From assembly GCA_025150425.1 (NCBI GenBank), contig CP102281.1, forward strand, positions 1,364,001 to 1,428,000: a stretch of 64,000 nucleotides of DNA, in the 5' to 3' direction. Positions 1-64,000 of this stretch are shown piece after piece. Below the pieces are notes generated by a model. That model saw only the letters and a list, made by a program, of their open reading frames with translations, did no database searches and was not told the DNA's origin. This DNA comes from [Eubacterium] siraeum (GTDB taxonomy: Bacteria; Bacillota; Clostridia; Oscillospirales; Ruminococcaceae). Numbering within the stretch: position 1 is the first letter of the stretch; every line of letters begins with the position of its first letter. Made by a program: the position numbers and the translations under genes.

Positions 1-911
1 TAAAGGAAAATTTACAGGTATATATACAGGCGGCAAAGAAAAGAAACGAGAGCCTTGACCACGTTTTGCTGTACGGTCCTCCCGGACTTGGCAAGACAAC
101 GCTTGCAGGAATAATAGCAAACGAGATGGGCGTTAATTTCAAAGTCACCTCAGGCCCCGCAATCGAAAAGCCGGGCGAGCTTGCGGCTTTGCTTACAGGG
201 CTTCAGGCGGGCGATGTGCTGTTTGTAGACGAGATACACCGCCTTTCAAGACAGGTAGAGGAGATACTCTATCCCGCTCTTGAGGACTGCGTGCTTGATA
301 TTATGATAGGAAAAGGGCCTTCCGCCCAGTCGATAAGAGTTGACCTGAACAGATTTACGCTTATCGGCGCTACAACAAGAGCAGGACAGCTTACAGGACC
401 TCTGCGTGACAGGTTCGGAGTGATAATGCGTCTTGAAATGTACACCCCCGACGAGCTTTGCGATATTGTAATGCGTTCATCGGTCATACTTTCCATTCCC
501 TGCGACAGAAGCGGCGCTATGGAGATAGCAAAGCGTTCAAGAGGAACTCCCCGTATCGCAAACCGCCTGCTTAAGCGTGTGCGTGACTTTGCAGAGGTTA
601 TGGGCAACGGAAAGATTACAAAGGAAATGGCAGACATTGCGCTCAACAGGCTTGAGATAGATAAGCTCGGTCTTGACAGCCTTGACAAGCGTTTCCTCAC
701 TATGATAATAAACGGCTATAACGGCGGTCCTGTCGGACTTGAAACGCTGGCTTCGGCTCTCGGTGAAGAATCGGTCACGCTTGAGGATGTATGCGAGCCG
801 TACCTTATGCAGCTGGGATTTATTTCACGAACACCCAGAGGCAGATGTGCGACCGAGCTTGCGTATAAGCATCTCGGACTTGTGCGTGACGGTCAGCAAA
901 GGCTTGATTAA
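1..911 (+). CDS. ruvB: Holliday junction branch migration ATPase RuvB (5' truncated)
   Basis: AAA+ motor that drives branch migration of Holliday junctions together with RuvA. The reading frame is open from base 3, so the gene begins before the window; about 302 codons are present, and roughly 35-45 N-terminal residues are missing compared with the usual ~335-350 aa. Visible motifs are Walker A GPPGLGKT (about base 75), Walker B DEIHRL (about base 230), sensor 1 GATTRAG followed by the LRDRFG arginine-finger region, and the C-terminal winged-helix domain ending in the typical RTPRGR segment. glmM follows after about 55 bases on the same strand. The in-frame TTG at 66 lies just before Walker A and is not the true start. 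Identification is secure. Confidence 0.97.
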
Positions 912-965
912 AATCATTAAAAATATATCGTGTTTGGAAAAAGGAAGAAAGGTATTTTAAGCATC

Positions 966-2324
966 ATGGGCAGATTATTCGGAACAGACGGTGCCAGAGG
1001 TATAGCCGTAACAGAGCTTACCTGCGAGCTTGCAATGAATATAGGCAGAGCCGCAGCCATCGTACTTACAAAGCAGAAAACACATAAAGGAAAAGCAAGG
1101 ATACTGATAGGCAAGGACACAAGAATATCTTCTGATATTCTCGAATCTGCGCTTATCGCAGGCATAACCTCGGTAGGTGCGGACGTTGAGCTTCTCGGAG
1201 TAGTACCCACCCCCGCAGTAGCCTATCTTGTAAGATATTACGGAGCGGACGCAGGCGTGATGATCTCAGCCTCGCACAACAGCGTCGAATATAACGGCAT
1301 AAAGCTGTTCTCATCGACAGGCTTCAAGCTCCCCGATGAAGTCGAAAACGAGATAGAGGCGCTGATACTCGACACTCCGGAAAAAATGACGCTTGTTGAC
1401 GGCTCGGATGTCGGCAGAGTAAGAACTATGTACGGTGCCGTAAGCGAGTACAACGAGCATATCCAGTCGACCGTCGACGGTAAGTTTCAGGGACTTCTTG
1501 TTGCGATAGACTGTGCGAACGGCAGTGCAAGCGCAACCGCAGAATCGCTTTTCTATAAGTTCGGAGCGGAATATGTATACATCAACAACGAGCCGGACGG
1601 CCTTAATATAAACGATAAATGCGGCTCCACGCACATAGAACAGCTTGTAGAGCTTGTTAAAAAGCGTGGCTGTGACGTTGGCTTTGCGTTTGACGGTGAT
1701 GCGGACAGATGCCTTGCTGTCGATGAAAAGGGCAACATAATAGACGGCGATAAGCTGATAGCTATCCTCTCACGTTATATGAAGGAAATGGGTACGCTGA
1801 AAAACAACACTGCTGTCGTCACCGTAATGAGCAATCTCGGCTTCCACCGCTTTATGAACGAAAACAAGATAGAAACGGTATGCACGAAGGTCGGCGACCG
1901 TTACGTTCTTGAAGAAATGCTGAACAACGGTTATAATATAGGCGGCGAACAGTCCGGACACATTATTTTCCTCGACCATGCAACCACAGGTGACGGACAG
2001 CTTACAGCGGCACAGACCCTTGAACTGCTGTCGAAATGCAAACGTCCGCTGTCACAGCTTGTAAAGGATATACCCGACTTTCCCCAGCTTCTTGTCAACG
2101 TAAAGATTACCGAGGACAAAAAGGGACTATGGGACAAGACGCAGAAGATAACCGATATTATCGCACAGGCTGAACAGGCTATGGGTGAAAACGGCAGAAT
2201 ACTCGTCAGAGAAAGCGGAACAGAACCGCTTGTACGAGTTATGATAGAGGGCAAAGACGAAAAGGAAGTGCATCACTGGACTCATCTCATCGCTGACACG
2301 ATTAAAGAGTGCCTGTGCCGATGA
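966..2324 (+). CDS. glmM: Phosphoglucosamine mutase GlmM
   Basis: Converts glucosamine-6-phosphate to glucosamine-1-phosphate for UDP-GlcNAc, peptidoglycan and teichoic acid synthesis (cytoplasmic). The ATG at 966 gives 452 aa starting MGRLFGTDGARG, the canonical GlmM N-terminus; an in-frame start at 930 would add an unlikely leader. The phosphoserine loop ISASHN sits near residues 100-105 (Ser103 by alignment to the family), the Mg-binding loop DGDADR is near residue 245, and the C-terminal phosphate-binding loop RESGTEPLVR is present. The length is normal for the family. A purine-rich AGGAAGAAAGG lies 13-14 bases upstream, a rather long spacing. Confidence 0.97.
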   Translation: MGRLFGTDGARGIAVTELTCELAMNIGRAAAIVLTKQKTHKGKARILIGKDTRISSDILESALIAGITSVGADVELLGVVPTPAVAYLVRYYGADAGVMISASHNSVEYNGIKLFSSTGFKLPDEVENEIEALILDTPEKMTLVDGSDVGRVRTMYGAVSEYNEHIQSTVDGKFQGLLVAIDCANGSASATAESLFYKFGAEYVYINNEPDGLNINDKCGSTHIEQLVELVKKRGCDVGFAFDGDADRCLAVDEKGNIIDGDKLIAILSRYMKEMGTLKNNTAVVTVMSNLGFHRFMNENKIETVCTKVGDRYVLEEMLNNGYNIGGEQSGHIIFLDHATTGDGQLTAAQTLELLSKCKRPLSQLVKDIPDFPQLLVNVKITEDKKGLWDKTQKITDIIAQAEQAMGENGRILVRESGTEPLVRVMIEGKDEKEVHHWTHLIADTIKECLCR

Positions 2325-2343
2325 AATGTAAAAGGAGTTTTTT

Positions 2344-2685
2344 ATGGCAAAGATAGAAGCAGAGCTGTACGGCAATTTTGATATTATACTTATGGATCTT
2401 CACAACACTGTTATGAGAGGCAGCACCAGTGCATCTCTTGAAGAAAGTTCTGATATAGTAGCCGGCAGCACCCGATGCGCCATCCGTGCGTATGAGCGTT
2501 ACAGCTTTCTCGGCAATGGCAGGGTAAGTATGAACTTTACCTTGTTCCAGACCGATGGCAGAATATTCGTTTCGGCAATGTCGACAGGCGGCAGTCAGGC
2601 GGTATTCTTTAAGATAAACAGGATAGGCGAAAACTCGTTTCTTGACACGATACGACCGACAGTAGACAGTTACAGGATAAGGTGA
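2344..2685 (+). CDS. Small DUF6054-like protein of unknown function
   Basis: 113 aa, no signal peptide or membrane segment, with an AAAAGGAG ribosome site just upstream of the ATG. Features seen are a central SASLEESSD segment, a conserved-looking CAIRAYERYS stretch and a C-terminal STGGSQAVFFKIN segment. From memory these resemble the DUF6054 family found in Clostridia; no function is established. It sits 19 bases after glmM and 6 bases before the methyltransferase, so it is probably cotranscribed. The family match is from recall, not a search. Confidence 0.75.
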   Translation: MAKIEAELYGNFDIILMDLHNTVMRGSTSASLEESSDIVAGSTRCAIRAYERYSFLGNGRVSMNFTLFQTDGRIFVSAMSTGGSQAVFFKINRIGENSFLDTIRPTVDSYRIR

Positions 2686-2691
2686 ACCGAC

Positions 2692-3558
2692 TTGAGAAAA
2701 TCACAGGATTGGCAGGACTACAGACTCATAGATGCGTCTGACGGTCAGCGACTTGAAAAATGGGGAGGAATAACGCTTGTGCGACCCGACCCGCAGATAA
2801 TATGGAAAAACCCCGACCCCTCGCCGCTGTGGAGCAAGGCGGACGCAGTATATCACCGTTCATCAAGCGGCGGCGGAAACTGGGAATACAGAAAACAGCT
2901 CCCTGAAAGCTGGAACATAAGCTACAAGGGACTTACCTTTATGGTAAAGCCCACAGGCTTCAAGCATACGGGAATATTTCCCGAGCAGGCGGTCAACTGG
3001 GATTTATGCTCAGAGCTTATAAAGAACGCAGGCAGGGAGATAAACGTGCTTAATATGTTCGCCTATACCGGCGGTGCAACGCTCGCCTGTGCAAAGGCAG
3101 GCGCAAAGGTATGTCACCTTGACGCAGTAAAGGGTATGGTGGACTGGGGCAGGACAAACGCAAAGCTCAGCGGTCTTTCCGACAAGCCGATAAGGTGGAT
3201 AGTAGACGATGCGGTAAAGTTTCTCGGCAGGGAGATAAGGCGAGGCAACCGCTATGACGGTATCATACTCGACCCCCCAAGCTACGGCAGAGGAACAAAC
3301 GGCGAGATGTGGAAGCTTGAGGACAGCATATGCGACCTTATGAATATGTGCACCGAGGTGCTTTCCGATAACCCTCTGTTCATTGTACTCAACAGCTACA
3401 CGACAGGTCTTTCCTCATCGGTAATGACTTACCTATTACAGATGACGGTAGGCAGAAAGTACAAGATAAGAGTAGATTCGCAGGAAATAGGACTTCCCGT
3501 TGAACAGACAGGGCTTGCAGTGCCTGCGGGAAACACCGCTGTAGTATATTTCGATTAA
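2692..3558 (+). CDS. Class I SAM-dependent methyltransferase, RlmI/RlmK-like
   Basis: 288 aa with a TTG start 6 bases after the previous stop. The Rossmann SAM-binding motif I (LNMFAYTGGATLACAKAGA) lies near residues 120-138 and motif IV DPPSYGRG at 194-201. The N-terminal part (residues 1-90, with the GFKHTGIFPEQ segment) is the cap seen in the RlmI/YccW-type 23S rRNA cytosine methyltransferases and their relatives. The likely role is RNA base methylation, but the exact substrate cannot be read from the sequence. There is no PUA domain, so it is shorter than Escherichia coli RlmI (about 396 aa). Confidence 0.88.
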   Translation: MRKSQDWQDYRLIDASDGQRLEKWGGITLVRPDPQIIWKNPDPSPLWSKADAVYHRSSSGGGNWEYRKQLPESWNISYKGLTFMVKPTGFKHTGIFPEQAVNWDLCSELIKNAGREINVLNMFAYTGGATLACAKAGAKVCHLDAVKGMVDWGRTNAKLSGLSDKPIRWIVDDAVKFLGREIRRGNRYDGIILDPPSYGRGTNGEMWKLEDSICDLMNMCTEVLSDNPLFIVLNSYTTGLSSSVMTYLLQMTVGRKYKIRVDSQEIGLPVEQTGLAVPAGNTAVVYFD

Positions 3559-3579
3559 ACGGCGGCAAAGGAGAACGGA

Positions 3580-4452
3580 TTGAAAGATAACGAGATAATT
3601 AAAACCGAAGACCTTATATTCGATTATACCGTATTTGACGAAAACGGCGATGAAACAGGCAAGAACCGCATTCTTACCGACATAAACCTTTCAATAGAAA
3701 AGGGCAGCTTCGTAGCTGTGCTTGGCCATAACGGAAGCGGTAAGTCGACCCTTGCAAAGCACTTCAACGGCATTCTTCTTCCCACCTCGGGCAAGGTGCT
3801 TGTTGACGGCATAGATACGACAGACGAGAGCAGGATATACGATATACGTCAGACTGTCGGAATGGTTTTCCAGAATCCCGACAACCAGATAGTAGCGACT
3901 ATAGTTGAGGAAGACGTTGCGTTCGCACTCGAAAATCTCGGCGTACCTCCCGATGAAATACGCAAAAGGGTAGATGACGCACTGAAAACGGTCGATATGT
4001 ACGAGTACCGCAACCACGCTCCGCATCAGCTTTCAGGCGGTCAGAAGCAGAGAGTTGCGATAGCAGGCATAATCGCAATGCGGCCACGATGTATAGTAAT
4101 GGACGAGCCGACCGCAATGCTTGACCCGAAGGGCAGAAAAGAGATAATGGCGACCATAAAGACGCTCAACAAGGAGCACGGCATAACCGTTGTGCTGATA
4201 ACTCATTATATGGAGGAGGCCGCAAAGGCCGACCGTGTTATAGTTATAGACAAGGGTAATATACTGCTTGACGATGTGCCGAAAAGGATATTCTCACAGG
4301 TTGAGCTGTTAAAGTCGGTCGGACTTGACGTTCCGCAGGCGACCGAGCTTATGTACGAGCTTAAAAAATGCGGACTTGACGTTCCCGATGATATAATAGA
4401 TGAAGATGAATGCGCACAGGTGCTGTACGACATTCTCAAAAATAAGGAATAA
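3580..4452 (+). CDS. ecfA1: Energy-coupling factor transporter ATPase EcfA1
   Basis: First of two ATPase subunits of the shared ECF vitamin/micronutrient importer. 290 aa, TTG start with AAAGGAG about 10 bases upstream. Walker [10 protein letters not shown] at residues 49-57, Q-loop FQNPDNQ, signature [13 protein letters not shown], Walker [12 protein letters not shown] and the switch histidine in LITHYM are all seen. The C-terminal extension typical of ECF ATPases is present. ecfA2 begins 4 bases after the stop and ecfT follows, giving the standard group II module; no S component (substrate-binding membrane subunit) is adjacent, as expected for a shared module. Confidence 0.96.
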
Positions 4453-4455
4453 AAA

Positions 4456-5319
4456 ATGAATGTGATAGAACTTAAGGGGCTTACCTATAAATACAGCGTC
4501 GGCACTCCGTTTGAGTCAACCGCTGTGGATAATGTAGACCTTACCATAGAAAAAGGCGAATTCTGCGGAATAATCGGTCACACGGGAAGCGGAAAATCAA
4601 CGCTTATCCAGCACCTGAACGGGCTTGTAAAGCCGACATCGGGCGAAGTGCTGATAGACGGCCAGAATATATGGAGCAAGGGTGTTGATATACGCTCGAT
4701 AAGATTCAAGGTAGGACTTGTATTCCAGTATTCCGAGTATCAGCTGTTTGAAGAAACGGTGTACAAGGATATAGCATACGGTCCTAAGAATATGGGATGC
4801 GATGAAGCAGAGATCGACCGCAGAGTGCGTGAGGCGGCAGAAAATATGGGTATCCGTGAGGAGCTTCTTGAACGCTCGCCGTTTGACCTTTCGGGCGGAC
4901 AGAAACGCCGTGTCGCACTTGCAGGTGTTATCGCAATGGATCCCGAGATACTTATCCTTGACGAGCCTGCGGCAGGACTTGACCCTATAGGCAGGGAAAA
5001 GGTACTCGGCAAGATAAGCGATTACCACAAGAAATACGGCAAGACGATACTTCTTGTTTCTCACTCTATGGAGGACATAGTAAAGTATGCCGATAAGGTG
5101 CTTGTTATGAACAAGGGCAAGCTGTTCTGCCACGAGGATACAGACAGCGTATTCGCAAGACAGGACGAAATTATAAAGATAGGTCTTGATGTTCCTCAGA
5201 TCACAAAGATCATGATGAAGCTGAGAGATAAAGGTGTAGATTTAGGAAAAGATATATATACTGTTGAACGTGCCAAGGACAGAATAATGCAGTATATAGA
5301 TAAAGGAACGATATGCTGA
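4456..5319 (+). CDS. ecfA2: Energy-coupling factor transporter ATPase EcfA2
   Basis: Second ATPase subunit, 287 aa, pairing with EcfA1. Walker A GHTGSGKST at residues 41-49, Q-loop FQYSEYQLFEETV, signature LSGGQKRRVALAG, Walker B LILDEPAAGLDP and the H-loop VSHSM are present. The FEETV motif after the Q-loop is a usual EcfA2 mark. The gene starts 4 bases after ecfA1 and its end overlaps the ecfT start by 7 bases, so the three subunits are translationally coupled. Confidence 0.96.
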   Translation: MNVIELKGLTYKYSVGTPFESTAVDNVDLTIEKGEFCGIIGHTGSGKSTLIQHLNGLVKPTSGEVLIDGQNIWSKGVDIRSIRFKVGLVFQYSEYQLFEETVYKDIAYGPKNMGCDEAEIDRRVREAAENMGIREELLERSPFDLSGGQKRRVALAGVIAMDPEILILDEPAAGLDPIGREKVLGKISDYHKKYGKTILLVSHSMEDIVKYADKVLVMNKGKLFCHEDTDSVFARQDEIIKIGLDVPQITKIMMKLRDKGVDLGKDIYTVERAKDRIMQYIDKGTIC

Positions 5320-6134
5320 AGGATATTACAATAGGACAGTTTTTCCCGGGCAATTCAATAATCCACAGGCTCGACAGCCGTTTCAAGATAGTGCTTGATA
5401 TAGCCTATGTTGTAATGCTGTTTATGGCAGGAAATTATTGCTCGCTTATCTCGGCGGGACTGTTTATGCTGATTATTTATATGATGTCGGGGATCAGCTT
5501 CAAGCTGATTTTCAAGAGCCTTAAACCCATTATGCCGATAATACTGTTTACCTGTATACTGAATCTGTTCTTTATACACGGCGAGGGAGATCCGCTTGTA
5601 AAGCTGGGATTTATCACGATTTACGCAGAGGGCATAAATACATCGGTGTTTATGACGGTGAGGATAGTATTCCTTATTGTCGGAATGTCGCTTCTCACCT
5701 ATACGACCTCGCCCATAGCGCTGACAGACGCAATCGAAAGACTGCTGTCGCCCCTCAAGAAGCTTCACTTTCCCGTTCACGAGCTTGCTATGATGATGAC
5801 TATAGCACTGAGATTTATCCCTACTCTTATCGAAGAAACCGATAAGATAATGTCGGCTCAGAAGGCGAGAGGAGCAAACCTGGATACAGGCGGACTTGTA
5901 AAGAAGGCAAAGGCTCTGATACCCGTGCTGATACCGCTGTTCGTGTCCGCTTTCAAGCGTGCTAACGAGCTTGCTCTTGCTATGGAGTGCCGTTGCTACA
6001 GAGGCGGCGAGGGCAGAACACGTATGAAACAGCTTAAATTCGGAGCAAGGGATATTGTCGCAACGGTTGTAATGGCTGTAATGTTCACATTAATCATTCT
6101 TATGAACATTTATGTGGCTGTACCCGGAATTTAA
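5313..6134 (+). CDS. ecfT: Energy-coupling factor transporter transmembrane protein EcfT
   Basis: Scaffold membrane subunit (273 aa) that joins the two ATPases to interchangeable S components. Several hydrophobic helices are visible near residues 28-60, 70-90, 105-125 and 245-268. The cytoplasmic coupling region contains QKARGANLDTGG and the second MECRCYRGG motif, the paired Ala-Arg-Gly-type motifs that dock into EcfA. The ATG overlaps the end of ecfA2. truA starts 9 bases downstream, an arrangement commonly seen in Firmicutes. Confidence 0.95.
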   Translation: MLKDITIGQFFPGNSIIHRLDSRFKIVLDIAYVVMLFMAGNYCSLISAGLFMLIIYMMSGISFKLIFKSLKPIMPIILFTCILNLFFIHGEGDPLVKLGFITIYAEGINTSVFMTVRIVFLIVGMSLLTYTTSPIALTDAIERLLSPLKKLHFPVHELAMMMTIALRFIPTLIEETDKIMSAQKARGANLDTGGLVKKAKALIPVLIPLFVSAFKRANELALAMECRCYRGGEGRTRMKQLKFGARDIVATVVMAVMFTLIILMNIYVAVPGI

Positions 6135-6142
6135 GGTGAACT

Positions 6143-6895
6143 ATGCGTAATCTTAAAGTAACAATGGCATATAACGGCACTGCCTATCACGGCTACCAGC
6201 GCCAGAACAACGCAAACAGCATACAGCAGACAGTCGAGGAAGTGCTTTCAAAACTGCTCTGCGAGGATATTACGATAAACGGCTGTTCACGGACAGACAC
6301 GGGTGTGCACGCAAGAGCGTTTGTGTTCAACGTAAAAACGAACTGCCCCATTCCCTGCGAGGGCTTTATAAAAGGCGGCAACGCACTTTTACCGCAGGAT
6401 ATAGCCTTTCTTTCCTGCGAAGATATGCCCGACAGCTTTCACGCAAGGTTTGACAGCAAGGGAAAGGAATACATATACAAGATTTACACAGGTGATGTGC
6501 GTGATGTTTTCTCGGCGGATACTGCGCTTCATTATCCTTATAAGCCCGATATTGAGAAAATGCGGAAAGCGGCTCGGCTTATAGTCGGCGAGCATGATTT
6601 TGCGTCCTTCTGCAAGGCGGAGGCTAAAGAACATCTGCTGACCACCGTCAGAACCGTCTATTCGATAGATGTTGAACAGACGGGCGATTTTGTTGAAATT
6701 AAAGTCTGCGGAAACGGCTTTCTTCACAATATGGTAAGAATTATAGTAGGAACTCTTATTTATATCAGCGAGGGAAAACGTACAGAGCAGGATATAATAA
6801 ACGCACTTACAAAGCCCGACAGGGAGTTTGCGGGAAAGACCGTTCCCCCCTGCGGACTGTATCTCAACAAGGTATTTTACGAAAACGATGTTTAA
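6143..6895 (+). CDS. truA: tRNA pseudouridine(38-40) synthase TruA
   Basis: Isomerises uridines 38-40 in the tRNA anticodon arm. 250 aa, normal family length. The catalytic aspartate is in CSRTDTGVHA (Asp52). Also seen are the conserved FHARFDSKGKEYIYKI and NGFLHNMVRIIVGTLI segments of TruA. ATG with a GGTGA ribosome site 5 bases upstream, immediately after ecfT. Confidence 0.96.
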   Translation: MRNLKVTMAYNGTAYHGYQRQNNANSIQQTVEEVLSKLLCEDITINGCSRTDTGVHARAFVFNVKTNCPIPCEGFIKGGNALLPQDIAFLSCEDMPDSFHARFDSKGKEYIYKIYTGDVRDVFSADTALHYPYKPDIEKMRKAARLIVGEHDFASFCKAEAKEHLLTTVRTVYSIDVEQTGDFVEIKVCGNGFLHNMVRIIVGTLIYISEGKRTEQDIINALTKPDREFAGKTVPPCGLYLNKVFYENDV

Positions 6896-6912
6896 ATGAA
6901 AGTGGGGTAAAT

Positions 6913-8106
6913 ATGAAAGTACCCGAAAAAAATCCTCTTGAAACGGAGAAAAACAACGATATAAACGATGTTTCTCTTTACAGGAAAAAGAAGAAAAAAG
7001 CAAAGCGGATAAGAAACCTTATAATTCTGCTTGTTGTTATTCTGGCTCTTATTCCTGTATGGATATACCGTGATACGATATTTGAGCCTCTGCGTGGCAT
7101 AGCGTCAAGAATTTCTACCACTACAGCTCAGAGCGAGGGCTATCCCATTTCCCTCACCGGCAGGAACGATTATTCGTTCTGTCCGCTCGGTGACGGGTTC
7201 TCACTGCTCAGCGACACATATCTTTATTCGTATAACGAGAACGGCGGACAGAATTTTGCCTTACAGCACGGCTATGTTCACCCTATGACCGTTTCAAACT
7301 CAAAACGTGTGGTTATTTACGATAAGGGCGGTCACGATTTTTCTCTGTTCAACAAGACGAGCGAGATATTCAAGCAGAATATCCCCGATGAAGTCATAGT
7401 ATCCGTTTTTCTCGGCAGCTCCGAGCATACAGCCGTTGTGACCTCCGGCGGAAGATACTCAAACGTTATCTACGTTTATGACGGCGGAGGAAAATGGCAA
7501 TATACACAGCGTTTCATTGACGATAACGTTATGCAGGTCGCATTCTCCGATGACAACAGGTTCATCTACGTTACAAGAGTGACCTCGGATAACGGCGATA
7601 TTGTCACAAAGCTCTCAAAATACGATATTACGGGTGACGGCACTGAGCTGTGGACGCAGACGATAAGCGACTGCGTAACGCTTGCTCTTTCGGTAAACGG
7701 CAGTACGCTGACCGTAACGGGCGACAGCGAAATACGCACTTATAACACCGACAGCGGCGAGCCTATCGGCAATTACAGCTATCAGGGAACGATAGAGAAC
7801 TTTGACGCTCTCTCATCAAAAAAGGCTTTTGTGCTTGATAATTATACGGACGGAGGAAAGAAGCTGATACTTCTTGACGAAAAGTGCGAGGTGACCGCAC
7901 AGGCAGAGGTGTCCTCCGATGTAAAACGTATAAGAGTTGTCGATAACTCTGTCATTGTAATGACAGAATCGGATATAACGCAGTATGACTATTCGCTGGT
8001 GTCCGTGAAGAAAACCCTGCTCACAGACAGCTATTCGGATTTCATAAAGGTTGGCGGTTCAATACTTCTTATGGGGTATGACAGCCTTGATTGCATACAG
8101 CTTTAA
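6913..8106 (+). CDS. Membrane-anchored DUF5711-type beta-propeller-like protein
   Basis: 397 aa. A short basic cytoplasmic N-terminus (KKKKKAKRIR) precedes one membrane helix at about residues 36-54, followed by a large extracytoplasmic region made of repeated beta-rich segments (for example VYVYD-, LSKYDI-, IRTYNTDSGE-like blades). This architecture and the position next to a cvpA-like gene fit the DUF5711 family; function unknown. The GTG/TTG-like start of the next gene lies directly at its stop, so the two are cotranscribed. Family naming is from recall. Confidence 0.8.
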   Translation: MKVPEKNPLETEKNNDINDVSLYRKKKKKAKRIRNLIILLVVILALIPVWIYRDTIFEPLRGIASRISTTTAQSEGYPISLTGRNDYSFCPLGDGFSLLSDTYLYSYNENGGQNFALQHGYVHPMTVSNSKRVVIYDKGGHDFSLFNKTSEIFKQNIPDEVIVSVFLGSSEHTAVVTSGGRYSNVIYVYDGGGKWQYTQRFIDDNVMQVAFSDDNRFIYVTRVTSDNGDIVTKLSKYDITGDGTELWTQTISDCVTLALSVNGSTLTVTGDSEIRTYNTDSGEPIGNYSYQGTIENFDALSSKKAFVLDNYTDGGKKLILLDEKCEVTAQAEVSSDVKRIRVVDNSVIVMTESDITQYDYSLVSVKKTLLTDSYSDFIKVGGSILLMGYDSLDCIQL

Positions 8107-8124
8107 TTGCGGAAAGGAAGGAAT

Positions 8125-9156
8125 ATGGGAACTGAATTTTTCTGGTTTTATGATTTTATTCTTGCGGCTATACTTATATGTATGATGTTTATAGGAGCGA
8201 AAAAGGGCTTTGTCCGTATGGTGCTGAGCCTGTGTGCCTTTGCCGCTTCATTTGTGATAGCGCTTATGATAAGCAACGGCGTTTCGGGCTGGATATATGA
8301 CAGCTTTATCAGCAAACCGCTTGAACAGACTATCTCGGCCTCTATCAATGATGCGCTCGGCGACAACGTTGTTACACAGATAGGCAAGATAGATATGGAA
8401 AAGGCAAAAATAAACGGCAAGAGCATTGACAGCCTTGAGCTGAAAGCCGACAAGGCAGGCAAGGTAACCGTAAATCTCGGTAATGTGAACTTAAGCAGCA
8501 CAGGCATAAGCAAGGTCGATCTTACCTCATTCGGCGTGGATAAAAACATTGATTATTCAAATATCAATCTCGGCTCTGTGCAGATATACGAAAGCGATAT
8601 TGAAAAGTACGGCATCGAGAATATGATACTTACTGAGGTTCTTGCACAGAATATCAAGAACAGCGAGGTTGCCGACAGCGTAAACGAAATAATAGATAAA
8701 ATCGGTGAAACCGTTCCTGCTCTCGACCTTAAAGGCAAGACGATAGATGATATTGACGGCGGTACGATAAACAGCGTTGTTGTAAGCGTAGTGCAGTCGT
8801 CGGGCAATCCCGGCAAGGCTGTTCTTGACAATGTAGCAAAGCCCGTAGTGCTTGTACCGTTAAGAACGATTATATTTGTCGTTCTGTTCATTCTTATATT
8901 TATTATCCTCTCGATAGTAATAAAGGCGACATCCGTTATAAACAAGCTGCCGCTTATAGGAAAGCTGAATTCGCTTCTGGGCGGTGTTGCAGGACTTTTG
9001 CAGGGACTTGTAATAGTGTTCATTGTTGTGATAATAGCCCACATGGCTGTTGAGCTGACAAACAACACGCTTATATTCCTGAACGATATGACTATCAACA
9101 AGTCTTTTGCGTTCAGTAAAATCTACAACTTCTCGTTCCTCGATTTCCTTAACTAA
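8125..9156 (+). CDS. CvpA family membrane protein
   Basis: 343 aa. The ATG at 8125 is preferred to the in-frame TTG at 8107 because GGAAAGGAAGG lies 4-13 bases before it and the TTG abuts the upstream stop. Two hydrophobic segments occupy about residues 5-50, followed by a soluble loop of ~150 residues, then two to three helices near the C-terminus (residues ~245-320). This matches CvpA/colicin V production proteins, here with an enlarged central loop. It is the last gene of the block; repeat element A follows. Confidence 0.85.
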   Translation: MGTEFFWFYDFILAAILICMMFIGAKKGFVRMVLSLCAFAASFVIALMISNGVSGWIYDSFISKPLEQTISASINDALGDNVVTQIGKIDMEKAKINGKSIDSLELKADKAGKVTVNLGNVNLSSTGISKVDLTSFGVDKNIDYSNINLGSVQIYESDIEKYGIENMILTEVLAQNIKNSEVADSVNEIIDKIGETVPALDLKGKTIDDIDGGTINSVVVSVVQSSGNPGKAVLDNVAKPVVLVPLRTIIFVVLFILIFIILSIVIKATSVINKLPLIGKLNSLLGGVAGLLQGLVIVFIVVIIAHMAVELTNNTLIFLNDMTINKSFAFSKIYNFSFLDFLN

Positions 9157-9227
9157 ATACTCAGTTAACAAAAGAGAACTATAATAATAAATAAGCTGTT
9201 AACGGCAGTGTTATTTTACGAAACCCT

Positions 9228-9250
9228 GCATCGCTTAAGCGACAACAGCT
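9228..9250 (+). repeat. Left target-duplication-like flank of element A
   Basis: This 23-base flank abuts the left end of element A and matches the 23 bases right after its right end (9497-9519) at 17 positions, the last nine being identical (ACAACAGCT). The left copy contains the perfect palindrome TCGCTTAAGCGA. It is read as a decayed direct target duplication; with six mismatches the claim rests partly on analogy with elements B, C and D. Confidence 0.5.
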
Positions 9251-9496
9251 CAGTCTGTCGATAAACCTATATATTTTTGAAAATGGGGTTTGGGGCGTAG
9301 CCCCAATGCGGGTTGTCAGTCGTTGGTGTCGCTGCGTCGTGCAGCGACTGTGTGCGACTGACTGCAAGCATCCTTGCTTGGTGAGGGCGGCAGCCCCACA
9401 CTCAGCCCCTTTCCGAGGGAAAGGGGTTTGGGGATAGGGATTAAGGACAAGCACTTTTTGAAAAAAACATACTTTTTTTCTACAAGCTACAAGCTG
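9251..9496 (+). mobile_element. Non-coding inverted-repeat element A (MITE-like)
   Basis: 246 bases without a credible gene. The left end CAGTCTGTCGATAAACC and the right end, read on the other strand as CAGCTTGTAG, are imperfect terminal inverted repeats. Inside are a TTGGGGC-GTA-GCCCCAA hairpin (about 9290-9306), a nested double hairpin (9315-9362), a CAAGCA/TGCTTG hairpin, the motif GGGCGGCAGCCCC and a CCCCTTTCC-GAG-GGAAAGGGG hairpin (about 9406-9426). The same modules recur in D1 and D2. No transposase is present, so it would be non-autonomous. It fills most of the 411-base gap between the CvpA-family gene and clpE. Confidence 0.75.
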
Positions 9497-9567
9497 TTAT
9501 CTCATAAACAACAACAGCTTACAATACAATAAAAATACAAAAGAACCTAAAGAAAGGTTGGATATAA

Positions 9568-11853
9568 ATGCTTTGCTCAAGATGTAAAAAAAGACAAGCG
9601 GTAGTTTTTATCTCGACAATACAGGGCAATGACAAGCGTGACGAGGGACTTTGCCTTATCTGCGCAAAAGAGCTCGGTGTTCCGCAGGTAAACGACTACC
9701 TTGAAAAAATGGGAATCAGCGATGAGGACCTTGAAGAAAGCTATAAAATGATTTTCGGTGATGTCGATGAAGAATCAGGTGCAGACGCAGACAGCGGCGC
9801 AGACGATGACTTCACACCCGGCGGCGCAGGCACAATGATGCCCTTCTTCAAGCGTTTTGCCGCAAACAAGGACAGTCAGACCGAAAGCGAAAAGCAAGAC
9901 TTAAAGGACGATAAGAAGCACAATAAGAAAAAAGAGGAGAAAAAGAGAAAATTCCTCGATACCTATTGCACCAATCTTACCGCCAAGGCAAAAAAAGGCG
10001 AGATTGACCGTATAATCGGCAGAGAGAAAGAGATCTACCGTGTAATGCAGATTTTATCCCGCCGTACAAAGAACAACCCCTGCATAATAGGCGAACCCGG
10101 TGTCGGTAAAACCGCTATTGCAGAGGGCATAGCTCAGAAGCTGGCGGACGGCGATGTTCCCTTCAGACTTCAGGGTAAGGAGCTTTATATGCTCGACCTT
10201 ACCTCCCTTGTCGCAGGCACGCAGTTCAGAGGTCAGTTCGAAGGCCGTGTGAAAGCGCTTATTGAGGAGATAAAGACCGCAGGTAATATAATCCTCTTTA
10301 TTGACGAGGTTCATAACCTTGTCGGCACAGGCGACAGCGAAGGCACGATGAATGCCGCAAATATCCTCAAGCCTGCTTTGTCAAGGGGAGAGGTGCAGGT
10401 CATCGGTGCTACAACGTTCAACGAGTACAGAAAGTATATCGAAAAGGACTCCGCACTTGAAAGACGTTTCCAGCCCGTAACGGCAAACGAGCCGTCAATA
10501 GAGGATACTATCGAGCTTTTAAAGGGCATCAAGGAATACTACGAAGAATACCACAAGCTGTATGTCAGCGATGATATTTTAAAAAGCTGTGCCGTTCTCA
10601 GCGAACGCTACATTACCGACAGGTATCTTCCCGACAAGGCGATAGACCTGCTCGACGAGGCGGCGGCTTGCGCCAGCATAAACAGCAAGGAACTTACCGA
10701 GTACGAACAGCTTAAAAAGAAAAACAAGGCTCTTGAAACCGAAGAAAACAACCTGTCCGCCGAAACCGAGAACAAGGATTATCAGCGTATAGCCGAGATA
10801 AAGACCGAGCTTGCAAAGAATACAGCCCGTATTGACGAGCTTGAGCCTATGATAAAGGAAGTACACGTTACAGAAAACGATGTCTGCAAGGTCATCGAGC
10901 TGTGGACGGGTATCCCGGCAAGCAAGTTGCTTGAAACCGAATTCAAGCGTATTGCAAACCTTGAAACCGTGCTTAAATCAAAGGTAGTCGGTCAGGACGA
11001 AGCGTGCGAGCTTGTAGCCGCCGCTATAAAAAGAACTCGAGTTCAGCTTTCCGCACGTCGCAGACCTGCGTCATTCATTTTCGTAGGTCCTACAGGTGTC
11101 GGCAAGACCGAGCTTGTAAAGGTGCTTGCAAACGAGCTTTTCAACACAGTTGACCCGCTTATAAGACTTGATATGTCCGAGTTTATGGAAAAGCACAGCG
11201 TTTCGAGAATCATCGGCTCGCCTCCCGGATATGTAGGATACGATGAGGCAGGTCAGCTTACCGAAAAGGTACGCAGAAAGCCCTATTCCGTAATTCTCTT
11301 TGACGAGATAGAAAAGGCTCATCCCGATGTAATGAACATTCTCCTGCAAATTCTTGATGAAGGCAAGGTAACCGATGCTCACGGCAGAACGGTCAGCTTC
11401 GAGAATACCGTAATCGCCATGACCTCAAACGCAGGCTCATCATTCAATACAAGCGGTCTTGGCTTTGCAAAGAGCGAGGCGGATATTTCAAAGGACAAGG
11501 CGATGAAGGCTCTTGGCGAATTCCTTCGCCCCGAATTCCTGAGCCGTGTTGACGAGGTAGTAGTGTTCAAGCCCCTCACCCTCGATGCCTACAAGGGCAT
11601 TGCCGGACTTATGATAGGCGAGATGAAAGAGCCTCTGCTCGAAAAGAACATAACGCTTAACGTCAGCGATGAGGCTTATGAGCTTGTTGCGAAAAAAGCG
11701 TCCGGCGGCAAGTTCGGCGGCAGAGATGTCCGCAAAGTTGTCCGTAAGGATATTGAGGACAAGGTAGCAAATATCATAGTCGAAGCCGACGGCAACATAT
11801 CACAGATAGACGTTGACGCAGACGGCGACGAGATAAAGGTAACAGGCAAGTAA
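9568..11853 (+). CDS. clpE: ClpE-type Clp protease ATP-binding subunit with N-terminal zinc finger
   Basis: 761 aa class I Clp/Hsp100 unfoldase that would feed substrates to ClpP or disaggregate proteins. The N-terminus carries a four-cysteine zinc finger (Cys3, Cys6, Cys29, Cys32) as in ClpE, in place of the double Clp-N repeats of ClpC. An acidic then lysine-rich linker (residues ~65-128) precedes NBD1 (Walker A GEPGVGKT at 175-182), a coiled-coil M region near 385-430, and NBD2 (Walker [10 protein letters not shown] near 510) with the [21 protein letters not shown] segment and a D2-small domain. The ribosome site AAAGAAAGG is upstream. ClpE is controlled by CtsR in Bacillus; I see no clear CtsR heptad repeat here. 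Confidence 0.92.
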
Positions 11854-11861
11854 ATAAGCAA

Positions 11862-11900
11862 GGCATTGCATTAACTCCGGCAGGTAATGCAATGCCCGTT
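11862..11900 (+). terminator. Rho-independent terminator after clpE
   Basis: A 12-bp perfect stem (GGCATTGCATTA at 11862-11873 pairing with TAATGCAATGCC at 11885-11896) and a following CGTTTTAT tract, 9 bases after the clpE stop. Confidence 0.85.
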
Positions 11901-11920
11901 TTATAATCGAAAGGATTACT

Positions 11921-12625
11921 ATGGCAGTAATTATTACAGGCGGAACAGGAGCTATCGGCAGTGCTATGGCTCGTGCCTTCGCAAAAACAAACGATGTTGC
12001 TATAATCTACAAAAGCTCCGATGAAAAAGCCCGTCAGCTTGAAAATGAACTCGGCTGCACGGCATATAAGGCAGATGTTTCCTCCGCTAAAGAGGTGTCG
12101 GCTGCGGTAGAACGAATAGCGGCTGATTTCGGAAAAATAGATGTGCTTATCAATAATGCCGGCATATCCCGGATTAAAATGCTGAGCGATGTCACCGAGC
12201 TTGACTGGTACAATATGATTGACGTTCACCTTACAGGCGCATTCAATATGACAAAGGCGGTACTGCCTTTTATGATAAATCGCAAACAGGGAAGCATCAT
12301 CAACATTTCGTCGGTGTGGGGAGTATACGGAGCGTCCTGCGAAGTGCCTTACTCAACTGTCAAGGCAGGACTTATCGGCTTCACAAAATCACTCTCCAAA
12401 GAGGTCGCCCCCAGCGGAATAACCGTAAACTGCATCGCCCCGGGAGTAATCGACAGCCCTATGAACAATGCTCACCTGTCGCCCGATGAGATGAACGAGC
12501 TTATCGCCGAAACTCCGCTCGGCAGGCTCGGAACACCCGATGATGTGGCACAGGCGGCTGTATACCTTGCCTTTGCAGGCTTCGTCACAGGTCAGATACT
12601 CGGAGTAGACGGCGGATTTTATTGA
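11921..12625 (+). CDS. SDR-family reductase, FabG-like (possibly YmfI-type EF-P 5-aminopentanone reductase)
   Basis: 234 aa NAD(P)-dependent short-chain dehydrogenase/reductase. The glycine-rich nucleotide motif TGGTGAIG is at residues 6-13, NNAG at 78-81, catalytic Ser about 130-131, Tyr144 and Lys148 (YSTVK), and the C-terminal GQILGVDGGFY. The segment around NISSVWGVYGASCEV resembles the reductases that finish 5-aminopentanol modification of EF-P (YmfI-type), but 3-oxoacyl-ACP reductases look similar, so the substrate is open. It is flanked by terminators on both sides and is thus a single-gene unit; no other fatty-acid synthesis genes are nearby, which weakens a FabG assignment. Confidence 0.85.
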   Translation: MAVIITGGTGAIGSAMARAFAKTNDVAIIYKSSDEKARQLENELGCTAYKADVSSAKEVSAAVERIAADFGKIDVLINNAGISRIKMLSDVTELDWYNMIDVHLTGAFNMTKAVLPFMINRKQGSIINISSVWGVYGASCEVPYSTVKAGLIGFTKSLSKEVAPSGITVNCIAPGVIDSPMNNAHLSPDEMNELIAETPLGRLGTPDDVAQAAVYLAFAGFVTGQILGVDGGFY

Positions 12626-12643
12626 TTAACTTAATACATTTGA

Positions 12644-12676
12644 GCTGTACCTTTTCGGTACAGCCTTTTCTTTTTC
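12644..12676 (+). terminator. Rho-independent terminator after the SDR gene
   Basis: Stem GCTGTACC (12644-12651) and GGTACAGC (12657-12664) with a TTTTC loop, followed by CTTTTCTTTTT. Confidence 0.85.
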
Positions 12677-12688
12677 CCTGACAAACAG

Positions 12689-12717
12689 TAATATTATGTC
12701 CCGCACCCTCATATATT
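12689..12717 (+). promoter_or_regulatory. Sigma-E-type (mother cell) promoter of sipL
   Basis: TAATATT (12689-12695), a 14-base spacer, then CATATATT (12710-12717). This fits the sporulation sigma-E consensus (KMATATT, 13-15 bases, CATACAMT) and sits about 45 bases upstream of the sipL ATG, in a locus expected to be mother-cell expressed. The in-frame codon at 12696 falls inside this promoter, which argues against it as a start. Confidence 0.7.
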
Positions 12718-12761
12718 GTGTTAAAACCCGTACAAGAGGGAAACAGCTAAAGGAGGATTAT

Positions 12762-14291
12762 ATGGACTTTTCCGTAAATAAAGAGCCTGTATTTGTCACA
12801 GAAGTGATATATGACGGACAGGCGGAGCAGGGTGTCGAGTTTGATTATGTCCTGCCGGATTATTACCCCGACATTTTCAGAATATTAAGATGCACCCTTC
12901 GTCCCGGAATAGTATCCTGCAACATTTCGGGCGACAAGCTGATACTAGACGGTGTGATATGCATCACCGCACTCTATCTGAGCGAGGGCGGAGGTATGGA
13001 GTGCGTAGAGCATCGCTACAGCTATTCAAAAACGGTCGATCTGCCGAAATCAGCCGACAACGGCACGGTAACTGTCGAGCCTAAGGTGGATTACACTACC
13101 TGCCGTGCGGTTTCGGGCAGACGCATTGATGTCAGGGGAGCGGTCAGCTTCAGGATAAAGGTCGAGAACATAACACCGTTTGAGATAATAACGGATATTG
13201 AAGGCTGTAACATACAGACAAGAAAAAATAAAGTAAGCTGTACAAGAAAGCTCACCGCAGGAAAGCAGTTCGTTGTCCGTGAAGATATAGGCGTATCCGG
13301 CATTGACGGCACAGTGAAAGCCGTTGTAAGCTGTGATGCCACAGCGGTCGTTAATGACTGCAAGATAATCGCAGACAAGGTCGTGCTTAAGGGCGAGGCA
13401 AAGCTGAAGGCGCTGTATCTTGTCGGAAACGATAACGGCACATATCTTCAGACAATGGAAGCCGAGATTCCCCTCAGCCAGATAGTCGATATGCAGGGCA
13501 TTGACGAAAGGCACACCTGCTACGCTCTGTTCAGAGTTCTGTCATGCGCTCTTACGGTAAAGTCCGCCGATGACGATACGTCGGGAGTATTCGGCTGTGA
13601 GCTGACAATCGGCTCTCAGATTACCGCAACGCTTGAAGAAAGCATTTATCCCGTCACCGATATGTATTCCACGTCCTACGAATCAAGCTACACCACTTCT
13701 GCGTTGAAAACCGAATCCGACCACAGATTTATCAGCAGAACGCTTAATATCAAACAGCTTATCGATTGCGAAAACGGCATTCCCGACAGCGTGACGGACG
13801 CTGAATGCTTCGTGTCGGAAATAATCTGCAGACCGTGCGAAAACGGCGAGCTTAAAGTGAGCGGTAAACTGCTGTGCTTTATCAGTGCCGTAAAGGACAA
13901 CGAGCCGGTATTCATTGAAAAAAATCTGCCGTTTGATGTTTCGGAACAGCTTGGTATGGTTACCGACGGTTGCGTAATACAGCCTGTTGTGAACATATCG
14001 TCCGTAAGCTACAGCATTACCGATGACGGTATCGAAATAAGATGCTCGCTTCTTATGCAGGGATGTATGTATGTTTGCGGCACAAGTCAGATAATAAAGC
14101 AGATAGAGCTTAACGAAAACGCAGAAAAGCAAAAGTGCGATGATTATTCGCTGAAGCTGTATTTTGCCGATGAAAACGAGGATGTATGGAACATAGCAAA
14201 ACGCTATAACACTTCTGCGGCGGCGATAGAATCCGAAAACGAGGTCACCGACGGCAAAGTGTCAGGCCTGCTTCTGATTCCGATAATATAA
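12762..14291 (+). CDS. sipL: SipL-like spore coat morphogenesis protein (SPOCS/DUF3794 repeats plus LysM)
   Basis: 509 aa from the ATG at 12762, which has AAAGGAGG 5-6 bases before it. The protein has two to three tandem beta-rich SPOCS/DUF3794 repeats (PDYYPDIFRIL- near residue 30, then similar modules near 160-250 and 310-440) and a C-terminal LysM-like domain (VWNIAKRYNTSAAAIESEN- near 475-505). This is the SipL architecture; in Clostridioides difficile SipL binds SpoIVA to anchor the coat. The adjacent downstream gene is spoIVA, which supports the assignment. A sigma-E-type promoter lies upstream. Confidence 0.88.
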   Translation: MDFSVNKEPVFVTEVIYDGQAEQGVEFDYVLPDYYPDIFRILRCTLRPGIVSCNISGDKLILDGVICITALYLSEGGGMECVEHRYSYSKTVDLPKSADNGTVTVEPKVDYTTCRAVSGRRIDVRGAVSFRIKVENITPFEIITDIEGCNIQTRKNKVSCTRKLTAGKQFVVREDIGVSGIDGTVKAVVSCDATAVVNDCKIIADKVVLKGEAKLKALYLVGNDNGTYLQTMEAEIPLSQIVDMQGIDERHTCYALFRVLSCALTVKSADDDTSGVFGCELTIGSQITATLEESIYPVTDMYSTSYESSYTTSALKTESDHRFISRTLNIKQLIDCENGIPDSVTDAECFVSEIICRPCENGELKVSGKLLCFISAVKDNEPVFIEKNLPFDVSEQLGMVTDGCVIQPVVNISSVSYSITDDGIEIRCSLLMQGCMYVCGTSQIIKQIELNENAEKQKCDDYSLKLYFADENEDVWNIAKRYNTSAAAIESENEVTDGKVSGLLLIPII

Positions 14292-14335
14292 CAATACTCA
14301 AGATACGGCATTTTGCTGACAGATAAGGAGAATTT

Positions 14336-15811
14336 ATGCCAAAATCAATTTATAAGGATATTTCCGAGCGAACAGGCGGAAATATCTATATAGGAGTTGT
14401 CGGTCCCGTCCGTTCGGGGAAATCGACCTTTATCAGCAGGTTTATGAACGTGCTGGTCGTACCGTCAATCGAAGACGAATTCCGCAGGGAAAGGGCAGTG
14501 GATGAGCTTCCTCAGTCTGCGGCAGGAAAAACGATAATGACCACAGAGCCGAAATTCGTGCCTGAGGAAGCGGTAAATATCACCGTTGACGAAAGCGTGG
14601 AAATGAATGTAAGACTTATCGACTGCGTAGGCTACATAGTTCCCGGCGCAAAGGGCTATATAGAAAACGAAGCACCGAGAATGGTCAAAACGCCATGGTT
14701 TGACGAGGAAGTGCCGTTCAATATGGCGGCGGAGGTCGGTACTCATAAGGTAATCACAGAACACAGCACCATAGGACTTGTGGTCACCACAGACGGCAGT
14801 ATCACCGATATTCCGAGAGAGGAATACGAGGCGGCGGAGGAGCGTGTGATAAACGAGCTGAAAAGCATAAAAAAGCCGTTTACCGTAGTGCTTAACTGCA
14901 GCGATCCCTCATCGGAAGAATCAAAAGAGCTTGCTTGCAGGCTTTCGGAAAAGTACGGCTGTACCGTTACACCGCTGAACTGTCTTTACATCACCGAAGA
15001 AAATATAAAGGAACTGCTGTCCGATGTGCTTATGGGCTTTCCCGTAAGAGAGATAGGCATAAAACTGCCGAAGTGGTTAGCGTCCCTCGATAATGACCAT
15101 TACCTGAAAAAGCAGGTATTCGAAGCTGTAAGGACATCTGCGGAAAATATCTCCTGTATGGGTGATTTAGACAGCTTCACGGGTAAAATAGGGCAGTGCG
15201 AAAGCGTCAGCCGTTGCAGTAAGGATAAAACGGAGCTTGGCTCGGGAACAGCCTATGTCACAGTGGAACTGGGGCAGGAGCTTTTCTATAAGGTGCTTGG
15301 CGAAACCACAGGCATCGAGCTTAACGACGAGGGCGACCTTATGCCTTGCATGATTGAGCTTGCAAGAATCAAAAAAGAGTACGAAAAAGTCAGCACCGCA
15401 CTTGAGCAGGTCAGAGCCACAGGATACGGAATAGTAATGCCGTCTGCCGAGGAGCTTACCCTTGAAGAACCCGAAATTGTAAAGCAGGGCGGAAAATTCG
15501 GCGTAAGGCTCAAAGCGTCAGCCCCGTCAATTCATATGACCCTTGCAAATATCAACACTGAGGTAAACCCGATAGTCGGCAGTGAAAAGCAATCGGAGGA
15601 TCTTGTAAGGTATCTTTTCAGAGAATTTGAGGAAAATCCCACAAAGATATGGGAAAGCAATATTTTCGGAAAATCGCTCCACGAGCTTGTAAACGAGGGC
15701 CTGCACAATAAGCTGAGCCGTATGCCCGATGACGCAAGAGCAAAACTGCAGGAGGCGATACAGAGGATTATCAATGACGGCTGTAACGGGCTTATCTGTC
15801 TTATATTATAA
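14336..15811 (+). CDS. spoIVA: Stage IV sporulation ATPase SpoIVA
   Basis: 491 aa cytoskeletal ATPase that polymerises on the forespore surface as the coat basement layer (mother cell). Walker A GPVRSGKST at residues 23-31; the FMNVLVVP, DCVGYIVPGAKGY and HSTIGLVVTTDGSI segments are characteristic, and the C-terminal region is full length. It lies 44 bases after sipL with its own AAGGAG site, so it is probably cotranscribed. The hairpin at 15826-15858 follows the stop. Confidence 0.96.
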   Translation: MPKSIYKDISERTGGNIYIGVVGPVRSGKSTFISRFMNVLVVPSIEDEFRRERAVDELPQSAAGKTIMTTEPKFVPEEAVNITVDESVEMNVRLIDCVGYIVPGAKGYIENEAPRMVKTPWFDEEVPFNMAAEVGTHKVITEHSTIGLVVTTDGSITDIPREEYEAAEERVINELKSIKKPFTVVLNCSDPSSEESKELACRLSEKYGCTVTPLNCLYITEENIKELLSDVLMGFPVREIGIKLPKWLASLDNDHYLKKQVFEAVRTSAENISCMGDLDSFTGKIGQCESVSRCSKDKTELGSGTAYVTVELGQELFYKVLGETTGIELNDEGDLMPCMIELARIKKEYEKVSTALEQVRATGYGIVMPSAEELTLEEPEIVKQGGKFGVRLKASAPSIHMTLANINTEVNPIVGSEKQSEDLVRYLFREFEENPTKIWESNIFGKSLHELVNEGLHNKLSRMPDDARAKLQEAIQRIINDGCNGLICLIL

Positions 15812-15825
15812 AAGTCCGCCATATA

Positions 15826-15858
15826 AAAAGACCGCACCTCATCACAGGTGCGGTCTTA
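15826..15858 (+). repeat. Terminator-like hairpin, left target duplication of element B
   Basis: A 33-base sequence containing the stem GACCGCACCT/AGGTGCGGTC, 14 bases after spoIVA. An identical 33-base copy occurs at 16213-16245. The two copies immediately bracket element B, so they are read as a target duplication of the original spoIVA terminator. In this left copy the hairpin runs into element sequence and not into a long T tract. Confidence 0.75.
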
Positions 15859-16212
15859 GTCTGTCGATAAACCGATTATTATTAAAGCCCACGCAGTGAA
15901 ATATTTCACCAACCTCGCCTCGCACCAACCCTTTCAAAACCGCACTATCCCTCGCCTCGCACCACCACACTTGCCTCCCTTGTCAAAGGGAGGTGGATTG
16001 GCGGCAAGGCACAAACCTTAACATTATTGCATTTACTTGCGATACGCTCACCATTTTTATATTGCAAACTTTTCTGCCGTCAAGACGGAGGGATTGCCAC
16101 ACCACCAACCTCGCATCGCACCAACCCCTCCTGTTGCACCGAATACTGCCATTCCCACACAACCATTGCAAAAGAACAACAATCCCTCGCTCAACACTTT
16201 CCCTACAAAACC
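15859..16212 (+). mobile_element. Non-coding inverted-repeat element B (MITE-like)
   Basis: 354 bases, no credible gene. The left end GTCTGTCGATAAACCGAT is shared with elements A and C, and the next ~35 bases (AAAGC..., ...ATTTCACCAACCTCGCC) are close to element C (34598-34640). The right end CCCTACAAAACC is an imperfect inverted match. The interior is pyrimidine-rich with repeated CCTCGC/GCACCAACC words and a CCTCCCTT-GTC-AAAGGGAGG hairpin near 15974-15993. ORFs over this region are repeat-driven and are not called. Confidence 0.7.
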
Positions 16213-16245
16213 AAAAGACCGCACCTCATCACAGGTGCGGTCTTA
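16213..16245. terminator. Terminator hairpin, right target duplication of element B
   Basis: Identical over 33 bases to 15826-15858. It lies just downstream of the convergent minus-strand gene at 16259-16534 and may terminate transcription from either side; the stem is GACCGCACCT/AGGTGCGGTC. Confidence 0.7.
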
Positions 16246-16258
16246 CTTATTCTAAACC

Positions 16259-16534
16259 TTACTGCATCGCAGGATTACCGCCAAGCAGACTGAACATATC
16301 GATCCCCGCAAGACTCAGCAAAAAGCTGACAGCAATGAACAGCACAACAGCAACAACAGCCGCTATCCATACCGTTCTTTTCTGCTTTTTCGTCCAGGTG
16401 TGCTGAGGACGGGCTTCATCGCTCACACTGAATGAGATTGTTTCATCGCTTTTTACTGTGTCATGTGCGATCATATCGTCATTTTCGTGGTTTTCGCCGT
16501 ATTCTGCGTTTGCCAATACTTTCTCTTCGCTCAT
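16259..16534 (-). CDS. Small single-pass membrane protein, unknown
   Basis: 91 aa. An acidic soluble N-terminus (residues 1-48) is followed by a basic KKQKR and one hydrophobic helix (about residues 56-78), then a short tail. No recognised family. The gene lies 8 bases downstream of the Nudix gene on the same strand, so the two probably form an operon. The start ATG has a modest purine-rich site (AAGGACGG) upstream. Confidence 0.65.
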   Translation of the reverse strand: MSEEKVLANAEYGENHENDDMIAHDTVKSDETISFSVSDEARPQHTWTKKQKRTVWIAAVVAVVLFIAVSFLLSLAGIDMFSLLGGNPAMQ

Positions 16535-16542
16535 ATCCGTCC

Positions 16543-17061
16543 TTATTTTACTATATATTCCTTAGCCTTTTCAAGAATAAGCTGCTCCCTTTTAAGCACA
16601 AAGCTCATCTGATATTCCTTACACTGCTCGGAAAGAGCCTTGATGCGGCTTACAGCCTCGTCATAAGGCATCCATTCTATTTTATATCCCAGTCTTTCCT
16701 GCGAACGTTCAAGCATCGCAGTATCGCACTTGTCCGATACTTTCTTTGCCACATAGCAGTGTGAAACCATGCAGAATTTTCTTTTGAACTTATGCTCCTC
16801 TATCCATCCGAGATAGCCTAAAAGCTCGGCAGGGTAGCCGGTTTCTTCCGTTACTTCCCTTAAAAATGCCTTGTCGGGAGTTTCTGTTATCTCTATACTT
16901 CCGCCGGGCAGCTTGTAATATTCGGAGTCTTCTATCTTCATCATGGCAATGTTGCCCTCGCCGTCTGTCATGACTCCTCTTGTGTTATAACGTGCGTCGT
17001 CATCGATGTACTGAGGCTCACCGCCAAAGAAATCGCTTTCGGTTATCTTTGCAATAAGCAT
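16543..17061 (-). CDS. Nudix hydrolase
   Basis: 172 aa. The Nudix box is complete: Gly, five residues, Glu, seven residues, then REVTEETGY (near residues 66-88), so it should cleave a nucleoside diphosphate linked to another moiety with Mg2+. The substrate cannot be read from the sequence. The ATG at 17061 is preceded on the minus strand by AAAGGGACG. It is followed by the small membrane protein on the same strand and is divergent from the DUF1624 gene. Confidence 0.9.
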   Translation of the reverse strand: MLIAKITESDFFGGEPQYIDDDARYNTRGVMTDGEGNIAMMKIEDSEYYKLPGGSIEITETPDKAFLREVTEETGYPAELLGYLGWIEEHKFKRKFCMVSHCYVAKKVSDKCDTAMLERSQERLGYKIEWMPYDEAVSRIKALSEQCKEYQMSFVLKREQLILEKAKEYIVK

Positions 17062-17280
17062 TAATATGTCGTCCCTTTCATAGTGCGGAGCTTTCCGCTG
17101 TTTTTTTCATACATATAATATCACAAACGCACCTGCATTGCAATATAAAAAGGTAATTCACTTTTGTAGAAAACACCTATATATATGCCTTAATTATTGG
17201 TGATTATGCACAGTGGAACTTGACGTGCATTAGTGATATAATAACTTTATCCGACTAAAAAAATATGAGGAAAGATAAAA

Positions 17281-18060
17281 ATGGAAAATACTGCAACCGT
17301 CAGCGGCACAGAAGTTAAAAAATACAGACGTGCAGGCTTTATGGACGAGGTAAGAGGCTTCTGCATACTCTGTATGGTAGTATACCACGTCTGCTTCGAC
17401 CTTAACTACACCTATAATATTCATATCCCGATAATGTTCGACGGCTGGTTTGACATTGTCCGTGACATTTTTGCGGGAGCATTCATGTTCATATCCGGTA
17501 TGAGCAGCCGTTATTCGCATAATAACGCAAAGCGTGGCATCCAGTGCTTTTTTATTGGTATGATAATAACCTTCATTTTCGCATTCTTTGCACCCTCCGC
17601 CCCCATACTTTTCGGAATACTGCACTTTATGGGCGTATCCATGATGATATATGCGATAGGGGATAAGTATTTCCTTAAGATTCCCGCACCGGTCGGAATA
17701 GCCGTGTGCGCCGTGCTTTTCTTATTAACAAGAGGTATTATGTACGGCTATCTCGGACCTGCGCAAGGTGTCGGAATAAAGCTGCCCGAATTTATCTACA
17801 ATGCGGGACTTCTTTTTCCGCTCGGCTTCAGAGCACCGAGTTTTCAGTCAATGGATTATTTTCCGCTCCTGCCGTGGTTTTTCGTCTTTCTGGCAGGCGC
17901 TTACACCGGAAAATACGCTATCGAGGATAAAATGCCGGCATTCTTCTACAAAACACATTGCAAACCGCTTGCGCTTGCAGGCAGATATACCCTGTGGATA
18001 TACGTTCTGCACCAGCCTGTAGCAATGGTCTTTTTCCTGCTGATTTTCGGAAGAATATAA
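17281..18060 (+). CDS. DUF1624 / heparan-alpha-glucosaminide N-acetyltransferase-like membrane protein
   Basis: 259 aa multi-pass membrane protein with about seven hydrophobic segments. The N-terminal RRAGFMDEVRGFCILCMVVYH segment, with the membrane-embedded Asp-Arg and the His, matches the DUF1624 (HGSNAT-like) acyltransferase family. It is likely to transfer acyl groups across the membrane; the acceptor is unknown. The ATG is preceded by GAGGAAAG. The 219-base gap upstream shows no convincing promoter spacing. The rpsF promoter begins only 15 bases after the stop. Confidence 0.85.
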   Translation: MENTATVSGTEVKKYRRAGFMDEVRGFCILCMVVYHVCFDLNYTYNIHIPIMFDGWFDIVRDIFAGAFMFISGMSSRYSHNNAKRGIQCFFIGMIITFIFAFFAPSAPILFGILHFMGVSMMIYAIGDKYFLKIPAPVGIAVCAVLFLLTRGIMYGYLGPAQGVGIKLPEFIYNAGLLFPLGFRAPSFQSMDYFPLLPWFFVFLAGAYTGKYAIEDKMPAFFYKTHCKPLALAGRYTLWIYVLHQPVAMVFFLLIFGRI

Positions 18061-18075
18061 AATTTCAAAAAAGTC

Positions 18076-18104
18076 TTGACAAACCGTTTTCGGTTTGCTA
18101 TAAT
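18076..18104 (+). promoter_or_regulatory. Sigma-A promoter of rpsF-ssb-rpsR
   Basis: Perfect TTGACA (18076-18081), 17-base spacer, perfect TATAAT (18099-18104). The spacer contains an AAACCG/CGGTTT inverted repeat. The leader to rpsF is about 80 bases and includes a small CTCGTAC-AAGA-GTACGGG hairpin near 18144-18164 that might be a ribosomal-protein control site. Confidence 0.9.
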
Positions 18105-18191
18105 AATATAGCTTGACAAGTATACAACTTTGTCAACATCCCTTGCTCGTACAAGAGTACGGGCTTAATATCCACAAGGAGGTGCTTTATA

Positions 18192-18485
18192 ATGGCAAAG
18201 CTCAGCGAAAAGTATGAGGCAGTTGTTGTATTTTCACTCAAGAACGGTGAGGATGCAGTAAAGGCTCTCGTTGCTAAGTTCTCTGATCTGATCAAGGAAC
18301 ACGGCACATTAGTTGACGTTGATGAATGGGGCGCTCGTAAGCTCGCTTACGAGATAAACTACGAAACCGACGGTTATTATGTAGTTTACAGCTTCGACTG
18401 CAAGCCTGATTTCCCTATGGAATTCGAGCGTATCATCAACATCACTGACGGCGTTCTCCGTTCGCTCGTAACGGTACGCAAGTAA
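18192..18485 (+). CDS. rpsF: 30S ribosomal protein S6
   Basis: 97 aa, a full-length S6 starting MAKLSEKYEAVVVFS with the typical WGARKLAYEI and EFERIINITDGVLRSLV segments. AAGGAGG lies 6-7 bases upstream of the ATG. It is first in the conserved rpsF-ssb-rpsR operon. Codon use is biased towards GCT and CTC as expected for high expression. Confidence 0.97.
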   Translation: MAKLSEKYEAVVVFSLKNGEDAVKALVAKFSDLIKEHGTLVDVDEWGARKLAYEINYETDGYYVVYSFDCKPDFPMEFERIINITDGVLRSLVTVRK

Positions 18486-18521
18486 TCAAGGTTTGAAAAC
18501 AGACAGGAGGAACGATAACGT

Positions 18522-19013
18522 ATGTACAACAAGGTAATTATGATGGGCAGGATTGTCAATGACCTTGAGCTGAGATCGACACCTGCGGGTGCTTCCGTGC
18601 TTTCTTTCAGAATTGCGGTAGATCGCAGATTTCAGACAAAGGGAGAAGACAGAAAATCCGATTTCTTCAATGTTGTCGCATGGCGTAACGAGGCAGAATT
18701 CATTTCAAGATATTTTGCAAAAGGACGCATGATACTTATCGAGGGTGAGCTTCAGAACAGATCTTACCAGGATAAGAACGGCAATACAGCTTACATTACC
18801 GAGATCATCGTTGACCGTTCCACATTCACAGGCGAAAAGGCAAACAACACACAGGGTACATCCTCTGCTTATCAGAGCTACCCCGGTAATGCCGCTAAAA
18901 ACGCTGCTCCCGAACATCCTGCACAGGCTTCAAACACAGCGCCCACAGTGTCGCAGGGTAACAATTCGGACTTCACCGTAGAATCCGGTGACGATGACGA
19001 TTACCCGTTCTGA
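18522..19013 (+). CDS. ssb: Single-stranded DNA-binding protein
   Basis: 163 aa. The OB-fold (residues 1-105) begins [19 protein letters not shown] Gln/Ala/Pro/Thr-rich linker follows and the acidic tip DDDYPF, used to recruit partner proteins, ends the protein. AGGAGGAACG precedes the ATG. It lies between rpsF and rpsR as is standard. Confidence 0.97.
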
Positions 19014-19035
19014 TCAAAATAAGGAGGATAAAACA

Positions 19036-19293
19036 ATGTCTGAAAGAGAAAAGAACGAAAAGTCAACAGTTCGTCCTATGAAGCGTACAAGAAAAAAAGT
19101 TTGCGCATTCTGTGCCGACAGAGCTGAATTCATTGACTATAAGGATGTAGCTAAGCTCAGAAAGTGCATGACAGAGCGTTACAAGATTCTGCCCCGCAGA
19201 GTAACAGGCTGCTGCGCATATCACCAGAGAGAGCTTACAACAGCTATCAAGAAGGCAAGACAGGTAGCTCTTATTCCTTACGTTTCTGACTAA
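19036..19293 (+). CDS. rpsR: 30S ribosomal protein S18
   Basis: 85 aa from the ATG at 19036, with AAGGAGG 8 bases upstream; an in-frame ATG at 18988 lies inside ssb and is not used. [15 protein letters not shown] and the C-terminal [21 protein letters not shown] segments identify S18. Four cysteines (CAFC and GCC) suggest the zinc-binding form of S18. Confidence 0.97.
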
Positions 19294-19314
19294 GTTATAA
19301 ACAGCTTTATAAAA

Positions 19315-19346
19315 AATCGATGCTTAAACCGCATCGATTTTTTTAT
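19315..19346 (+). terminator. Rho-independent terminator of rpsF-ssb-rpsR
   Basis: Stem AATCGATGC (19315-19323) and GCATCGATT (19331-19339) with a 7-base loop, then a T-rich tract to about 19350. Confidence 0.9.
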
Positions 19347-19355
19347 TTTTATCTA

Positions 19356-19384
19356 TTGATTATTTCCTTAAAATGCTGTATAAT
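19356..19384 (+). promoter_or_regulatory. Sigma-A promoter of the first SGNH hydrolase gene
   Basis: TTGATT (19356-19361), 17-base spacer, TATAAT (19379-19384), placed directly after the rpsR terminator and 28 bases before the TTG start at 19413. Confidence 0.75.
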
Positions 19385-19412
19385 AATACAGTATGATTGT
19401 GAGGTGTGTGTT

Positions 19413-20240
19413 TTGGCACAGAAAAAAGGAAAAAATAAATTCGGAATAACACCGTCTATGATATTTCTGAATCTTTTACTGGTTCTTATCATCTGCACAG
19501 TGTGTTTCTTTACCTATAATATTATAAACGGCGAGGATAATACTTCATCCGATCCGCCGTTCACAGCGGTGACATCCGCACCGCCCGAAACTTCCGCTCC
19601 CGCTACTACCGCAGGCAGTACGGAAAAGCCCGACAGCAACTCATCCGTTGCCACATCGGATAATGAGCCGACACTTGACTTTGATAAGGACTATTTCTCC
19701 TCATCGCTGTTCATAGGCGACAGTATCTCCACAGGCTTAAGTCTTTACGGCTTCCTCGATCAGCAAAACGTATTCGCCCAGCAGGGTCTTGCACCCTCTA
19801 CGGCGCTTGACGCTGATATTGACGGAGTGACGCTTTCGGATAAGATTGCTTCATTCAAGCCTAAAAAGATATTCGTAATGCTCGGCACGAACAGCGTTGG
19901 CTACGCCGATAACGAAACGCTTGCAGGCAATATGAAGGAGCTTGTGGAAAAGATCTCGGCTCTTACAAAGGCTAAGATTTACGTTGTATCCATTCCGCCC
20001 GTAACACAGGAAGCAGAGAAGTCGGACGAGAACGCGCTTACCCTTAAGGCCATCACCGATTATAATACAAAACTCAAATCTGCAATTTCAGGCACTTCGG
20101 CAACATTCATCGACCTTAACAGCATCCTTTCAGACAAGGACGGATATTTCAATGCCGATTATGCCGAAATGGACGGTATTCACTTTATGGGAAAAACTTA
20201 CGAGGTAATGCTCAGCTACCTGCAGAAGCATTCTTCGTAA
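19413..20240 (+). CDS. Membrane-anchored SGNH/GDSL hydrolase
   Basis: 275 aa from the TTG at 19413, chosen because the -10 box lies at 19379-19384 and TGAGGTG is 8-14 bases upstream; an in-frame ATG at 19320 would precede the promoter. One N-terminal helix (about residues 13-36) is followed by a Thr/Pro/Ser-rich linker and an SGNH catalytic domain with block I FIGDSISTGL (nucleophile Ser), block III GTNSVGY and block V DGIHFMG (catalytic Asp/His). Likely an extracytoplasmic esterase or acyl hydrolase acting on cell-surface polymers. A paralog follows directly. Confidence 0.85.
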   Translation: MAQKKGKNKFGITPSMIFLNLLLVLIICTVCFFTYNIINGEDNTSSDPPFTAVTSAPPETSAPATTAGSTEKPDSNSSVATSDNEPTLDFDKDYFSSSLFIGDSISTGLSLYGFLDQQNVFAQQGLAPSTALDADIDGVTLSDKIASFKPKKIFVMLGTNSVGYADNETLAGNMKELVEKISALTKAKIYVVSIPPVTQEAEKSDENALTLKAITDYNTKLKSAISGTSATFIDLNSILSDKDGYFNADYAEMDGIHFMGKTYEVMLSYLQKHSS

Positions 20241-20265
20241 ATATCAAAAGGGGCAATATATTAGA

Positions 20266-21162
20266 ATGAAACATATAGCTGATTGTAAAACAATAGCAAT
20301 ATCGTTAATCTGTATATTATCAATAGTTCTTTGCAGCTGTTCGGACGTAACGGTGTCGCAGGATAGTTCGTTGTCAAAAAATGACGCAACAACCCCTGTA
20401 AAAACATCGTTAACCGACACCAAATCATCAACTGTAGCGACAACCGTTAAAATCGTAACTACATCGGCTACTACAGCCGTTACAACGACCGAAACGACAC
20501 CGCCTGAAACTACAGCTGTAGCAACAGAGCCAAAGCCAGCTCCGACCGATCCGCCAAAAACCTCTGAAACCGCTCCACAAGCCAAACCGACAGCGTCAAC
20601 AGACTTCGATACCTCATTTTTTGACGATGCGCTGTTCATAGGCGACAGCATTACCACCGGTCTTTACCTTTACGGTTATCTTGACGAGTCCCTTGTCTAC
20701 GCAAAGCTCGGGCTTGCCCCCTCAACCGCATTGGAAAGCGAAATAGACGGTGTAACCATAAACAGTAAAATAAAGGCAAATAATCCCAAAAAGATATATA
20801 TTATGCTCGGCACGAACAGCGTTGGCTATTCAGACGGCAATTACCTTGCAAATTGTATGGGCGAACTTGTACAACATATTTCACAAATCACAAAAGCAAA
20901 GGTATACGTTCTGTCTATCCCGCCGATAACATATTATGCCGAGGCAGACAATGACAACGCACTTACAACATCTGCGATAAACGAGTATAATACCGCATTA
21001 AAAAGCGTAATCAAAGGCACAAAGGCAAAATTTCTCGACCTTCATTCTGTGCTGACCGCTCCCGACGGATATTATTACGAGGAATATCACGAGATGGACG
21101 GAATTCACTTTATGGGTTCAACGTATCAGGTTATGCTAAGTTTCCTTGAGAAACATTCTTAA
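20266..21162 (+). CDS. SGNH/GDSL hydrolase lipoprotein (paralog of the previous gene)
   Basis: 298 aa. The signal peptide ends in a lipobox (SIVLCSC), so lipidation is expected near Cys22-24. A long Thr/Pro-rich linker (about residues 45-115) precedes the SGNH domain with FIGDSITTGL, GTNSVGY and DGIHFMG. Catalytic blocks are almost identical to those of the gene just upstream (25-base gap), pointing to tandem duplication. Membrane attachment differs: helix anchor in the first copy, lipid anchor here. Confidence 0.85.
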   Translation: MKHIADCKTIAISLICILSIVLCSCSDVTVSQDSSLSKNDATTPVKTSLTDTKSSTVATTVKIVTTSATTAVTTTETTPPETTAVATEPKPAPTDPPKTSETAPQAKPTASTDFDTSFFDDALFIGDSITTGLYLYGYLDESLVYAKLGLAPSTALESEIDGVTINSKIKANNPKKIYIMLGTNSVGYSDGNYLANCMGELVQHISQITKAKVYVLSIPPITYYAEADNDNALTTSAINEYNTALKSVIKGTKAKFLDLHSVLTAPDGYYYEEYHEMDGIHFMGSTYQVMLSFLEKHS

Positions 21163-21196
21163 TATAAATGTGCATAAAAGAAAGGAATAATGAACA

Positions 21197-21760
21197 ATGA
21201 AAAGCAGTATCACAAAGAGAATAATGGCAGGAATTGTCTGCGCTATGGTCGCAGTTTCAATATGCGGATGCTCCGAAAAACCCGCTCAGTCATCGGCTTC
21301 GGAAAGCTCCGTCACATCCGATGCAGGCTCGGTTTCCGAGAGCGTTTCCGAGGCTTCTGACAGCAGTACGGCGACCGGTACAGCCGCCGAAATCACAGCT
21401 AAGATACAGGAAGATGTCAAGTTTCCAGGTATGGCTGAAATAGGCGCAGACCGCATGGCAGGCTACTATGACGTTGCCGCCGACAAGATAGACAGCTACA
21501 GCGCCTATATCTGCGGCTCGGGCGCTTATCCCGATGAGATAGCGGTTTTCAAGATGAAGTCCGCCGACGATGTAAATGCCGTAAAATCGGTTCTCGAAAA
21601 GCGTGTAGAGAGCCAGAGTACCGCATTCAAGGACTATACGCCTGATGAAATGTACAAGATAGACGGCAACAACGTAGTTACAAGCGGTAACTATGTAGCA
21701 CTTATCATCTGTGCCGACAACGCAAAGGCTATCGAAGATTTCAAGGCAATGGCTAAGTAA
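21197..21760 (+). CDS. DUF4358 lipoprotein
   Basis: 187 aa. The signal peptide carries a lipobox (VSICGC), followed by a Ser-rich linker (residues 28-60) and a compact domain with YDVAADKIDSYSAYICGSGAYPDEIAVFKMKS and a closing VALIICADNA segment. This matches DUF4358, a family of unknown function common in Clostridia. A more distant relative is at 27297-27845. It follows the SGNH pair with its own AAAGGAA site. Confidence 0.8.
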   Translation: MKSSITKRIMAGIVCAMVAVSICGCSEKPAQSSASESSVTSDAGSVSESVSEASDSSTATGTAAEITAKIQEDVKFPGMAEIGADRMAGYYDVAADKIDSYSAYICGSGAYPDEIAVFKMKSADDVNAVKSVLEKRVESQSTAFKDYTPDEMYKIDGNNVVTSGNYVALIICADNAKAIEDFKAMAK

Positions 21761-21785
21761 ATCAGTAAAATGAAAGGAGAACCGT

Positions 21786-22133
21786 ATGGCTATAGAGTGT
21801 CTTGTTATAACGTTTATACTTGGGGCTATAGTGTTCTCGTTCGCCAGAGCCGACAGAATCCGCTGGGTCATAGCGACCGTTCCGCTTGGGATACTGCCGC
21901 TTGCCAACTGCGTGTCCTGCTTTGTCTGTACTGCGTTTTTAGGGTGCGAACTGCCTAAGAATATCGCTGCGGTGATACTTCTTCTTGCAGTGATGGCATC
22001 GTGCGTGTGGATAGGCATAGCGTCGGGTTTTCTGCGTACAAACCGTATGCGGATACCTTATATATGCGTTGGCATCGGCTTCAATGTGGTTCTTGGGCTT
22101 ATTCTACTGAATTTCTATATCGGATTGTTGTAA
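21786..22133 (+). CDS. Small multi-pass membrane protein, unknown
   Basis: 115 aa with three to four hydrophobic segments (about residues 3-20, 25-50, 60-80 and 92-113) and three Cys in the second segment. No family recognised. The ATG has AAAGGAG upstream and the gene follows the DUF4358 lipoprotein by 25 bases, ahead of a terminator, so it closes that operon. Confidence 0.65.
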   Translation: MAIECLVITFILGAIVFSFARADRIRWVIATVPLGILPLANCVSCFVCTAFLGCELPKNIAAVILLLAVMASCVWIGIASGFLRTNRMRIPYICVGIGFNVVLGLILLNFYIGLL

Positions 22134-22176
22134 TCCGGCTATGAAACGGAGATTCACAGCTATAAACAAATACCGC

Positions 22177-22208
22177 ACCGCCGTAAATTTCTACGGCGGT
22201 ATTTTTAT
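22177..22208 (+). terminator. Rho-independent terminator
   Basis: Stem ACCGCCGTA (22177-22185) and TACGGCGGT (22192-22200), 6-base loop, followed by ATTTTTAT. Confidence 0.88.
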
Positions 22209-22299
22209 CTTTACGTTATATCCGCATCCGTCAATCGTCAATAGACAAATTGTATAAAAATGAACTCGGATTTTTAGTTACTTATTCCTAAAAGACATA

Positions 22300-22328
22300 T
22301 TGACAAATCGGAGATAACACTATATAAT
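22300..22328 (+). promoter_or_regulatory. Sigma-A promoter of nrdD
   Basis: TTGACA (22300-22305), 17-base spacer, TATAAT (22323-22328). The -10 box lies inside the first NrdR-like site. Confidence 0.88.
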
Positions 22329-22363
22329 ATTAAATGTATTTCGCTCACCACTACATATTGTGG
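22317..22363 (+). promoter_or_regulatory. Tandem NrdR-box-like operators over the nrdD promoter
   Basis: Box 1 at 22317-22332 (ACACTATATAATATTA) matches the ACACWATATATWGTGT consensus at about 12 of 16 positions, the first ten in a row. Box 2 at 22348-22363 (CCACTACATATTGTGG) matches at about 13 of 16. The start-to-start distance is 31 bases (about three helical turns), the usual spacing for cooperative NrdR binding. Box 1 covers the -10 element, which fits repression. The consensus is from memory. Confidence 0.75.
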
Positions 22364-22399
22364 TTTTACGACTAAAGCTTAAACGAGAGGGAGAAATTA

Positions 22400-24763
22400 A
22401 TGCTGACTAAAATTCAAAAGAGGGACGGACGTACAGTACCGTTCAACATTGAGAAGATAGCCGATGCTATATATAAGGCGGCGAGAGCTGTCGGTGGCAA
22501 CGATTATCAGGAAGCCGGTGAAATGGCTGAAAAGGTTTGCGATTATCTTGAAGCAAACGTAAATAAGACAGGGGAGCTTCCCACTGTAGAAGAGGTTCAG
22601 GACGCTGTAGAAAAGGTGCTTGTAGAAAGCGGCCACGCAAAGACTGCCAAGGCTTATATCCTTTACAGAGCCGACAGAACAAGGGTAAGAGAAATGAACA
22701 CCAGCCTTATGAAGATATATGAGGATCTTACATTCAAGGCTGCAAGAGATTGCGATATTAAGCGTGAAAACGCCAATATTGACGGAGATACCGCAATGGG
22801 CACAATGCTCAAATACGGCTCTGAGGGTGCAAAGCAGTTCAACGAGATGTATGTTCTTGCTCCCGAACATTCAAAGGCGCACAGGGACGGCGATATTCAT
22901 ATCCACGACCTTGACTTTTTAACGCTTACCACGACCTGCTGTCAGATTGACCTTATCAAGCTGTTCAAGAACGGCTTCTCGACAGGTCACGGCTTCCTCA
23001 GAGAGCCTAACGAAATCAGCAGCTATTCTGCGCTTGCCTGCATTGCTATCCAGTCAAACCAGAACGATCAGCACGGCGGACAGTCTATCCCCAACTTTGA
23101 CTATTCTATGGCTGACGGCGTAAGAAAGACATATAAGCACCGCTATGCTCAGAATATCGTAAGAGGACTTGAGCTTATAGGCGGCATTGATGACCTTGCA
23201 ACAGCGGAAGCCGATGTAAAGGCATATACAAAGAAGCTCGAAGAAGAAAAACAGCTTTGTCCTGTTCTCGCTAACGATAACGGCTATCAGGACGCAGAGC
23301 GTGAATGCCTCAGGGAGATTTGCCCCGATATCAGCGATGAAATAATCGACAAGATACAGAAATTTGCACTGAAGCAGGCTGAAGTGGAAACCGACAGAGC
23401 CACATATCAGGCTATGGAGGCACTTGTACACAACCTCAACACAATGAACAGCCGTGCAGGCGCACAGATACCGTTCTCATCCATAAACTACGGTACAGAC
23501 ACCTCTCCCGAAGGCAGAATGGTAATAAAGAACGTTCTGCTTGCTACCGAGGCAGGTCTTGGCAACGGCGAAACACCAATCTTCCCGATACATATCTTCA
23601 AGGTAAAGGACGGTCTTAACTATAACGAGGGCGATCCTAACTACGATCTGTTCAAGCTGGCTTGCAGAGTATCGGCTAAAAGACTGTTCCCGAACTTCTC
23701 ATTTATCGACGCTCCCTACAACCTTCAGTATTACAAGCCCGGCGACTATAATACGGAAATCGCATATATGGGATGCCGTACCCGTGTAATAGGCAATGTT
23801 TACGATCCCACAAGAGAAATAGTAACAGGACGAGGAAACCTTTCGTTCACATCTATAAATCTGCCCAGACTCGGCATACTTGCAGGCGGAGATATTGTAA
23901 AGTTCTTTGAGATGCTCGAGGACAGAATGAATCTTGTCGTAGATCAGCTTCTCTACAGATTCAAGATACAGTCGCAAAAGAAAGTAAAGAACTATCCGTT
24001 CCTTATGGGACAGGGAATATGGATCGACTCAGAAAAGCTCAACCCCAACGATACTATCGGAGAGGTATTAAAGCACGGTACGCTTTCTGTAGGCTTTATA
24101 GGTCTTGCTGAATGCCTTAAGGCTCTTATCGGCGTTCATCACGGCGAAAGCAAGGAGGCACAGGAGCTCGGTCTGCGTATTATAGGCAGAATGAGAGCAA
24201 GAATGGACGAAGAAAGCAAGAAGACCGGTCTTAACTTCTCGCTCCTCGCAACACCCGCAGAAGGTCTTTCGGGAAGATTTGTAAAGATCGACCGCAAGAA
24301 GTTCGGCAAAATCGAGGGCGTAACAGACAGAGAATACTACACGAACTCATTCCATATACCTGTTTACTTCCCCATCAACGCATTCAGAAAAATCAAGCTG
24401 GAAGCGCCTTATCACGCACTCACAAACGCAGGTCATATCAGCTATGTAGAGCTTGACGGCGACCCGCTTCAGAACCTTGAGGCATTTGAGCAGATTATCA
24501 GATGCATGAAGGAATCGGGTATCGGCTACGGCTCGATAAACCACCCCGTAGACAGAGATCCCTGCTGCGGATATACTGGTATAATCGGTGACGTATGCCC
24601 CAAGTGCGGAAGAAGCGATCACGGCGACAACACAAGATTTGAGCGTATCCGCCGTATAACAGGCTATCTTGTAGGCACTGTTGACCGATTCAACAACGGC
24701 AAGAGAGCCGAAGAAAGAGATAGAGTAAAGCACAGCGTTTCTGCCGATGACGCAGAAATCTGA
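22400..24763 (+). CDS. nrdD: Anaerobic ribonucleoside-triphosphate reductase (class III)
   Basis: 787 aa glycyl-radical enzyme making dNTPs without oxygen. The N-terminal ATP-cone (residues 1-~95, starting KIQKRDGRTVPFNIEKIADAI) gives allosteric control. The C-terminal zinc site is seen as DPCCGYTG and CPKCGRSD, and the glycyl radical motif as RRITGYLVGT. GAGAGGGAG precedes the ATG. The activase nrdG, usually adjacent, is not in the following ~2 kb. The promoter carries NrdR-like operators. Confidence 0.96.
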   Translation: MLTKIQKRDGRTVPFNIEKIADAIYKAARAVGGNDYQEAGEMAEKVCDYLEANVNKTGELPTVEEVQDAVEKVLVESGHAKTAKAYILYRADRTRVREMNTSLMKIYEDLTFKAARDCDIKRENANIDGDTAMGTMLKYGSEGAKQFNEMYVLAPEHSKAHRDGDIHIHDLDFLTLTTTCCQIDLIKLFKNGFSTGHGFLREPNEISSYSALACIAIQSNQNDQHGGQSIPNFDYSMADGVRKTYKHRYAQNIVRGLELIGGIDDLATAEADVKAYTKKLEEEKQLCPVLANDNGYQDAERECLREICPDISDEIIDKIQKFALKQAEVETDRATYQAMEALVHNLNTMNSRAGAQIPFSSINYGTDTSPEGRMVIKNVLLATEAGLGNGETPIFPIHIFKVKDGLNYNEGDPNYDLFKLACRVSAKRLFPNFSFIDAPYNLQYYKPGDYNTEIAYMGCRTRVIGNVYDPTREIVTGRGNLSFTSINLPRLGILAGGDIVKFFEMLEDRMNLVVDQLLYRFKIQSQKKVKNYPFLMGQGIWIDSEKLNPNDTIGEVLKHGTLSVGFIGLAECLKALIGVHHGESKEAQELGLRIIGRMRARMDEESKKTGLNFSLLATPAEGLSGRFVKIDRKKFGKIEGVTDREYYTNSFHIPVYFPINAFRKIKLEAPYHALTNAGHISYVELDGDPLQNLEAFEQIIRCMKESGIGYGSINHPVDRDPCCGYTGIIGDVCPKCGRSDHGDNTRFERIRRITGYLVGTVDRFNNGKRAEERDRVKHSVSADDAEI

Positions 24764-24785
24764 CGATTTATAAAGACTGCGAAAG

Positions 24786-24812
24786 AATCCGGCACATCCT
24801 GCCGGATTTTTT
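24786..24812 (+). terminator. Rho-independent terminator after nrdD
   Basis: Stem AATCCGGC (24786-24793) and GCCGGATT (24801-24808), 7-base loop, T tract to 24812. Confidence 0.88.
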
Positions 24813-24910
24813 GCGTTCAGGGCTTGAAATCGGCGGCGGTTTAGTATATACTATCCATAAGCCGAGCCGTAAGGACTGTGTGAAAGCAAAAACAGAAAAG
24901 AGGTATTTCT

Positions 24911-25384
24911 ATGGGCGAATATGGCAAAAGAGCCGAGCAACTGTTTATGGAAGGGTATAACTGCTCACAGGCGGTATTGCTCAGCTATTCGGATATAACG
25001 GGGCTTGACGATAAGACGGCGGCTATGCTTGCATCGGGCTTCGGCGGCGGTATGGGACGTATGCGTGAGGTATGCGGCGCTGTAAGCGGAATGTTCATCG
25101 TACTGGGCATAGTGGCAGGCTACAGCGATCCTTCGGACGCACAGGGCAAGAAATCCACCTATGCCGCAATACAGGAGCTTGCTTCACGCTTCAGAAAAGA
25201 AAACGGCAGTATAATCTGCAAGGAGCTTCTCGGACTGTCAAAGCCCGAAGGCACATATATACCCGCAGAAAGAACGAATGAGTATTATAAAAAACGGCCT
25301 TGTCCGAAAATCGTCTGTATGGCGGCTGATATACTTGAAGAATATCTTGATGAACACGGTTATCTGACCGGGAAAGGAATCTGA
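24911..25384 (+). CDS. C_GCAxxG_C_C family protein
   Basis: 157 aa. Conserved cysteines appear in the family order: NCSQAV near residue 17, CGAVSGMFIVLG near 57, SIICKELLG near 101 and the C-terminal RPCPKIVCMAADILEEYL. The family is widespread in anaerobes, often beside redox genes; a cofactor or metal role is suspected but unproven. It is directly followed (1 base) by the SDR gene, so it is cotranscribed with it. Confidence 0.88.
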   Translation: MGEYGKRAEQLFMEGYNCSQAVLLSYSDITGLDDKTAAMLASGFGGGMGRMREVCGAVSGMFIVLGIVAGYSDPSDAQGKKSTYAAIQELASRFRKENGSIICKELLGLSKPEGTYIPAERTNEYYKKRPCPKIVCMAADILEEYLDEHGYLTGKGI

Positions 25385-25385
25385 C

Positions 25386-26156
25386 ATGATCGCACTTATT
25401 ACGGGCGCAAGCTCGGGAATCGGAAAAGAAATAGCGAAAAACCTTGCTACAAGAGGGGTAAATCTTATACTTGTCGCAAGAAGAACAGAGCGTCTGCTGG
25501 CGCTCAAGGAAGAAATCGTATACAACTGTCCCGAAATAAAGGTCAAGACAATTACAGCCGACCTTTCAAAAGAGGAACAGTGCTTCGGGCTTTACAACAA
25601 GGTAAAGGATTATAAAATTGATTTTCTCTTTAACAATGCGGGATTCGGTCTGTACGGTCCGTTCCTTGAAACAGATCTTAAAGACGAGCTTTCGATGATA
25701 AACGTCAATATAAAGGCTGTTCATATTCTGACAAAGCTGTTCCTGCGTGATTTTGCCGCAAGAAACAGCGGATATATCCTTAACACTGCGTCTGTTGCAG
25801 GCTTTATGGCAGGACCTCTGCTTGCGACATACTATGCGACAAAAAACTATGTCGTACAGCTTACCAAGGCGGTTTACGAGGAACTGAGAAGCACAGGCAG
25901 CAGGGTAGTGATAAGCGCGCTTTGCCCCGGACCTGTAGATACCGAATTCAACAGCGTTGCAGGCGTAAAGAGCTTCGGAATACCGAGCGAGAACGAGGCT
26001 TATGTTGCGGACTATGCTATCGAGCGTCTTTTATGCGGCGATCTGCTGATAATCCCCGGCGTTACCACCAAGGCGGCTGCGGCAGGCTCAAGATTTGCTC
26101 CGACAAAATTCCTTCTCAGAACGGTAAGAACGTTACAGGAGCAGAAGAACAAATAA
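25386..26156 (+). CDS. SDR-family oxidoreductase (YqjQ/DltE-like)
   Basis: 256 aa classical short-chain dehydrogenase: TGASSGIG near residues 6-13, NNAGFGLYG near 80, catalytic Ser in NTASVAGF and Tyr/Lys in YYATKNYV near 150. The longer C-terminal tail (PGVTTKAAAAGSRFAPTKFLLRTVRTLQ) is like the DltE/YqjQ subgroup. Substrate unknown. It lies in a run with the C_GCAxxG gene before it and the GH26 gene 19 bases after it. Confidence 0.88.
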   Translation: MIALITGASSGIGKEIAKNLATRGVNLILVARRTERLLALKEEIVYNCPEIKVKTITADLSKEEQCFGLYNKVKDYKIDFLFNNAGFGLYGPFLETDLKDELSMINVNIKAVHILTKLFLRDFAARNSGYILNTASVAGFMAGPLLATYYATKNYVVQLTKAVYEELRSTGSRVVISALCPGPVDTEFNSVAGVKSFGIPSENEAYVADYAIERLLCGDLLIIPGVTTKAAAAGSRFAPTKFLLRTVRTLQEQKNK

Positions 26157-26175
26157 AGATATAATGTGAGGAACT

Positions 26176-27300
26176 ATGGCGTATACTACAGATTTCGAGA
26201 AACTGAAAAAACAGCTGAATTTTAAACCAGACCCGACAAGACCTGTTTCAAAGCAGGCGAGCAAAAACACAAAAATGCTTTTTGAATACCTTAAAAGCAT
26301 TTACGGCAAAAAACATCTGGCAGGTCAGCAGTATCTGCAAAGCGAAGAAGTCGAGGATCTTGTGTACTATCATCTGACGGGAAAGCTCCCTGCCGTGAGA
26401 GGATATGACTTTATGGGGGTAAGCTCCTGCAAGAAAACGGACGATCAGGTAGACAGGGCGATAAAATGGGCTACTCAGTGCGGCGGCATTGTCACAATGT
26501 GCTGGCACTGGTACGCTCCGAACGATATGGACGATTATTCCAAAGGCTCATCGTTCTACTACAAGACGACAAGCTACGATCACAAGACCTGCTTCGATTT
26601 ATGCAAGGGCGTAACCGAAGGTACTGCGGAATATGAATTTATTATCCGTGAGATTGATATGGTGTCAGCCGAGCTTAAGCGTATGGCACAGCTTGATATA
26701 CCAGTGCTGTGGCGGCCTCTGCACGAGGCAAACGGCAACTGGTTCTGGTGGGGAAACCACGATGAACAGCACCGTGAAGCGTATAAGAAGCTGTGGTATA
26801 TGATTTTTGACCGTATGGAAAATTATCACAAGCTGACCAATCTTATATGGGTATGGAACGGTCAGGACAAGTGTATGGAGGTAAGCCCGGACACGTTTGA
26901 CATCTGCGGAGATGATATTTATTCGGTAAAGGAATACGATCATTCTTCCCAGAAGCAGAGATTTGAATATATGACCGAGCTTGCACACGGCAAGATGATA
27001 ACCTTGTCCGAATGCGGTTATATCCCCGATCCAGATGAGATGAAAAAGGACAACGCCATGTGGCTGTGGTGGCTCCCGTGGTGGGGCGAGTTTGTCTACA
27101 AGAGGGAAGGGTACAAGCCTGTTTTCGACAAAGACGGCTACACTGTGATAAACAAAAAATATATGACAGAGGACTTTATGAAGCGTGTTATGGCTCATCC
27201 CGATGTCATAATGCGTGAGGATCTGCCGTGGTACGACAAGGATAAGCACAAGCTCCCCGATGCGCTTTCTGCAAATCTTGAGAGGATAAAAAGCAAATGA
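26176..27300 (+). CDS. Glycoside hydrolase family 26 beta-mannanase, apparently cytoplasmic
   Basis: 374 aa. The GH26 acid/base region VLWRPLHEANGNWFWWG gives Glu184, and the nucleophile is Glu279 in LSECGYIP, strongly suggesting endo-1,4-beta-mannanase or a related mannan-oligosaccharide hydrolase. No signal peptide, lipobox or carbohydrate-binding module is seen; the protein starts MAYTTDFEKLKKQL. It would therefore act inside the cell on imported mannooligosaccharides unless the start is wrong, and GAGG is 7 bases upstream of this ATG. Its stop overlaps the next lipoprotein gene (ATGA). Confidence 0.9.
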   Translation: MAYTTDFEKLKKQLNFKPDPTRPVSKQASKNTKMLFEYLKSIYGKKHLAGQQYLQSEEVEDLVYYHLTGKLPAVRGYDFMGVSSCKKTDDQVDRAIKWATQCGGIVTMCWHWYAPNDMDDYSKGSSFYYKTTSYDHKTCFDLCKGVTEGTAEYEFIIREIDMVSAELKRMAQLDIPVLWRPLHEANGNWFWWGNHDEQHREAYKKLWYMIFDRMENYHKLTNLIWVWNGQDKCMEVSPDTFDICGDDIYSVKEYDHSSQKQRFEYMTELAHGKMITLSECGYIPDPDEMKKDNAMWLWWLPWWGEFVYKREGYKPVFDKDGYTVINKKYMTEDFMKRVMAHPDVIMREDLPWYDKDKHKLPDALSANLERIKSK

Positions 27301-27845
27301 GAAAATCACTCGTTGTATTAATAGCCGTAATCATTGCCGCAATGCTCTGCGGCTGTGCCGATGATGTTTCGTCCTCTGTACAGCAGGAGGACAGTTCCTC
27401 CCGTTCGTCTACAAAATGGACGGTAACTAAGGTGGCTGACGATGATATTTCCTGCGAGGGTCTTGTACTCACAGCGCTTAACAGCGGCGATTTTCCCGAA
27501 ATGGTAAAAGCAACGGACAGCACACTGCTTGATACGATAATGGATTTCAGCAAATACGGTATCACAGATTACTGCGTATATCAGCAGGCGATAAGCGTTG
27601 AGCTGTCGGAGATAATTGCTGTGCGTGCAGATGACACAGACGGCGTGAAAGCCGCACTGCAAAGCAGGAAAGACAGCCTGATAAAGCAGTTCGGGACATA
27701 TCCAGAACAGGAAAAAATCGTAAGCAGTACGGTGGTATTCCAAAAGGGCGATCTGTGCTTTCTTATAGCTTCGGAAGAGCCTGAGAAGGCAGAGAAAGCA
27801 ATATCGGACAAAATCAGCGCAAACTCTGTTGATTCGGGGAATTAA
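27297..27845 (+). CDS. DUF4358-like lipoprotein
   Basis: 182 aa. The signal peptide ends in lipobox MLCGC, a Ser-rich linker follows, then a domain with ITDYCVYQQAISVELSEIIAVRADD and a closing DLCFLIASEEPEKA, resembling the DUF4358 lipoprotein at 21197-21760 in layout (ELSEIAVF-type strand and C-terminal LI(C/A)-type strand). The ATG overlaps the GH26 stop by four bases, so the two are translationally coupled. Family assignment is tentative. Confidence 0.7.
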   Translation: MRKSLVVLIAVIIAAMLCGCADDVSSSVQQEDSSSRSSTKWTVTKVADDDISCEGLVLTALNSGDFPEMVKATDSTLLDTIMDFSKYGITDYCVYQQAISVELSEIIAVRADDTDGVKAALQSRKDSLIKQFGTYPEQEKIVSSTVVFQKGDLCFLIASEEPEKAEKAISDKISANSVDSGN

Positions 27846-27889
27846 AAAAAGACGGCCTGAAGCAAAGTAAAAAGCAGAAATATATAATG

Positions 27890-27918
27890 ACCGCAGTTTT
27901 CTGCGGTTGCTTTTTTTC
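27890..27918 (+). terminator. Rho-independent terminator
   Basis: Stem ACCGCAG (27890-27896) and CTGCGGT (27901-27907) with a TTTT loop, then GCTTTTTTT. Confidence 0.85.
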
Positions 27919-27928
27919 GCCTCACTAC

Positions 27929-27957
27929 TTGAAAAGCCGACAGAAAAATGCTATAAT
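27929..27957 (+). promoter_or_regulatory. Sigma-A promoter of aspS
   Basis: TTGAAA (27929-27934), 17-base spacer, TATAAT (27952-27957). The ~75-base leader contains an imperfect hairpin (CGTCAGAC/GTCTGTCG, about 27970-27991). Confidence 0.8.
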
Positions 27958-28035
27958 TGTAAAGGTTTATCGTCAGACGCTTATGTCTGTCGGTTGGAAA
28001 TAAACGGGTAGAACCGTAGGAAAGGTATAGATTTT

Positions 28036-29814
28036 ATGTTAGACACAATGAAAGGTCTTAAGCGCACACATTATTGCGGCGAGGTCGAGGGTATCGGCAG
28101 TACCGTTACCGTTGCGGGATTTGTACAGAGAGTAAGAGATAAGGGCAGCCTTATGTTCGTTGACCTGCGTGACCGCACAGGCATTGTTCAGCTTGTATTT
28201 GATGATACAACAGAGCCTGCCGTATTTGAAAAGGCAAAGCAGATAAAGAGCGAATATGTGCTTATGGCGCAGGGACTTCTGCGTGAAAGAGAGAGCAAGA
28301 ACAACGATATAAAGACAGGCAACGTTGAAATTCTCGTTACCGACCTTCGTATACTTTCGATGGCTCAGACAACACCGTTTGAGATAGTAAACGATACAAA
28401 GACAAACGAGGAGCTTCGTCTTAAGTACAGATACCTCGATCTTCGCAGAAAGAAGCTGCAGGATAACCTTATAATGCGTCACAGGATTGCAAAGACAGCC
28501 CGTGAATATTTCTACGATAACGGATTCCTTGAAATAGAAACACCTATGATGATGAAATCAACTCCTGAGGGAGCAAGAGATTATCTTGTACCGTCAAGAG
28601 TTCACGAGGGCAAGTTCTATGCGCTTCCGCAGTCGCCCCAGATATACAAGCAGTTACTTATGATTTCTGGCTTTGACCGCTATATTCAGCTTGCGAGATG
28701 CTTCAGAGATGAGGACCTTCGTGCTGACAGACAGCCCGAATTTACGCAGATAGACCTTGAAATGTCATTTATGGACGTTGACGAAATACTTGAGCTTACA
28801 GAGGGCTTCATCAAAAAGCTGATGAAGGATGTGCTTGATGTTGATATTACAACTCCGCTCCCCAGACTGACATATAACGACGCTATGTCACGTTACGGCT
28901 CGGATAAGCCCGATACACGCTTCGGTATGGAAATACAGGATCTGTCCGATATTGTAAAGGACACAGAGTTTTCGGTATTTTCTTCGGCTATTGCCGCAGG
29001 CGGCAGTGTAAGAGCTATCGTTGCAAAGAATGCCGCAGGTGTTCTTACAAGAAAGGAAATCGACAAGCTGACCGAGTTCTCAAAGGGAATCGGCGCAAAG
29101 GGTCTTGCATATATCCGCTGGCATGATGATGCGCCTAACTGCTCGTTTGCAAAGTTCCTTAAAGAAGGCGAGCTTGACGCTATACTTTCGCACCTCGGCT
29201 GTGAAAAGGGAGATGTAGTGCTTATCGTTGCGGACAAGAACAAGGTTACGCTCCCCGTACTCGGCGCTCTGCGTCTTAAGGTCGGCAAGCAGATAGGCAT
29301 AGTACCCGACAGCGGATACAACTTCTTATGGATTACCGAGTTCCCGTTCTTCGAGTGGGACGATGAGTCGGAAAGCTGGCTTGCTATGCACCATCCGTTC
29401 ACGATGCCTATGGAGGAGTGCCTTGAGTATCTTGATACCGACAAGGGCAAGGTAAGAGCGAAGGCTTATGACCTTGTACTCAACGGCATCGAGCTTTGCA
29501 GTGGTTCTATCCGTATCACAGACCCCGAGCTTCAAGAGAGAATGTTCAGACTGCTCGGTCTTACCGATAAGGAGATTGAAGAAAAGTTCGGCTTCCTTGT
29601 TGACGCATACAAGTATGCCGCACCTCCGCACGGTGGTCTTGGTATAGGTCTTGACAGGCTTTCGATGCTCCTTTGCGGTGCAGACAGCCTGAGAGATGTA
29701 GTCGCTTTCCCGAAGGTAAAGGACGCAAGCGAGCTTATGTCACAGTGTCCGTCGGCAGTTGACGATAAACAGCTTGAGGAGCTTCATATAAGGACTGTGG
29801 TTTCGGAAGAATAA
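28036..29814 (+). CDS. aspS: Aspartyl-tRNA synthetase (bacterial type)
   Basis: 592 aa class II synthetase. The N-terminal OB anticodon-binding domain (residues ~15-105) includes GFVQRVRDKGSLMFVDLRDRTG. Motif 2 is RCFRDEDLRADRQPEFTQIDLE, a bacterial GAD insert lies about residues 300-420, and motif 3 is GLGIGLDRLSMLL. The length is that of full bacterial AspRS. The first ATG (28036) is used, although an ATG four codons later is possible; GTAGGAAAGG lies upstream. Whether it is discriminating or nondiscriminating (Asp/Asn) was not decided. Confidence 0.97.
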   Translation: MLDTMKGLKRTHYCGEVEGIGSTVTVAGFVQRVRDKGSLMFVDLRDRTGIVQLVFDDTTEPAVFEKAKQIKSEYVLMAQGLLRERESKNNDIKTGNVEILVTDLRILSMAQTTPFEIVNDTKTNEELRLKYRYLDLRRKKLQDNLIMRHRIAKTAREYFYDNGFLEIETPMMMKSTPEGARDYLVPSRVHEGKFYALPQSPQIYKQLLMISGFDRYIQLARCFRDEDLRADRQPEFTQIDLEMSFMDVDEILELTEGFIKKLMKDVLDVDITTPLPRLTYNDAMSRYGSDKPDTRFGMEIQDLSDIVKDTEFSVFSSAIAAGGSVRAIVAKNAAGVLTRKEIDKLTEFSKGIGAKGLAYIRWHDDAPNCSFAKFLKEGELDAILSHLGCEKGDVVLIVADKNKVTLPVLGALRLKVGKQIGIVPDSGYNFLWITEFPFFEWDDESESWLAMHHPFTMPMEECLEYLDTDKGKVRAKAYDLVLNGIELCSGSIRITDPELQERMFRLLGLTDKEIEEKFGFLVDAYKYAAPPHGGLGIGLDRLSMLLCGADSLRDVVAFPKVKDASELMSQCPSAVDDKQLEELHIRTVVSEE

Positions 29815-29850
29815 CCGTAATTTGAAGTACGGAAAAATTCAATAGGTTCA

Positions 29851-29880
29851 GAGCGCACGAGAAATCGTGCGTTCTTTTTT
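29851..29880 (+). terminator. Rho-independent terminator after aspS
   Basis: 10-bp stem (29851-29860 with 29865-29874, one G-U pair) closed by a GAAA tetraloop and followed by TTTTTT. Confidence 0.9.
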
Positions 29881-29931
29881 TATACCCTCCTGCATAGACT
29901 TTACTAAACAAAAAAGACAAGCTGAAAGGAA

Positions 29932-30843
29932 ATGAAAAAAATGATAGAAAGTAAAACCTGCGAATACGATACAGCGATACGCTGTGCGGTAAGAATTTTT
30001 CCCGGTCTTGCATCGGTGCCGAATGCGATACGGCAGACAGCGGAAGAAATCCGTATAAGGAGCGGCTATCCGATAATAATCCGCACGGGAATGCAAAACC
30101 ATATAACGCAGATAACGCCCGACAGCGAAATGCTGGCAGAGTGCATAAGCGCAATATGTCAAAATTCGCTCCATACTTATGAAAAAGATATTGCCAACGG
30201 ATTTATAACGCTGTACGGCGGTCACAGGGCAGGATTATGCGGTACTGCGGTGTACGGCAACGGCGGGCTTCAGACGGTGAAGAATTTCAGCTCGATAAAC
30301 ATAAGGATAGCAAGACAGCATTACGGGGCGGCAAGGGATTTGCTGCCGCTGTTTGAAAGCAAGTGCAGAAGCAGAGGACTTCTGATAGTAGGGAGGGCAC
30401 TGAGCGGAAAAACCACTATACTGCGTGATTTATGCAGATGCATAGGAGGAATGTTCAGGGTTTCACTTATTGATGAACGGCAAGAGATAGCGGCGGTGTA
30501 TAACGGGAAGCCGTGTCTTGATGTGGGGCTTATGACCGATGTTTTCAGCGGATACGGCAAGTCGGACGGGATAATAAGGGCGGTGCGCTGTATGTCGCCC
30601 GATTATATCGTGACAGATGAACTTGGGGCTGATGCGGAAAGTATAAGGCAGGCGGTGAATTCGGGGTCGGGGCTGATAATGACGGCTCACGCAGACAGCA
30701 TCGAGGAGGCTTATCGCAACGAGGGTATAAGGACGGTTATCGACAGCGGAGCGATACAGCATATAGCACTTGTGCAAAGCCACAGGATAACAGCGGTAAA
30801 ACAGCTTATCACTGCCGAAGCGAATGCCGTGTGTACGATATGA
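29932..30843 (+). CDS. spoIIIAA: Stage III sporulation protein SpoIIIAA
   Basis: 303 aa secretion-type ATPase of the SpoIIIA-SpoIIQ channel that links mother cell and forespore. Walker A appears as GRALSGKT (near residues 155-162), Walker B-like LIDERQEIAA and the HAD-type loop MTAHADSIEEAYRN are as in the family. First gene of the eight-gene spoIIIA operon. Just upstream, CATAGACT at 29893-29900 resembles a sigma-E -10 box, but the -35 region is poor. Confidence 0.94.
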   Translation: MKKMIESKTCEYDTAIRCAVRIFPGLASVPNAIRQTAEEIRIRSGYPIIIRTGMQNHITQITPDSEMLAECISAICQNSLHTYEKDIANGFITLYGGHRAGLCGTAVYGNGGLQTVKNFSSINIRIARQHYGAARDLLPLFESKCRSRGLLIVGRALSGKTTILRDLCRCIGGMFRVSLIDERQEIAAVYNGKPCLDVGLMTDVFSGYGKSDGIIRAVRCMSPDYIVTDELGADAESIRQAVNSGSGLIMTAHADSIEEAYRNEGIRTVIDSGAIQHIALVQSHRITAVKQLITAEANAVCTI

Positions 30844-31343
30844 ACGGTATGACGGGAATTGTTATATTCCTGCTGACTACGCTCAGCGGCGGTGCGACGG
30901 GTATGTATTTTTCGGGCAGGCTGAGTGAGCGGTGCAGGGTAATCAACTCGTATATAACGCTTGTGCAGAGTATGAACTGCTATATAGGCTTCAGCGGATA
31001 CAAGCTGGCTGAAATTTTCAGAGCGGAGCAAAAAAGCTCCGGCTGTTACATTTCGGACAAACTTGTTGAACTCAGCGAAAACGGCGGTGATATAAGTGGT
31101 GAGTGGGATATATGCGTGTCGAAAAGCGGTTATCTGAAAGAGAATGACAGGCAGATATTATCCGAGCTTGGCAGGACTATCGGCAAAAGCAATACAGATG
31201 GCGAAACGGCTGTACTCGCACTTGCCGGACAGCGTCTTTCCTTTCAGCTGAAAACCGCCGAGGAGGAAAGAAAACGCAAGGGCAGATTGTACACAACGCT
31301 TGGGATAATGCTCGGTGCGGCGGTCGGAATAATGCTGATATAG
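30840..31343 (+). CDS. spoIIIAB: Stage III sporulation protein SpoIIIAB
   Basis: 167 aa. The ATG at 30840 overlaps the spoIIIAA stop (ATGA); an in-frame GTG at 30831 is possible. An N-terminal hydrophobic segment, a helical middle and the C-terminal RKRKGRLYTTLGIMLGAAVGIMLI membrane segment agree with SpoIIIAB, which resembles GspF-type proteins of type II secretion. Confidence 0.9.
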   Translation: MNGMTGIVIFLLTTLSGGATGMYFSGRLSERCRVINSYITLVQSMNCYIGFSGYKLAEIFRAEQKSSGCYISDKLVELSENGGDISGEWDICVSKSGYLKENDRQILSELGRTIGKSNTDGETAVLALAGQRLSFQLKTAEEERKRKGRLYTTLGIMLGAAVGIMLI

Positions 31344-31359
31344 AAAGCGGCGGTGTAGT

Positions 31360-31554
31360 ATGAATGTAGATTTTATTTTCAAGATTGCGGCGATAGGTAT
31401 CGTTGTAGCCGTTCTCAATCAGCTTCTGCAACGCTCGGGCAGAGAGGAGCAGGCAATGATGACTACTATAGCAGGGCTTATCGTTGTGCTGATGATGATA
31501 GTAACAGAGATAAGCAATCTGTTCGACACAATCAAAAGTATTTTCAATCTATAG
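31360..31554 (+). CDS. spoIIIAC: Stage III sporulation protein SpoIIIAC
   Basis: 64 aa with two hydrophobic helices, the normal length for SpoIIIAC. It starts MNVDFIFKIAAIGIVVAVLNQLL and contains the GREEQAMMTTIAGLIVVLMMI segment. It lies between spoIIIAB and spoIIIAD. Confidence 0.93.
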   Translation: MNVDFIFKIAAIGIVVAVLNQLLQRSGREEQAMMTTIAGLIVVLMMIVTEISNLFDTIKSIFNL

Positions 31555-31577
31555 GCGGAAAGCAAGGAACGGTAAAT

Positions 31578-31964
31578 ATGAATATAATTGCATTTGTCGG
31601 AGCCGGCATTATCGGAGCCGTTCTGTCATCGGTATTAAAGCAGTACAAGCCTGAATTCAGCATCTATATAACGCTGATAACGGGTATGCTTATGCTGGGT
31701 GCGGCTGTGTCGGCAGTAAAGCCTGTGATAGAAACCGTATCGGGCTATCTCGAAACAGCCGTTCCGGATTCGTCATACGCTGAAGTGCTGGTAAAATCGC
31801 TTGCCGTATGCTATATAACGCAAATGGCATCGGACAGCTGCAGTGACGCAGGCGAAAAGTCGATAGCGTCTAAGATAGAGCTTGCAGGCAAGTTTGCGAT
31901 AGTCATACTGGCTTTGCCGGTATTCAGCAGACTTATGGAGGTAATAAAACAACTTTTACAGTGA
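31578..31964 (+). CDS. spoIIIAD: Stage III sporulation protein SpoIIIAD
   Basis: 128 aa with three to four membrane helices, the usual SpoIIIAD size. Family-like segments are LKQYKPEFSIYITLITG and CYITQMASDSCSDAGEKSIASKIELAGK. The AAGGAACGG ribosome site is upstream. Confidence 0.93.
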   Translation: MNIIAFVGAGIIGAVLSSVLKQYKPEFSIYITLITGMLMLGAAVSAVKPVIETVSGYLETAVPDSSYAEVLVKSLAVCYITQMASDSCSDAGEKSIASKIELAGKFAIVILALPVFSRLMEVIKQLLQ

Positions 31965-31970
31965 GGGACT

Positions 31971-33086
31971 ATGAAAACAGCTGTTATTAAAACATTTATT
32001 CTGCTTATCGTACTGCTCACGGCTGCAGCGTTTCCTTACAGGGCTTATGCCGAAGAAAGCGTAATAATCGACGGGTACAGTGCCGATATACCGCCTGAGC
32101 TTGAAAAGAGCCTCTCGGACGCAGGAATAACGCCGCAAAGCATAGACAGCGAGGCACTGTCTGTCGATAAGGTGATAAGCAATGTCACGGGTATGCTGTG
32201 GGAAAGCATCAAAAGCCCGCTGAAATTACTTATCTCGCTGATTTCGGTAACGCTTCTTTGCAGTATTGCAAACGTATTTGCGGATAACACAAGCGGAAAT
32301 CTGAAAACTGTGTTTTCGCTCGTGTCGGTGCTTGCGTGCAGTACGATAACTGTGAGTGCCGCAAGCGATTCGCTGACAGTGGCATCAAAAACGCTTGAGT
32401 CGGGAAGCGTATTCCTTGCAAGCTTTATACCTGCTTTTGCCGGAATACTTGCAACAAGCGGTCACGTCAGCTCTGCGGCAATGTTCAATACCGTTGTAAT
32501 GGGCGGTGCGCAGGGCTATATGCAGCTTGCGTCAAAGATACTTATGCCTGTATCAATGAGCATACTCGGAATATCGCTTGCAGGGAGCGTATGCGGCGAA
32601 CTGAAGCTGGAAACGCTTGCACAGGCGGTGAAAAAGACGGTTATATGGATACTGGGTCTTATAATGACCGTATTCGTGGCGCTTCTTGCAATGCAGAGCT
32701 TTATCACTGTGCCGTCTGATAATGTCGGAATAAAAGCCGCAAGGTTTACCGTTTCAAACGGCGTTCCGTTTATCGGGGGAGCGGTTTCCGACTCGCTGTC
32801 GGTAATGTACGGCGGCATAGGAATCATACGGAATAATTTCGGTGTTTTCGGAATAATCACAGGGGGAGTGCTTATCCTGCCGTCAATAATTTCTGTGCTT
32901 TGTTATAAGCTGGCATTCTCGCTTGCGGCATCGTTCAGCGATCTGTTCGGCATATCACAGCTGACAGGGCTTATGAAATGTGCTGAGGGCGTAAGCTCGA
33001 TTATCACCGCTATGCTCGTTTCGTTTCTCTTAATGGCGGTAATTTCGATTTCACTGATGATTTTTATGGCAGGAGGTGCGGTATGA
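31971..33086 (+). CDS. spoIIIAE: Stage III sporulation protein SpoIIIAE
   Basis: 371 aa polytopic membrane protein of the SpoIIIA channel. A cleavable-looking signal sequence (residues 1-25, ending AYAEE) precedes a periplasm-like segment and about seven hydrophobic helices. Starts 6 bases after spoIIIAD and its stop overlaps spoIIIAF by 4 bases. Confidence 0.94.
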   Translation: MKTAVIKTFILLIVLLTAAAFPYRAYAEESVIIDGYSADIPPELEKSLSDAGITPQSIDSEALSVDKVISNVTGMLWESIKSPLKLLISLISVTLLCSIANVFADNTSGNLKTVFSLVSVLACSTITVSAASDSLTVASKTLESGSVFLASFIPAFAGILATSGHVSSAAMFNTVVMGGAQGYMQLASKILMPVSMSILGISLAGSVCGELKLETLAQAVKKTVIWILGLIMTVFVALLAMQSFITVPSDNVGIKAARFTVSNGVPFIGGAVSDSLSVMYGGIGIIRNNFGVFGIITGGVLILPSIISVLCYKLAFSLAASFSDLFGISQLTGLMKCAEGVSSIITAMLVSFLLMAVISISLMIFMAGGAV

Positions 33087-33559
33087 CGGAAATCAAACAG
33101 GCGGCTCTTTGCATATGCATACTCGGTGCGGCTGCAGGGCTTCTGAGAATGCTTATCCCGTCCGAAAAATATAAGACACGGATAACATTTCTGATTGCCT
33201 GCATATTCTCGTTATGTCTTATCAATGCGGTAAAAGGCATCATACCGTCTGTCAGCATTGATACGCAGGCATTTAATGTTCCGCAGGTGGATTTCAGCGA
33301 AAAGCTGTCCGAGCAGGCAAGGGTCACTGCGGCGAGGGCTGTAAGGGAAAAGATAGAGCGGCTGCTTTGCGATAACGGTTTTGATTATGATAAAGTATAT
33401 GTAATTGCGCATATTGACGGTGCTTTCTGCATATCTATTACTGAGGTCGAGCTTGTATTTGACGCTGACGCAGACGAAGCTTACATATCCGATGCGGTCG
33501 CTCTGGTGCAGGCGGCATCGGGAGATGAAATAACCGTCAGATATTCAAAATCAAGATAA
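33083..33559 (+). CDS. spoIIIAF: Stage III sporulation protein SpoIIIAF
   Basis: 158 aa: two N-terminal membrane helices (about residues 7-25 and 33-52) followed by a soluble ring-building-motif-like domain (residues ~95-155). ATGA overlap with spoIIIAE. Position and topology identify it; the sequence itself is weakly conserved in this family. Confidence 0.9.
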   Translation: MTEIKQAALCICILGAAAGLLRMLIPSEKYKTRITFLIACIFSLCLINAVKGIIPSVSIDTQAFNVPQVDFSEKLSEQARVTAARAVREKIERLLCDNGFDYDKVYVIAHIDGAFCISITEVELVFDADADEAYISDAVALVQAASGDEITVRYSKSR

Positions 33560-33578
33560 GAAACAGAAAAGGCATTTT

Positions 33579-33920
33579 ATGAAAGATCTACTGAAATCCG
33601 ATAAGCTGATAAAATTTGCGTTTATTTCAGGCATAGTGGCGATAGCTCTTATATTTCTCTCAGACTTCGGGAAAAGCACAGAAGCTGCTGTTACCGATGA
33701 GCAGGCGCTGGAACAGCGTATAACCGAAATGCTCACCTCTATGGACGGAATAGACGAGGTGCCGAATGTAACGGTGCGGCTTGATGAAGATAAGCACACG
33801 GTACTCGGCATAACCGTAGTCTGTCCTCAGGCGATAAGCAACAGGACGGCAGAAAGGGCAATCAATGCGGTCAGAACGGCTCTTGACGTTTCCGCATCGA
33901 AAATATGTATTACAACATAA
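33579..33920 (+). CDS. spoIIIAG: Compact stage III sporulation protein SpoIIIAG
   Basis: 113 aa: one N-terminal helix (residues ~13-28) and a single soluble domain with LEQRITEMLTSMDGIDEV, TVLGITVVCPQA and AINAVRTALDVSASKICI, which align by eye with the two halves of the SpoIIIAG ring-building motif. Bacillus subtilis SpoIIIAG is about 229 aa; the long insertion between these halves, which forms the beta-triangle of its ring, appears absent. Its position between spoIIIAF and spoIIIAH supports the assignment; it overlaps the longer, unlikely start of the next ORF. Confidence 0.85.
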   Translation: MKDLLKSDKLIKFAFISGIVAIALIFLSDFGKSTEAAVTDEQALEQRITEMLTSMDGIDEVPNVTVRLDEDKHTVLGITVVCPQAISNRTAERAINAVRTALDVSASKICITT

Positions 33921-33934
33921 GCGAGGTATTTATT

Positions 33935-34546
33935 ATGAAAAGACCGAGAATCAATCTTATACTTGGCAAAAAGCATCTGGTTGCGGCAGGACTTGCACTT
34001 GTGCTTGCGGTAGGGCTGTACGCTAATTTTGCCATAGGAAGCAGTGCCGACGGCAAGAATGTTTCGGGAGATAACTACGGCGACACAAGGCTCGTTTCAA
34101 ACGAAAAATCAAAAACGCAGGCAGATACCGACAAGGACAGCGACATTGTCGCAACCGCCGCTAAGAGCGACATCAGAAGTGACAGTGCGTCCGACAGCGA
34201 GGAATACTTTGCAAAAGCCCGTATTGATAAGCAGGCGAGCAGAGAAGAAGCAAAGGAAACGCTGAAGAGCATTTACGGCGGCGGAGATATGACCAAAGAC
34301 GAGCTTGCCGTTGTTGCACAGGACGCTAAACAGCTGACCGACCTTATGGAAGCCGAAAACAAGATAGAAACAACGCTCAAGGCACAGGGCTTTGAGGATG
34401 TTCTTTGCTATCTCAGCGACAACAGCGCTAACATTATCGTAAAGTCGAGCGGACTTGATACAGCACAGGCGGCTCAGATAAAGAGTGCATTACTGTCAGA
34501 GGTCGAGGTAGCGGGAGAAAACATCACTATCGTTGAAGTACAGTGA
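33935..34546 (+). CDS. spoIIIAH: Stage III sporulation protein SpoIIIAH
   Basis: 203 aa from the ATG at 33935 (GCGAGG upstream); an in-frame start at 33905 would lie inside spoIIIAG. One membrane helix (residues ~12-32), an acidic/Ser-rich linker (35-90) and a C-terminal YscJ/FliF-like domain (about 95-203) that would pair with SpoIIQ from the forespore side. Last gene of the operon; its terminator hairpin has been duplicated around element C. Confidence 0.92.
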   Translation: MKRPRINLILGKKHLVAAGLALVLAVGLYANFAIGSSADGKNVSGDNYGDTRLVSNEKSKTQADTDKDSDIVATAAKSDIRSDSASDSEEYFAKARIDKQASREEAKETLKSIYGGGDMTKDELAVVAQDAKQLTDLMEAENKIETTLKAQGFEDVLCYLSDNSANIIVKSSGLDTAQAAQIKSALLSEVEVAGENITIVEVQ

Positions 34547-34561
34547 TAAATTGCATACAGC

Positions 34562-34582
34562 ACCGCAGGCATAACCTGCGGT
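34562..34582 (+). repeat. Left copy of the duplicated spoIIIA terminator hairpin (flank of element C)
   Basis: 21-base hairpin sequence (ACCGCAGG/CCTGCGGT stem), matching 35091-35111 at 20 of 21 positions. This copy is followed directly by the left end of element C and lacks a T tract, so it should terminate poorly. Confidence 0.75.
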
Positions 34583-35090
34583 CAGTCTGTCGATAAACCG
34601 ATTGTTAAAGCTGTACATTAAAATATATCACCAACACCGCTTAAAACATTTTCCGTATCAACAAGGAGTTAATATTTTCGTGGCCTTATCAGTGCAACTG
34701 CACTGACATCGACCTTTCAAAAAAAACGCCACTAACCTGAGATATATGTACTAACCTGCGGACGTGTAGCGTTAAGCGTCCCTGCATTGACAGGATATAC
34801 AATGTTCAGGTGGTTATTCGAGTTTATCCAACACCCCAGCGGGGTACGGGTGTGGGTAAGGAAAGAGGGAGCCACGAGGGAGAAAACCTAAGGGATAGGG
34901 TTAGGGGCGGCAGTCCCTCACCCTAGTCCCTTTGGTTGTCTCCCTCGTGAATAGCAGCAACGTTATTAAATGGAATAGCGAACCCGAGAAGTGCTGTCCG
35001 ACAAAAAGAACTATCGGTAGCCTGCTATCATAGTCAGAGCTGAACGATATAGCAGAAGCACTTTAAAGAAAATACGTTTTCTACAAACTG
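34583..35090 (+). mobile_element. Non-coding inverted-repeat element C (MITE-like)
   Basis: 508 bases with no credible gene. Left end CAGTCTGTCGATAAACC and right end, read inverted, CAGTTTGTAGAAAACG match at most positions. Contents include a TCAGTGCA-AC-TGCACTGA palindrome near 34690-34707, a CACCCC...GGGGT/GGGTG hairpin near 34830-34855, and a long imperfect hairpin (about 34873-34950) with outer stem CACGAGGGAGA/TCTCCCTCGTG enclosing the GGGCGGCAGTCCC motif shared with elements A and D. This fills most of the 712-base gap between spoIIIAH and the replication-protein gene. Confidence 0.75.
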
Positions 35091-35120
35091 ACCGCAGGCA
35101 TAGCCTGCGGTTTCTTTTTG
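35091..35120 (+). terminator. Intact spoIIIA operon terminator (right copy)
   Basis: Hairpin ACCGCAGG-CATAG-CCTGCGGT (35091-35111) followed by TTCTTTTTG. It is the right target duplication of element C and now lies more than 500 bases from spoIIIAH. Confidence 0.8.
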
Positions 35121-35172
35121 TCTACATTGCGTTAAAATATCCTCTTAAACAAACAAATTTTGCAACATAGGG

Positions 35173-35201
35173 TTGACAATCAAAGAAAACAGTGCTATAA
35201 T
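35173..35201 (+). promoter_or_regulatory. Sigma-A promoter of the replication-protein gene
   Basis: TTGACA (35173-35178), 17-base spacer, TATAAT (35196-35201), about 57 bases before the ATG. A nearby ATCGACAAATTGTTGAT inverted repeat (about 35209-35225) could be an operator. Confidence 0.8.
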
Positions 35202-35258
35202 ACCTATATCGACAAATTGTTGATTATTTTTGTGCCATAAGAAAGGGGAAATGTAAAA

Positions 35259-36050
35259 ATGGCAGAAAAGCGGATGTTTTCAAAGCAGGTATTATGGAGC
35301 GACAAATTTATAGATCTGCCATCGCCGGCACAGGTGCTGTACTTTCAGCTTTCAATGTATGCTGACGATGAAGGGTTTGTTAACTGCGCCGGATATGTAC
35401 GCAGGCTTACGGGGTGCAGTGAAAGCGATATAGAAGCACTGTGTAAAAACGGCTTTATTATCCCGTTTGAGTCAGGCGTATATGCAATCGCTCACTGGAA
35501 GATAAATAACCACATACGCTCTGACCGTATGAAAAAGACCTCGTTTTCAGATGAGCGTGATATGCTCTATGTCCGTGCTGACGGGATGTATATATTCGAT
35601 CCCGAAAAAGCGGCAGAGCAGAGGAAATCAGCCGGGCAGGAAAAAGCCGTGACAACAAAATGTAGTCATACGTCTGACATCTGCCCGTCAGATGACGGCA
35701 CAGGCAAGGAAAGTTCAGATAAGGACAGCACAGTCAAGAGCAGTTTTGATGAGGTAAGTGCCGTTTTGTCGGACGAAACCGACAAAAAATCGCTCTCCGC
35801 CGCCGCATACAAAGCAAAATTAACCGAAAGATTCGGTACGGACAACGTTGAGCGATATATTGAACGTTTCAATAAATGGGCAGATATGCACGGGCGGCAG
35901 AATATGCCTGTATACCCTACCATTGAGAAGTGGATGAAGGAGGATAACATCAGACGGTGCGAAAGCGCAAACAGCAGTTTTACAGACGAAATGCTTGACG
36001 AATGTCTGATGATTGACTACATAAGCTCAGACGAGAAACGAACAGAATAG
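35259..36050 (+). CDS. Phage-type replication initiator / replisome organizer-like protein
   Basis: 263 aa. The N-terminal ~110 residues (MFSKQVLWSDKFIDLPSPAQVLYFQLSMYADDEGFVN..., HWKINNHIRSDRMKKT) are the winged-helix module seen in replication initiators of Firmicutes prophages. The middle is a Ser/Asp-rich linker, and the C-terminus (KAKLTERFGTDNVERYIERFNKWADMHG...YPTIEKWMKED) is a helical helicase-loader-type tail. No other phage genes are near, so this may be a domesticated or orphan copy. The 3' end overlaps the convergent permease gene by 24 bases. Confidence 0.75.
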   Translation: MAEKRMFSKQVLWSDKFIDLPSPAQVLYFQLSMYADDEGFVNCAGYVRRLTGCSESDIEALCKNGFIIPFESGVYAIAHWKINNHIRSDRMKKTSFSDERDMLYVRADGMYIFDPEKAAEQRKSAGQEKAVTTKCSHTSDICPSDDGTGKESSDKDSTVKSSFDEVSAVLSDETDKKSLSAAAYKAKLTERFGTDNVERYIERFNKWADMHGRQNMPVYPTIEKWMKEDNIRRCESANSSFTDEMLDECLMIDYISSDEKRTE

Positions 36051-37133
36051 AGTAAGTACAATAAGAAAGCTGAAATTGAAAGCGGAAAATTCAGCTATAT
36101 ATCTGCCTGTCTTGCCGGGGCAGAGCGAATTGTATTTGCTGAGCGTTATAAGGCTTGCGAGCGAAGCTATCAGCGTTCCGACACCGCCGATATTAACTCC
36201 GAGCAGAAGGCTGTGATAATCGTTTGTAAACTGCGAGAGCAGTATTGCCGAAGGAACGTTGCTTATAAACTGGCAGGAAATCACACTGAAAAGCAGGGGG
36301 TTAAGCTGAAGGGCAGATGAAAACAGGTCCTTTATCACATCTATCCTTGCCATATTTCCGGCAAAAATAAAGAAAAATACGAATGTGAACAAAAGCGGAT
36401 AATCAACTGCGGCGAGCGCTTTTCTGTCCATAACGATAAGCGTCAGCGTGATGAAAATCATACCTATCAGGTACGGGATAAAATTGAACACGATAATTAT
36501 AGCTATGGCGAACAGGAAAAGATAAGCGGCTGTGCGTTTACGGTCGATTTTTTCGGGAGCGGACTTAAGCTCTATCGGCTCAGGCTTTACAAAGATAACA
36601 CAGCATAGCGTTATCATTGCAACGGCAAGGATAAACGGCGGAAGCATTATCAGCGTAAATTCGCCTATCGGAATATTGAACTTTGAATAAAGATAAAGGT
36701 TCTGGGGATTTCCGAAAGGGGTGAGCATACCGCCGAGATTAGCGGCGATATTCTGCATTATGAACGTGAACGCCATATAGCGTTCCTTGCCTGCGGTATG
36801 CAGTACATAGTATCCCAGCGGAAGAAAGGTCAGCAGAGCCATATCGTTTGCAATCAGCATAGAGCCTATGAAGGTGACCCATACAAGCACTACTGTGCAA
36901 AGGCGTATATTGCGGAATTTTTTTACTATGTTGCAGGCGAGAATATAAAAGAACTGTACGTTTTTAAGGGCGCATACGACCGCCAGTACGCTGAAAAGGC
37001 AGGCAAGCGTCTTGTAATCGAAATAATCGAGATATTTCTCGTCGGGCGGAACTATAAATGATGTGATAACCGCCGCCAGTAAAGCTATCACCATAACTGT
37101 ATTTTTCTTTATAAAACTTATCGCAGTATTCAT
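36027..37133 (-). CDS. SLC13/ArsB-type anion permease
   Basis: 368 aa from the ATG at 37133 (an upstream in-frame start at 37166 would add 11 charged residues). About ten membrane helices. The conserved MLTPFGNPQNLYLYSKFNI segment, with Asn-Pro in a re-entrant loop, and the NVPSAILLSQF segment are typical of the ion-transporter/CitM-ArsB superfamily, so it probably moves an organic or inorganic anion; the substrate is unknown. It is tail-to-tail with the replication-protein gene. Confidence 0.85.
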   Translation of the reverse strand: MNTAISFIKKNTVMVIALLAAVITSFIVPPDEKYLDYFDYKTLACLFSVLAVVCALKNVQFFYILACNIVKKFRNIRLCTVVLVWVTFIGSMLIANDMALLTFLPLGYYVLHTAGKERYMAFTFIMQNIAANLGGMLTPFGNPQNLYLYSKFNIPIGEFTLIMLPPFILAVAMITLCCVIFVKPEPIELKSAPEKIDRKRTAAYLFLFAIAIIIVFNFIPYLIGMIFITLTLIVMDRKALAAVDYPLLFTFVFFFIFAGNMARIDVIKDLFSSALQLNPLLFSVISCQFISNVPSAILLSQFTNDYHSLLLGVNIGGVGTLIASLASLITLSKYNSLCPGKTGRYIAEFSAFNFSFLIVLTLFCSFLV

Positions 37134-37169
37134 TGTTCTACACTCGTTATCTTGATCAAACCGCACAAA

Positions 37170-37189
37170 ACCCTCCCGTGAGGGAGGGT
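37170..37189 (-). terminator. Probable terminator of the SPFH cluster
   Basis: Perfect 8-bp stem ACCCTCCC/GGGAGGGT around a GTGA loop, downstream of the minus-strand SPFH gene and followed on that strand by TTTTGTG. The T tract is short, so termination may be partial and read into the permease gene. Confidence 0.5.
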
Positions 37190-37211
37190 AAATGCTTGTT
37201 TATTATGTTTA

Positions 37212-38603
37212 TTATACCAGATCGTCCTCGTTGAAGGGGTCGCCGCATTCGGGGCAGAACTTCGGAGGATGTTCAGGATCGGCAGGTACCCAGCCGCACT
37301 TGTCGCACTTGTACTTCTTGGGAGCTGCAGGTTTTGACTTGCCGCATTCTGCACAGAACTTGCCTGTGTTGGTAGCGCCGCATTCACACGTCCAGCTTGA
37401 AGGAGCGGGAGCAGCGGGAGCGTCACCTTCCTTGCTCTTGCCGCAGTTAGCGCAGAACTTGCCTGTGTTTGACTGACCGCATGAGCAGGTCCAAGCCTCA
37501 GGCTTCTTAGCGCCGCAGGAAGAACAGAATGCACCTGTGTTTGTAGCGCCGCACGAGCATTTCCATCCGCCCGGAGTCGGCTGCTGAGGTGTTGTCTGCT
37601 GAGGAGCCGCAGGCATACCGCCGAGAACGTTGTTACCTGCGTTCATAGCCATATTCATACCCATAAAGCCCATCATAGCGCCGTTTTCATTTGAGCCTGC
37701 CGCTTCGATACCACGAGCAACGGCACCTGTCATCATAGCACGCTGAACATCGCCGCCGAGCATTGTATCAGCCTTAAGACGATCCTTAAGAAGCTCTTTT
37801 GTTTCTTCGGAGATCGTGATAGGGCCAAGACCGATATTTGTGAGCATCAGACCTCTCTGTGCCCAGTTGTTAGCGGTTTCGTCCTTAGTCTTGTTGGTAA
37901 GGTTGTTGAGCTGGCTTGTAATCTGGTTGTAGCTGTAGCCTTCTGCTGAAAGCTGGTTTAACGCTACCATCAGTGACTGCATGAACTCGTTCTTATACTG
38001 CTCATTCTTGAAAATGTCCTTAACGTAGACCTGAGGAGCGTTTACGCCCTTGCTGAGAACTTCTGCGTAGAACTTGCAGGCATTCTCGGCATCGGGTATC
38101 TGAACCTCGAATGTGCCGTAGAAACGCAGCTCTACTGTTGTATTATAACGGGGATCGGGATAGGGAACGGGTGTTCCTGTACCGAAGGGGATGCCGGGCA
38201 GTTTCTGAAGATTGATGTAGATTACTCTCTGCTCGGTGGCAGGTGTTCCGCCGTATGTGAATCTTGAAATAAGATCCTTGAGCGAATCCTTTATCTGACC
38301 TGCAAAGATCGAAGGTGCTGTCGAGTTGTCAAGTATGTAACGTCCGGGTTCTGTAACAACGTTTGTTATCTTGCCGTTGTCAAGGGTCAGCATACAGGTG
38401 TTTTCTTCAACCATGATTGCCGAGCCGTTGCTGATAACGTTGTCGGTTCCCTTTACGTTACTGCTTCTTGCATTACCGTTGTGCATCTTCTCGCCGTTAA
38501 CAACAACAGTATCGTTGCCGATAACAGGGCAGTGAATGGCCTCTTTCCAGGTATCGCCGAGAGTACCTGAGAGAGCGCCTACAGCTGCTTTAATAAGTCC
38601 CAT
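37212..38603 (-). CDS. SPFH-domain protein with C-terminal zinc ribbons (YdjI-like)
   Basis: 463 aa. The SPFH (band 7) region covers about residues 20-300 (VENGxxMLTLDNGKITNVVTEPGRYIL..., TTVELRFYGTFEVQI), followed by a Gly/Met-rich stretch and four zinc ribbons with paired CxCG...CxxCG or CxxCG cysteines (about residues 345-460), the last more rubredoxin-like (CDKCGWVPADPEHPPKFCPECG). Bacillus YdjI has an SPFH domain and zinc ribbon and is recruited with PspA to stressed membranes by YdjG/YdjH. Here the two upstream genes would be the membrane partners. GAAAGGAAAT lies before the ATG. Confidence 0.88.
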   Translation of the reverse strand: MGLIKAAVGALSGTLGDTWKEAIHCPVIGNDTVVVNGEKMHNGNARSSNVKGTDNVISNGSAIMVEENTCMLTLDNGKITNVVTEPGRYILDNSTAPSIFAGQIKDSLKDLISRFTYGGTPATEQRVIYINLQKLPGIPFGTGTPVPYPDPRYNTTVELRFYGTFEVQIPDAENACKFYAEVLSKGVNAPQVYVKDIFKNEQYKNEFMQSLMVALNQLSAEGYSYNQITSQLNNLTNKTKDETANNWAQRGLMLTNIGLGPITISEETKELLKDRLKADTMLGGDVQRAMMTGAVARGIEAAGSNENGAMMGFMGMNMAMNAGNNVLGGMPAAPQQTTPQQPTPGGWKCSCGATNTGAFCSSCGAKKPEAWTCSCGQSNTGKFCANCGKSKEGDAPAAPAPSSWTCECGATNTGKFCAECGKSKPAAPKKYKCDKCGWVPADPEHPPKFCPECGDPFNEDDLV

Positions 38604-38635
38604 AGTAATATTTCCTTTCGAATTGAGTTTTTAAT

Positions 38636-39400
38636 TTATTTTACTAAATTAAAATCGTTGACCAGCCATATACGGTCGGCAATTTCTGTAATGCCGCTTC
38701 CGCAGTACGGACACTTCTTGCCCTTTGCAGACGCATCAATGGGAGCGCCGCAGTTGGGGCAGTTGCTTGAAAATACAATGCTTGTCGTCTGTTCGTGCAG
38801 ATCCTGCTTGTAAGCGAGCGTTACGCTGTACGCTGTCTGCATAAGCGCAGGCTTTGCGCTGTCTGCCTTTTCTTCCGACACCTTTGCATATTCATACTGA
38901 AGAGAAATTTCAAACCTTGCCGTTGCTTCCTTGCTTTTGTTCTGGTAGCTTGCGATTCCGCAACGGTGAATTTTTATATTATTGAAAATCTCTTTTTCGT
39001 TGTTCGCATTAAGGGTGGTTATACGGTTATTGACCTTGTTTATAAGATCCTGCGTATATTCGCTTGCCTTAAGCGATTCGGCATTTTTGTTCATTATGGC
39101 ATTGAGAATTGCGACTATTGCATTTCTTGCCTTGACCTCCATGCCCTTGTATCCTATTTCGGGGAAATCACGGGTGATGGCAGGACCGTACATTTCACTG
39201 AGGGCTGTTATACCCTTAGGAGTTGTAGCTTCCTCCTTGACACCCTTGTTTATCAGTTCCATTGCCTGTGACGGCGACATACCGAGATATTTCTGCGATG
39301 CGCTCCGCACCTTCGACACAATGACAAGTACGATGATACCGATGACTATAAGCGGAGCAAGCCAGCTTAATATTGAAAGAATGAACGATGTTATATCCAC
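38636..39400 (-). CDS. Membrane-anchored Tim44-like protein with zinc ribbon
   Basis: 254 aa. One N-terminal helix (about residues 5-30), a Tim44-like alpha/beta domain (about 65-205) and a C-terminal zinc ribbon CPNCGAPIDA...CPYCGSG (about 213-235). It shares this layout with the next upstream gene (39402-40334), and the ribbon sequences are similar, suggesting duplication. Probable partner of the SPFH protein at the membrane; the Tim44 naming is by eye. Confidence 0.75.
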   Translation of the reverse strand: MDITSFILSILSWLAPLIVIGIIVLVIVSKVRSASQKYLGMSPSQAMELINKGVKEEATTPKGITALSEMYGPAITRDFPEIGYKGMEVKARNAIVAILNAIMNKNAESLKASEYTQDLINKVNNRITTLNANNEKEIFNNIKIHRCGIASYQNKSKEATARFEISLQYEYAKVSEEKADSAKPALMQTAYSVTLAYKQDLHEQTTSIVFSSNCPNCGAPIDASAKGKKCPYCGSGITEIADRIWLVNDFNLVK

Positions 39401-39401
39401 A

Positions 39402-40334
39402 TTATACTCCCTTTATACCGTCGTCTACAGTATCGTTTCTTATACCTGAGAAATCCGTCAGTACCCATGAATACTGACCTGTTGTAACAACAGAGCCGCA
39501 GTATTCGCATACACCGGAAGAAGAAATCTCAAGCGGCGCACCACAGTTGGGGCAGTTGTGTCCGGTCATCTTGCCGGTTTCCGTCTTTGTTTCGACACCG
39601 AGCGAACGTACAAACTTCATCTTGTACTTCTGAACCCAGCGTGTAGTCTTGTCGCCTCTTATAATCTTGCCTGTCTTTTCGTCTACCTGATAATCTATCA
39701 TTCTTGAGGTGAGGTATGCCGTTACATATTCGAACTGCGAATCACGCTCATACGAGGTAAGGTAAGCCGTATCTATAGCAATGCTCTCGTAGTGGTAAAC
39801 AACGCCCTGTTCTATCTTCGCCTGTACCTGCTTGCAGGTGGTGTTGTAAAGGTTTTCGTGCATAACCGGTCTTACGGGGGTCATATCACGCTTGCACCAG
39901 GCATTTTCAATATCTATGTATACCTGCTTTGTGAAAGTGATAAGGTCGGAAGCGGAGAAGTTGGGATCCTTCTGTTTTATAATGCCCTCTATCTGTTCGG
40001 TTCTGTTGGGCAGTACAACGTTTGCGCCGTTCATTGATGAAGGACGGGTTGTGCCGCCGCCGGAGGATTTCTTTTTAGTTCCGCCGATTGTCGAAATGAT
40101 AATAATAACAACAACGATGCCTATACCTATTATAACGGAAACAGGGTCGGCGTCACCGCTGTAGCTGCTGCTGTCGTAGTCGTTACCGCCGTAGTCATAT
40201 CCGCCGTAGTCGCCGCCTCCGAAATCGTAACCGCCGCCTCCGCCGTAGTCGTTATTGTCAAATGCACTTACGGAAAAGCAGAGCAGAAGCGCCGCTGTTA
40301 TTGTCGCAATAAATGTTACAATAATCTTCTTCAT
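39402..40334 (-). CDS. Secreted/membrane Tim44-like protein with Gly-Tyr-rich segment and zinc ribbon
   Basis: 310 aa from the ATG at 40334, which is followed by a signal peptide (MKKIIVTFIATITAALLLCFSVSAFD) and preceded by AGGGAGAAAT; a longer in-frame ORF to 40442 overlaps the promoter region. A Gly/Tyr/Asp-rich stretch (residues ~25-60) precedes one membrane helix (about 66-85), a Tim44-like domain and a C-terminal zinc ribbon CPNCGAPLEI...CEYCGS. Stop and next start are adjacent. First gene of the SPFH cluster. Confidence 0.78.
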   Translation of the reverse strand: MKKIIVTFIATITAALLLCFSVSAFDNNDYGGGGGYDFGGGDYGGYDYGGNDYDSSSYSGDADPVSVIIGIGIVVVIIIISTIGGTKKKSSGGGTTRPSSMNGANVVLPNRTEQIEGIIKQKDPNFSASDLITFTKQVYIDIENAWCKRDMTPVRPVMHENLYNTTCKQVQAKIEQGVVYHYESIAIDTAYLTSYERDSQFEYVTAYLTSRMIDYQVDEKTGKIIRGDKTTRWVQKYKMKFVRSLGVETKTETGKMTGHNCPNCGAPLEISSSGVCEYCGSVVTTGQYSWVLTDFSGIRNDTVDDGIKGV

Positions 40335-40424
40335 AAATTTCTCCCTTATTATCGAAACAGTCTGCATCAAAATGCAGGCCGACATTTTATACTTTATGAC
40401 AGAATAGCACAGTATCCCGATTTC

Positions 40425-40453
40425 ATTATACAATACTTCCACAAAAAAGTCAA
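40425..40453 (-). promoter_or_regulatory. Sigma-A promoter of the SPFH cluster
   Basis: On the minus strand TTGACT (40453-40448), 17-base spacer, TATAAT (40430-40425), about 90 bases before the ATG at 40334. Confidence 0.75.
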
Positions 40454-40563
40454 TAAATGATAGAAGAAATACGGTAAATATGGCGAAAAATCGAAATAAA
40501 TATTGTATAAAAAAGGTAAGTGCCGCCGACTGTCAATGCTGCCGACCGTGCGAAAAGCGATCG

Positions 40564-41127
40564 TTACTTTTTTACGGCGTTTTCAAGTACGGTCTTGAGA
40601 GTGCCGCTGAGCAGTTTGGACATTCTTTCAATAAGCTCGTCGGGATCGCTTTTCATACCGCCCTCAAGCCAGTCAAGGACAATGCCGACAATTGCATATT
40701 TATAGAATGATGCGATAAACTTCTTGTCATCGTCGGAAACGCTGAGCTCCAGCGTCTTTGAAACGTTATCAATGAATTTGCCGGCAAAGTCAAGTGAAAC
40801 GCTGTAAAGATAACGCTCAATAGTTTCACGGTGAAGCGAGTTATATACATGGTATATCAGCTTCTTGTTCTCCTTTACGAAGCAAAGCCCTGTCTTGAGT
40901 CCTTCCTCCCACGACTGACCGACCTCCATCTTTTCTACGGATTTCTGCGCTTCAGTAAGGAAGATTTCTTCGAGAAGCTGATAAATATCGCTGTAATGAT
41001 AATAGAACGTGTTGCGGTTTACTCCGCAGTCATCGGTAATGTTCTTTACCGTTATTTTATCTAAGGGCTGATTGCTCAGCAGTTTTTTGAACGATTCCTG
41101 TATTGCTCTTTTGGTAAGCTCGGACAT
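40564..41127 (-). CDS. TetR-family transcriptional regulator
   Basis: 187 aa. N-terminal TetR helix-turn-helix: IQESFKKLLSNQPLDKITVKNITDDCGVNRNTFYYHYSDIYQLLEEI (residues ~9-55), then an all-helical ligand-binding domain of the type found in Firmicutes dihydroxyacetone-kinase-regulator-like TetRs (TetR_C). Divergent from the DUF308/MMPL/YhgE-like operon and separated from it by an inverted repeat, so it most likely represses that operon and itself. Confidence 0.9.
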   Translation of the reverse strand: MSELTKRAIQESFKKLLSNQPLDKITVKNITDDCGVNRNTFYYHYSDIYQLLEEIFLTEAQKSVEKMEVGQSWEEGLKTGLCFVKENKKLIYHVYNSLHRETIERYLYSVSLDFAGKFIDNVSKTLELSVSDDDKKFIASFYKYAIVGIVLDWLEGGMKSDPDELIERMSKLLSGTLKTVLENAVKK

Positions 41128-41178
41128 ATTACCTCCGTTTTAGCTGTGGTTTCTCCTGTTTTCTATTTTACGGTTATA

Positions 41179-41207
41179 ATTATACAACATTCCCGTTAAA
41201 AATTCAA
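41179..41207 (-). promoter_or_regulatory. Sigma-A promoter of the TetR gene
   Basis: On the minus strand TTGAAT (41207-41202), 17-base spacer, TATAAT (41184-41179). The adjacent inverted repeat 41210-41237 abuts the -35 box. Confidence 0.65.
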
Positions 41208-41209
41208 GT

Positions 41210-41237
41210 TTTAGGCAAAAAGTTGTATCTGCCTAAA
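41210..41237. promoter_or_regulatory. Candidate TetR operator
   Basis: Inverted repeat TTTAGGCA (41210-41217), 12 bases, TGCCTAAA (41230-41237), in the divergent intergenic region next to the TetR promoter. A further CCCTAAAA half-site lies near 41261-41268. Confidence 0.55.
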
Positions 41238-41355
41238 AATCGGTCAATTTATACCGATTGCCCTAAAATTGAACAGCGACGCAGGATTGACCGTTGTATA
41301 AACCGTCACGGCGGGTTAAAATATAGCTGTAAAGAAAAAGAAAGGACTGAAAATC

Positions 41356-41955
41356 ATGAGATTTATCAAACGTGCAAAAGTAGCATATATTTCCACTTGC
41401 GCCGCAATAGCGGTCATAGGACTTATACTTATTCTTTTCCCGGAGATTTCAATGCTTGCGGTATGCTATATGCTCGGAATAGCGGCTATAGTATTCGGTA
41501 TTGTAAAAATCACGGGATATTTTTCAGCCGACCCCTACGGGCTGGCGTTCCAGTTTGACTTTGCATTCGGTATCATAGCGATCCTGCTCGGACTTGTAGT
41601 TATTATCCATCCGGGTAATATAATGGCTCTGGTACCAGTCATAATGGGCATTTATTTTATGATCGACGGCATAATGAAGATACAGACAGCCGTTGATGCA
41701 AAGCGTTTCGGCGTAAGAAGCTGGTGGCTGATTCTTGTCAGCGCAATAGTTACAGGCGGAATAGGAATACTGTTACTCGTAAATCCCTTTGAGAGTGCGG
41801 TAGCACTTACTGTTCTGCTCGGTATCACATTGCTTGCGGACGGCATTTCAAATATATGGATCGCCGCATACACAGTCAAGGCTATAAAAAAAGAGGTACA
41901 CGCCGATGACAAAATCTATGTAGAAACAAGCGACAGGGAGGACAAAGATGATTAA
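41356..41955 (+). CDS. DUF308 / HdeD-like membrane protein
   Basis: 199 aa with six hydrophobic segments in tandem pairs, typical of the DUF308 repeat (HdeD-like, acid-resistance relatives). The C-terminal ~25 residues are charged and cytoplasmic. AAAGAAAGGA lies before the ATG. The stop overlaps the start of the MMPL gene by 8 bases. Confidence 0.85.
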   Translation: MRFIKRAKVAYISTCAAIAVIGLILILFPEISMLAVCYMLGIAAIVFGIVKITGYFSADPYGLAFQFDFAFGIIAILLGLVVIIHPGNIMALVPVIMGIYFMIDGIMKIQTAVDAKRFGVRSWWLILVSAIVTGGIGILLLVNPFESAVALTVLLGITLLADGISNIWIAAYTVKAIKKEVHADDKIYVETSDREDKDD

Positions 41956-44038
41956 GCTAGGCAAATGGATAACAAAGCACAGAGTAATCATTCTTATAGT
42001 TGCGGTCGTACTGCTGATACCCTCGGTACTCGGTATGATAGCTACAAGAATAAATTACGATATGCTCAATTACCTGCCCGACACTATGGAAACCATACAG
42101 GGTCAGGACATTCTGCTGAATGACTTCGGCAAGGGCGCATTCAGTATGATAATTGTAGAAGATATGGAGCCGAAGGACGTTTCCGCTCTTAAAGAAAAAA
42201 TAGAAGCGGTAGATCACGTTGACTCGGTAATATGGTATGATTCGATAGCAGATGTTTCAATACCTATGGATATTCTTCCCGACAAGATAAAAGACGCATT
42301 CAACACCGATCATTCAACAGTTATGGCGGTATTCTTCGATACATCGACATCAGCCGATGAAACAATGGAAGCTATCAACACGATAAGAAATGTAACTAAC
42401 AATCAGTGCTTCGTTTCGGGTATGTCCGCAATGGTAACAGATCTTAAAAACCTTTGCGAGCAGGAAGAGCCGATATATGTCGCTATCGCAGTAGTTCTTG
42501 CTGTAGTAGTAATGATGCTCTTTATGGATTCTTTCCTTATCCCGATAATCTTCCTCGCAAGTATCGGTATGGCTATTCTCTACAACTTAGGCAGTAACTA
42601 CTTCTTAGGCGAGATAAGCTACATAACAAAGGCGCTTTCCGCTATACTGCAGCTTGGTGTTACGATGGACTATTCGATATTCCTCTGGCACAGCTACAAC
42701 GAGCAGAAGGTAAGATTTGACGGCGATAAGGAACGTGCGATGGCACATGCCATTTCAAACAGTATCATTTCTGTAGCAAGTTCTTCTATCACAACAATTG
42801 CCGGCTTCCTTTCAATGTGCTTTATGAGCTTTACGCTCGGTGCGGATCTCGGTATCGTAATGGCTAAGGGCGTTGTATTCGGTCTTATCGGCTGTGTAAC
42901 TATCCTCCCTTCACTTATCCTTGTATTTGACAAGGCTATCGAGAAAACAAGGCACAAACAGCTTATGCCGAAGTTCGACAAGGTGGCAAAATTCATCACA
43001 AAGCGTTCGTGGATATTCCTTATAATATTCGCAGTGCTGATAGGACCTGCGGTTTACGGCTATAACAACACACAGAAATATTACGATCTGAGCCAGACGA
43101 TGCCTCAGGATATGGACTTCGTCATCGCCAACACAAAGCTGAAGGACGATTTCGGAATGTCAAACGTTCATATGATACTCGCAGATTCAAAGCTGTCGCA
43201 GAAGGACGCAAAGGCGATGCTTGACGAGGTCGGAAAGGTTGACGGCGTAAACCTTGCGGTAGGCTTTGATTCGCTTATCGGCTCGGCTGTTCCCTCAGAG
43301 ATGATCCCCGATTCTATCTCGGATGTGCTTAAGAGCGATAAGTACCAGCTTATGCTTGTAGGCAGTGAATACGGAACGGCAACAGACGAGGTAAACAATC
43401 AGGTAACAGAGATAAACAACATTATAAAGAAGTATGACAGCTCGGCAATGCTTATCGGTGAAGCGCCCTGTACGAAGGACCTTATCGAAGTAACCGACAG
43501 GGACTTCAAGGTAGTCGATGTAATTTCGATAGCCGCAATCTTCCTTATCATTCTGGTAACCTTCAAGTCGGTTTCACTTCCGCTGATACTTGTAGCGGTA
43601 ATTGAGTTTGCCATATTCGTAAACCTCGGTATTCCGTGTTACACAGGTACAGAGCTTGCGTTCATCGCACCTATATGTATCAGTACCATCCAGCTTGGCG
43701 CAACCGTTGACTATGCAATCCTTATGACAACAAGATACAAGAAGGAACGTAACAAGGGCAGTGACAAGAACGAAGCGGTTTATACAGCGCTTAAGTCATC
43801 AATACCCTCAATTATAGTAAGTGCGCTCGGCTTCTTCGCCGCTACATTCGGTGTAGGCATTTATTCAAACGTAGATATGATAAGCTCGCTTTGCGCACTT
43901 ATGGCAAGAGGCGCAATCATAAGTATGGTATCGGTAATCCTGTTATTACCCGCTATGCTCAAGCTGTTCGATAAGATTATAATTCACACAAGCCTCGGCT
44001 TTAAAGAAGCAAGACAAGCCGGCAAAAAGACGAACTGA
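41948..44038 (+). CDS. MMPL-family RND transporter
   Basis: 696 aa. Two repeats, each with one helix, an extracytoplasmic domain (about residues 35-175 and 375-515) and five to six helices, as in small Firmicutes MMPL/RND exporters. The proton-relay-like aspartate is seen in LGVTMDYSIFLWH and again in LGATVDYAILMTTRYK. The neighbouring YhgE-like protein is a common companion. Probably exports a lipid or amphiphile; regulated by the divergent TetR. Confidence 0.9.
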   Translation: MIKLGKWITKHRVIILIVAVVLLIPSVLGMIATRINYDMLNYLPDTMETIQGQDILLNDFGKGAFSMIIVEDMEPKDVSALKEKIEAVDHVDSVIWYDSIADVSIPMDILPDKIKDAFNTDHSTVMAVFFDTSTSADETMEAINTIRNVTNNQCFVSGMSAMVTDLKNLCEQEEPIYVAIAVVLAVVVMMLFMDSFLIPIIFLASIGMAILYNLGSNYFLGEISYITKALSAILQLGVTMDYSIFLWHSYNEQKVRFDGDKERAMAHAISNSIISVASSSITTIAGFLSMCFMSFTLGADLGIVMAKGVVFGLIGCVTILPSLILVFDKAIEKTRHKQLMPKFDKVAKFITKRSWIFLIIFAVLIGPAVYGYNNTQKYYDLSQTMPQDMDFVIANTKLKDDFGMSNVHMILADSKLSQKDAKAMLDEVGKVDGVNLAVGFDSLIGSAVPSEMIPDSISDVLKSDKYQLMLVGSEYGTATDEVNNQVTEINNIIKKYDSSAMLIGEAPCTKDLIEVTDRDFKVVDVISIAAIFLIILVTFKSVSLPLILVAVIEFAIFVNLGIPCYTGTELAFIAPICISTIQLGATVDYAILMTTRYKKERNKGSDKNEAVYTALKSSIPSIIVSALGFFAATFGVGIYSNVDMISSLCALMARGAIISMVSVILLLPAMLKLFDKIIIHTSLGFKEARQAGKKTN

Positions 44039-44052
44039 GAAAGGACAACAGT

Positions 44053-46647
44053 ATGAAAGAGATAAGAAAAAAGATAATAAAGATAGTTTCAATAGTTCTT
44101 GCCGCCGCAATGATAGGCACATCTTCGGGACTTCTCGCATTCGCCGCACAGGGCGGTAACGATAATAATACATCGTCATCCGTTTCTGACAGTACTGAAA
44201 CAAGCAGTGACGAAAAGAGCAGCTCGGATACAGACGGCAAGGAAGAAACGGTATATATCATCTCAAACGCAGACGGTACAACAAAGAAGGTCATCGTCAG
44301 CGACTGGCTGAAGAACGGCTCGCACAACGCAACGATAGAGGACGAAACCTCGCTTAAGGACGTTAAGAATGTAAAGGGCAACGAGAGCTTTACAAACAGC
44401 GGCGAGAATTACAAATGGGCGGCTGAAGGCAGTGACATTTACTATCAGGGTACGACAGACAAGACGCTCCCCGTTGATATGAAAATTACATATACTCTTG
44501 ACGGCAAGACGGTCACTCCCGATGAAATCAAAGGCAAGAGCGGCAAGGTAACAATCCGCTTTGACTATACGAATAATGAAAAGCGTACCGTAAAGATTGA
44601 CGGCAAGGATACGCAGATGTACGTTCCTTTCCTGATGGTAACAGGTACGGTTCTTGATAACGAGAAGTTCTCGAACGTAAAGGTAACCAACGGTAAGCTG
44701 GTAAATGACGGTGACAGATCGGCGGTTCTCGGATTTGCGCTTCCCGGTATGCAGGAAAACTTAGGACTTGACAAGGACGATTATGAAATTCCCTCATACG
44801 TTGAAATCAGTGCAGATGTCAAGGATTTCGAGCTTATGACCTGTATGACGGTAGGTACGACAGAGCTGTTCAACGAGGTCGATACCGACAAGCTCAATAT
44901 GGACGATATTGACGGCACTATAAAGGAATTCACAGACGCTGTAGATCAGCTTTCAGACGGTTCTTCACAGCTGTATGACGGACTTGTTACACTGTTCGAA
45001 AAATCGGGCGAGCTTGCTGACGGTACAAAACAGCTTGCAGACGGTGCTGGCACTCTGTATGACGGCACAGGCACACTTGTAAACGGCACAAACGATTTAA
45101 AGAGCGGTGCGGATGAACTGAACGTAGGCGCAGTAAAGCTGAAGGACGGCACGGTTTCTCTGGTAGCCGGCATCAAGGATCTGAAAACAGGCGCTGAGGC
45201 TCTTGACAGCGGTGCAGGAAAGCTGAAGGAAGGCACATCTGCACTGGCAGGCGGTGCAAATGATCTTATCAAAGGTGCAGATAAGCTTAACAGCGGTGCG
45301 TCATCGCTTGACAGCGGCGCATCTCAGGTGGAGAACGGTGCAGGACAGGTAAGCGCAGGAGCTTCAGAGCTGAACGAAGGTCTTGGCGAGCTTTCATCAA
45401 ACAGCGAACAGCTGAACGCAGGCGCAAAGCAGGTATTCGACACGCTGTTATCCACAGCCGAAACGCAGATAAAGGCATCCGGTCTTACCGTTTCAAAACT
45501 GACTATAAAGAATTACAAGACAGAGCTTAACAAGCTGGTAGATTCTCTTGACAAGGATAAGGTCTACACTCTTGCTTACAATACGGCACTCAAAACGGTA
45601 ACTGCCGAGGTAGAAAAGAACAATGACGCTATAACAGCAGGCGTTACAAAAGCTGTACAGGCAAAGGTGCTTGAGGGTGTTCTCAAAGCCGCAGGCTTTA
45701 ATATGACCGCAGAGCAGTACAATGCAGCAGTAAAGGCAGGACAGATACCCGAAGCCGTACAGGCTAAGGTAACAGCCGCAGTTTCCGCTCAGATGGCAAC
45801 AGATGCTGTAAAGGCTCAGATAAGCACAAATGTTGAAGCACAGAAGAAACAGCTTATCGAGCAGAATATGAAAAGCGAAAAGGTCACAAAGCAGATAAAC
45901 GAAGCTGTAGCAAAGGCTAAGGCAGGTCAGACAACGATAAAGAATCTTATCGCACAGCTTGATTCCTACAATCAGTTCTACACAGGACTTACTCAGTATA
46001 CAGCAGGTGTTGACAGCGCCTATGACGGTTCAAAGACGCTGTCGGCAGGCGCAACACAGCTTTACAGCGGTACTAAAAATCTTCACAGCGGTGCTACACA
46101 GCTTAAAAGCGGCACACAGCAGCTTACAAGCGGCGGCTCAACACTTATCGCAGGTGTAAATCAGCTTGACAAAGGCGCAAGCGACCTTAAGGACGGTACG
46201 GCAAGCCTTGTAGCAGGCATCGGCACACTCTATGACGGTGCAACACAGCTTGACAACGGCGCAGGACAGTTAAAGGACGGTACGACAAGCCTTGTTGCAG
46301 GTGTAGGCACACTTCACAGCGGTGCATTACAGCTTCATGACGGTGCAGGCGACCTTAAAGACGGTGCCGATAAGCTCAATGACGGTGTGGCAACTCTTAT
46401 TGACGGTGTAAAGCAGTTAAGGGACGGTGCTAAGGAGCTGAACGACGGTATGGATGAGTTCAACGAGAAGGCTGTCAAGAAGATAGTAGACGCTGTTGAC
46501 GGCGATATTGCAGGACTTATCGACAAGCTGAAGGCTACGGTTGCTTTAGGCAAGGACTATGACACATTCGGCGGTAAGTCTGATAAGACAGAGGGCACTG
46601 TAAAGTTCATTTACAGAACAGAGAGCATCTCAGCCGACGATGAATAA
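44053..46647 (+). CDS. YhgE/Pip-like secreted protein with Leu-x-x-Gly repeats
   Basis: 864 aa. One N-terminal helix or signal (about residues 11-32, ending FAAQ), a Ser/Thr/Asp-rich region, a beta-rich domain (residues ~75-275), then two long arrays of 7- and 14-residue repeats of the type L-x-x-G-(A/T)-x-x-L-(residues ~300-475 and ~655-820) separated by a helical domain. Such repeats are typical of YhgE/Pip proteins, but the multi-helix C-terminal membrane domain of that family is missing; the protein ends in a soluble tail. It lies 14 bases after the MMPL gene and may act as its extracytoplasmic partner. Confidence 0.82.
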   Translation: MKEIRKKIIKIVSIVLAAAMIGTSSGLLAFAAQGGNDNNTSSSVSDSTETSSDEKSSSDTDGKEETVYIISNADGTTKKVIVSDWLKNGSHNATIEDETSLKDVKNVKGNESFTNSGENYKWAAEGSDIYYQGTTDKTLPVDMKITYTLDGKTVTPDEIKGKSGKVTIRFDYTNNEKRTVKIDGKDTQMYVPFLMVTGTVLDNEKFSNVKVTNGKLVNDGDRSAVLGFALPGMQENLGLDKDDYEIPSYVEISADVKDFELMTCMTVGTTELFNEVDTDKLNMDDIDGTIKEFTDAVDQLSDGSSQLYDGLVTLFEKSGELADGTKQLADGAGTLYDGTGTLVNGTNDLKSGADELNVGAVKLKDGTVSLVAGIKDLKTGAEALDSGAGKLKEGTSALAGGANDLIKGADKLNSGASSLDSGASQVENGAGQVSAGASELNEGLGELSSNSEQLNAGAKQVFDTLLSTAETQIKASGLTVSKLTIKNYKTELNKLVDSLDKDKVYTLAYNTALKTVTAEVEKNNDAITAGVTKAVQAKVLEGVLKAAGFNMTAEQYNAAVKAGQIPEAVQAKVTAAVSAQMATDAVKAQISTNVEAQKKQLIEQNMKSEKVTKQINEAVAKAKAGQTTIKNLIAQLDSYNQFYTGLTQYTAGVDSAYDGSKTLSAGATQLYSGTKNLHSGATQLKSGTQQLTSGGSTLIAGVNQLDKGASDLKDGTASLVAGIGTLYDGATQLDNGAGQLKDGTTSLVAGVGTLHSGALQLHDGAGDLKDGADKLNDGVATLIDGVKQLRDGAKELNDGMDEFNEKAVKKIVDAVDGDIAGLIDKLKATVALGKDYDTFGGKSDKTEGTVKFIYRTESISADDE

Positions 46648-46669
46648 TCAATAACTTAATAAGTCAAAG

Positions 46670-46705
46670 GCTCTGACGGGAGAACGTTCCGTCGGAGCTT
46701 TTTTA
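46670..46705 (+). terminator. Rho-independent terminator after the MMPL operon
   Basis: Stem of about 11-12 bp (46670-46681 with 46687-46698, including G-U pairs) followed by TTTTTTATT. Confidence 0.88.
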
Positions 46706-46810
46706 TTACAAATGTCATACGGGAAAATACCGTTTGTAACTGGTGAAATCCGCTTTGCAGGTGTATAATCGTTACAGTAAGATAAATAAACAGCCGAAAG
46801 GGGAATACTT

Positions 46811-47755
46811 ATGATATTTGCAAGCGTAAACAACCTTGTCAAGAATTATGGCAATCACTGTGCCGTAGATAACCTCAGCTTCAATGTAAGCGAGGGCGAG
46901 ATATTCGGACTTATAGGTCCTAATGGGGCAGGAAAGTCAACCACGATAAATATTATCACAACACTTGACGAAGCGACTTCGGGAAGTGTGACGATAGACG
47001 GTATGGATACAGTGAAGCAAAGAGCGGAGATAAGACGGATGATCGGATGCGTTCCGCAGGAGATTGCGGTGTACCCGTATCTTACCGCAAAGGAAAACGT
47101 TGAATTTTTCGCTTCACTGTACGGCTTCAAGGGCGAACAGCTTCATAAGAATGCTATGACAGCTCTCGAATTTGCGGGGCTTGCTGATAAGGCGGATATG
47201 AAGCCGAAGAAAATGTCGGGCGGTATGAAACGCAGACTTAACATTGCCTGCGGTATAGCACATAAGCCTAAGCTGATAGTTATGGACGAACCTACCGTAG
47301 GAGTTGACGCACAGTCAAGAGAGCATATAATGAGTTCGATAAAGAAACTGCGTGAAAGCGGTGCGACAGTAATATATACCTCGCACTATATGCACGAGGT
47401 AGAGGAAATCTGCGACAGAGTCGCTATAATTGACAAAGGCAGGCTTGTGGCAGAAGGTACACAGCAGGAACTTATAACGATGATAACCGACAGCTGTACG
47501 GTACATATCACCACAAAGCAGTGCGACAGCGAAACAAGAAGCAGAGTATCAAGGGCTGTTTCCTGCCTGCCCGATGTAAACAGGGTGCAATTTAACGACA
47601 ATATGATAAGCGTAGATATGAGCATAAGCTGTAACGATATTTCACACGTTATAAGCGAGCTTGTAAAGCAAAATCTGCCTGTAATCGAGATAAGCACGGA
47701 AAAGCCGGATATGGACGCTGTGTTCCTGTCGCTTACAGGACACGAGATACGTTAA
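46811..47755 (+). CDS. ABC-2-type transporter ATP-binding protein
   Basis: 314 aa. Walker A GPNGAGKST at residues 36-44, Q-loop VPQEIAVYPYLTA, signature MSGGMKRRLNIA, Walker B LIVMDEPTVGVD, H-loop TSHYMHE, followed by a C-terminal DrrA/CcmA-like extension. This composition matches drug, lipid or polyketide exporters. Two permease genes follow at short spacing. A plausible ribosome site AAAGGGGA precedes the ATG. Confidence 0.93.
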   Translation: MIFASVNNLVKNYGNHCAVDNLSFNVSEGEIFGLIGPNGAGKSTTINIITTLDEATSGSVTIDGMDTVKQRAEIRRMIGCVPQEIAVYPYLTAKENVEFFASLYGFKGEQLHKNAMTALEFAGLADKADMKPKKMSGGMKRRLNIACGIAHKPKLIVMDEPTVGVDAQSREHIMSSIKKLRESGATVIYTSHYMHEVEEICDRVAIIDKGRLVAEGTQQELITMITDSCTVHITTKQCDSETRSRVSRAVSCLPDVNRVQFNDNMISVDMSISCNDISHVISELVKQNLPVIEISTEKPDMDAVFLSLTGHEIR

Positions 47756-47766
47756 GGAGCGGAAAT

Positions 47767-48861
47767 ATGCTTAGTTTGATAATAAAACAGATTAGGGAGT
47801 ATTTCAGAAGCCCCGCAAACGTATTCATGGGGCTTTTCTTCCCGGTACTGCTGGTATTCTTTCTCGGAACAATGCTTCAGAATCTTGATATAGCAGATTA
47901 TGACATAGGAGAAATTAAACTGCAATACAGTGTTGCGCAAACAAACGAGCAAAGCGGAAAGGCATTTGCCGAGTTTCTTGACAATATCAATATGATAAAG
48001 GCGGAAAAGGCAAGCGATGAAAAAGCCGCACTGAGCCTTACCGATAAGGGCGATATAGACGCATATATAGAGCTTAAAAACGGGGAAATCCTGTTATACT
48101 GTGGCAGAAACGAAATTGCAAACAGGGCGCTCGGCTCGGTGCTGAATTCTTTCATTGCGGTATCAGATACATATTATAAAATAGCATCGACCGACCCGTC
48201 ACTGCTTATGAATACAGATACCGATACCGAAAAGTCATTTGTAGAGCAGGACGGACTTGGCGTTACACGGAGTATGATGGATTATTATGCGGTGAGTATG
48301 GCGGTAATGATGATATTCATGTCGCATATGATAATGGGCAGTACGGCTCTCAAGGACGAGGAAAGGATATTCACCCTGCAGCGTCTTTATCTGTCACCTG
48401 TCGGCAAAGTAAAGCTGTTTTTCGGAAAGCTCATCGGTACGCTTCCCTCCGCTGTTATAGGAAATGCGGTGATAATGCTTTTTTCGGTGTTTGTGTTCGG
48501 TGCGAAATACTGCGACAGCTTTGTCGGAAACCTTATCCTGTTCCTGCTGTTCTCCTGCTGCTCACTTGCGACGATAGCTGTAGGTATGCTGATAGGGGTA
48601 CTGATAAAAATACCTGCGGAGAGCATCGTGATACCGCTTACATGGGCATTGCTGTTCTTCTCAGGCTCGTTTTCAAAGCAGGTATTTATCGAAGGGCTCA
48701 GCGACAAGCTGCCGCCTTATATCGTTCAGCAGGCGGCATTCAGACTTACTCTTTACGGTGAAAGCGACAGTGCGTTGGCGGTAATTGCGGTATGCCTTGC
48801 CGTGACGGTTGCGGTATCGCTTATCGGTGCGGCAATATTCCGTGTAAAAAAATCCGTCTGA
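47767..48861 (+). CDS. ABC-2 family transporter permease
   Basis: 364 aa: one helix near residues 19-38, a large extracytoplasmic loop (about 40-170) and five helices (about 175-360), the ABC2_membrane_3 layout. AAGGAGCGG precedes the ATG. Pairs with the ATPase before it and the second permease after it. Confidence 0.88.
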   Translation: MLSLIIKQIREYFRSPANVFMGLFFPVLLVFFLGTMLQNLDIADYDIGEIKLQYSVAQTNEQSGKAFAEFLDNINMIKAEKASDEKAALSLTDKGDIDAYIELKNGEILLYCGRNEIANRALGSVLNSFIAVSDTYYKIASTDPSLLMNTDTDTEKSFVEQDGLGVTRSMMDYYAVSMAVMMIFMSHMIMGSTALKDEERIFTLQRLYLSPVGKVKLFFGKLIGTLPSAVIGNAVIMLFSVFVFGAKYCDSFVGNLILFLLFSCCSLATIAVGMLIGVLIKIPAESIVIPLTWALLFFSGSFSKQVFIEGLSDKLPPYIVQQAAFRLTLYGESDSALAVIAVCLAVTVAVSLIGAAIFRVKKSV

Positions 48862-48875
48862 AAGGGGAGCGTATT

Positions 48876-50012
48876 ATGAATAATATAAGAACGGTATTTT
48901 TCGGTATGCTGAAGCGTCTTAAATACGCACTTGTAATCGCACTTCTTGTAGGGGCAGGCAGTATAGGGCTTTATTACTGCGGCAGACCGATAGCAAACGT
49001 GTTCTCGGTAAACGACAAGATAGACATTGCCCTTACCGATAACGATAAATCGGAGCTTTCCGCAATGCTGAAAAGCTATCTCAGCGACAGGATAAATATG
49101 AACATTATCGAGGACGGCAAAGAAAAATTCAATGATAAATTGATTAACCGTGACGTTTCTGCTATAATAGAGATACCGCAGGGCTTTGAAAAGAATGTAA
49201 TCGGCGGAAAAGACGTGAAGATAAAATCCACCACTCTTGACGATTACGAAAACGGCGCTTATATCTCGGTATATATCGAAGGCTTTATGAGAAGCGTCAA
49301 TATTGCCGCAAATGCCGCAAAAGGCGATGCAGAGCTGTTTTCGAGAATTATGAACAGCGATGCCGCCGACACAAAGCTCACTAAGGAAAATGCGGTAATA
49401 TCCGACAGGGAGGACGAATATGTCTCTGCAGGCTTTAAGTTCTCCGAAGGATTTATGATAATGCTTGTCACAGCTATCGGCATATTTATCACACTTGCGG
49501 TAATGGAAGACAGGCAGTACGGAACATACAGCAGAATGGCTGTTTCATCTGTAACGGGCGTACAGTACATTGTCGGAACGCTTGGGGCAAGCGTGCTTAT
49601 ATCCTTTACGGCACTTGTCATTTTACCGCTGTACCTGCTTATCACGGGCGCTCAGATGACAGCCGGCTATCCGCTTGTGTTTGCCGCCGTAATAATCTAC
49701 TCGCTGTTCAACTCGGCATTATCAATAATGCTCGCACAGCTGATAAGCTCAAAGCAGGCTCTTGCCACGCTTTCGGGCTGTATTACCTCGATAGGCGCTC
49801 TGCTCGGCGGTGCGTGGTTTCCGATAGACGAAACGGCAGGTATGCTGAAATATCTGTCATATATCACGCCGCAATACTGGTATGTCTGCTTTATGTCGGG
49901 CGAGGCTGAACAGCCTGTGATAAACATCTGCGTGCTTATACTCTACACATTGCTTATAATGCTTGCAAGCGCCGCACTTTTCGGCAGAAAGTCGGTAGTT
50001 TCAAAGGCGTAA
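48876..50012 (+). CDS. ABC-2 family transporter permease (second)
   Basis: 378 aa from the ATG at 48876, which has AAAGGGGAGCG upstream; the longer in-frame ORF start at 48792 is inside the previous gene. Same topology as its neighbour: a first helix (about 15-37), a long loop with EIPQGFEKNVIGGKDVKI, then five to six helices. The two permeases likely form a heterodimer. Confidence 0.88.
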   Translation: MNNIRTVFFGMLKRLKYALVIALLVGAGSIGLYYCGRPIANVFSVNDKIDIALTDNDKSELSAMLKSYLSDRINMNIIEDGKEKFNDKLINRDVSAIIEIPQGFEKNVIGGKDVKIKSTTLDDYENGAYISVYIEGFMRSVNIAANAAKGDAELFSRIMNSDAADTKLTKENAVISDREDEYVSAGFKFSEGFMIMLVTAIGIFITLAVMEDRQYGTYSRMAVSSVTGVQYIVGTLGASVLISFTALVILPLYLLITGAQMTAGYPLVFAAVIIYSLFNSALSIMLAQLISSKQALATLSGCITSIGALLGGAWFPIDETAGMLKYLSYITPQYWYVCFMSGEAEQPVINICVLILYTLLIMLASAALFGRKSVVSKA

Positions 50013-50027
50013 CGAAAGGAATACGAA

Positions 50028-51149
50028 TTGTCACTTATATATCTTGTATTCAAACTCACGGCAACAGCCGCATTCGGCACTATGAATATAATGAATAACT
50101 GTGATTCGGGCGATACGGTGCTTACCGTACTCGCCTTTTCCTGCTTTGCTCTGGCTGAATATCTGCTGTCGGTGCTTAAAAAGTCGGATAAAGCGGCGGC
50201 GGTCTGTTCGTGCGTTTCGGCTTTTATCGCATTTCTTATATACAGCGACAATCTGATATTCGTGCTGTGCTTTGCCGTGATCTTTGCTGTAGATAAATTC
50301 GGTGCGGGAAAGTATTTCCGACATATCGGCGCTGTTTCGGTACTGCTTGTTCTTTTCATAGTAAAACCGCCGTTTATTGATGTTCTGATACTTATTATAA
50401 TGCTTGTGGCATTCACTGTCACCCATATTACCGCAGGACAGCTTATCAAATGCCGTGAACAGCTTGCAGAAAGCAGAGAGGAAACTGTTCGCCTCAACCG
50501 CAGGATAGCAAGCCTTGAAGAATACGCCAAAACAGCAAAGAAATCTGCGGCTGTCGAAGAACGCAGACGGTTTTCAGCAAGGATACACGATAAGCTCGGA
50601 CACAGCATTTCAGGAAGTATAATTCTGCTTGAGGCGGCAAAGCTGAACATCAGGACAAACCCCGACAGTGCGGAGCAATGTATTACTACAGTAACCGATA
50701 ATCTCAGAAGCGGCGTTGACGATATAAGGCAGGCATTGCGTGAGGAACGTCCCGACAGCAAAACAATAGGAATAAGCGAGCTTAAAGAGATACTCGGTGA
50801 ATATAAGGCAAAATATAACATAAGGACAACGCTTGAAATCAAGGGTGATGCGGACAGAATCACATTCCGCATATGGAACTGCATAAAGGAAAATCTCGTT
50901 GAAACGCTTACAAATACGCTCAAGCATTCGGGAGCGGACGAATTTTCGCTGAAAATATCGGTTATGAACAAGGTGATCCGTGCCGAGTTCAAGGATAACG
51001 GCAAAGGAAGCGACAGCTTCAGAAAGGGTACGGGTCTTACGGCGATAGAGGAGCGAACGGTGCTTACGGACGGAAAGTGCATATTTCCTGCACAGACGGA
51101 CGGATTTTCGGTAGTAAACATATTCAGTCTGAAAGAGGAGAACGTATGA
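50028..51149 (+). CDS. NarL-type sensor histidine kinase
   Basis: 373 aa with a TTG start and GAAAGGAA 8-9 bases upstream. Four to five hydrophobic segments fill residues 1-135, a coiled coil follows (about 140-175), then the HisKA_3 phosphorylation site ERRRFSARIHDKLGHS (His187) and a HATPase domain (NLVETLTNTLKHSG, DNGKG, GTGLTAIEERT). It overlaps the response regulator start and follows the ABC exporter, suggesting it senses membrane or drug stress and controls that exporter. Confidence 0.9.
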   Translation: MSLIYLVFKLTATAAFGTMNIMNNCDSGDTVLTVLAFSCFALAEYLLSVLKKSDKAAAVCSCVSAFIAFLIYSDNLIFVLCFAVIFAVDKFGAGKYFRHIGAVSVLLVLFIVKPPFIDVLILIIMLVAFTVTHITAGQLIKCREQLAESREETVRLNRRIASLEEYAKTAKKSAAVEERRRFSARIHDKLGHSISGSIILLEAAKLNIRTNPDSAEQCITTVTDNLRSGVDDIRQALREERPDSKTIGISELKEILGEYKAKYNIRTTLEIKGDADRITFRIWNCIKENLVETLTNTLKHSGADEFSLKISVMNKVIRAEFKDNGKGSDSFRKGTGLTAIEERTVLTDGKCIFPAQTDGFSVVNIFSLKEENV

Positions 51150-51769
51150 AGATAATTATCGCAGATGACGACAGCATAATCCGTGAGGGGCTTAAGATGA
51201 TAATCTCGTCACAGCCTGATTTCGAGGTGACAGGTGTCGCCTGCAACGGTGCAGAAGCGGTAGAGCTTTGCAGGAAATACAAGACCGATATAGCGCTGCT
51301 TGATATAAGAATGCCCGTTATGGACGGCATTGAAGCCGCAAAGATAATGCTTGAAGAAAATCTCTGCAAGCCGCTTTTGCTGACAACGTTTGACGAGCAG
51401 GAGCTTATACAGCGTGCGCTTAAAGTCGGGGTCAGCGGCTATATTCTCAAAAACACGCAGACAGACGGGATTTTCAGTGCGCTGAGGACGGTATATAACG
51501 GCGGTACGGTATTCCAGCAGGATATTCTGTCGTATATCCGTGACGCCGCAGTAAAATGCTACGGCAAGAGCGCCGTTTTCGGTCTGCTTACCGAAAGAGA
51601 GCTTGATATAGTAAAGCTGATTGCAGACGGCTGTTCGAACGCAGAAATTGCCGAAAAGCTGTTTTTGTCAAACGGTACGGTGAGAAATTATATCAGCGTT
51701 ATACTTGAAAAAACAGGTCTTGAACACAGGACGCAGATAGCGGTAAGGTATCTTAAGGGCGATGAATAA
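51146..51769 (+). CDS. NarL/LuxR-type response regulator
   Basis: 207 aa. The ATG at 51146 overlaps the kinase stop (ATGA) and is preceded by AAAGAGGAG; the in-frame start at 51077 lies inside the kinase gene. Receiver domain with acidic pocket DDD near residues 7-9, phospho-acceptor Asp53 in LLDIRMP, Thr in LLTTFDE and Lys in YILKNT; C-terminal LuxR helix-turn-helix LTERELDIVKLIADGCSNAEIAEKLF. Partner of the kinase just upstream. Confidence 0.93.
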   Translation: MKIIIADDDSIIREGLKMIISSQPDFEVTGVACNGAEAVELCRKYKTDIALLDIRMPVMDGIEAAKIMLEENLCKPLLLTTFDEQELIQRALKVGVSGYILKNTQTDGIFSALRTVYNGGTVFQQDILSYIRDAAVKCYGKSAVFGLLTERELDIVKLIADGCSNAEIAEKLFLSNGTVRNYISVILEKTGLEHRTQIAVRYLKGDE

Positions 51770-51773
51770 ATAG

Positions 51774-51809
51774 CTCCCGTAAGCCGACAAAACGGTTTAC
51801 GGGAGTTTT
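51774..51809. terminator. Convergent terminator between the two-component genes and the HAD gene
   Basis: 13-bp stem (51774-51786 with 51793-51805, one G-U pair) and a TTTTC tract on the plus strand; it lies 4 bases before the minus-strand stop of the HAD gene and may serve both directions. Confidence 0.8.
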
Positions 51810-51812
51810 CGT

Positions 51813-53378
51813 TTATGTGATTTTATAAAGATATTCGTTGCCTCTTTTGCCGATATAATCAATTACTCCGACATATTGCAGTATTTTGATTGTGATGCCT
51901 GCATCGCCTGAACGCATACACCTTCTGAATTCTTTAAGCGTAAATGTTTCGGGTAATCCTTCGGGGATAAAGCATCGGTAGCTGTCGCTGTCCTCAAGAA
52001 ACGTAAGGCGAAGCAGGGAGGTGGGAACGGCTACCTTTCTGTCTGTCTTTCTGCGTTTCATATCCTTTGCGCAATAGCGAAGATTTTCTACGGCTATATC
52101 CGCAATGCAGACGGTCAGATTCGGATCGTTCAGGTACTGCCTGATTCGGTACAGTTCAAGGAAAAAATCGGTCATATCGCTTGCGGTAACGTTCCGTCCG
52201 CTGCTGAGTATCTCGCCTGTCGCCTTATCGACATAATTAAGACGGCTCTTTTTATGAAAAGGGTAGACTATCGTAACGTGCGAGGCTTTGAGGAACGTAT
52301 TCAGCTTAGGTACAAGATAGCTGAAGTTTGCCGTCTGTATCTCAAAAATTCCGTTCTCGGTAACAAGGTCGGCAAAGTAACTGCCTATCTTTATTTCCTT
52401 ATCGAAAAGAGTGGCGGCAAAATAGCTTTTCAGCGTTGCGTGTATCTGCTTTTCGTTCAGTATACCCACACCGTCGCCGCTGTCGGCGGTAGCTGTACAA
52501 GCGCTGAACCGTGCATTGTCGGGCGAAACGTAAAGAGACTGCTTATCATACTGCCTTACCGTACAGCTGTCACACTGTATGAACACAGGCACACCGCCTT
52601 GCTCGTTTGAACGGATTATCCCCGTTGCAAGTTCTTTCAGCTTATCTGTAGCATTGGATACGGCATAGCATCTGTCGGCTACGGTAAACATTGATATATC
52701 GTTTGTGTTGTCGCCGAAAACTATAAGCTCATCCGCACCGACAAGCTCCTTCAGCTTCAGTGCCGCATTAGCCTTTGAAACGTCCTCACGGTAGATTTCA
52801 TACCAGTATTCGTCGGTATCGTATGTATCGGGCTGATAGTTTCTTGAAAAGCCGTTCGTTCTGTAAAAATATCGGTCAAGCTCATCGGGCTTCATTACAG
52901 GCTCGATAAGCGTTATATAATAAATATCGCCTTCGAACAGCTCGTCATAGCTTTTTGCTCGGTGCATTCTTCTGTCTCCGGCTCTGTCCTTTAAATAACG
53001 CTCCGTACCCTTGTTGAGTCGGTTTTTAAGATAGCTTACTCTTTCGTAATTGTCTATGACCGAGTACACAAGCACCGATTCTTTATGTTCATAGAAAAAT
53101 GACTTCATGAACGATTTTGATTCTTCACTGAAAAAATGCGTTACGATACGCTCCTTTGTGACAGGGTCGATTATAAAAGCGCCGTTATGAGTTATCACGG
53201 GCAGCCTGAAATTGATACAGCTTACTTTCGGCTCGGCTGAATGCACTGAACGTGCGGTGGCGTAGCTTATCTTTATATCATCGTCAATAAGCCTGTTCAT
53301 CAGTGCCTCTGTCATTCGTCCGATTTGCGCCTTATGGTCAAGAAGCGTCCCGTCAAGGTCGGTAAGATACAGTTTCAT
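51813..53378 (-). CDS. HAD-IIB (Cof-type) phosphatase fused to a PD-(D/E)xK nuclease-like and winged-helix module
   Basis: 521 aa. Residues 1-~262 are a Cof-like HAD phosphatase: DLDGT at 7-11, SYATAR near 39-44, and GDNTNDISMF at 222-231. After a Cys-containing linker, residues ~305-521 form a separate module: LNEKQIHATLKSYF (308-321), then IGSYFADLVTENGIFEIQT (331-349), whose Asp337, Glu346 and Gln348 have the spacing of a PD-(D/E)xK-type active site. A C-terminal winged-helix-like part (TLKEFRRCMRSGDAG..., GVIDYIGKRGNEYLY) follows. Cof HADs are normally ~270 aa, so this is a fusion. I recall similar stand-alone C-terminal modules in Clostridia; the nuclease reading is inference. AAATC-A-rich ribosome site is weak. 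Confidence 0.8.
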   Translation of the reverse strand: MKLYLTDLDGTLLDHKAQIGRMTEALMNRLIDDDIKISYATARSVHSAEPKVSCINFRLPVITHNGAFIIDPVTKERIVTHFFSEESKSFMKSFFYEHKESVLVYSVIDNYERVSYLKNRLNKGTERYLKDRAGDRRMHRAKSYDELFEGDIYYITLIEPVMKPDELDRYFYRTNGFSRNYQPDTYDTDEYWYEIYREDVSKANAALKLKELVGADELIVFGDNTNDISMFTVADRCYAVSNATDKLKELATGIIRSNEQGGVPVFIQCDSCTVRQYDKQSLYVSPDNARFSACTATADSGDGVGILNEKQIHATLKSYFAATLFDKEIKIGSYFADLVTENGIFEIQTANFSYLVPKLNTFLKASHVTIVYPFHKKSRLNYVDKATGEILSSGRNVTASDMTDFFLELYRIRQYLNDPNLTVCIADIAVENLRYCAKDMKRRKTDRKVAVPTSLLRLTFLEDSDSYRCFIPEGLPETFTLKEFRRCMRSGDAGITIKILQYVGVIDYIGKRGNEYLYKIT

Positions 53379-53417
53379 TTGATTTCTCCGATTACAATTT
53401 ATTTATATTTATATATC

Positions 53418-53701
53418 TCAGTATGGGGTTTGGGGCGTAGCACCAAGGCGGGTTGCAGGGACGCCGGTACCCGTATCCACCCCCGGCATGGATGCCGGGC
53501 GTGTATGCACAAGGGCTTTGCAAGGACGCAAAGCCAACCAAGCATACACAGCCTTTCATGGGGAAAGGGGGCAGTTCGGCATGGATGCCGAAATTAGGAC
53601 ACACCAAGCTTTGCAAGACGCAAAGCCATCAGAGTGTCCTAAAGGGAATAGGGATAATAAATCAGAAGTTTATTTCAAAAACAGACTTTTTCAGCAAACT
53701 G
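53418..53701 (+). mobile_element. Non-coding inverted-repeat element D1 (left end damaged)
   Basis: 284 bases. The left end reads CAGTATGGGGTTTGGGGCG: compared with D2 it lacks about 27 bases of the left arm. The right end CAGCAAACTG is intact. Contents: CCCGGCAT-GG-ATGCCGGG hairpin (about 53482-53499), nested double hairpin (53501-53549), TTCGGCAT-GG-ATGCCGAA, and TTTGC-AAGAC-GCAAA. The last ~75 bases are nearly identical to D2. Flanked by copies of ATTTATATATCT at 53406-53417 and 53703-53714. Confidence 0.72.
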
Positions 53702-53714
53702 AATTTATATATCT
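53702..53714 (+). repeat. Shared target duplication between D1 and D2
   Basis: AATTTATATATCT. Perfect copy at 54021-54033 and a 12-base match at 53406-53417, giving the order target-D1-target-D2-target. Confidence 0.75.
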
Positions 53715-54020
53715 CGGTCTGTCGAAAAACCAATATATTTTTGAAATGGGGTTTGGGGCGTAGCCCCAAGCGGGGTGAGGGCGGCAGCCCCACACTCACC
53801 CCCTTTCTGGGGAAAGGGGGCAGTTCGGCATGGATGCCGAAATTAGGACACACCAAGCTTTAAGCATGGATGCTTACAAGTGGTCGAACAAAGTCGGTGC
53901 AGGACGCACCGACAACAAACGACCACGATTGCAGAGAGGCAAAGCCATCAGAGTGTCCTAAAGGGGATAGGGATAATAAATCAGAAGTTTATTTCAAAAA
54001 CAGATTTTTTCAGCAAACTG
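53715..54020 (+). mobile_element. Non-coding inverted-repeat element D2
   Basis: 306 bases. Left end CGGTCTGTCGAAAAACC and right end, read inverted, CAGTTTGCTGAAAAAA. Contents: TTGGGGC-GTA-GCCCCAA, GGGCGGCAGCCCC, CCCCTTTC/GAAAGGGG, TTCGGCAT-GG-ATGCCGAA, AAGCAT-GG-ATGCTT, and a nested double hairpin (53880-53926). Compared with D1 it carries an extra hairpin block between CAAGCTTT and GCAAAGCCATCAG. The D1/D2 tract fills most of the gap between the HAD gene and gapA. Confidence 0.75.
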
Positions 54021-54147
54021 AATTTATATATCTATAATAACAGAAAAACTTACACAATTCAACCCTTTTGTGTATATTGCACAAATTACTATTTTAAAAG
54101 TCGGGAATAATTCACTTTCTTTTTTTGATAAAAAATTGTCAAACCAC

Positions 54148-54176
54148 TTGATAATGAGAGAAAAATTTTGTATAAT
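54148..54176 (+). promoter_or_regulatory. Sigma-A promoter of gapA
   Basis: TTGATA (54148-54153), 17-base spacer, TATAAT (54171-54176), about 70 bases before the gapA ATG and 127 bases after the end of D2. Confidence 0.82.
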
Positions 54177-54247
54177 AGAGAAGTAGAAATTTAGCGGACG
54201 CTTTGCGCCTGCAAAAAATTCACAAAATTTTTAGGAGGAATATTCCA

Positions 54248-55282
54248 ATGTCAGTTAAAGTTGCTATTAACGGTTTCGGCCGTATCGGACGTCTTGCTTT
54301 CAGACAGATGTTCGGCGCAGAAGGTTATGAGGTAGTTGCAATCAACGACCTTACAAAGCCCTCAATGCTCGCTCAGCTTTTAAAGTATGATACAGCACAG
54401 GGCGGTTACTGTGGTAAGATAGGTGAGAACCTTCACACAGTTACTGCTGATGACGAAGCAGGCACAATCACAGTTGACGGCAAGACACTCAAGATCTATG
54501 CTATGGCTAAGGCTAATGAGCTTCCCTGGGGCGAAATCGGTGTTGACGTAGTTCTCGAATGCACAGGTTTCTACTGCTCAAAGGACAAGGCACAGGCTCA
54601 CATCGATGCAGGTGCTAAGAAGGTTGTTATTTCTGCTCCCGCAGGTAACGATCTGCCCACAATCGTTTACAGCGTAAACGAAAAGACTCTTACAGCTGAT
54701 GACAAGATCATCTCTGCTGCATCTTGCACAACAAACTGCCTCGCTCCTATGGCTAAGGCTCTTAACGATTATGCTCCTATCCAGAGCGGTATCATGAGCA
54801 CAATCCACGCTTACACAGGCGACCAGATGATCCTCGACGGTCCTCACAGAAAGGGCGACCTCAGAAGAGCAAGAGCAGGTGCTGCTAACATCGTTCCTAA
54901 CTCAACAGGTGCTGCTAAGGCTATCGGCCTTGTTATCCCTGAGCTGAACGGTAAGCTCATCGGTTCTGCACAGAGAGTTCCTGTTCCTACAGGTTCTACA
55001 ACAATCCTTACAGCTGTTGTTAAGGGTGCAGACGTAACTAAGGAAGGCATCAACGCTGCTATGAAGGCTGCTGCTTCTGAGTCTTTCGGTTACAATGAAG
55101 ATGCAATCGTTTCTTCTGACGTTATCGGTATGAGATTCGGTTCACTCTTTGATGCTACACAGACAATGGTAGCTAAGATCGCTGATGATCTGTACGAAGT
55201 TCAGGTTGTTTCATGGTATGACAACGAGAACTCTTACACATCACAGATGGTAAGAACAATCAAGTACTTTGCTGAAATATAA
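54248..55282 (+). CDS. gapA: Glyceraldehyde-3-phosphate dehydrogenase, type I
   Basis: 344 aa from the ATG at 54248, with TTAGGAGGAA 8-9 bases upstream; an in-frame start at 54203 is upstream of the ribosome site. Oxidises glyceraldehyde-3-phosphate to 1,3-bisphosphoglycerate with NAD+. NAD-binding INGFGRIGR at 7-15, active-site [12 protein letters not shown] with Cys160 and catalytic His in [10 protein letters not shown]. The codons GCT, GGT and AAG are strongly preferred over neighbours' usage, as expected for a very highly expressed glycolytic gene. Not followed by pgk. Confidence 0.98.
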
Positions 55283-55304
55283 TCGGTAAAAACTGATACA
55301 TTAC

Positions 55305-55330
55305 GGCTCGTCTTCGGACGAGCCTTTTTG
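55305..55330 (+). terminator. Rho-independent terminator of gapA
   Basis: Perfect 8-bp stem GGCTCGTC/GACGAGCC (55305-55312, 55317-55324) with a TTCG tetraloop, followed by TTTTTG. Confidence 0.93.
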
Positions 55331-55364
55331 TTGTCCGCTATTTCTGAAAATTAGCTGAAAGCGA

Positions 55365-55393
55365 TTGATTTTTCTTTGCCGTTGTGGTAAAAT
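55365..55393 (+). promoter_or_regulatory. Sigma-A promoter of the cyclophilin gene
   Basis: TTGATT (55365-55370), 17-base spacer, TAAAAT (55388-55393), 34 bases before the ATG. Confidence 0.65.
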
Positions 55394-55426
55394 AGAGGAT
55401 AGTTTATGTAAGCAAAGGAGTTCATA

Positions 55427-56260
55427 ATGGTTAAAAAAATATTAGCAGGCATTTTATGTGCCGCAACAATGATTACATTATCGGTAGGATGCTCAGACAG
55501 TGCCGCTCCCGGTGCGTCAACCGACCCTTCGGCAAAGATAACAGGCAACACGGGTGAGGTAAAGCTTGAAAAGGGCGACAAATATGCCGTAATGACAATA
55601 AAAGACTACGGCGATATTACAATTAAGTTATATCCCGATGCCGCACCTAAGGGTACGCAGAATTTCATCGACCTTGCAAACAGCGGATTCTACAACGGAA
55701 AAACGTTCCACAGGGTAGTTGCCGACTTTATGGCACAGGGCGGTAAGGATTTTACGGGAAAGACAAACGTTGAAAGCTTCGGCATAGAAACAAACTACAA
55801 TATGCGCCATTTCTACGGTGCATTCTGCTACGCCAACGCACTCGGCAATAATTCCACAGAGTTCTACATCGTAAACAACAAGAAATCGCAGGATTACAGC
55901 AGCTTCAGTACAGCCAGAATCGACAACAACATTCAGGGCTATGAGGACTACGCAAAGCAGTACGATAAGAATTCTCAGGAATATACCTACTATATGTTCC
56001 AGGCAAACTACTACAGAAACTTAAAGCAGTTCATAGAGAATATGGATGACGCTACAAAGGCAAAGTACAAGGAAGTCGGCGGCACTCCCTCTCTTGACGG
56101 TAACTACACCGTGTTCGGTCAGACGGTAGACGGCTTTGACGTTCTTGACAAGATTTCTGCCGTTGAGGTTGAAACAAACGACGCTATGGGCGGCAAAGAA
56201 GTAAGTAAGCCCAAAACGGAAATAATAATCGAAAAAGTCGAGATAAAGGATTACGAATAA
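55427..56260 (+). CDS. Cyclophilin-type peptidyl-prolyl isomerase lipoprotein
   Basis: 277 aa. The signal peptide ends in lipobox LSVGC (lipid-modified Cys22). After a short linker the cyclophilin domain runs from about residue 48: GDITIKLYPDAAPKGTQNFIDLANSGFYNGKTFHRVVADFMAQGGKDFTG is the canonical core with the FHRV and MAQGG active-site segments. A helical insertion near residues 155-215 (with DNNIQGYEDYAKQYDKN...) interrupts the fold before NYTVFGQTVDGFDVLDKI. The insertion is unusual compared with ~165-aa cyclophilins. Likely a cell-surface folding factor. Confidence 0.92.
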   Translation: MVKKILAGILCAATMITLSVGCSDSAAPGASTDPSAKITGNTGEVKLEKGDKYAVMTIKDYGDITIKLYPDAAPKGTQNFIDLANSGFYNGKTFHRVVADFMAQGGKDFTGKTNVESFGIETNYNMRHFYGAFCYANALGNNSTEFYIVNNKKSQDYSSFSTARIDNNIQGYEDYAKQYDKNSQEYTYYMFQANYYRNLKQFIENMDDATKAKYKEVGGTPSLDGNYTVFGQTVDGFDVLDKISAVEVETNDAMGGKEVSKPKTEIIIEKVEIKDYE

Positions 56261-56268
56261 AAAAACAG

Positions 56269-56298
56269 ATACCGCCTGCAAACAGGCGGTATTCTTTA
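56269..56298 (+). terminator. Rho-independent terminator of the cyclophilin gene
   Basis: 10-bp stem ATACCGCCTG/CAGGCGGTAT (56269-56278, 56283-56292) followed by TCTTTATA. Confidence 0.85.
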
Positions 56299-56327
56299 TA
56301 AAAGAAACTATTTGACTGCATAAAAAT

Positions 56328-56366
56328 ACAGCCCGTTGATATAATGATCAATGGGCTGTTTTATTT
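56328..56366. terminator. Bidirectional terminator hairpin
   Basis: 13-bp stem (56328-56340 with 56347-56359, one G-U) flanked by AAAAAT on the left and TTTATTT on the right; it lies 3' of the minus-strand solute-binding protein gene. Confidence 0.82.
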
Positions 56367-56382
56367 GTATGTTAGTATGTTA

Positions 56383-57798
56383 TCAGAGAAGACCGTTATA
56401 ATACTCTATCTGCTTATTTATCGTGCCGAGGCTTGCCTCACGCATCTGCGTCCATGTCTGACCCTGATACTGTTCTGAGTACATTTCAAACAGTGTATTA
56501 CCGAGAACATCCCTGATTATCTGACTTGTAGTTTCGTCAAGTCCGTAAGGGTTATCAATTACAGCATGTAAGTTGTCGATATCCTTGAAGCTCATAAGAA
56601 AATCGTACATTTCATCGGTGTACTTCTTGTTTCTCATGATACTGCCTTTTGTTGTAGCCCTGAGATCTTCATCAGTAAAGCTAAGACGGCAGCAGTTAAT
56701 AAATACCGACGCCTGTTTAGCATATTTTGAGCCTGCCGGAACAAGATATCCGAATGTAGACATTGAATAATAATATTCATCAGCTTCCGGATCTCTGGGG
56801 AATGGAACGAAGAAATAATCAAGCGTATCATCTTTCTGCATTAATTTTGCATAGCCTGAAATAATCCATTCGCCCATGCCCTGAAATGCCGCTGTGCCTT
56901 CCTTGATAGGTGTGGTGTCAACATCTATGACACCTTCCTGGAACGATGCAAGACCTTCGTTTTTAAGCGTCTGCATAAAGTTAGCGGCTCTGTCAACATT
57001 TGCGTTGCTGAAGTTCTGCACCAGCTTACCGTCAGCTCCGACTGAAATAAGCGCCGTACCGGTACTGTTTATAAACGACTGAGCTGAATATGCAGTCGCA
57101 CCGTATAAGCCTGTTCTGTTGCCGTCAGCATCAGAATCAATGAACTTTCTGATGCAGTCCGTCATTGTATCCCATGTCCATTCACCCTTGTCGTAAAGCT
57201 CTTTGGGATCTTCAATGCCAATCTGCTCAAAAACGCCACGGTTATATACAAGGAAGTTTGGGGAAACATTATAAGCCCAGGGGTAGTAATAATTCTTTCC
57301 GCCCCACTTGTACTGGTTTATATACGACTCAACTCCTGCCCACTGAGGTGCTGACATATTCATATATTCTTCAAGCGGTGTGTACATATTTTTTGACATA
57401 AGTAAAGGGAAAGTGTCGTCTGAATAGTCAACAAGGTCAGGTGACTCACCGGAAGAAATAGCTGTAGTCAGCTTTTCCTGAATCTGCATAGAACCGACTA
57501 ACGTGCATTTTATTGTACAGCCGTAATTCTCCGAGAAATATTTGTATGCCGGCTTAACATCGCCTGCGGTTGTTATATCATAACCACCGAGATATTCAAG
57601 TTCTGCGGGTTCTACTTCTTCACCTGCGTCAATACTTATATCGCCAACGCTGACCGGATTTTCAATCTCGTCATCAATCGTTGTTTCGGTATCGGAAGAT
57701 GTCGTTGTACTGTCTGTGGTGCTGTTTGAGCAGGCAGCCATTGAAACCACAGTTGCACCTGCAATTATGCCTGCCATTATTCGTTTTAAATTTACCAT
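56383..57798 (-). CDS. Extracellular solute-binding lipoprotein (sugar-type ABC)
   Basis: 471 aa from the ATG at 57798, preceded by GGAGG with 8-base spacing; the longer ORF start at 57813 would include the ribosome site. Signal peptide with lipobox SMAAC, then a Thr/Ser/Asp-rich linker and a family 1-type solute-binding fold (ITTAGDVKPAYKYFSENYGCTIKCTLVG..., GIEDPKELYDKGEWTWDTMTDCIRKF, FQGMGEWIISGY). Likely binds an oligosaccharide. No permease or ATPase genes of this class are adjacent, so it is an orphan binding protein. Confidence 0.9.
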   Translation of the reverse strand: MVNLKRIMAGIIAGATVVSMAACSNSTTDSTTTSSDTETTIDDEIENPVSVGDISIDAGEEVEPAELEYLGGYDITTAGDVKPAYKYFSENYGCTIKCTLVGSMQIQEKLTTAISSGESPDLVDYSDDTFPLLMSKNMYTPLEEYMNMSAPQWAGVESYINQYKWGGKNYYYPWAYNVSPNFLVYNRGVFEQIGIEDPKELYDKGEWTWDTMTDCIRKFIDSDADGNRTGLYGATAYSAQSFINSTGTALISVGADGKLVQNFSNANVDRAANFMQTLKNEGLASFQEGVIDVDTTPIKEGTAAFQGMGEWIISGYAKLMQKDDTLDYFFVPFPRDPEADEYYYSMSTFGYLVPAGSKYAKQASVFINCCRLSFTDEDLRATTKGSIMRNKKYTDEMYDFLMSFKDIDNLHAVIDNPYGLDETTSQIIRDVLGNTLFEMYSEQYQGQTWTQMREASLGTINKQIEYYNGLL

Positions 57799-57843
57799 AA
57801 AAAATACCTCCAATTAATTTTTTATTGGTTTAACTTAATTTAT

Positions 57844-57872
57844 ACTATACCACCATAGCAGAAAAACCACAA
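57844..57872 (-). promoter_or_regulatory. Possible promoter of the solute-binding protein gene
   Basis: Minus strand TTGTGG (57872-57867), 17-base spacer, TATAGT (57849-57844). The -35 is weak. Confidence 0.45.
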
Positions 57873-57974
57873 TGTATTTTTCTGCTTGAAACAGTCGCAT
57901 TTTGTGCAAAGTGCGTTCAATATTTAATCATATTATAAAACAAACGCCGAGAAACTCAGGTGAATTTCTATAAT

Positions 57975-58012
57975 AAAAATACGGAACTCATTTAAAACAA
58001 GTTCCGTATCAA
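57975..58012 (-). terminator. Terminator of the small Cys-rich protein gene
   Basis: Stem ATACGGAAC (57979-57987) and GTTCCGTAT (58001-58009); read on the minus strand the hairpin is followed by TTTTATTA. Confidence 0.8.
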
Positions 58013-58034
58013 AGTTATTATTCTCTTTCACGCA

Positions 58035-58247
58035 TCAGAAATTGATATTGTTTACATCCGAATTTGCAAGCTGTATCTCCTTCTTGGGAATACGCTTGAG
58101 AGGAGAATAAACAAACTTCTTGCAGGAATCGTAAGATTTTACAACTCCGAACTTTGAGCACTGTATCTTATCATCACCCATAGCGGTGCCAAGCTCACAG
58201 TACTTGCAGGAAGGCTTGATATTGTTGCCGAACAGTTTCTTTTTCAT
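58035..58247 (-). CDS. Small cysteine-containing protein, unknown
   Basis: 70 aa from the ATG at 58247, with TAGGTGG about 8 bases upstream. Basic, no membrane segment. Four cysteines arranged CKYCELG...CSKFG...CKKF suggest a metal-binding knuckle. Has its own terminator. I recall similar short ORFs in related Clostridia but no function. Confidence 0.7.
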   Translation of the reverse strand: MKKKLFGNNIKPSCKYCELGTAMGDDKIQCSKFGVVKSYDSCKKFVYSPLKRIPKKEIQLANSDVNNINF

Positions 58248-58350
58248 ATAAAACACCACCTAACGAAATTTCACTGCATATTATTGCCGTTATATCTAAA
58301 GTAATTATATCACATCATTAAAAATAAATCCAGTACTTTTTTAAAATTTT

Positions 58351-59388
58351 TTATATTTTCTTCATTTTTTCCGTACATTTCAGTAAAATGAATGTCATTG
58401 CCGCTATACACATAAGCAGTAAGGGGTCAGTCAGCAGTGTATCTGTGGCATAAGCGAACGCATCGGCGGCAGGCTTATATCCCGTTATCTGCAGTAAAAG
58501 ACAGCACACACCGGCGCTCACAGCCGATATCAATATTCGTGAAAATATAAAATAAAGCTTATTGACCTTAAAATCCGCAAGGGAGAATATCTGATATATT
58601 ACACACAGTCCGCCGAATGAAATAAGCGCAGAGGTTATCGGCAAGGAGAAAATAACGCCGTCTGTCTTTATATTCGTTATTTCGGTTACTGCCTTAAGAA
58701 AGGCGGGTATCTCCATATTAAAGACGGCGTGCAGCAAATACCCTGCAAGCTCCGTTACGCAGTTGAAAAGCAATATCGGCAGAATGATATTCAGCATTGC
58801 TCTTGCCGCTGAAATAAGAGAAGCCGATATGTCGGACGAAGAAAAGCCGATTTCTGTCCTATACGGCTTGAAAGCGGTATTTCTGACATTCATTACAACA
58901 GCCGCAAGGAAATTTGCCGTAAGGCAGGATATAAATACAATAATCCCTGCGGTTACATCGTTATACACGCCTATCCCCACTATACCCGTAACAAAGGCAG
59001 GTCCGCTGTTGTAGCAGTAGCATAAATGCTTTGAGTAGCTGCGGCTATTGTCAGGGTCGTTACCGTAAAGCTCACTCAGAAGCCTTACACCGACAGGATA
59101 ACCGCCTATCTGGCTGAGAACAAATACGGCGAAGGTCTTTTTGTCGAGCCTTAAAATGTATCTTGATATGTACCACAAGGGTGTTGCCGTAACTTCACCG
59201 ATATTGGTTTTTATAATAAGCGTGGCAAAAGCCATAAAGCAGAATAACGACGGTATAAGGCTGTCAAGGCAGGTGCCGATACACCTTCGTACCGTGTCGG
59301 ACGTTCCTCTGCTGTCAGCGGTCAGAAGTACGCATATGATTACCGATAAAATACAGATTGTCGCTTGTCTGATACGTTTTGCTATAAT
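58351..59388 (-). CDS. YlbJ-like sporulation integral membrane protein, probable non-AUG start
   Basis: From the first ATG (59235) the product is 294 aa, but the frame stays open to 59394 and the extra ~50 residues look genuine: a basic IAKRIRQ, a hydrophobic helix (ATICILSVIICVLLT) and the family-like CIGTCLDSLIPSLFCFMAFATL. No ATG, GTG or TTG occurs there. A GTGAGGG site lies 3-6 bases before ATT (59388) or ATA (59385). YlbJ marks include QIGGYPVGVRLLSELY and CYCYNSGPAFVTGIVG; about eight helices in total. Divergent from yqfC, so it lies in a sporulation context. The coordinate given uses the ATT codon. Confidence 0.78.
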   Translation of the reverse strand: MIAKRIRQATICILSVIICVLLTADSRGTSDTVRRCIGTCLDSLIPSLFCFMAFATLIIKTNIGEVTATPLWYISRYILRLDKKTFAVFVLSQIGGYPVGVRLLSELYGNDPDNSRSYSKHLCYCYNSGPAFVTGIVGIGVYNDVTAGIIVFISCLTANFLAAVVMNVRNTAFKPYRTEIGFSSSDISASLISAARAMLNIILPILLFNCVTELAGYLLHAVFNMEIPAFLKAVTEITNIKTDGVIFSLPITSALISFGGLCVIYQIFSLADFKVNKLYFIFSRILISAVSAGVCCLLLQITGYKPAADAFAYATDTLLTDPLLLMCIAAMTFILLKCTEKMKKI

Positions 59389-59449
59389 TATCCCTCACTT
59401 CTTTTTTGCTTGTACCTGCATATAAATTATATGAAAGGAGAGCAGAAAA

Positions 59450-59734
59450 ATGAACGTCGATAAGTTAGCAATGAGATATGAACAGCTTAAAAACAAAACA
59501 CGCAGGCATTCGTTTATCACGCTGAAGGACAACAGGAGCGCCGAACTGGAATGCTGCAGGAAAATACTGAAATTCGAGGATAATATAATTGAACTGGAGA
59601 TTCCGTGCGGAATAGTGAGGATTATCGGTATCGGGCTGAAATTCAAGACATTCGGTTACGACAGCGTGAAAATATCGGGGAAAATACATTCGGTAGGGTT
59701 TGAACAGGCAAATCACGGCGAAGCGGAGGAATAA
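59450..59734 (+). CDS. yqfC: Sporulation protein YqfC (YabP/YqfC family)
   Basis: 94 aa with no membrane segment, beta-rich C-terminal half (ELEIPCGIVRIIGIGLKFKTFGYDSVKISGKIHSVGFE). GAAAGGAGAG precedes the ATG. Its stop overlaps the yqfD ATG (ATAATGA arrangement), the conserved yqfC-yqfD pair. Upstream CATATAAA near 59419 could be a sigma-E -10, but the -35 is not convincing. Confidence 0.88.
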   Translation: MNVDKLAMRYEQLKNKTRRHSFITLKDNRSAELECCRKILKFEDNIIELEIPCGIVRIIGIGLKFKTFGYDSVKISGKIHSVGFEQANHGEAEE

Positions 59735-60927
59735 TGAAGAGAAGAAAAGCAAGGGCAGCATTTGCCGCATATATCACGATAAATGGGCTTGGCGGTTTTC
59801 AGGAGAAGTTTATAAGCGAGCTTATAACAAACGATATTCAGATATATGAAATATGTCAGGGCAAAGACGGCTTTACGGCTGTCATAAAGCCATACAGCTA
59901 TCTTAAAACGGCGAGGATAGCAAGAAAACACGGAATACGGCTCAGAGTTGCCGAAAGGCAAGGCTTTATATTCAGGCTTTTGCCGCTAAGGAAAAGATGG
60001 GGGCTTGTTACCGGCGCATTGTGCTGTTGCGCTGTAATAGTCCTGCTGTCGCAATTTGTATGGAGGATAGACATCATCGGAAACAGCGAGGTCACCGACA
60101 CACAGATATGTGCCGTGATGGAGAAAAACGGCCTTATGCCCGGCTGCAGCAGAAAGTCTTTTGACGAATGGGTATGCGAGCAATCTGCAATGGCTGAAAT
60201 CGGCAGGCTGTCATGGGTGGCGGTCGAACGGCAGGGGAGCAGAGTATCTGTAAAGGTTGCTGAAACAAACGAACCTGAGCCTGCGGAAATTCCGATAGAA
60301 ACACCTTGCAACGTAATAAGCGACTTTGACGGTCAGCTTATCTATACGGAAATATATAAGGGTAAGCTGCAAACTACCGTCGGGAGCGGAATAGTAAAGG
60401 GTCAGCTTATCATAAGCGGTACTGTCAACGATAACGGAGGACATATCGTATATGTTCACGCAGACGGACTGCTAAAAGCCGAGTGCGAGCAGACAGAAGA
60501 ATTTTTTCTTCCGTTTGAGCAGACCCGAAGCGTGAAAACGGACGAGAAATATTATTCAACCTATCTGATGTTCGGCTCTTTCGCCTTGCCGCTTCCGTGG
60601 GAGCATTATGAGGCGGAGAATATGGATGGCTTTACCTACAGCGAGGATACATATAATGTAAGCATTCTCGGTGCAGACACACCGTACAGATATAAAAGGG
60701 GAGTTTACACAAGGCTGTCGGAGAAAACCGTCAGATATACCGCCCGTGACATAATGACACAGCTTGAAAAGCAGAAAAAGGATTATGAAGAAAATTTCCT
60801 TTCGCAGTGCAGGATACTTTCGGATGAAAGAGAGATCTGTACGGAAGAAAACGGTATCAGAATGACAGTGAAATATAAGCTGGAGCGTAATATCGGCGTA
60901 AAGCAACCGATTACTGTTTTATATTGA
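59734..60927 (+). CDS. yqfD: Sporulation protein YqfD
   Basis: 397 aa: an N-terminal soluble domain (residues ~1-85), one membrane helix (about 92-110, GLVTGALCCCAVIVLLSQFVW) and a large extracytoplasmic beta-rich region with RIDIIGNSEVTDTQICAVMEKNGLMPG, a POTRA-like segment. This is the normal YqfD layout. It is translationally coupled to yqfC; phoH follows under its own promoter. Confidence 0.9.
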   Translation: MKRRKARAAFAAYITINGLGGFQEKFISELITNDIQIYEICQGKDGFTAVIKPYSYLKTARIARKHGIRLRVAERQGFIFRLLPLRKRWGLVTGALCCCAVIVLLSQFVWRIDIIGNSEVTDTQICAVMEKNGLMPGCSRKSFDEWVCEQSAMAEIGRLSWVAVERQGSRVSVKVAETNEPEPAEIPIETPCNVISDFDGQLIYTEIYKGKLQTTVGSGIVKGQLIISGTVNDNGGHIVYVHADGLLKAECEQTEEFFLPFEQTRSVKTDEKYYSTYLMFGSFALPLPWEHYEAENMDGFTYSEDTYNVSILGADTPYRYKRGVYTRLSEKTVRYTARDIMTQLEKQKKDYEENFLSQCRILSDEREICTEENGIRMTVKYKLERNIGVKQPITVLY

Positions 60928-60944
60928 TTTAGCGTAAAATTGTA

Positions 60945-60973
60945 TTGAAAAAAAGCCCGGAATGTGGTATAAT
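60945..60973 (+). promoter_or_regulatory. Sigma-A promoter of phoH-ybeY-dgkA-era
   Basis: TTGAAA (60945-60950), 17-base spacer, TATAAT (60968-60973), about 60 bases before the phoH ATG. Confidence 0.8.
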
Positions 60974-61034
60974 ATCATAGAATAGAGCATAAAACAGATG
61001 AATTTCAGGATTTGAAAGGAATATATCACGATAA

Positions 61035-61997
61035 ATGACAGAAAAAGCTGTTAGCATTCAGGATATGAGCCGGATTCACCTTATTTTCGGTGACTTTGAC
61101 AACAATATCAACATTATTCAGAAGGAATATAAGGTTTCGATATTCACCCGTGACGATGAGATACGCATAAAAGGCGATGAAAACGCTGTGGATAACGCAG
61201 AGCAGGTAATAAAAACGCTGATTTCAACCGTTGAAAAAGGTGAAACTCCGACCGAGCAGAGCGTAAGATACGCTATTTCTATGACAAACGAGGGAAAGGG
61301 TGAGGAGGTACAGACGCTTACCGCGGACTGTATCTGCGTCAGCCATACAGGAAAGCCGATAAAGGCGAAAACGGTCGGTCAGTCGAAATATGTAAACAGC
61401 ATAAAGAAAAACACCATAGTGTTCGGAGTAGGTCCTGCCGGTACGGGTAAGACATATCTTGCCGTAGCGCTTGCGGTAAGGGCGTTCAAGGCGCACGAGG
61501 TGCAACGTATAATTCTTACACGTCCTGCCGTGGAGGCGGGCGAGAAGCTCGGATTTCTGCCGGGCGACCTGCAGAACAAGGTCGACCCTTATCTGCGTCC
61601 GCTGTATGACGCACTTTTCGATATGATGGGGTCTGAAGCGTTTCAGCGTAATATGGAGCGAGGCTGTATAGAAGTCGCTCCGCTTGCGTATATGCGAGGC
61701 AGAACGCTTGATGACAGCTTTATAATACTTGACGAGGCGCAGAATACGACTCCCGAACAGATGAAGATGTTTCTGACCCGACTCGGCTTTAACAGCAAGA
61801 TGGTCATAACGGGCGATATTACCCAGATTGACCTGCCTGATTCAAAACGTTCGGGACTTGTCGAGGCGACAAAGATATTGAAGAATATCGAAGACATCGC
61901 CATCAACCGTTTTACAGAAAAGGACGTTGTGCGTCACAGGCTGGTACAGGATATAGTAAGAGCCTATGAGCAGTACAATGAAAGAAAGAAAAGCTGA
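61035..61997 (+). CDS. phoH: PhoH-family ATPase
   Basis: 320 aa. An N-terminal KH-like segment (residues ~15-75) precedes the PhoH NTPase domain: Walker A GPAGTGKTYLA near residues 136-146, the LTRPAVEAGEKLGFLPGDLQNKVDPYLRPLYDAL segment and Walker B FIILDEAQNTTPEQMKMFLTRLG. PhoH proteins act with YbeY in RNA metabolism; ybeY follows 25 bases after the stop. The ATG at 61035 follows AAAGGAATAT. Confidence 0.95.
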   Translation: MTEKAVSIQDMSRIHLIFGDFDNNINIIQKEYKVSIFTRDDEIRIKGDENAVDNAEQVIKTLISTVEKGETPTEQSVRYAISMTNEGKGEEVQTLTADCICVSHTGKPIKAKTVGQSKYVNSIKKNTIVFGVGPAGTGKTYLAVALAVRAFKAHEVQRIILTRPAVEAGEKLGFLPGDLQNKVDPYLRPLYDALFDMMGSEAFQRNMERGCIEVAPLAYMRGRTLDDSFIILDEAQNTTPEQMKMFLTRLGFNSKMVITGDITQIDLPDSKRSGLVEATKILKNIEDIAINRFTEKDVVRHRLVQDIVRAYEQYNERKKS

Positions 61998-62022
61998 CCG
62001 CTTTTAAATGAGGAAAGTAAAA

Positions 62023-62517
62023 ATGTCTGAGAAGAAAACACCAAAAATATATATGTCCTTCAGAAACAACCAGAAAGCAATAGAAGTACCTAACGGTCTT
62101 CGTACCGTTATAAGAAAGTGCATAGCAGAAACGCTGAGAGTTACCGATTTTGTCGGTGACGCAGACGTATCGGTAACACTTGTTGACAACGAGCGGATAA
62201 AACGCATCAATAAGGAGTTCCGTGACAAGAACAAGGTCACCGATGTAATATCGTTTCCGCTCGGAGCATATGACGAGTATGACGTAAATCCCGAAAACGG
62301 TGCTTATATGCTCGGGGATATTGTAATTTCAATGGAGAAGGCACACGCACAGGCGATAGAATACGGCCATTCTCTTGTAAGGGAGGTCGGCTTTTTAGCC
62401 ACGCATTCAACGCTTCATCTTCTCGGATACGATCACGAGGACGATCCCGACGGAGAAAAGGTGATGCTTGAACTGCAGGACCTTGTGCTGAACAACCTTA
62501 AGATCACACGGGAATAA
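62023..62517 (+). CDS. ybeY: Endoribonuclease YbeY (rRNA maturation)
   Basis: 164 aa from the ATG at 62023, which has AGGAAAG 5 bases before it; an in-frame ATG at 62008 is possible but overlaps that site. The zinc-binding HxxxHxxxxxH motif is HSTLHLLGYDH near residues 125-135, and the upstream DVISFPL and LGDIVIS segments are present. Between phoH and dgkA, the usual Firmicutes order. Confidence 0.95.
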   Translation: MSEKKTPKIYMSFRNNQKAIEVPNGLRTVIRKCIAETLRVTDFVGDADVSVTLVDNERIKRINKEFRDKNKVTDVISFPLGAYDEYDVNPENGAYMLGDIVISMEKAHAQAIEYGHSLVREVGFLATHSTLHLLGYDHEDDPDGEKVMLELQDLVLNNLKITRE

Positions 62518-62529
62518 AAAGAGGTCAAA

Positions 62530-63012
62530 GTGTTTAAAAGACTTGCTAACAGTTTTAAATATGCGGCAAGAGGAATATGGTTCTGTATCAGTCATGAGAT
62601 GAATATGCGTATACACATTGTTGCGACAATGTGTGTGCTGTATCTGTCGCAATTCTATAATTTCACAAAGGAACAGTTCATATTGCTGATAATAACCTGC
62701 GTGACGGTTATTTCCGCCGAAATGATGAATACAGCTATAGAGGTAGTCATCGACAAGGTTTCACCGGGCTACTCGGCGCTTGCAAAGGTCGGAAAAGACG
62801 TTGCCGCAGGCGCAGTATTCGTAACGGCGGTTGCGGCAGTGATAATCGGCGTGATACTGTTCTGGGATATTGAAAAATTTAAGATTATCTTTGAGTTTTT
62901 TACGGGTGACATATGGAATCTGGCAATGCTGACAGCGTTTGCCTGCCTTTCGTATCTGTTTATAGCGAAAGGAAAGAAAAGAAATATCAAAGGAAAGATG
63001 AAAAATGAATAA
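62530..63012 (+). CDS. dgkA: Undecaprenol/diacylglycerol kinase family protein
   Basis: 160 aa with a GTG start (AGAGGTC upstream). Three membrane helices plus the conserved EMMNTAIEVVIDKVSPGYSALAKVGKDVAAGAVFV catalytic segment. It is about 35 residues longer than typical 120-130 aa members because of a fourth helix and a lysine-rich tail (residues ~130-160). Firmicutes members phosphorylate undecaprenol for cell-wall lipid recycling. The stop overlaps the era start by 8 bases. Confidence 0.92.
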   Translation: MFKRLANSFKYAARGIWFCISHEMNMRIHIVATMCVLYLSQFYNFTKEQFILLIITCVTVISAEMMNTAIEVVIDKVSPGYSALAKVGKDVAAGAVFVTAVAAVIIGVILFWDIEKFKIIFEFFTGDIWNLAMLTAFACLSYLFIAKGKKRNIKGKMKNE

Positions 63013-63913
63013 TCCTAAATCGGTATTTGTGGCTATTGCAGGCAGACCTAACGCCGGCAAATCCACGCTTACAAACTATCTTGTAGGCGAAAAGATAGCT
63101 ATTGTCAGCGACAAACCGCAGACAACAAGAACAAGAATAAACGGCGTACTTACAAAAGGCGAAACGCAGTATGTGTTCATAGATACGCCCGGTATGCATA
63201 AAGCAAAGAACAAGCTGTCGGATCAGATGCTCAAATCCATAAGAGAGAGCGTGACCGATGTTGACGTGATACTTATGATGGCAGATGCGACCAAGAAGAT
63301 TTCTCCGATAGAGCATAATCTTATCGACAGCTTCAAGGACAGAAAGACAGATGTCGTTCTGCTTATAAACAAGGTCGATTTAGTAAAGGACAAGTCCGAG
63401 CTTCTTTCTCTTATAAAGGAATACAGCGAGCTTTACGATTTCAAGGAGATAATTCCGATAAGCGTAAGGCAGAGGATAGGTGTTGAAGAAATAATGCCTG
63501 TAATCGACAGATATGTAAAGCTGTCGCCGCATTATTTTGACGATGAGCTTCCGACCGACCAGGCGGAAAAGGTATGGCTTGCGGAAATTGTCCGTGAAAA
63601 GATACTCAGAAATATGAACGAGGAGATTCCGCACGGAACAGCCGTTTATGTCGAAACGATGGAGGTAAGGCAGAAGCCCAACGGCAAGGAGATTGTCGAT
63701 ATAGGCATAGTCATCGTCTGCGAAAAAGCGTCGCATAAGGGCATGATTATCGGAAAGCAGGGCTCAATGCTTAAAAAGATAGGCTCTGAGGCAAGAGAAG
63801 ATATGCAGGACTATTTCGGCTGTAAGGTCAATATGCAGATATGGGTAAAGGTAAAAGAGGACTGGAGAAACAGAGAATCCGACATTGCCGACTTCGGACT
63901 TAAGGCCGACTGA
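63005..63913 (+). CDS. era: GTPase Era
   Basis: 302 aa. G1 GRPNAGKST near residues 12-20, effector TTRTRINGV, G3 DTPGMH, G4 NKVD, then the C-terminal KH domain with IGKQGSMLKKIGSEAREDMQDYFGCKVNMQIWVKV. Needed for 16S rRNA processing and 30S assembly. Normal length; overlaps dgkA by 8 bases and is followed by recO. Confidence 0.97.
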   Translation: MNNPKSVFVAIAGRPNAGKSTLTNYLVGEKIAIVSDKPQTTRTRINGVLTKGETQYVFIDTPGMHKAKNKLSDQMLKSIRESVTDVDVILMMADATKKISPIEHNLIDSFKDRKTDVVLLINKVDLVKDKSELLSLIKEYSELYDFKEIIPISVRQRIGVEEIMPVIDRYVKLSPHYFDDELPTDQAEKVWLAEIVREKILRNMNEEIPHGTAVYVETMEVRQKPNGKEIVDIGIVIVCEKASHKGMIIGKQGSMLKKIGSEAREDMQDYFGCKVNMQIWVKVKEDWRNRESDIADFGLKAD

Positions 63914-63940
63914 TATATAATCAAAAGGAGTAGCTGTTCA

Positions 63941-64000
63941 ATGCTTATTACGCTGAAAGGGCTTGTTATCGGGCAGCGCATTATAGGCGAGAACAGCTGT
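63941..64000 (+). CDS. recO: DNA repair protein RecO (3' truncated by the window end)
   Basis: Only the first 20 codons are present, reading MLITLKGLVIGQRIIGENSC, which fits the RecO N-terminal OB-fold start (GLVIxxRxxGE-type). AAAAGGAG lies 8-9 bases upstream. Its position directly after era is the conserved order era-recO, which supports the call despite the short fragment. Confidence 0.8.
   Translation, partial: MLITLKGLVIGQRIIGENSC

Follow-up and report, generated by a model that had tools for sequence, protein, structure and literature searches.

Several short palindromes in the genome of [Eubacterium] siraeum raise the question of what maintains a fold when the sequence of its stems is free to change. 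The stretch of DNA analysed, called the window here, is 64,000 nucleotides long, and a preliminary description of it had reported three elements (A, D1 and D2), each a nested double hairpin with perfectly paired stems that share almost no sequence between copies. A structured RNA, a protein-recognised cruciform and a diversifying module had been put forward as possible roles. In this work we asked how many such elements exist, which of their parts are conserved, whether the fold is kept in RNA or in DNA, and how the copies came to be dispersed.

Modules in the window

The stems, loops and positions described earlier for A, D1 and D2 proved correct, including the internal loops of 5 and 6 bases in A (tip of 5) and in D1 (tip of 6) and, for D2, the outer stem GTGGTCG/CGACCAC, the AACAAA internal loop on each side and the 5-base tip. 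All three elements are real, and a fourth, T4, had been overlooked (Table 1). When the 64 kb were scanned for perfect nested stems of 7 bp or longer, with internal and terminal loops of 3-8 nt, these four were returned, and none was found in 20 dinucleotide shuffles of the window. When the minimum stem was lowered to 5 bp, 37 raw matches were obtained in the window against 2-17 per shuffle, and for this reason the long-stem class (at least 7 bp) is taken as the clear signal. Folded alone as single-stranded DNA, the four adopted the structure described (z -6.0 to -6.8), with an additional small hairpin beside each nested hairpin.

The complete module measures about 70-77 nt and comprises a small hairpin with the tip GCANGGAYGC, a linker of 1-4 nt and the nested hairpin, in which an outer stem of 7-9 bp, A-rich internal loops on both sides and an inner stem of 7-8 bp lead to the tip GCAN(G)GAYGC. 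Since this order and these tips are common to A, D1, D2 and T4 once A is read on the minus strand, the four represent one module type; the earlier grouping of A with D1 and D2 is upheld, with the correction that A lies in the opposite orientation. D2 is lodged in another module of T4 type, within its inner loop, and the split arms of this host close round D2; each half of the host repeats the T4 region in direct orientation (95% and 92% identity).

Table 1. Modules and carrier repeats in the window. Bit scores are matches to covariance models (R1/R2, see below); ssDNA, single-stranded DNA.
Feature	Coordinates (strand)	Components	Score or basis
Carrier repeat of the GGGGTTTGGGG family, holding A	9251..9488 (+)	starts CAGTCTGTCGA	boundaries approximate, by reading
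Module A	9311..9387 (-)	small hairpin 9365-9380; nested hairpin 9315-9362	66.8 bits, E 4.4e-12; ssDNA fold z -6.8
Two tandem carrier repeats	53418..54020 (+)	hold D1, T4, the split T4-type module and D2	boundaries approximate, by reading
Module D1	53476..53553 (+)	small hairpin 53482-53499; nested hairpin 53501-53549	73.8 bits; ssDNA fold
Module T4	53569..53645 (+)	small hairpin 53575-53592; nested hairpin 53594-53642	67.6 bits; ssDNA fold
Second T4-type module, split by D2	53824..53961 (+)	small hairpin 53824-53841	by reading
Arms of the split T4-type module		outer 53843-53851 / 53953-53961; inner 53857-53861 / 53939-53945	by reading
Module D2	53854..53930 (+)	small hairpin 53862-53875; nested hairpin 53880-53926	62.6 bits; ssDNA fold

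Conserved loops and covarying stems

When the first 15 carrier loci were searched by structure only, with a minimum stem of 6 bp, 19 rows were obtained, which were reduced to 13 modules by setting aside overlapping duplicates and two tipless rows (L006 2849 and L013 1950), and both tips were present in all 13. When both stems had to reach 7 bp and no motif was required, two CA(n)GAnG tips occurred on one strand in 47 of 48 distinct nested hairpins from loci of the same genome and in 67 of 70 from loci of its relatives, the loci having been pre-chosen by motif or model. The presence of the tips in nearly all hairpins found by structure only indicates that the loops are conserved and the stems variable. 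Accordingly, the statement that the copies share almost no sequence holds for the stems, and fails for the tips and internal loops. The 5' internal loop ends in AAA in 30 of 54 distinct modules from the own genome and in 60 of 97 from relatives; these same sets contain 24 and 64 different outer-arm sequences, respectively.

Changes in the stems are paired. In the alignment of 13 modules, 87.1% of the cells were paired, 12 of 20 pairs displayed two-sided change and the covariation score was 0.449, compared with 0.186 after shuffling. The corresponding values were 92.6%, 17 of 20 and 0.576 (0.183 shuffled) for 84 own-genome matches (75 distinct rows) and 97.0%, 19 of 20 and 0.892 (0.197 shuffled) for 34 matches from relatives, two alignments that, having been fitted to the structure, are biased in its favour, although the unaligned sequences pair likewise. 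Controls with slid partners in the relatives' alignment gave at most 0.127, and in each of the three alignments the covariation score was reached by none of 500 shuffles. As to the number of further pair types, the 13-module and 84-match sets were unremarkable (114 and 64 of 500 shuffles as high, respectively) and the 34-match set was exceptional (0 of 500). The covariance modelling proposed in the preliminary description therefore gives good support to its claim that the fold itself is maintained.

Degenerate stems, which had been named as evidence against that claim, do exist among the other copies but are few: with script-delimited stems, 6 of 82 own copies carry a mismatch, and the outer stem is only 2-3 bp long in 3 of 82 (1491446, 1741699 and 1767680). 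Among distinct modules, 50 of 56 from the own genome and 72 of 97 from relatives had no mismatch at all; admission to these sets required the tip motifs and, in each stem, 6 or more pairs and no more than 2 mismatches, and the same selection dropped 17 own and 24 relatives' raw finds that had no upstream small tip.

Copy number and distribution

Model R1, built from the 13 modules, gave 83 matches at E<=1 in the 2.69-Mb genome, 82 of them at E<=3.2e-4. The genome holds at least 82 copies, a lower bound because scoring covered 150 of the 932 first-look candidates and the fetched loci yielded 84 matches at E<=0.01. The 82 copies form 52 clusters, with flanking genes resolved for all but 19; 46 clusters lie outside open frames of at least 130 codons and 6 inside such frames, which are possibly spurious. 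The modules thus share with REP sequences the character of high-copy, mainly extragenic palindromes.

Among 99 relatives (own genome included), R1 matched in at least 25, every one within the genus, and in none of 39 genomes outside it. The wider model R2 matched in at least 36 of 71 genus genomes and gave no match in 35. An order-wide sample of 394 genomes contained at least 6 with matches, in 2 of 168 genera, namely five genomes of the same genus and one of another genus in the family; the large genome scans applied stricter filters and limited the number of candidates scored. At GAPDH, the own genome shares 94-95% identity with Ruminococcus/Oscillospiraceae genomes from gut and rumen and with Anaeromassilibacillus. 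R2 gave no module match in the 47 loci scored out of 80 around GAPDH matches, plasmids had none at E 1e-5, and one exact, narrow pattern gave 0 matches in viral contigs. In total, 151 distinct modules were collected from the own genome and its relatives.

Carriers, empty sites and nesting

The modules of the window sit in larger carrier repeats, which have moved too. The carrier is about 200-240 bp long, its core motif occurs at 15 genomic places with at most one mismatch, and ATTTATATATCT is present ahead of, between and behind the two tandem carriers. At site A, the flanks lie 12-88 nt apart in six sister genomes (L272-L277; sequence inspected for four), which leaves no room there for a carrier of about 240 bp; site D is empty in genome G025 and holds a remnant in G031. 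Direct repeats with a score of at least 14 were found on both sides of 12 of 19 script-parsed carrier copies and were absent in 7; among control window pairs, 6 of 300 attained that score. In 9 of these 12 copies the direct repeat encloses a hairpin whose stem measures 6 bp or more, usually, by reading, a whole terminator, and a related element at 15826-16245 is flanked on both sides by identical 33-nt terminator-like hairpins. Such flanking direct repeats resemble the long target-site duplications, of 16-28 bp, that have been reported for part of the IS1202 family (PMC10132070). The carrier looks like a MITE; the module, by reading, has no terminal inverted repeat, a feature that together with a target-site duplication defines MITEs.

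The modules are also found apart from the carrier and within one another. In the one filled/empty pair of a lone module, the filled site (L063, 1570-1501, minus strand, genome G058) carries 70 nt after the loop TTCAA of an intrinsic-terminator-like hairpin, and in the empty counterpart of genome G109 the same hairpin goes from TTCAA straight to its 3' arm. The junction is compatible with no duplication or with a 2-bp AA. A second copy of the terminator hairpin begins 194 nt upstream in G109, so there is another insertion beside that site. By reading, modules lie within the inner hairpins of others at 472619, 1491362, 2126146, 467549 and 2549325, as does D2, and tandem arrays of modules occur in four loci (L148, L190, L178 and L095).

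A general rule that modules sit between paired flanks was considered and rejected. Among 107 module blocks of relatives, 24 have flanks that pair over 6 bp or more (control 6%) and 9 have flanks that pair over 8 bp or more (control 0.8%), the independent cases being fewer than nine since several share one repeated context. The rule fails in the own genome, where 5 of 72 blocks reached 6 bp and 1 reached 8 bp, without a clear excess over the 6% control.

RNA fold or DNA fold

Selection on an RNA fold would lead to compensatory change, and the strong covariation and conserved loops are in line with modules that act in transcripts as 3' ends, leaders or small RNAs. Read-through into the modules is possible, since in 22 of the 32 clusters scored the gene 5' of the carrier points toward it (open frames being used as gene proxies), and G-T pairs are slightly commoner than A-C mismatches (13 to 5, p 0.10), a weak hint in the same direction. 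However, these 13 G-T pairs represent only 0.5% of 2377 stem pairs (858 pairs in 56 own modules and 1519 in 97 of relatives), compared with 30 G-U among 269 pairs (11%) in minimum-energy folds of 11 tRNAs of the window and the loci. Fisher's test of this difference gave p 3e-21, taken on 2391 pairs, when the relatives' set held 98 modules and 1533 pairs, own-genome locus L118 included. Furthermore, 28 modules lie on the same strand as the carrier and 28 on the opposite strand (56 copies whose carriers have a clear direction, a count of copies that descend from few insertion positions), and a read-through transcript would therefore hold half of the modules in antisense. Rfam searches at the gathering score retrieved 0 families in the window and only a tRNA in 7 loci. 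Because wobble pairs are rare and the modules are equally distributed on both carrier strands, we favour a requirement that acts on the DNA fold rather than on RNA, and the structured-RNA role suggested earlier seems unlikely.

CsrA, a translational regulator, binds GGA loops, and the GGA hairpin tips (CANGGAUG) might titrate it as decoys. This idea was prompted by the tips themselves, GGA being found in 131 of 151 small-hairpin tips under a filter that demanded GA-type tips, and by the lowest-E sub-threshold Rfam match at the D locus, PrrB_RsmZ over T4 (18.3 bits, E 0.064, gathering score 44); a CsrA gene is also present in the own genome. The idea is weakened by the non-detection of CsrA in 5 of the 36 genomes with modules, among them two that are 96-98% complete, and by its detection in 24 of 35 module-free genomes versus 31 of 36 with modules (p 0.09). 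In addition, GGA is missing from 17 of 97 small tips of relatives and from 71 of 151 inner tips, and module polarity is mixed; the decoy function is therefore considered highly improbable.

A further alternative is that the modules are only passengers, spread solely by transposition of the carrier. Many own-genome modules do share the same few carrier positions (by reading), and 12 of 19 parsed carriers are flanked by direct repeats. Nevertheless, carriers occur both with and without modules (copies L001, L007, L008, L011 and L014 are module-free where other copies hold one or more), modules stand in both orientations on the carrier, they lie inside other modules, and the lone module occupies a terminator loop without this carrier, which leaves very little room for such an explanation. 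The palindromes might instead perfect themselves. Template switching has been reported to make and maintain perfect stems in single events, and could yield perfect stems with paired changes (PMC8794818); copying of arm onto arm would thus give stems that appear to covary without having any function. Double changes with few mismatched intermediates agree with this: among the pre-selected modules, 50 of the 56 from the own genome and 72 of the 97 from relatives are perfect. Yet the conserved, strand-specific loops, the fixed order of small hairpin followed by nested hairpin and the dispersal to empty sites are left unexplained by template switching, and as a sufficient cause we hold it to be improbable. 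Template switching and mobility are compatible and may act together.

A proposed mobile DNA module

We propose, with a probability of about 0.6, that each nested hairpin is a copy of a single small mobile DNA module, which is non-autonomous and is recognised by its fold and loop letters and not by the sequence of its stems. The best reading of its behaviour is that of a REP-like element without the REP tags. The observations comprise a single fold, loops that are conserved, paired stems that drift, dispersal, nesting and one lone insertion with an empty counterpart. Weighed against the roles named in the preliminary description, a DNA fold placed within a mobile module fits best. Judging from the sequences, a trans-acting recombinase or transposase would bind the folded strand, either as single-stranded DNA or as an extruded cruciform, and hairpin tips and edges would be its preferred targets; modules would nest because the module itself is such a hairpin target. 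The requirement for the fold would keep the stems perfect, and replication template switching, arm being copied onto arm, perhaps helps to do so.

A more specific version can be offered only tentatively, and we give it less than even odds: an enzyme of this lineage may recognise a three-stem DNA hairpin by its shape and loop letters and insert the module into the loops of other hairpins, both terminators and modules. Since recognition would rest on shape and loop letters, the stems would be free to drift as unlinked "barcodes", and the element would nest in itself. Terminator loops would then become landing sites for tiny mobile elements in gut bacteria.

The open reading frames of 129 loci were clustered by blastp, and among the 25 clusters listed no transposase or recombinase was recognised by eye; most of these clusters are the repeats read in frame, and two resemble parts of ABC transporters. 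A Y1 transposase (PF01797, fragments included) was detected in 20 of the 71 genomes of the genus, 14 of them among the 36 that bear modules and 6 among the 35 without (p 0.06). It was not detected in 22 of the 36 module-bearing genomes; its presence does not clearly track the modules, and it is an unlikely sole mobiliser.

Comparison with known systems

Integron attC sites, with their R'/R'' boxes and the IntI integrase, are another case of a site recognised by its fold. Nearest in behaviour are the REP/REPIN sequences with their TnpA-REP (RAYT) proteins, HUH transposases; REP are recognised as folded single-stranded DNA, are thought to be non-autonomous and, like the modules, are short, high-copy hairpins (PMC8266576, PMC3116915). 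The modules differ from REP in having three stems per unit, no GTAG foot, stems that vary freely within one genome and no linked Y1 gene seen (PMC8266576, PMC3116915). Indeed, GTAG occurs anywhere in the nested hairpin in only 1 of 151 modules on the forward and 1 of 151 on the reverse strand. For CGTC the figures are 64 of 151 modules on the opposite strand and 9 of 151 on the forward strand, and on the opposite strand it falls, by reading, in the tip (GGACGC, CGACGC), so that neither motif forms the stem-end tag of GTAG-REP or CGTC-REP. CGTC palindromes have stems of 8-9 bp and loops of 4-5 nt, no known transposase, and a few families inside larger palindromes (PMC3733652). The GTAG/CGTC-tagged repeats therefore resemble the modules in stem and loop size, occasional nesting and missing transposase, and differ in carrying the tag at one stem end, whereas in the modules GTAG is nearly absent and CGTC lies in the opposite-strand tip (PMC3733652).

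Other systems are alike in single traits. Bacterial stem-loop sequence families are repeated, mostly intergenic and of common fold, as the modules are, and the words Ruminococcus, nested and compensatory are absent from the text of the paper that describes them (PMC2267715). Palindromes are likewise the targets of IS elements that insert into REP, but there the inserted element is an IS and here it is a hairpin module (PMC1525189). A literature search over titles and abstract openings retrieved no description of the module, which is weak evidence given that most subscription papers were out of reach.

Strong covariation is usually taken as the mark of a functional RNA, and here a family in which it is very strong resembles mobile DNA, with hardly any wobble pairs, neither strand preferred, loops that are conserved and insertion at the loops of hairpins. 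The case calls for caution in covariation-based RNA discovery. The 151 distinct modules also constitute a natural dataset on the copying, repair and recognition of hairpins. As to the diversifying module proposed earlier, this view was partly right, since one outer stem can be combined with several inner hairpins. For example, TGAACGC was found with GGCTTTGC, GTTTTGC or GTTTCGC, a pattern suggestive of recombination as an additional origin of paired change. Two copies, 1767680 and 2405829, resemble fusions of two modules.

Duplicated Hairpins and Further Module Loci

At 15826-16245 in the window, two identical 33-nt terminator-like hairpins enclose an element of about 350 bp that starts with GTCTGTCGATAAACC, and its insertion looks to have duplicated the entire 33-nt hairpin. 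Duplicated hairpins of variable length were also observed on both sides of carriers, the larger repeats that hold modules, in the genome containing the window (e.g., loci L002, L009, L012, L040, and L076); at L009, two elements are separated by three hairpin copies. If the carriers had transposed into extruded hairpins, that would account for the differing lengths of the duplications flanking them. In the relative G109, locus L291 contains two copies, 194 nt apart, of the terminator that in G058 holds a module, and the insertion between them differs from that module.

At locus L095 (450-1350), a tRNA gene is directly followed by an array of several modules, with at least two further nested hairpins of the GCGGTCG type unreported by the covariance model R1. 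Eight module matches (E up to 0.01, some partial) were found in MT836862.1 and MT835546.1 (L288 and L289), unverified and unannotated human-faecal records labelled 'Bacteriophage sp.', which may be bacterial fragments or prophages.

The window's own genome carries seven Y1 (IS200/IS605-type) transposase genes, six with identical score.

Positions of the Y1 transposase genes in the genome containing the window (G000)
Feature	Contig	Position
Y1 transposase gene	C1	1294313
Y1 transposase gene	C1	1336186
Y1 transposase gene	C1	1356292
Y1 transposase gene	C1	1567847
Y1 transposase gene	C1	1584155
Y1 transposase gene	C1	1622915
Y1 transposase gene	C1	1814075
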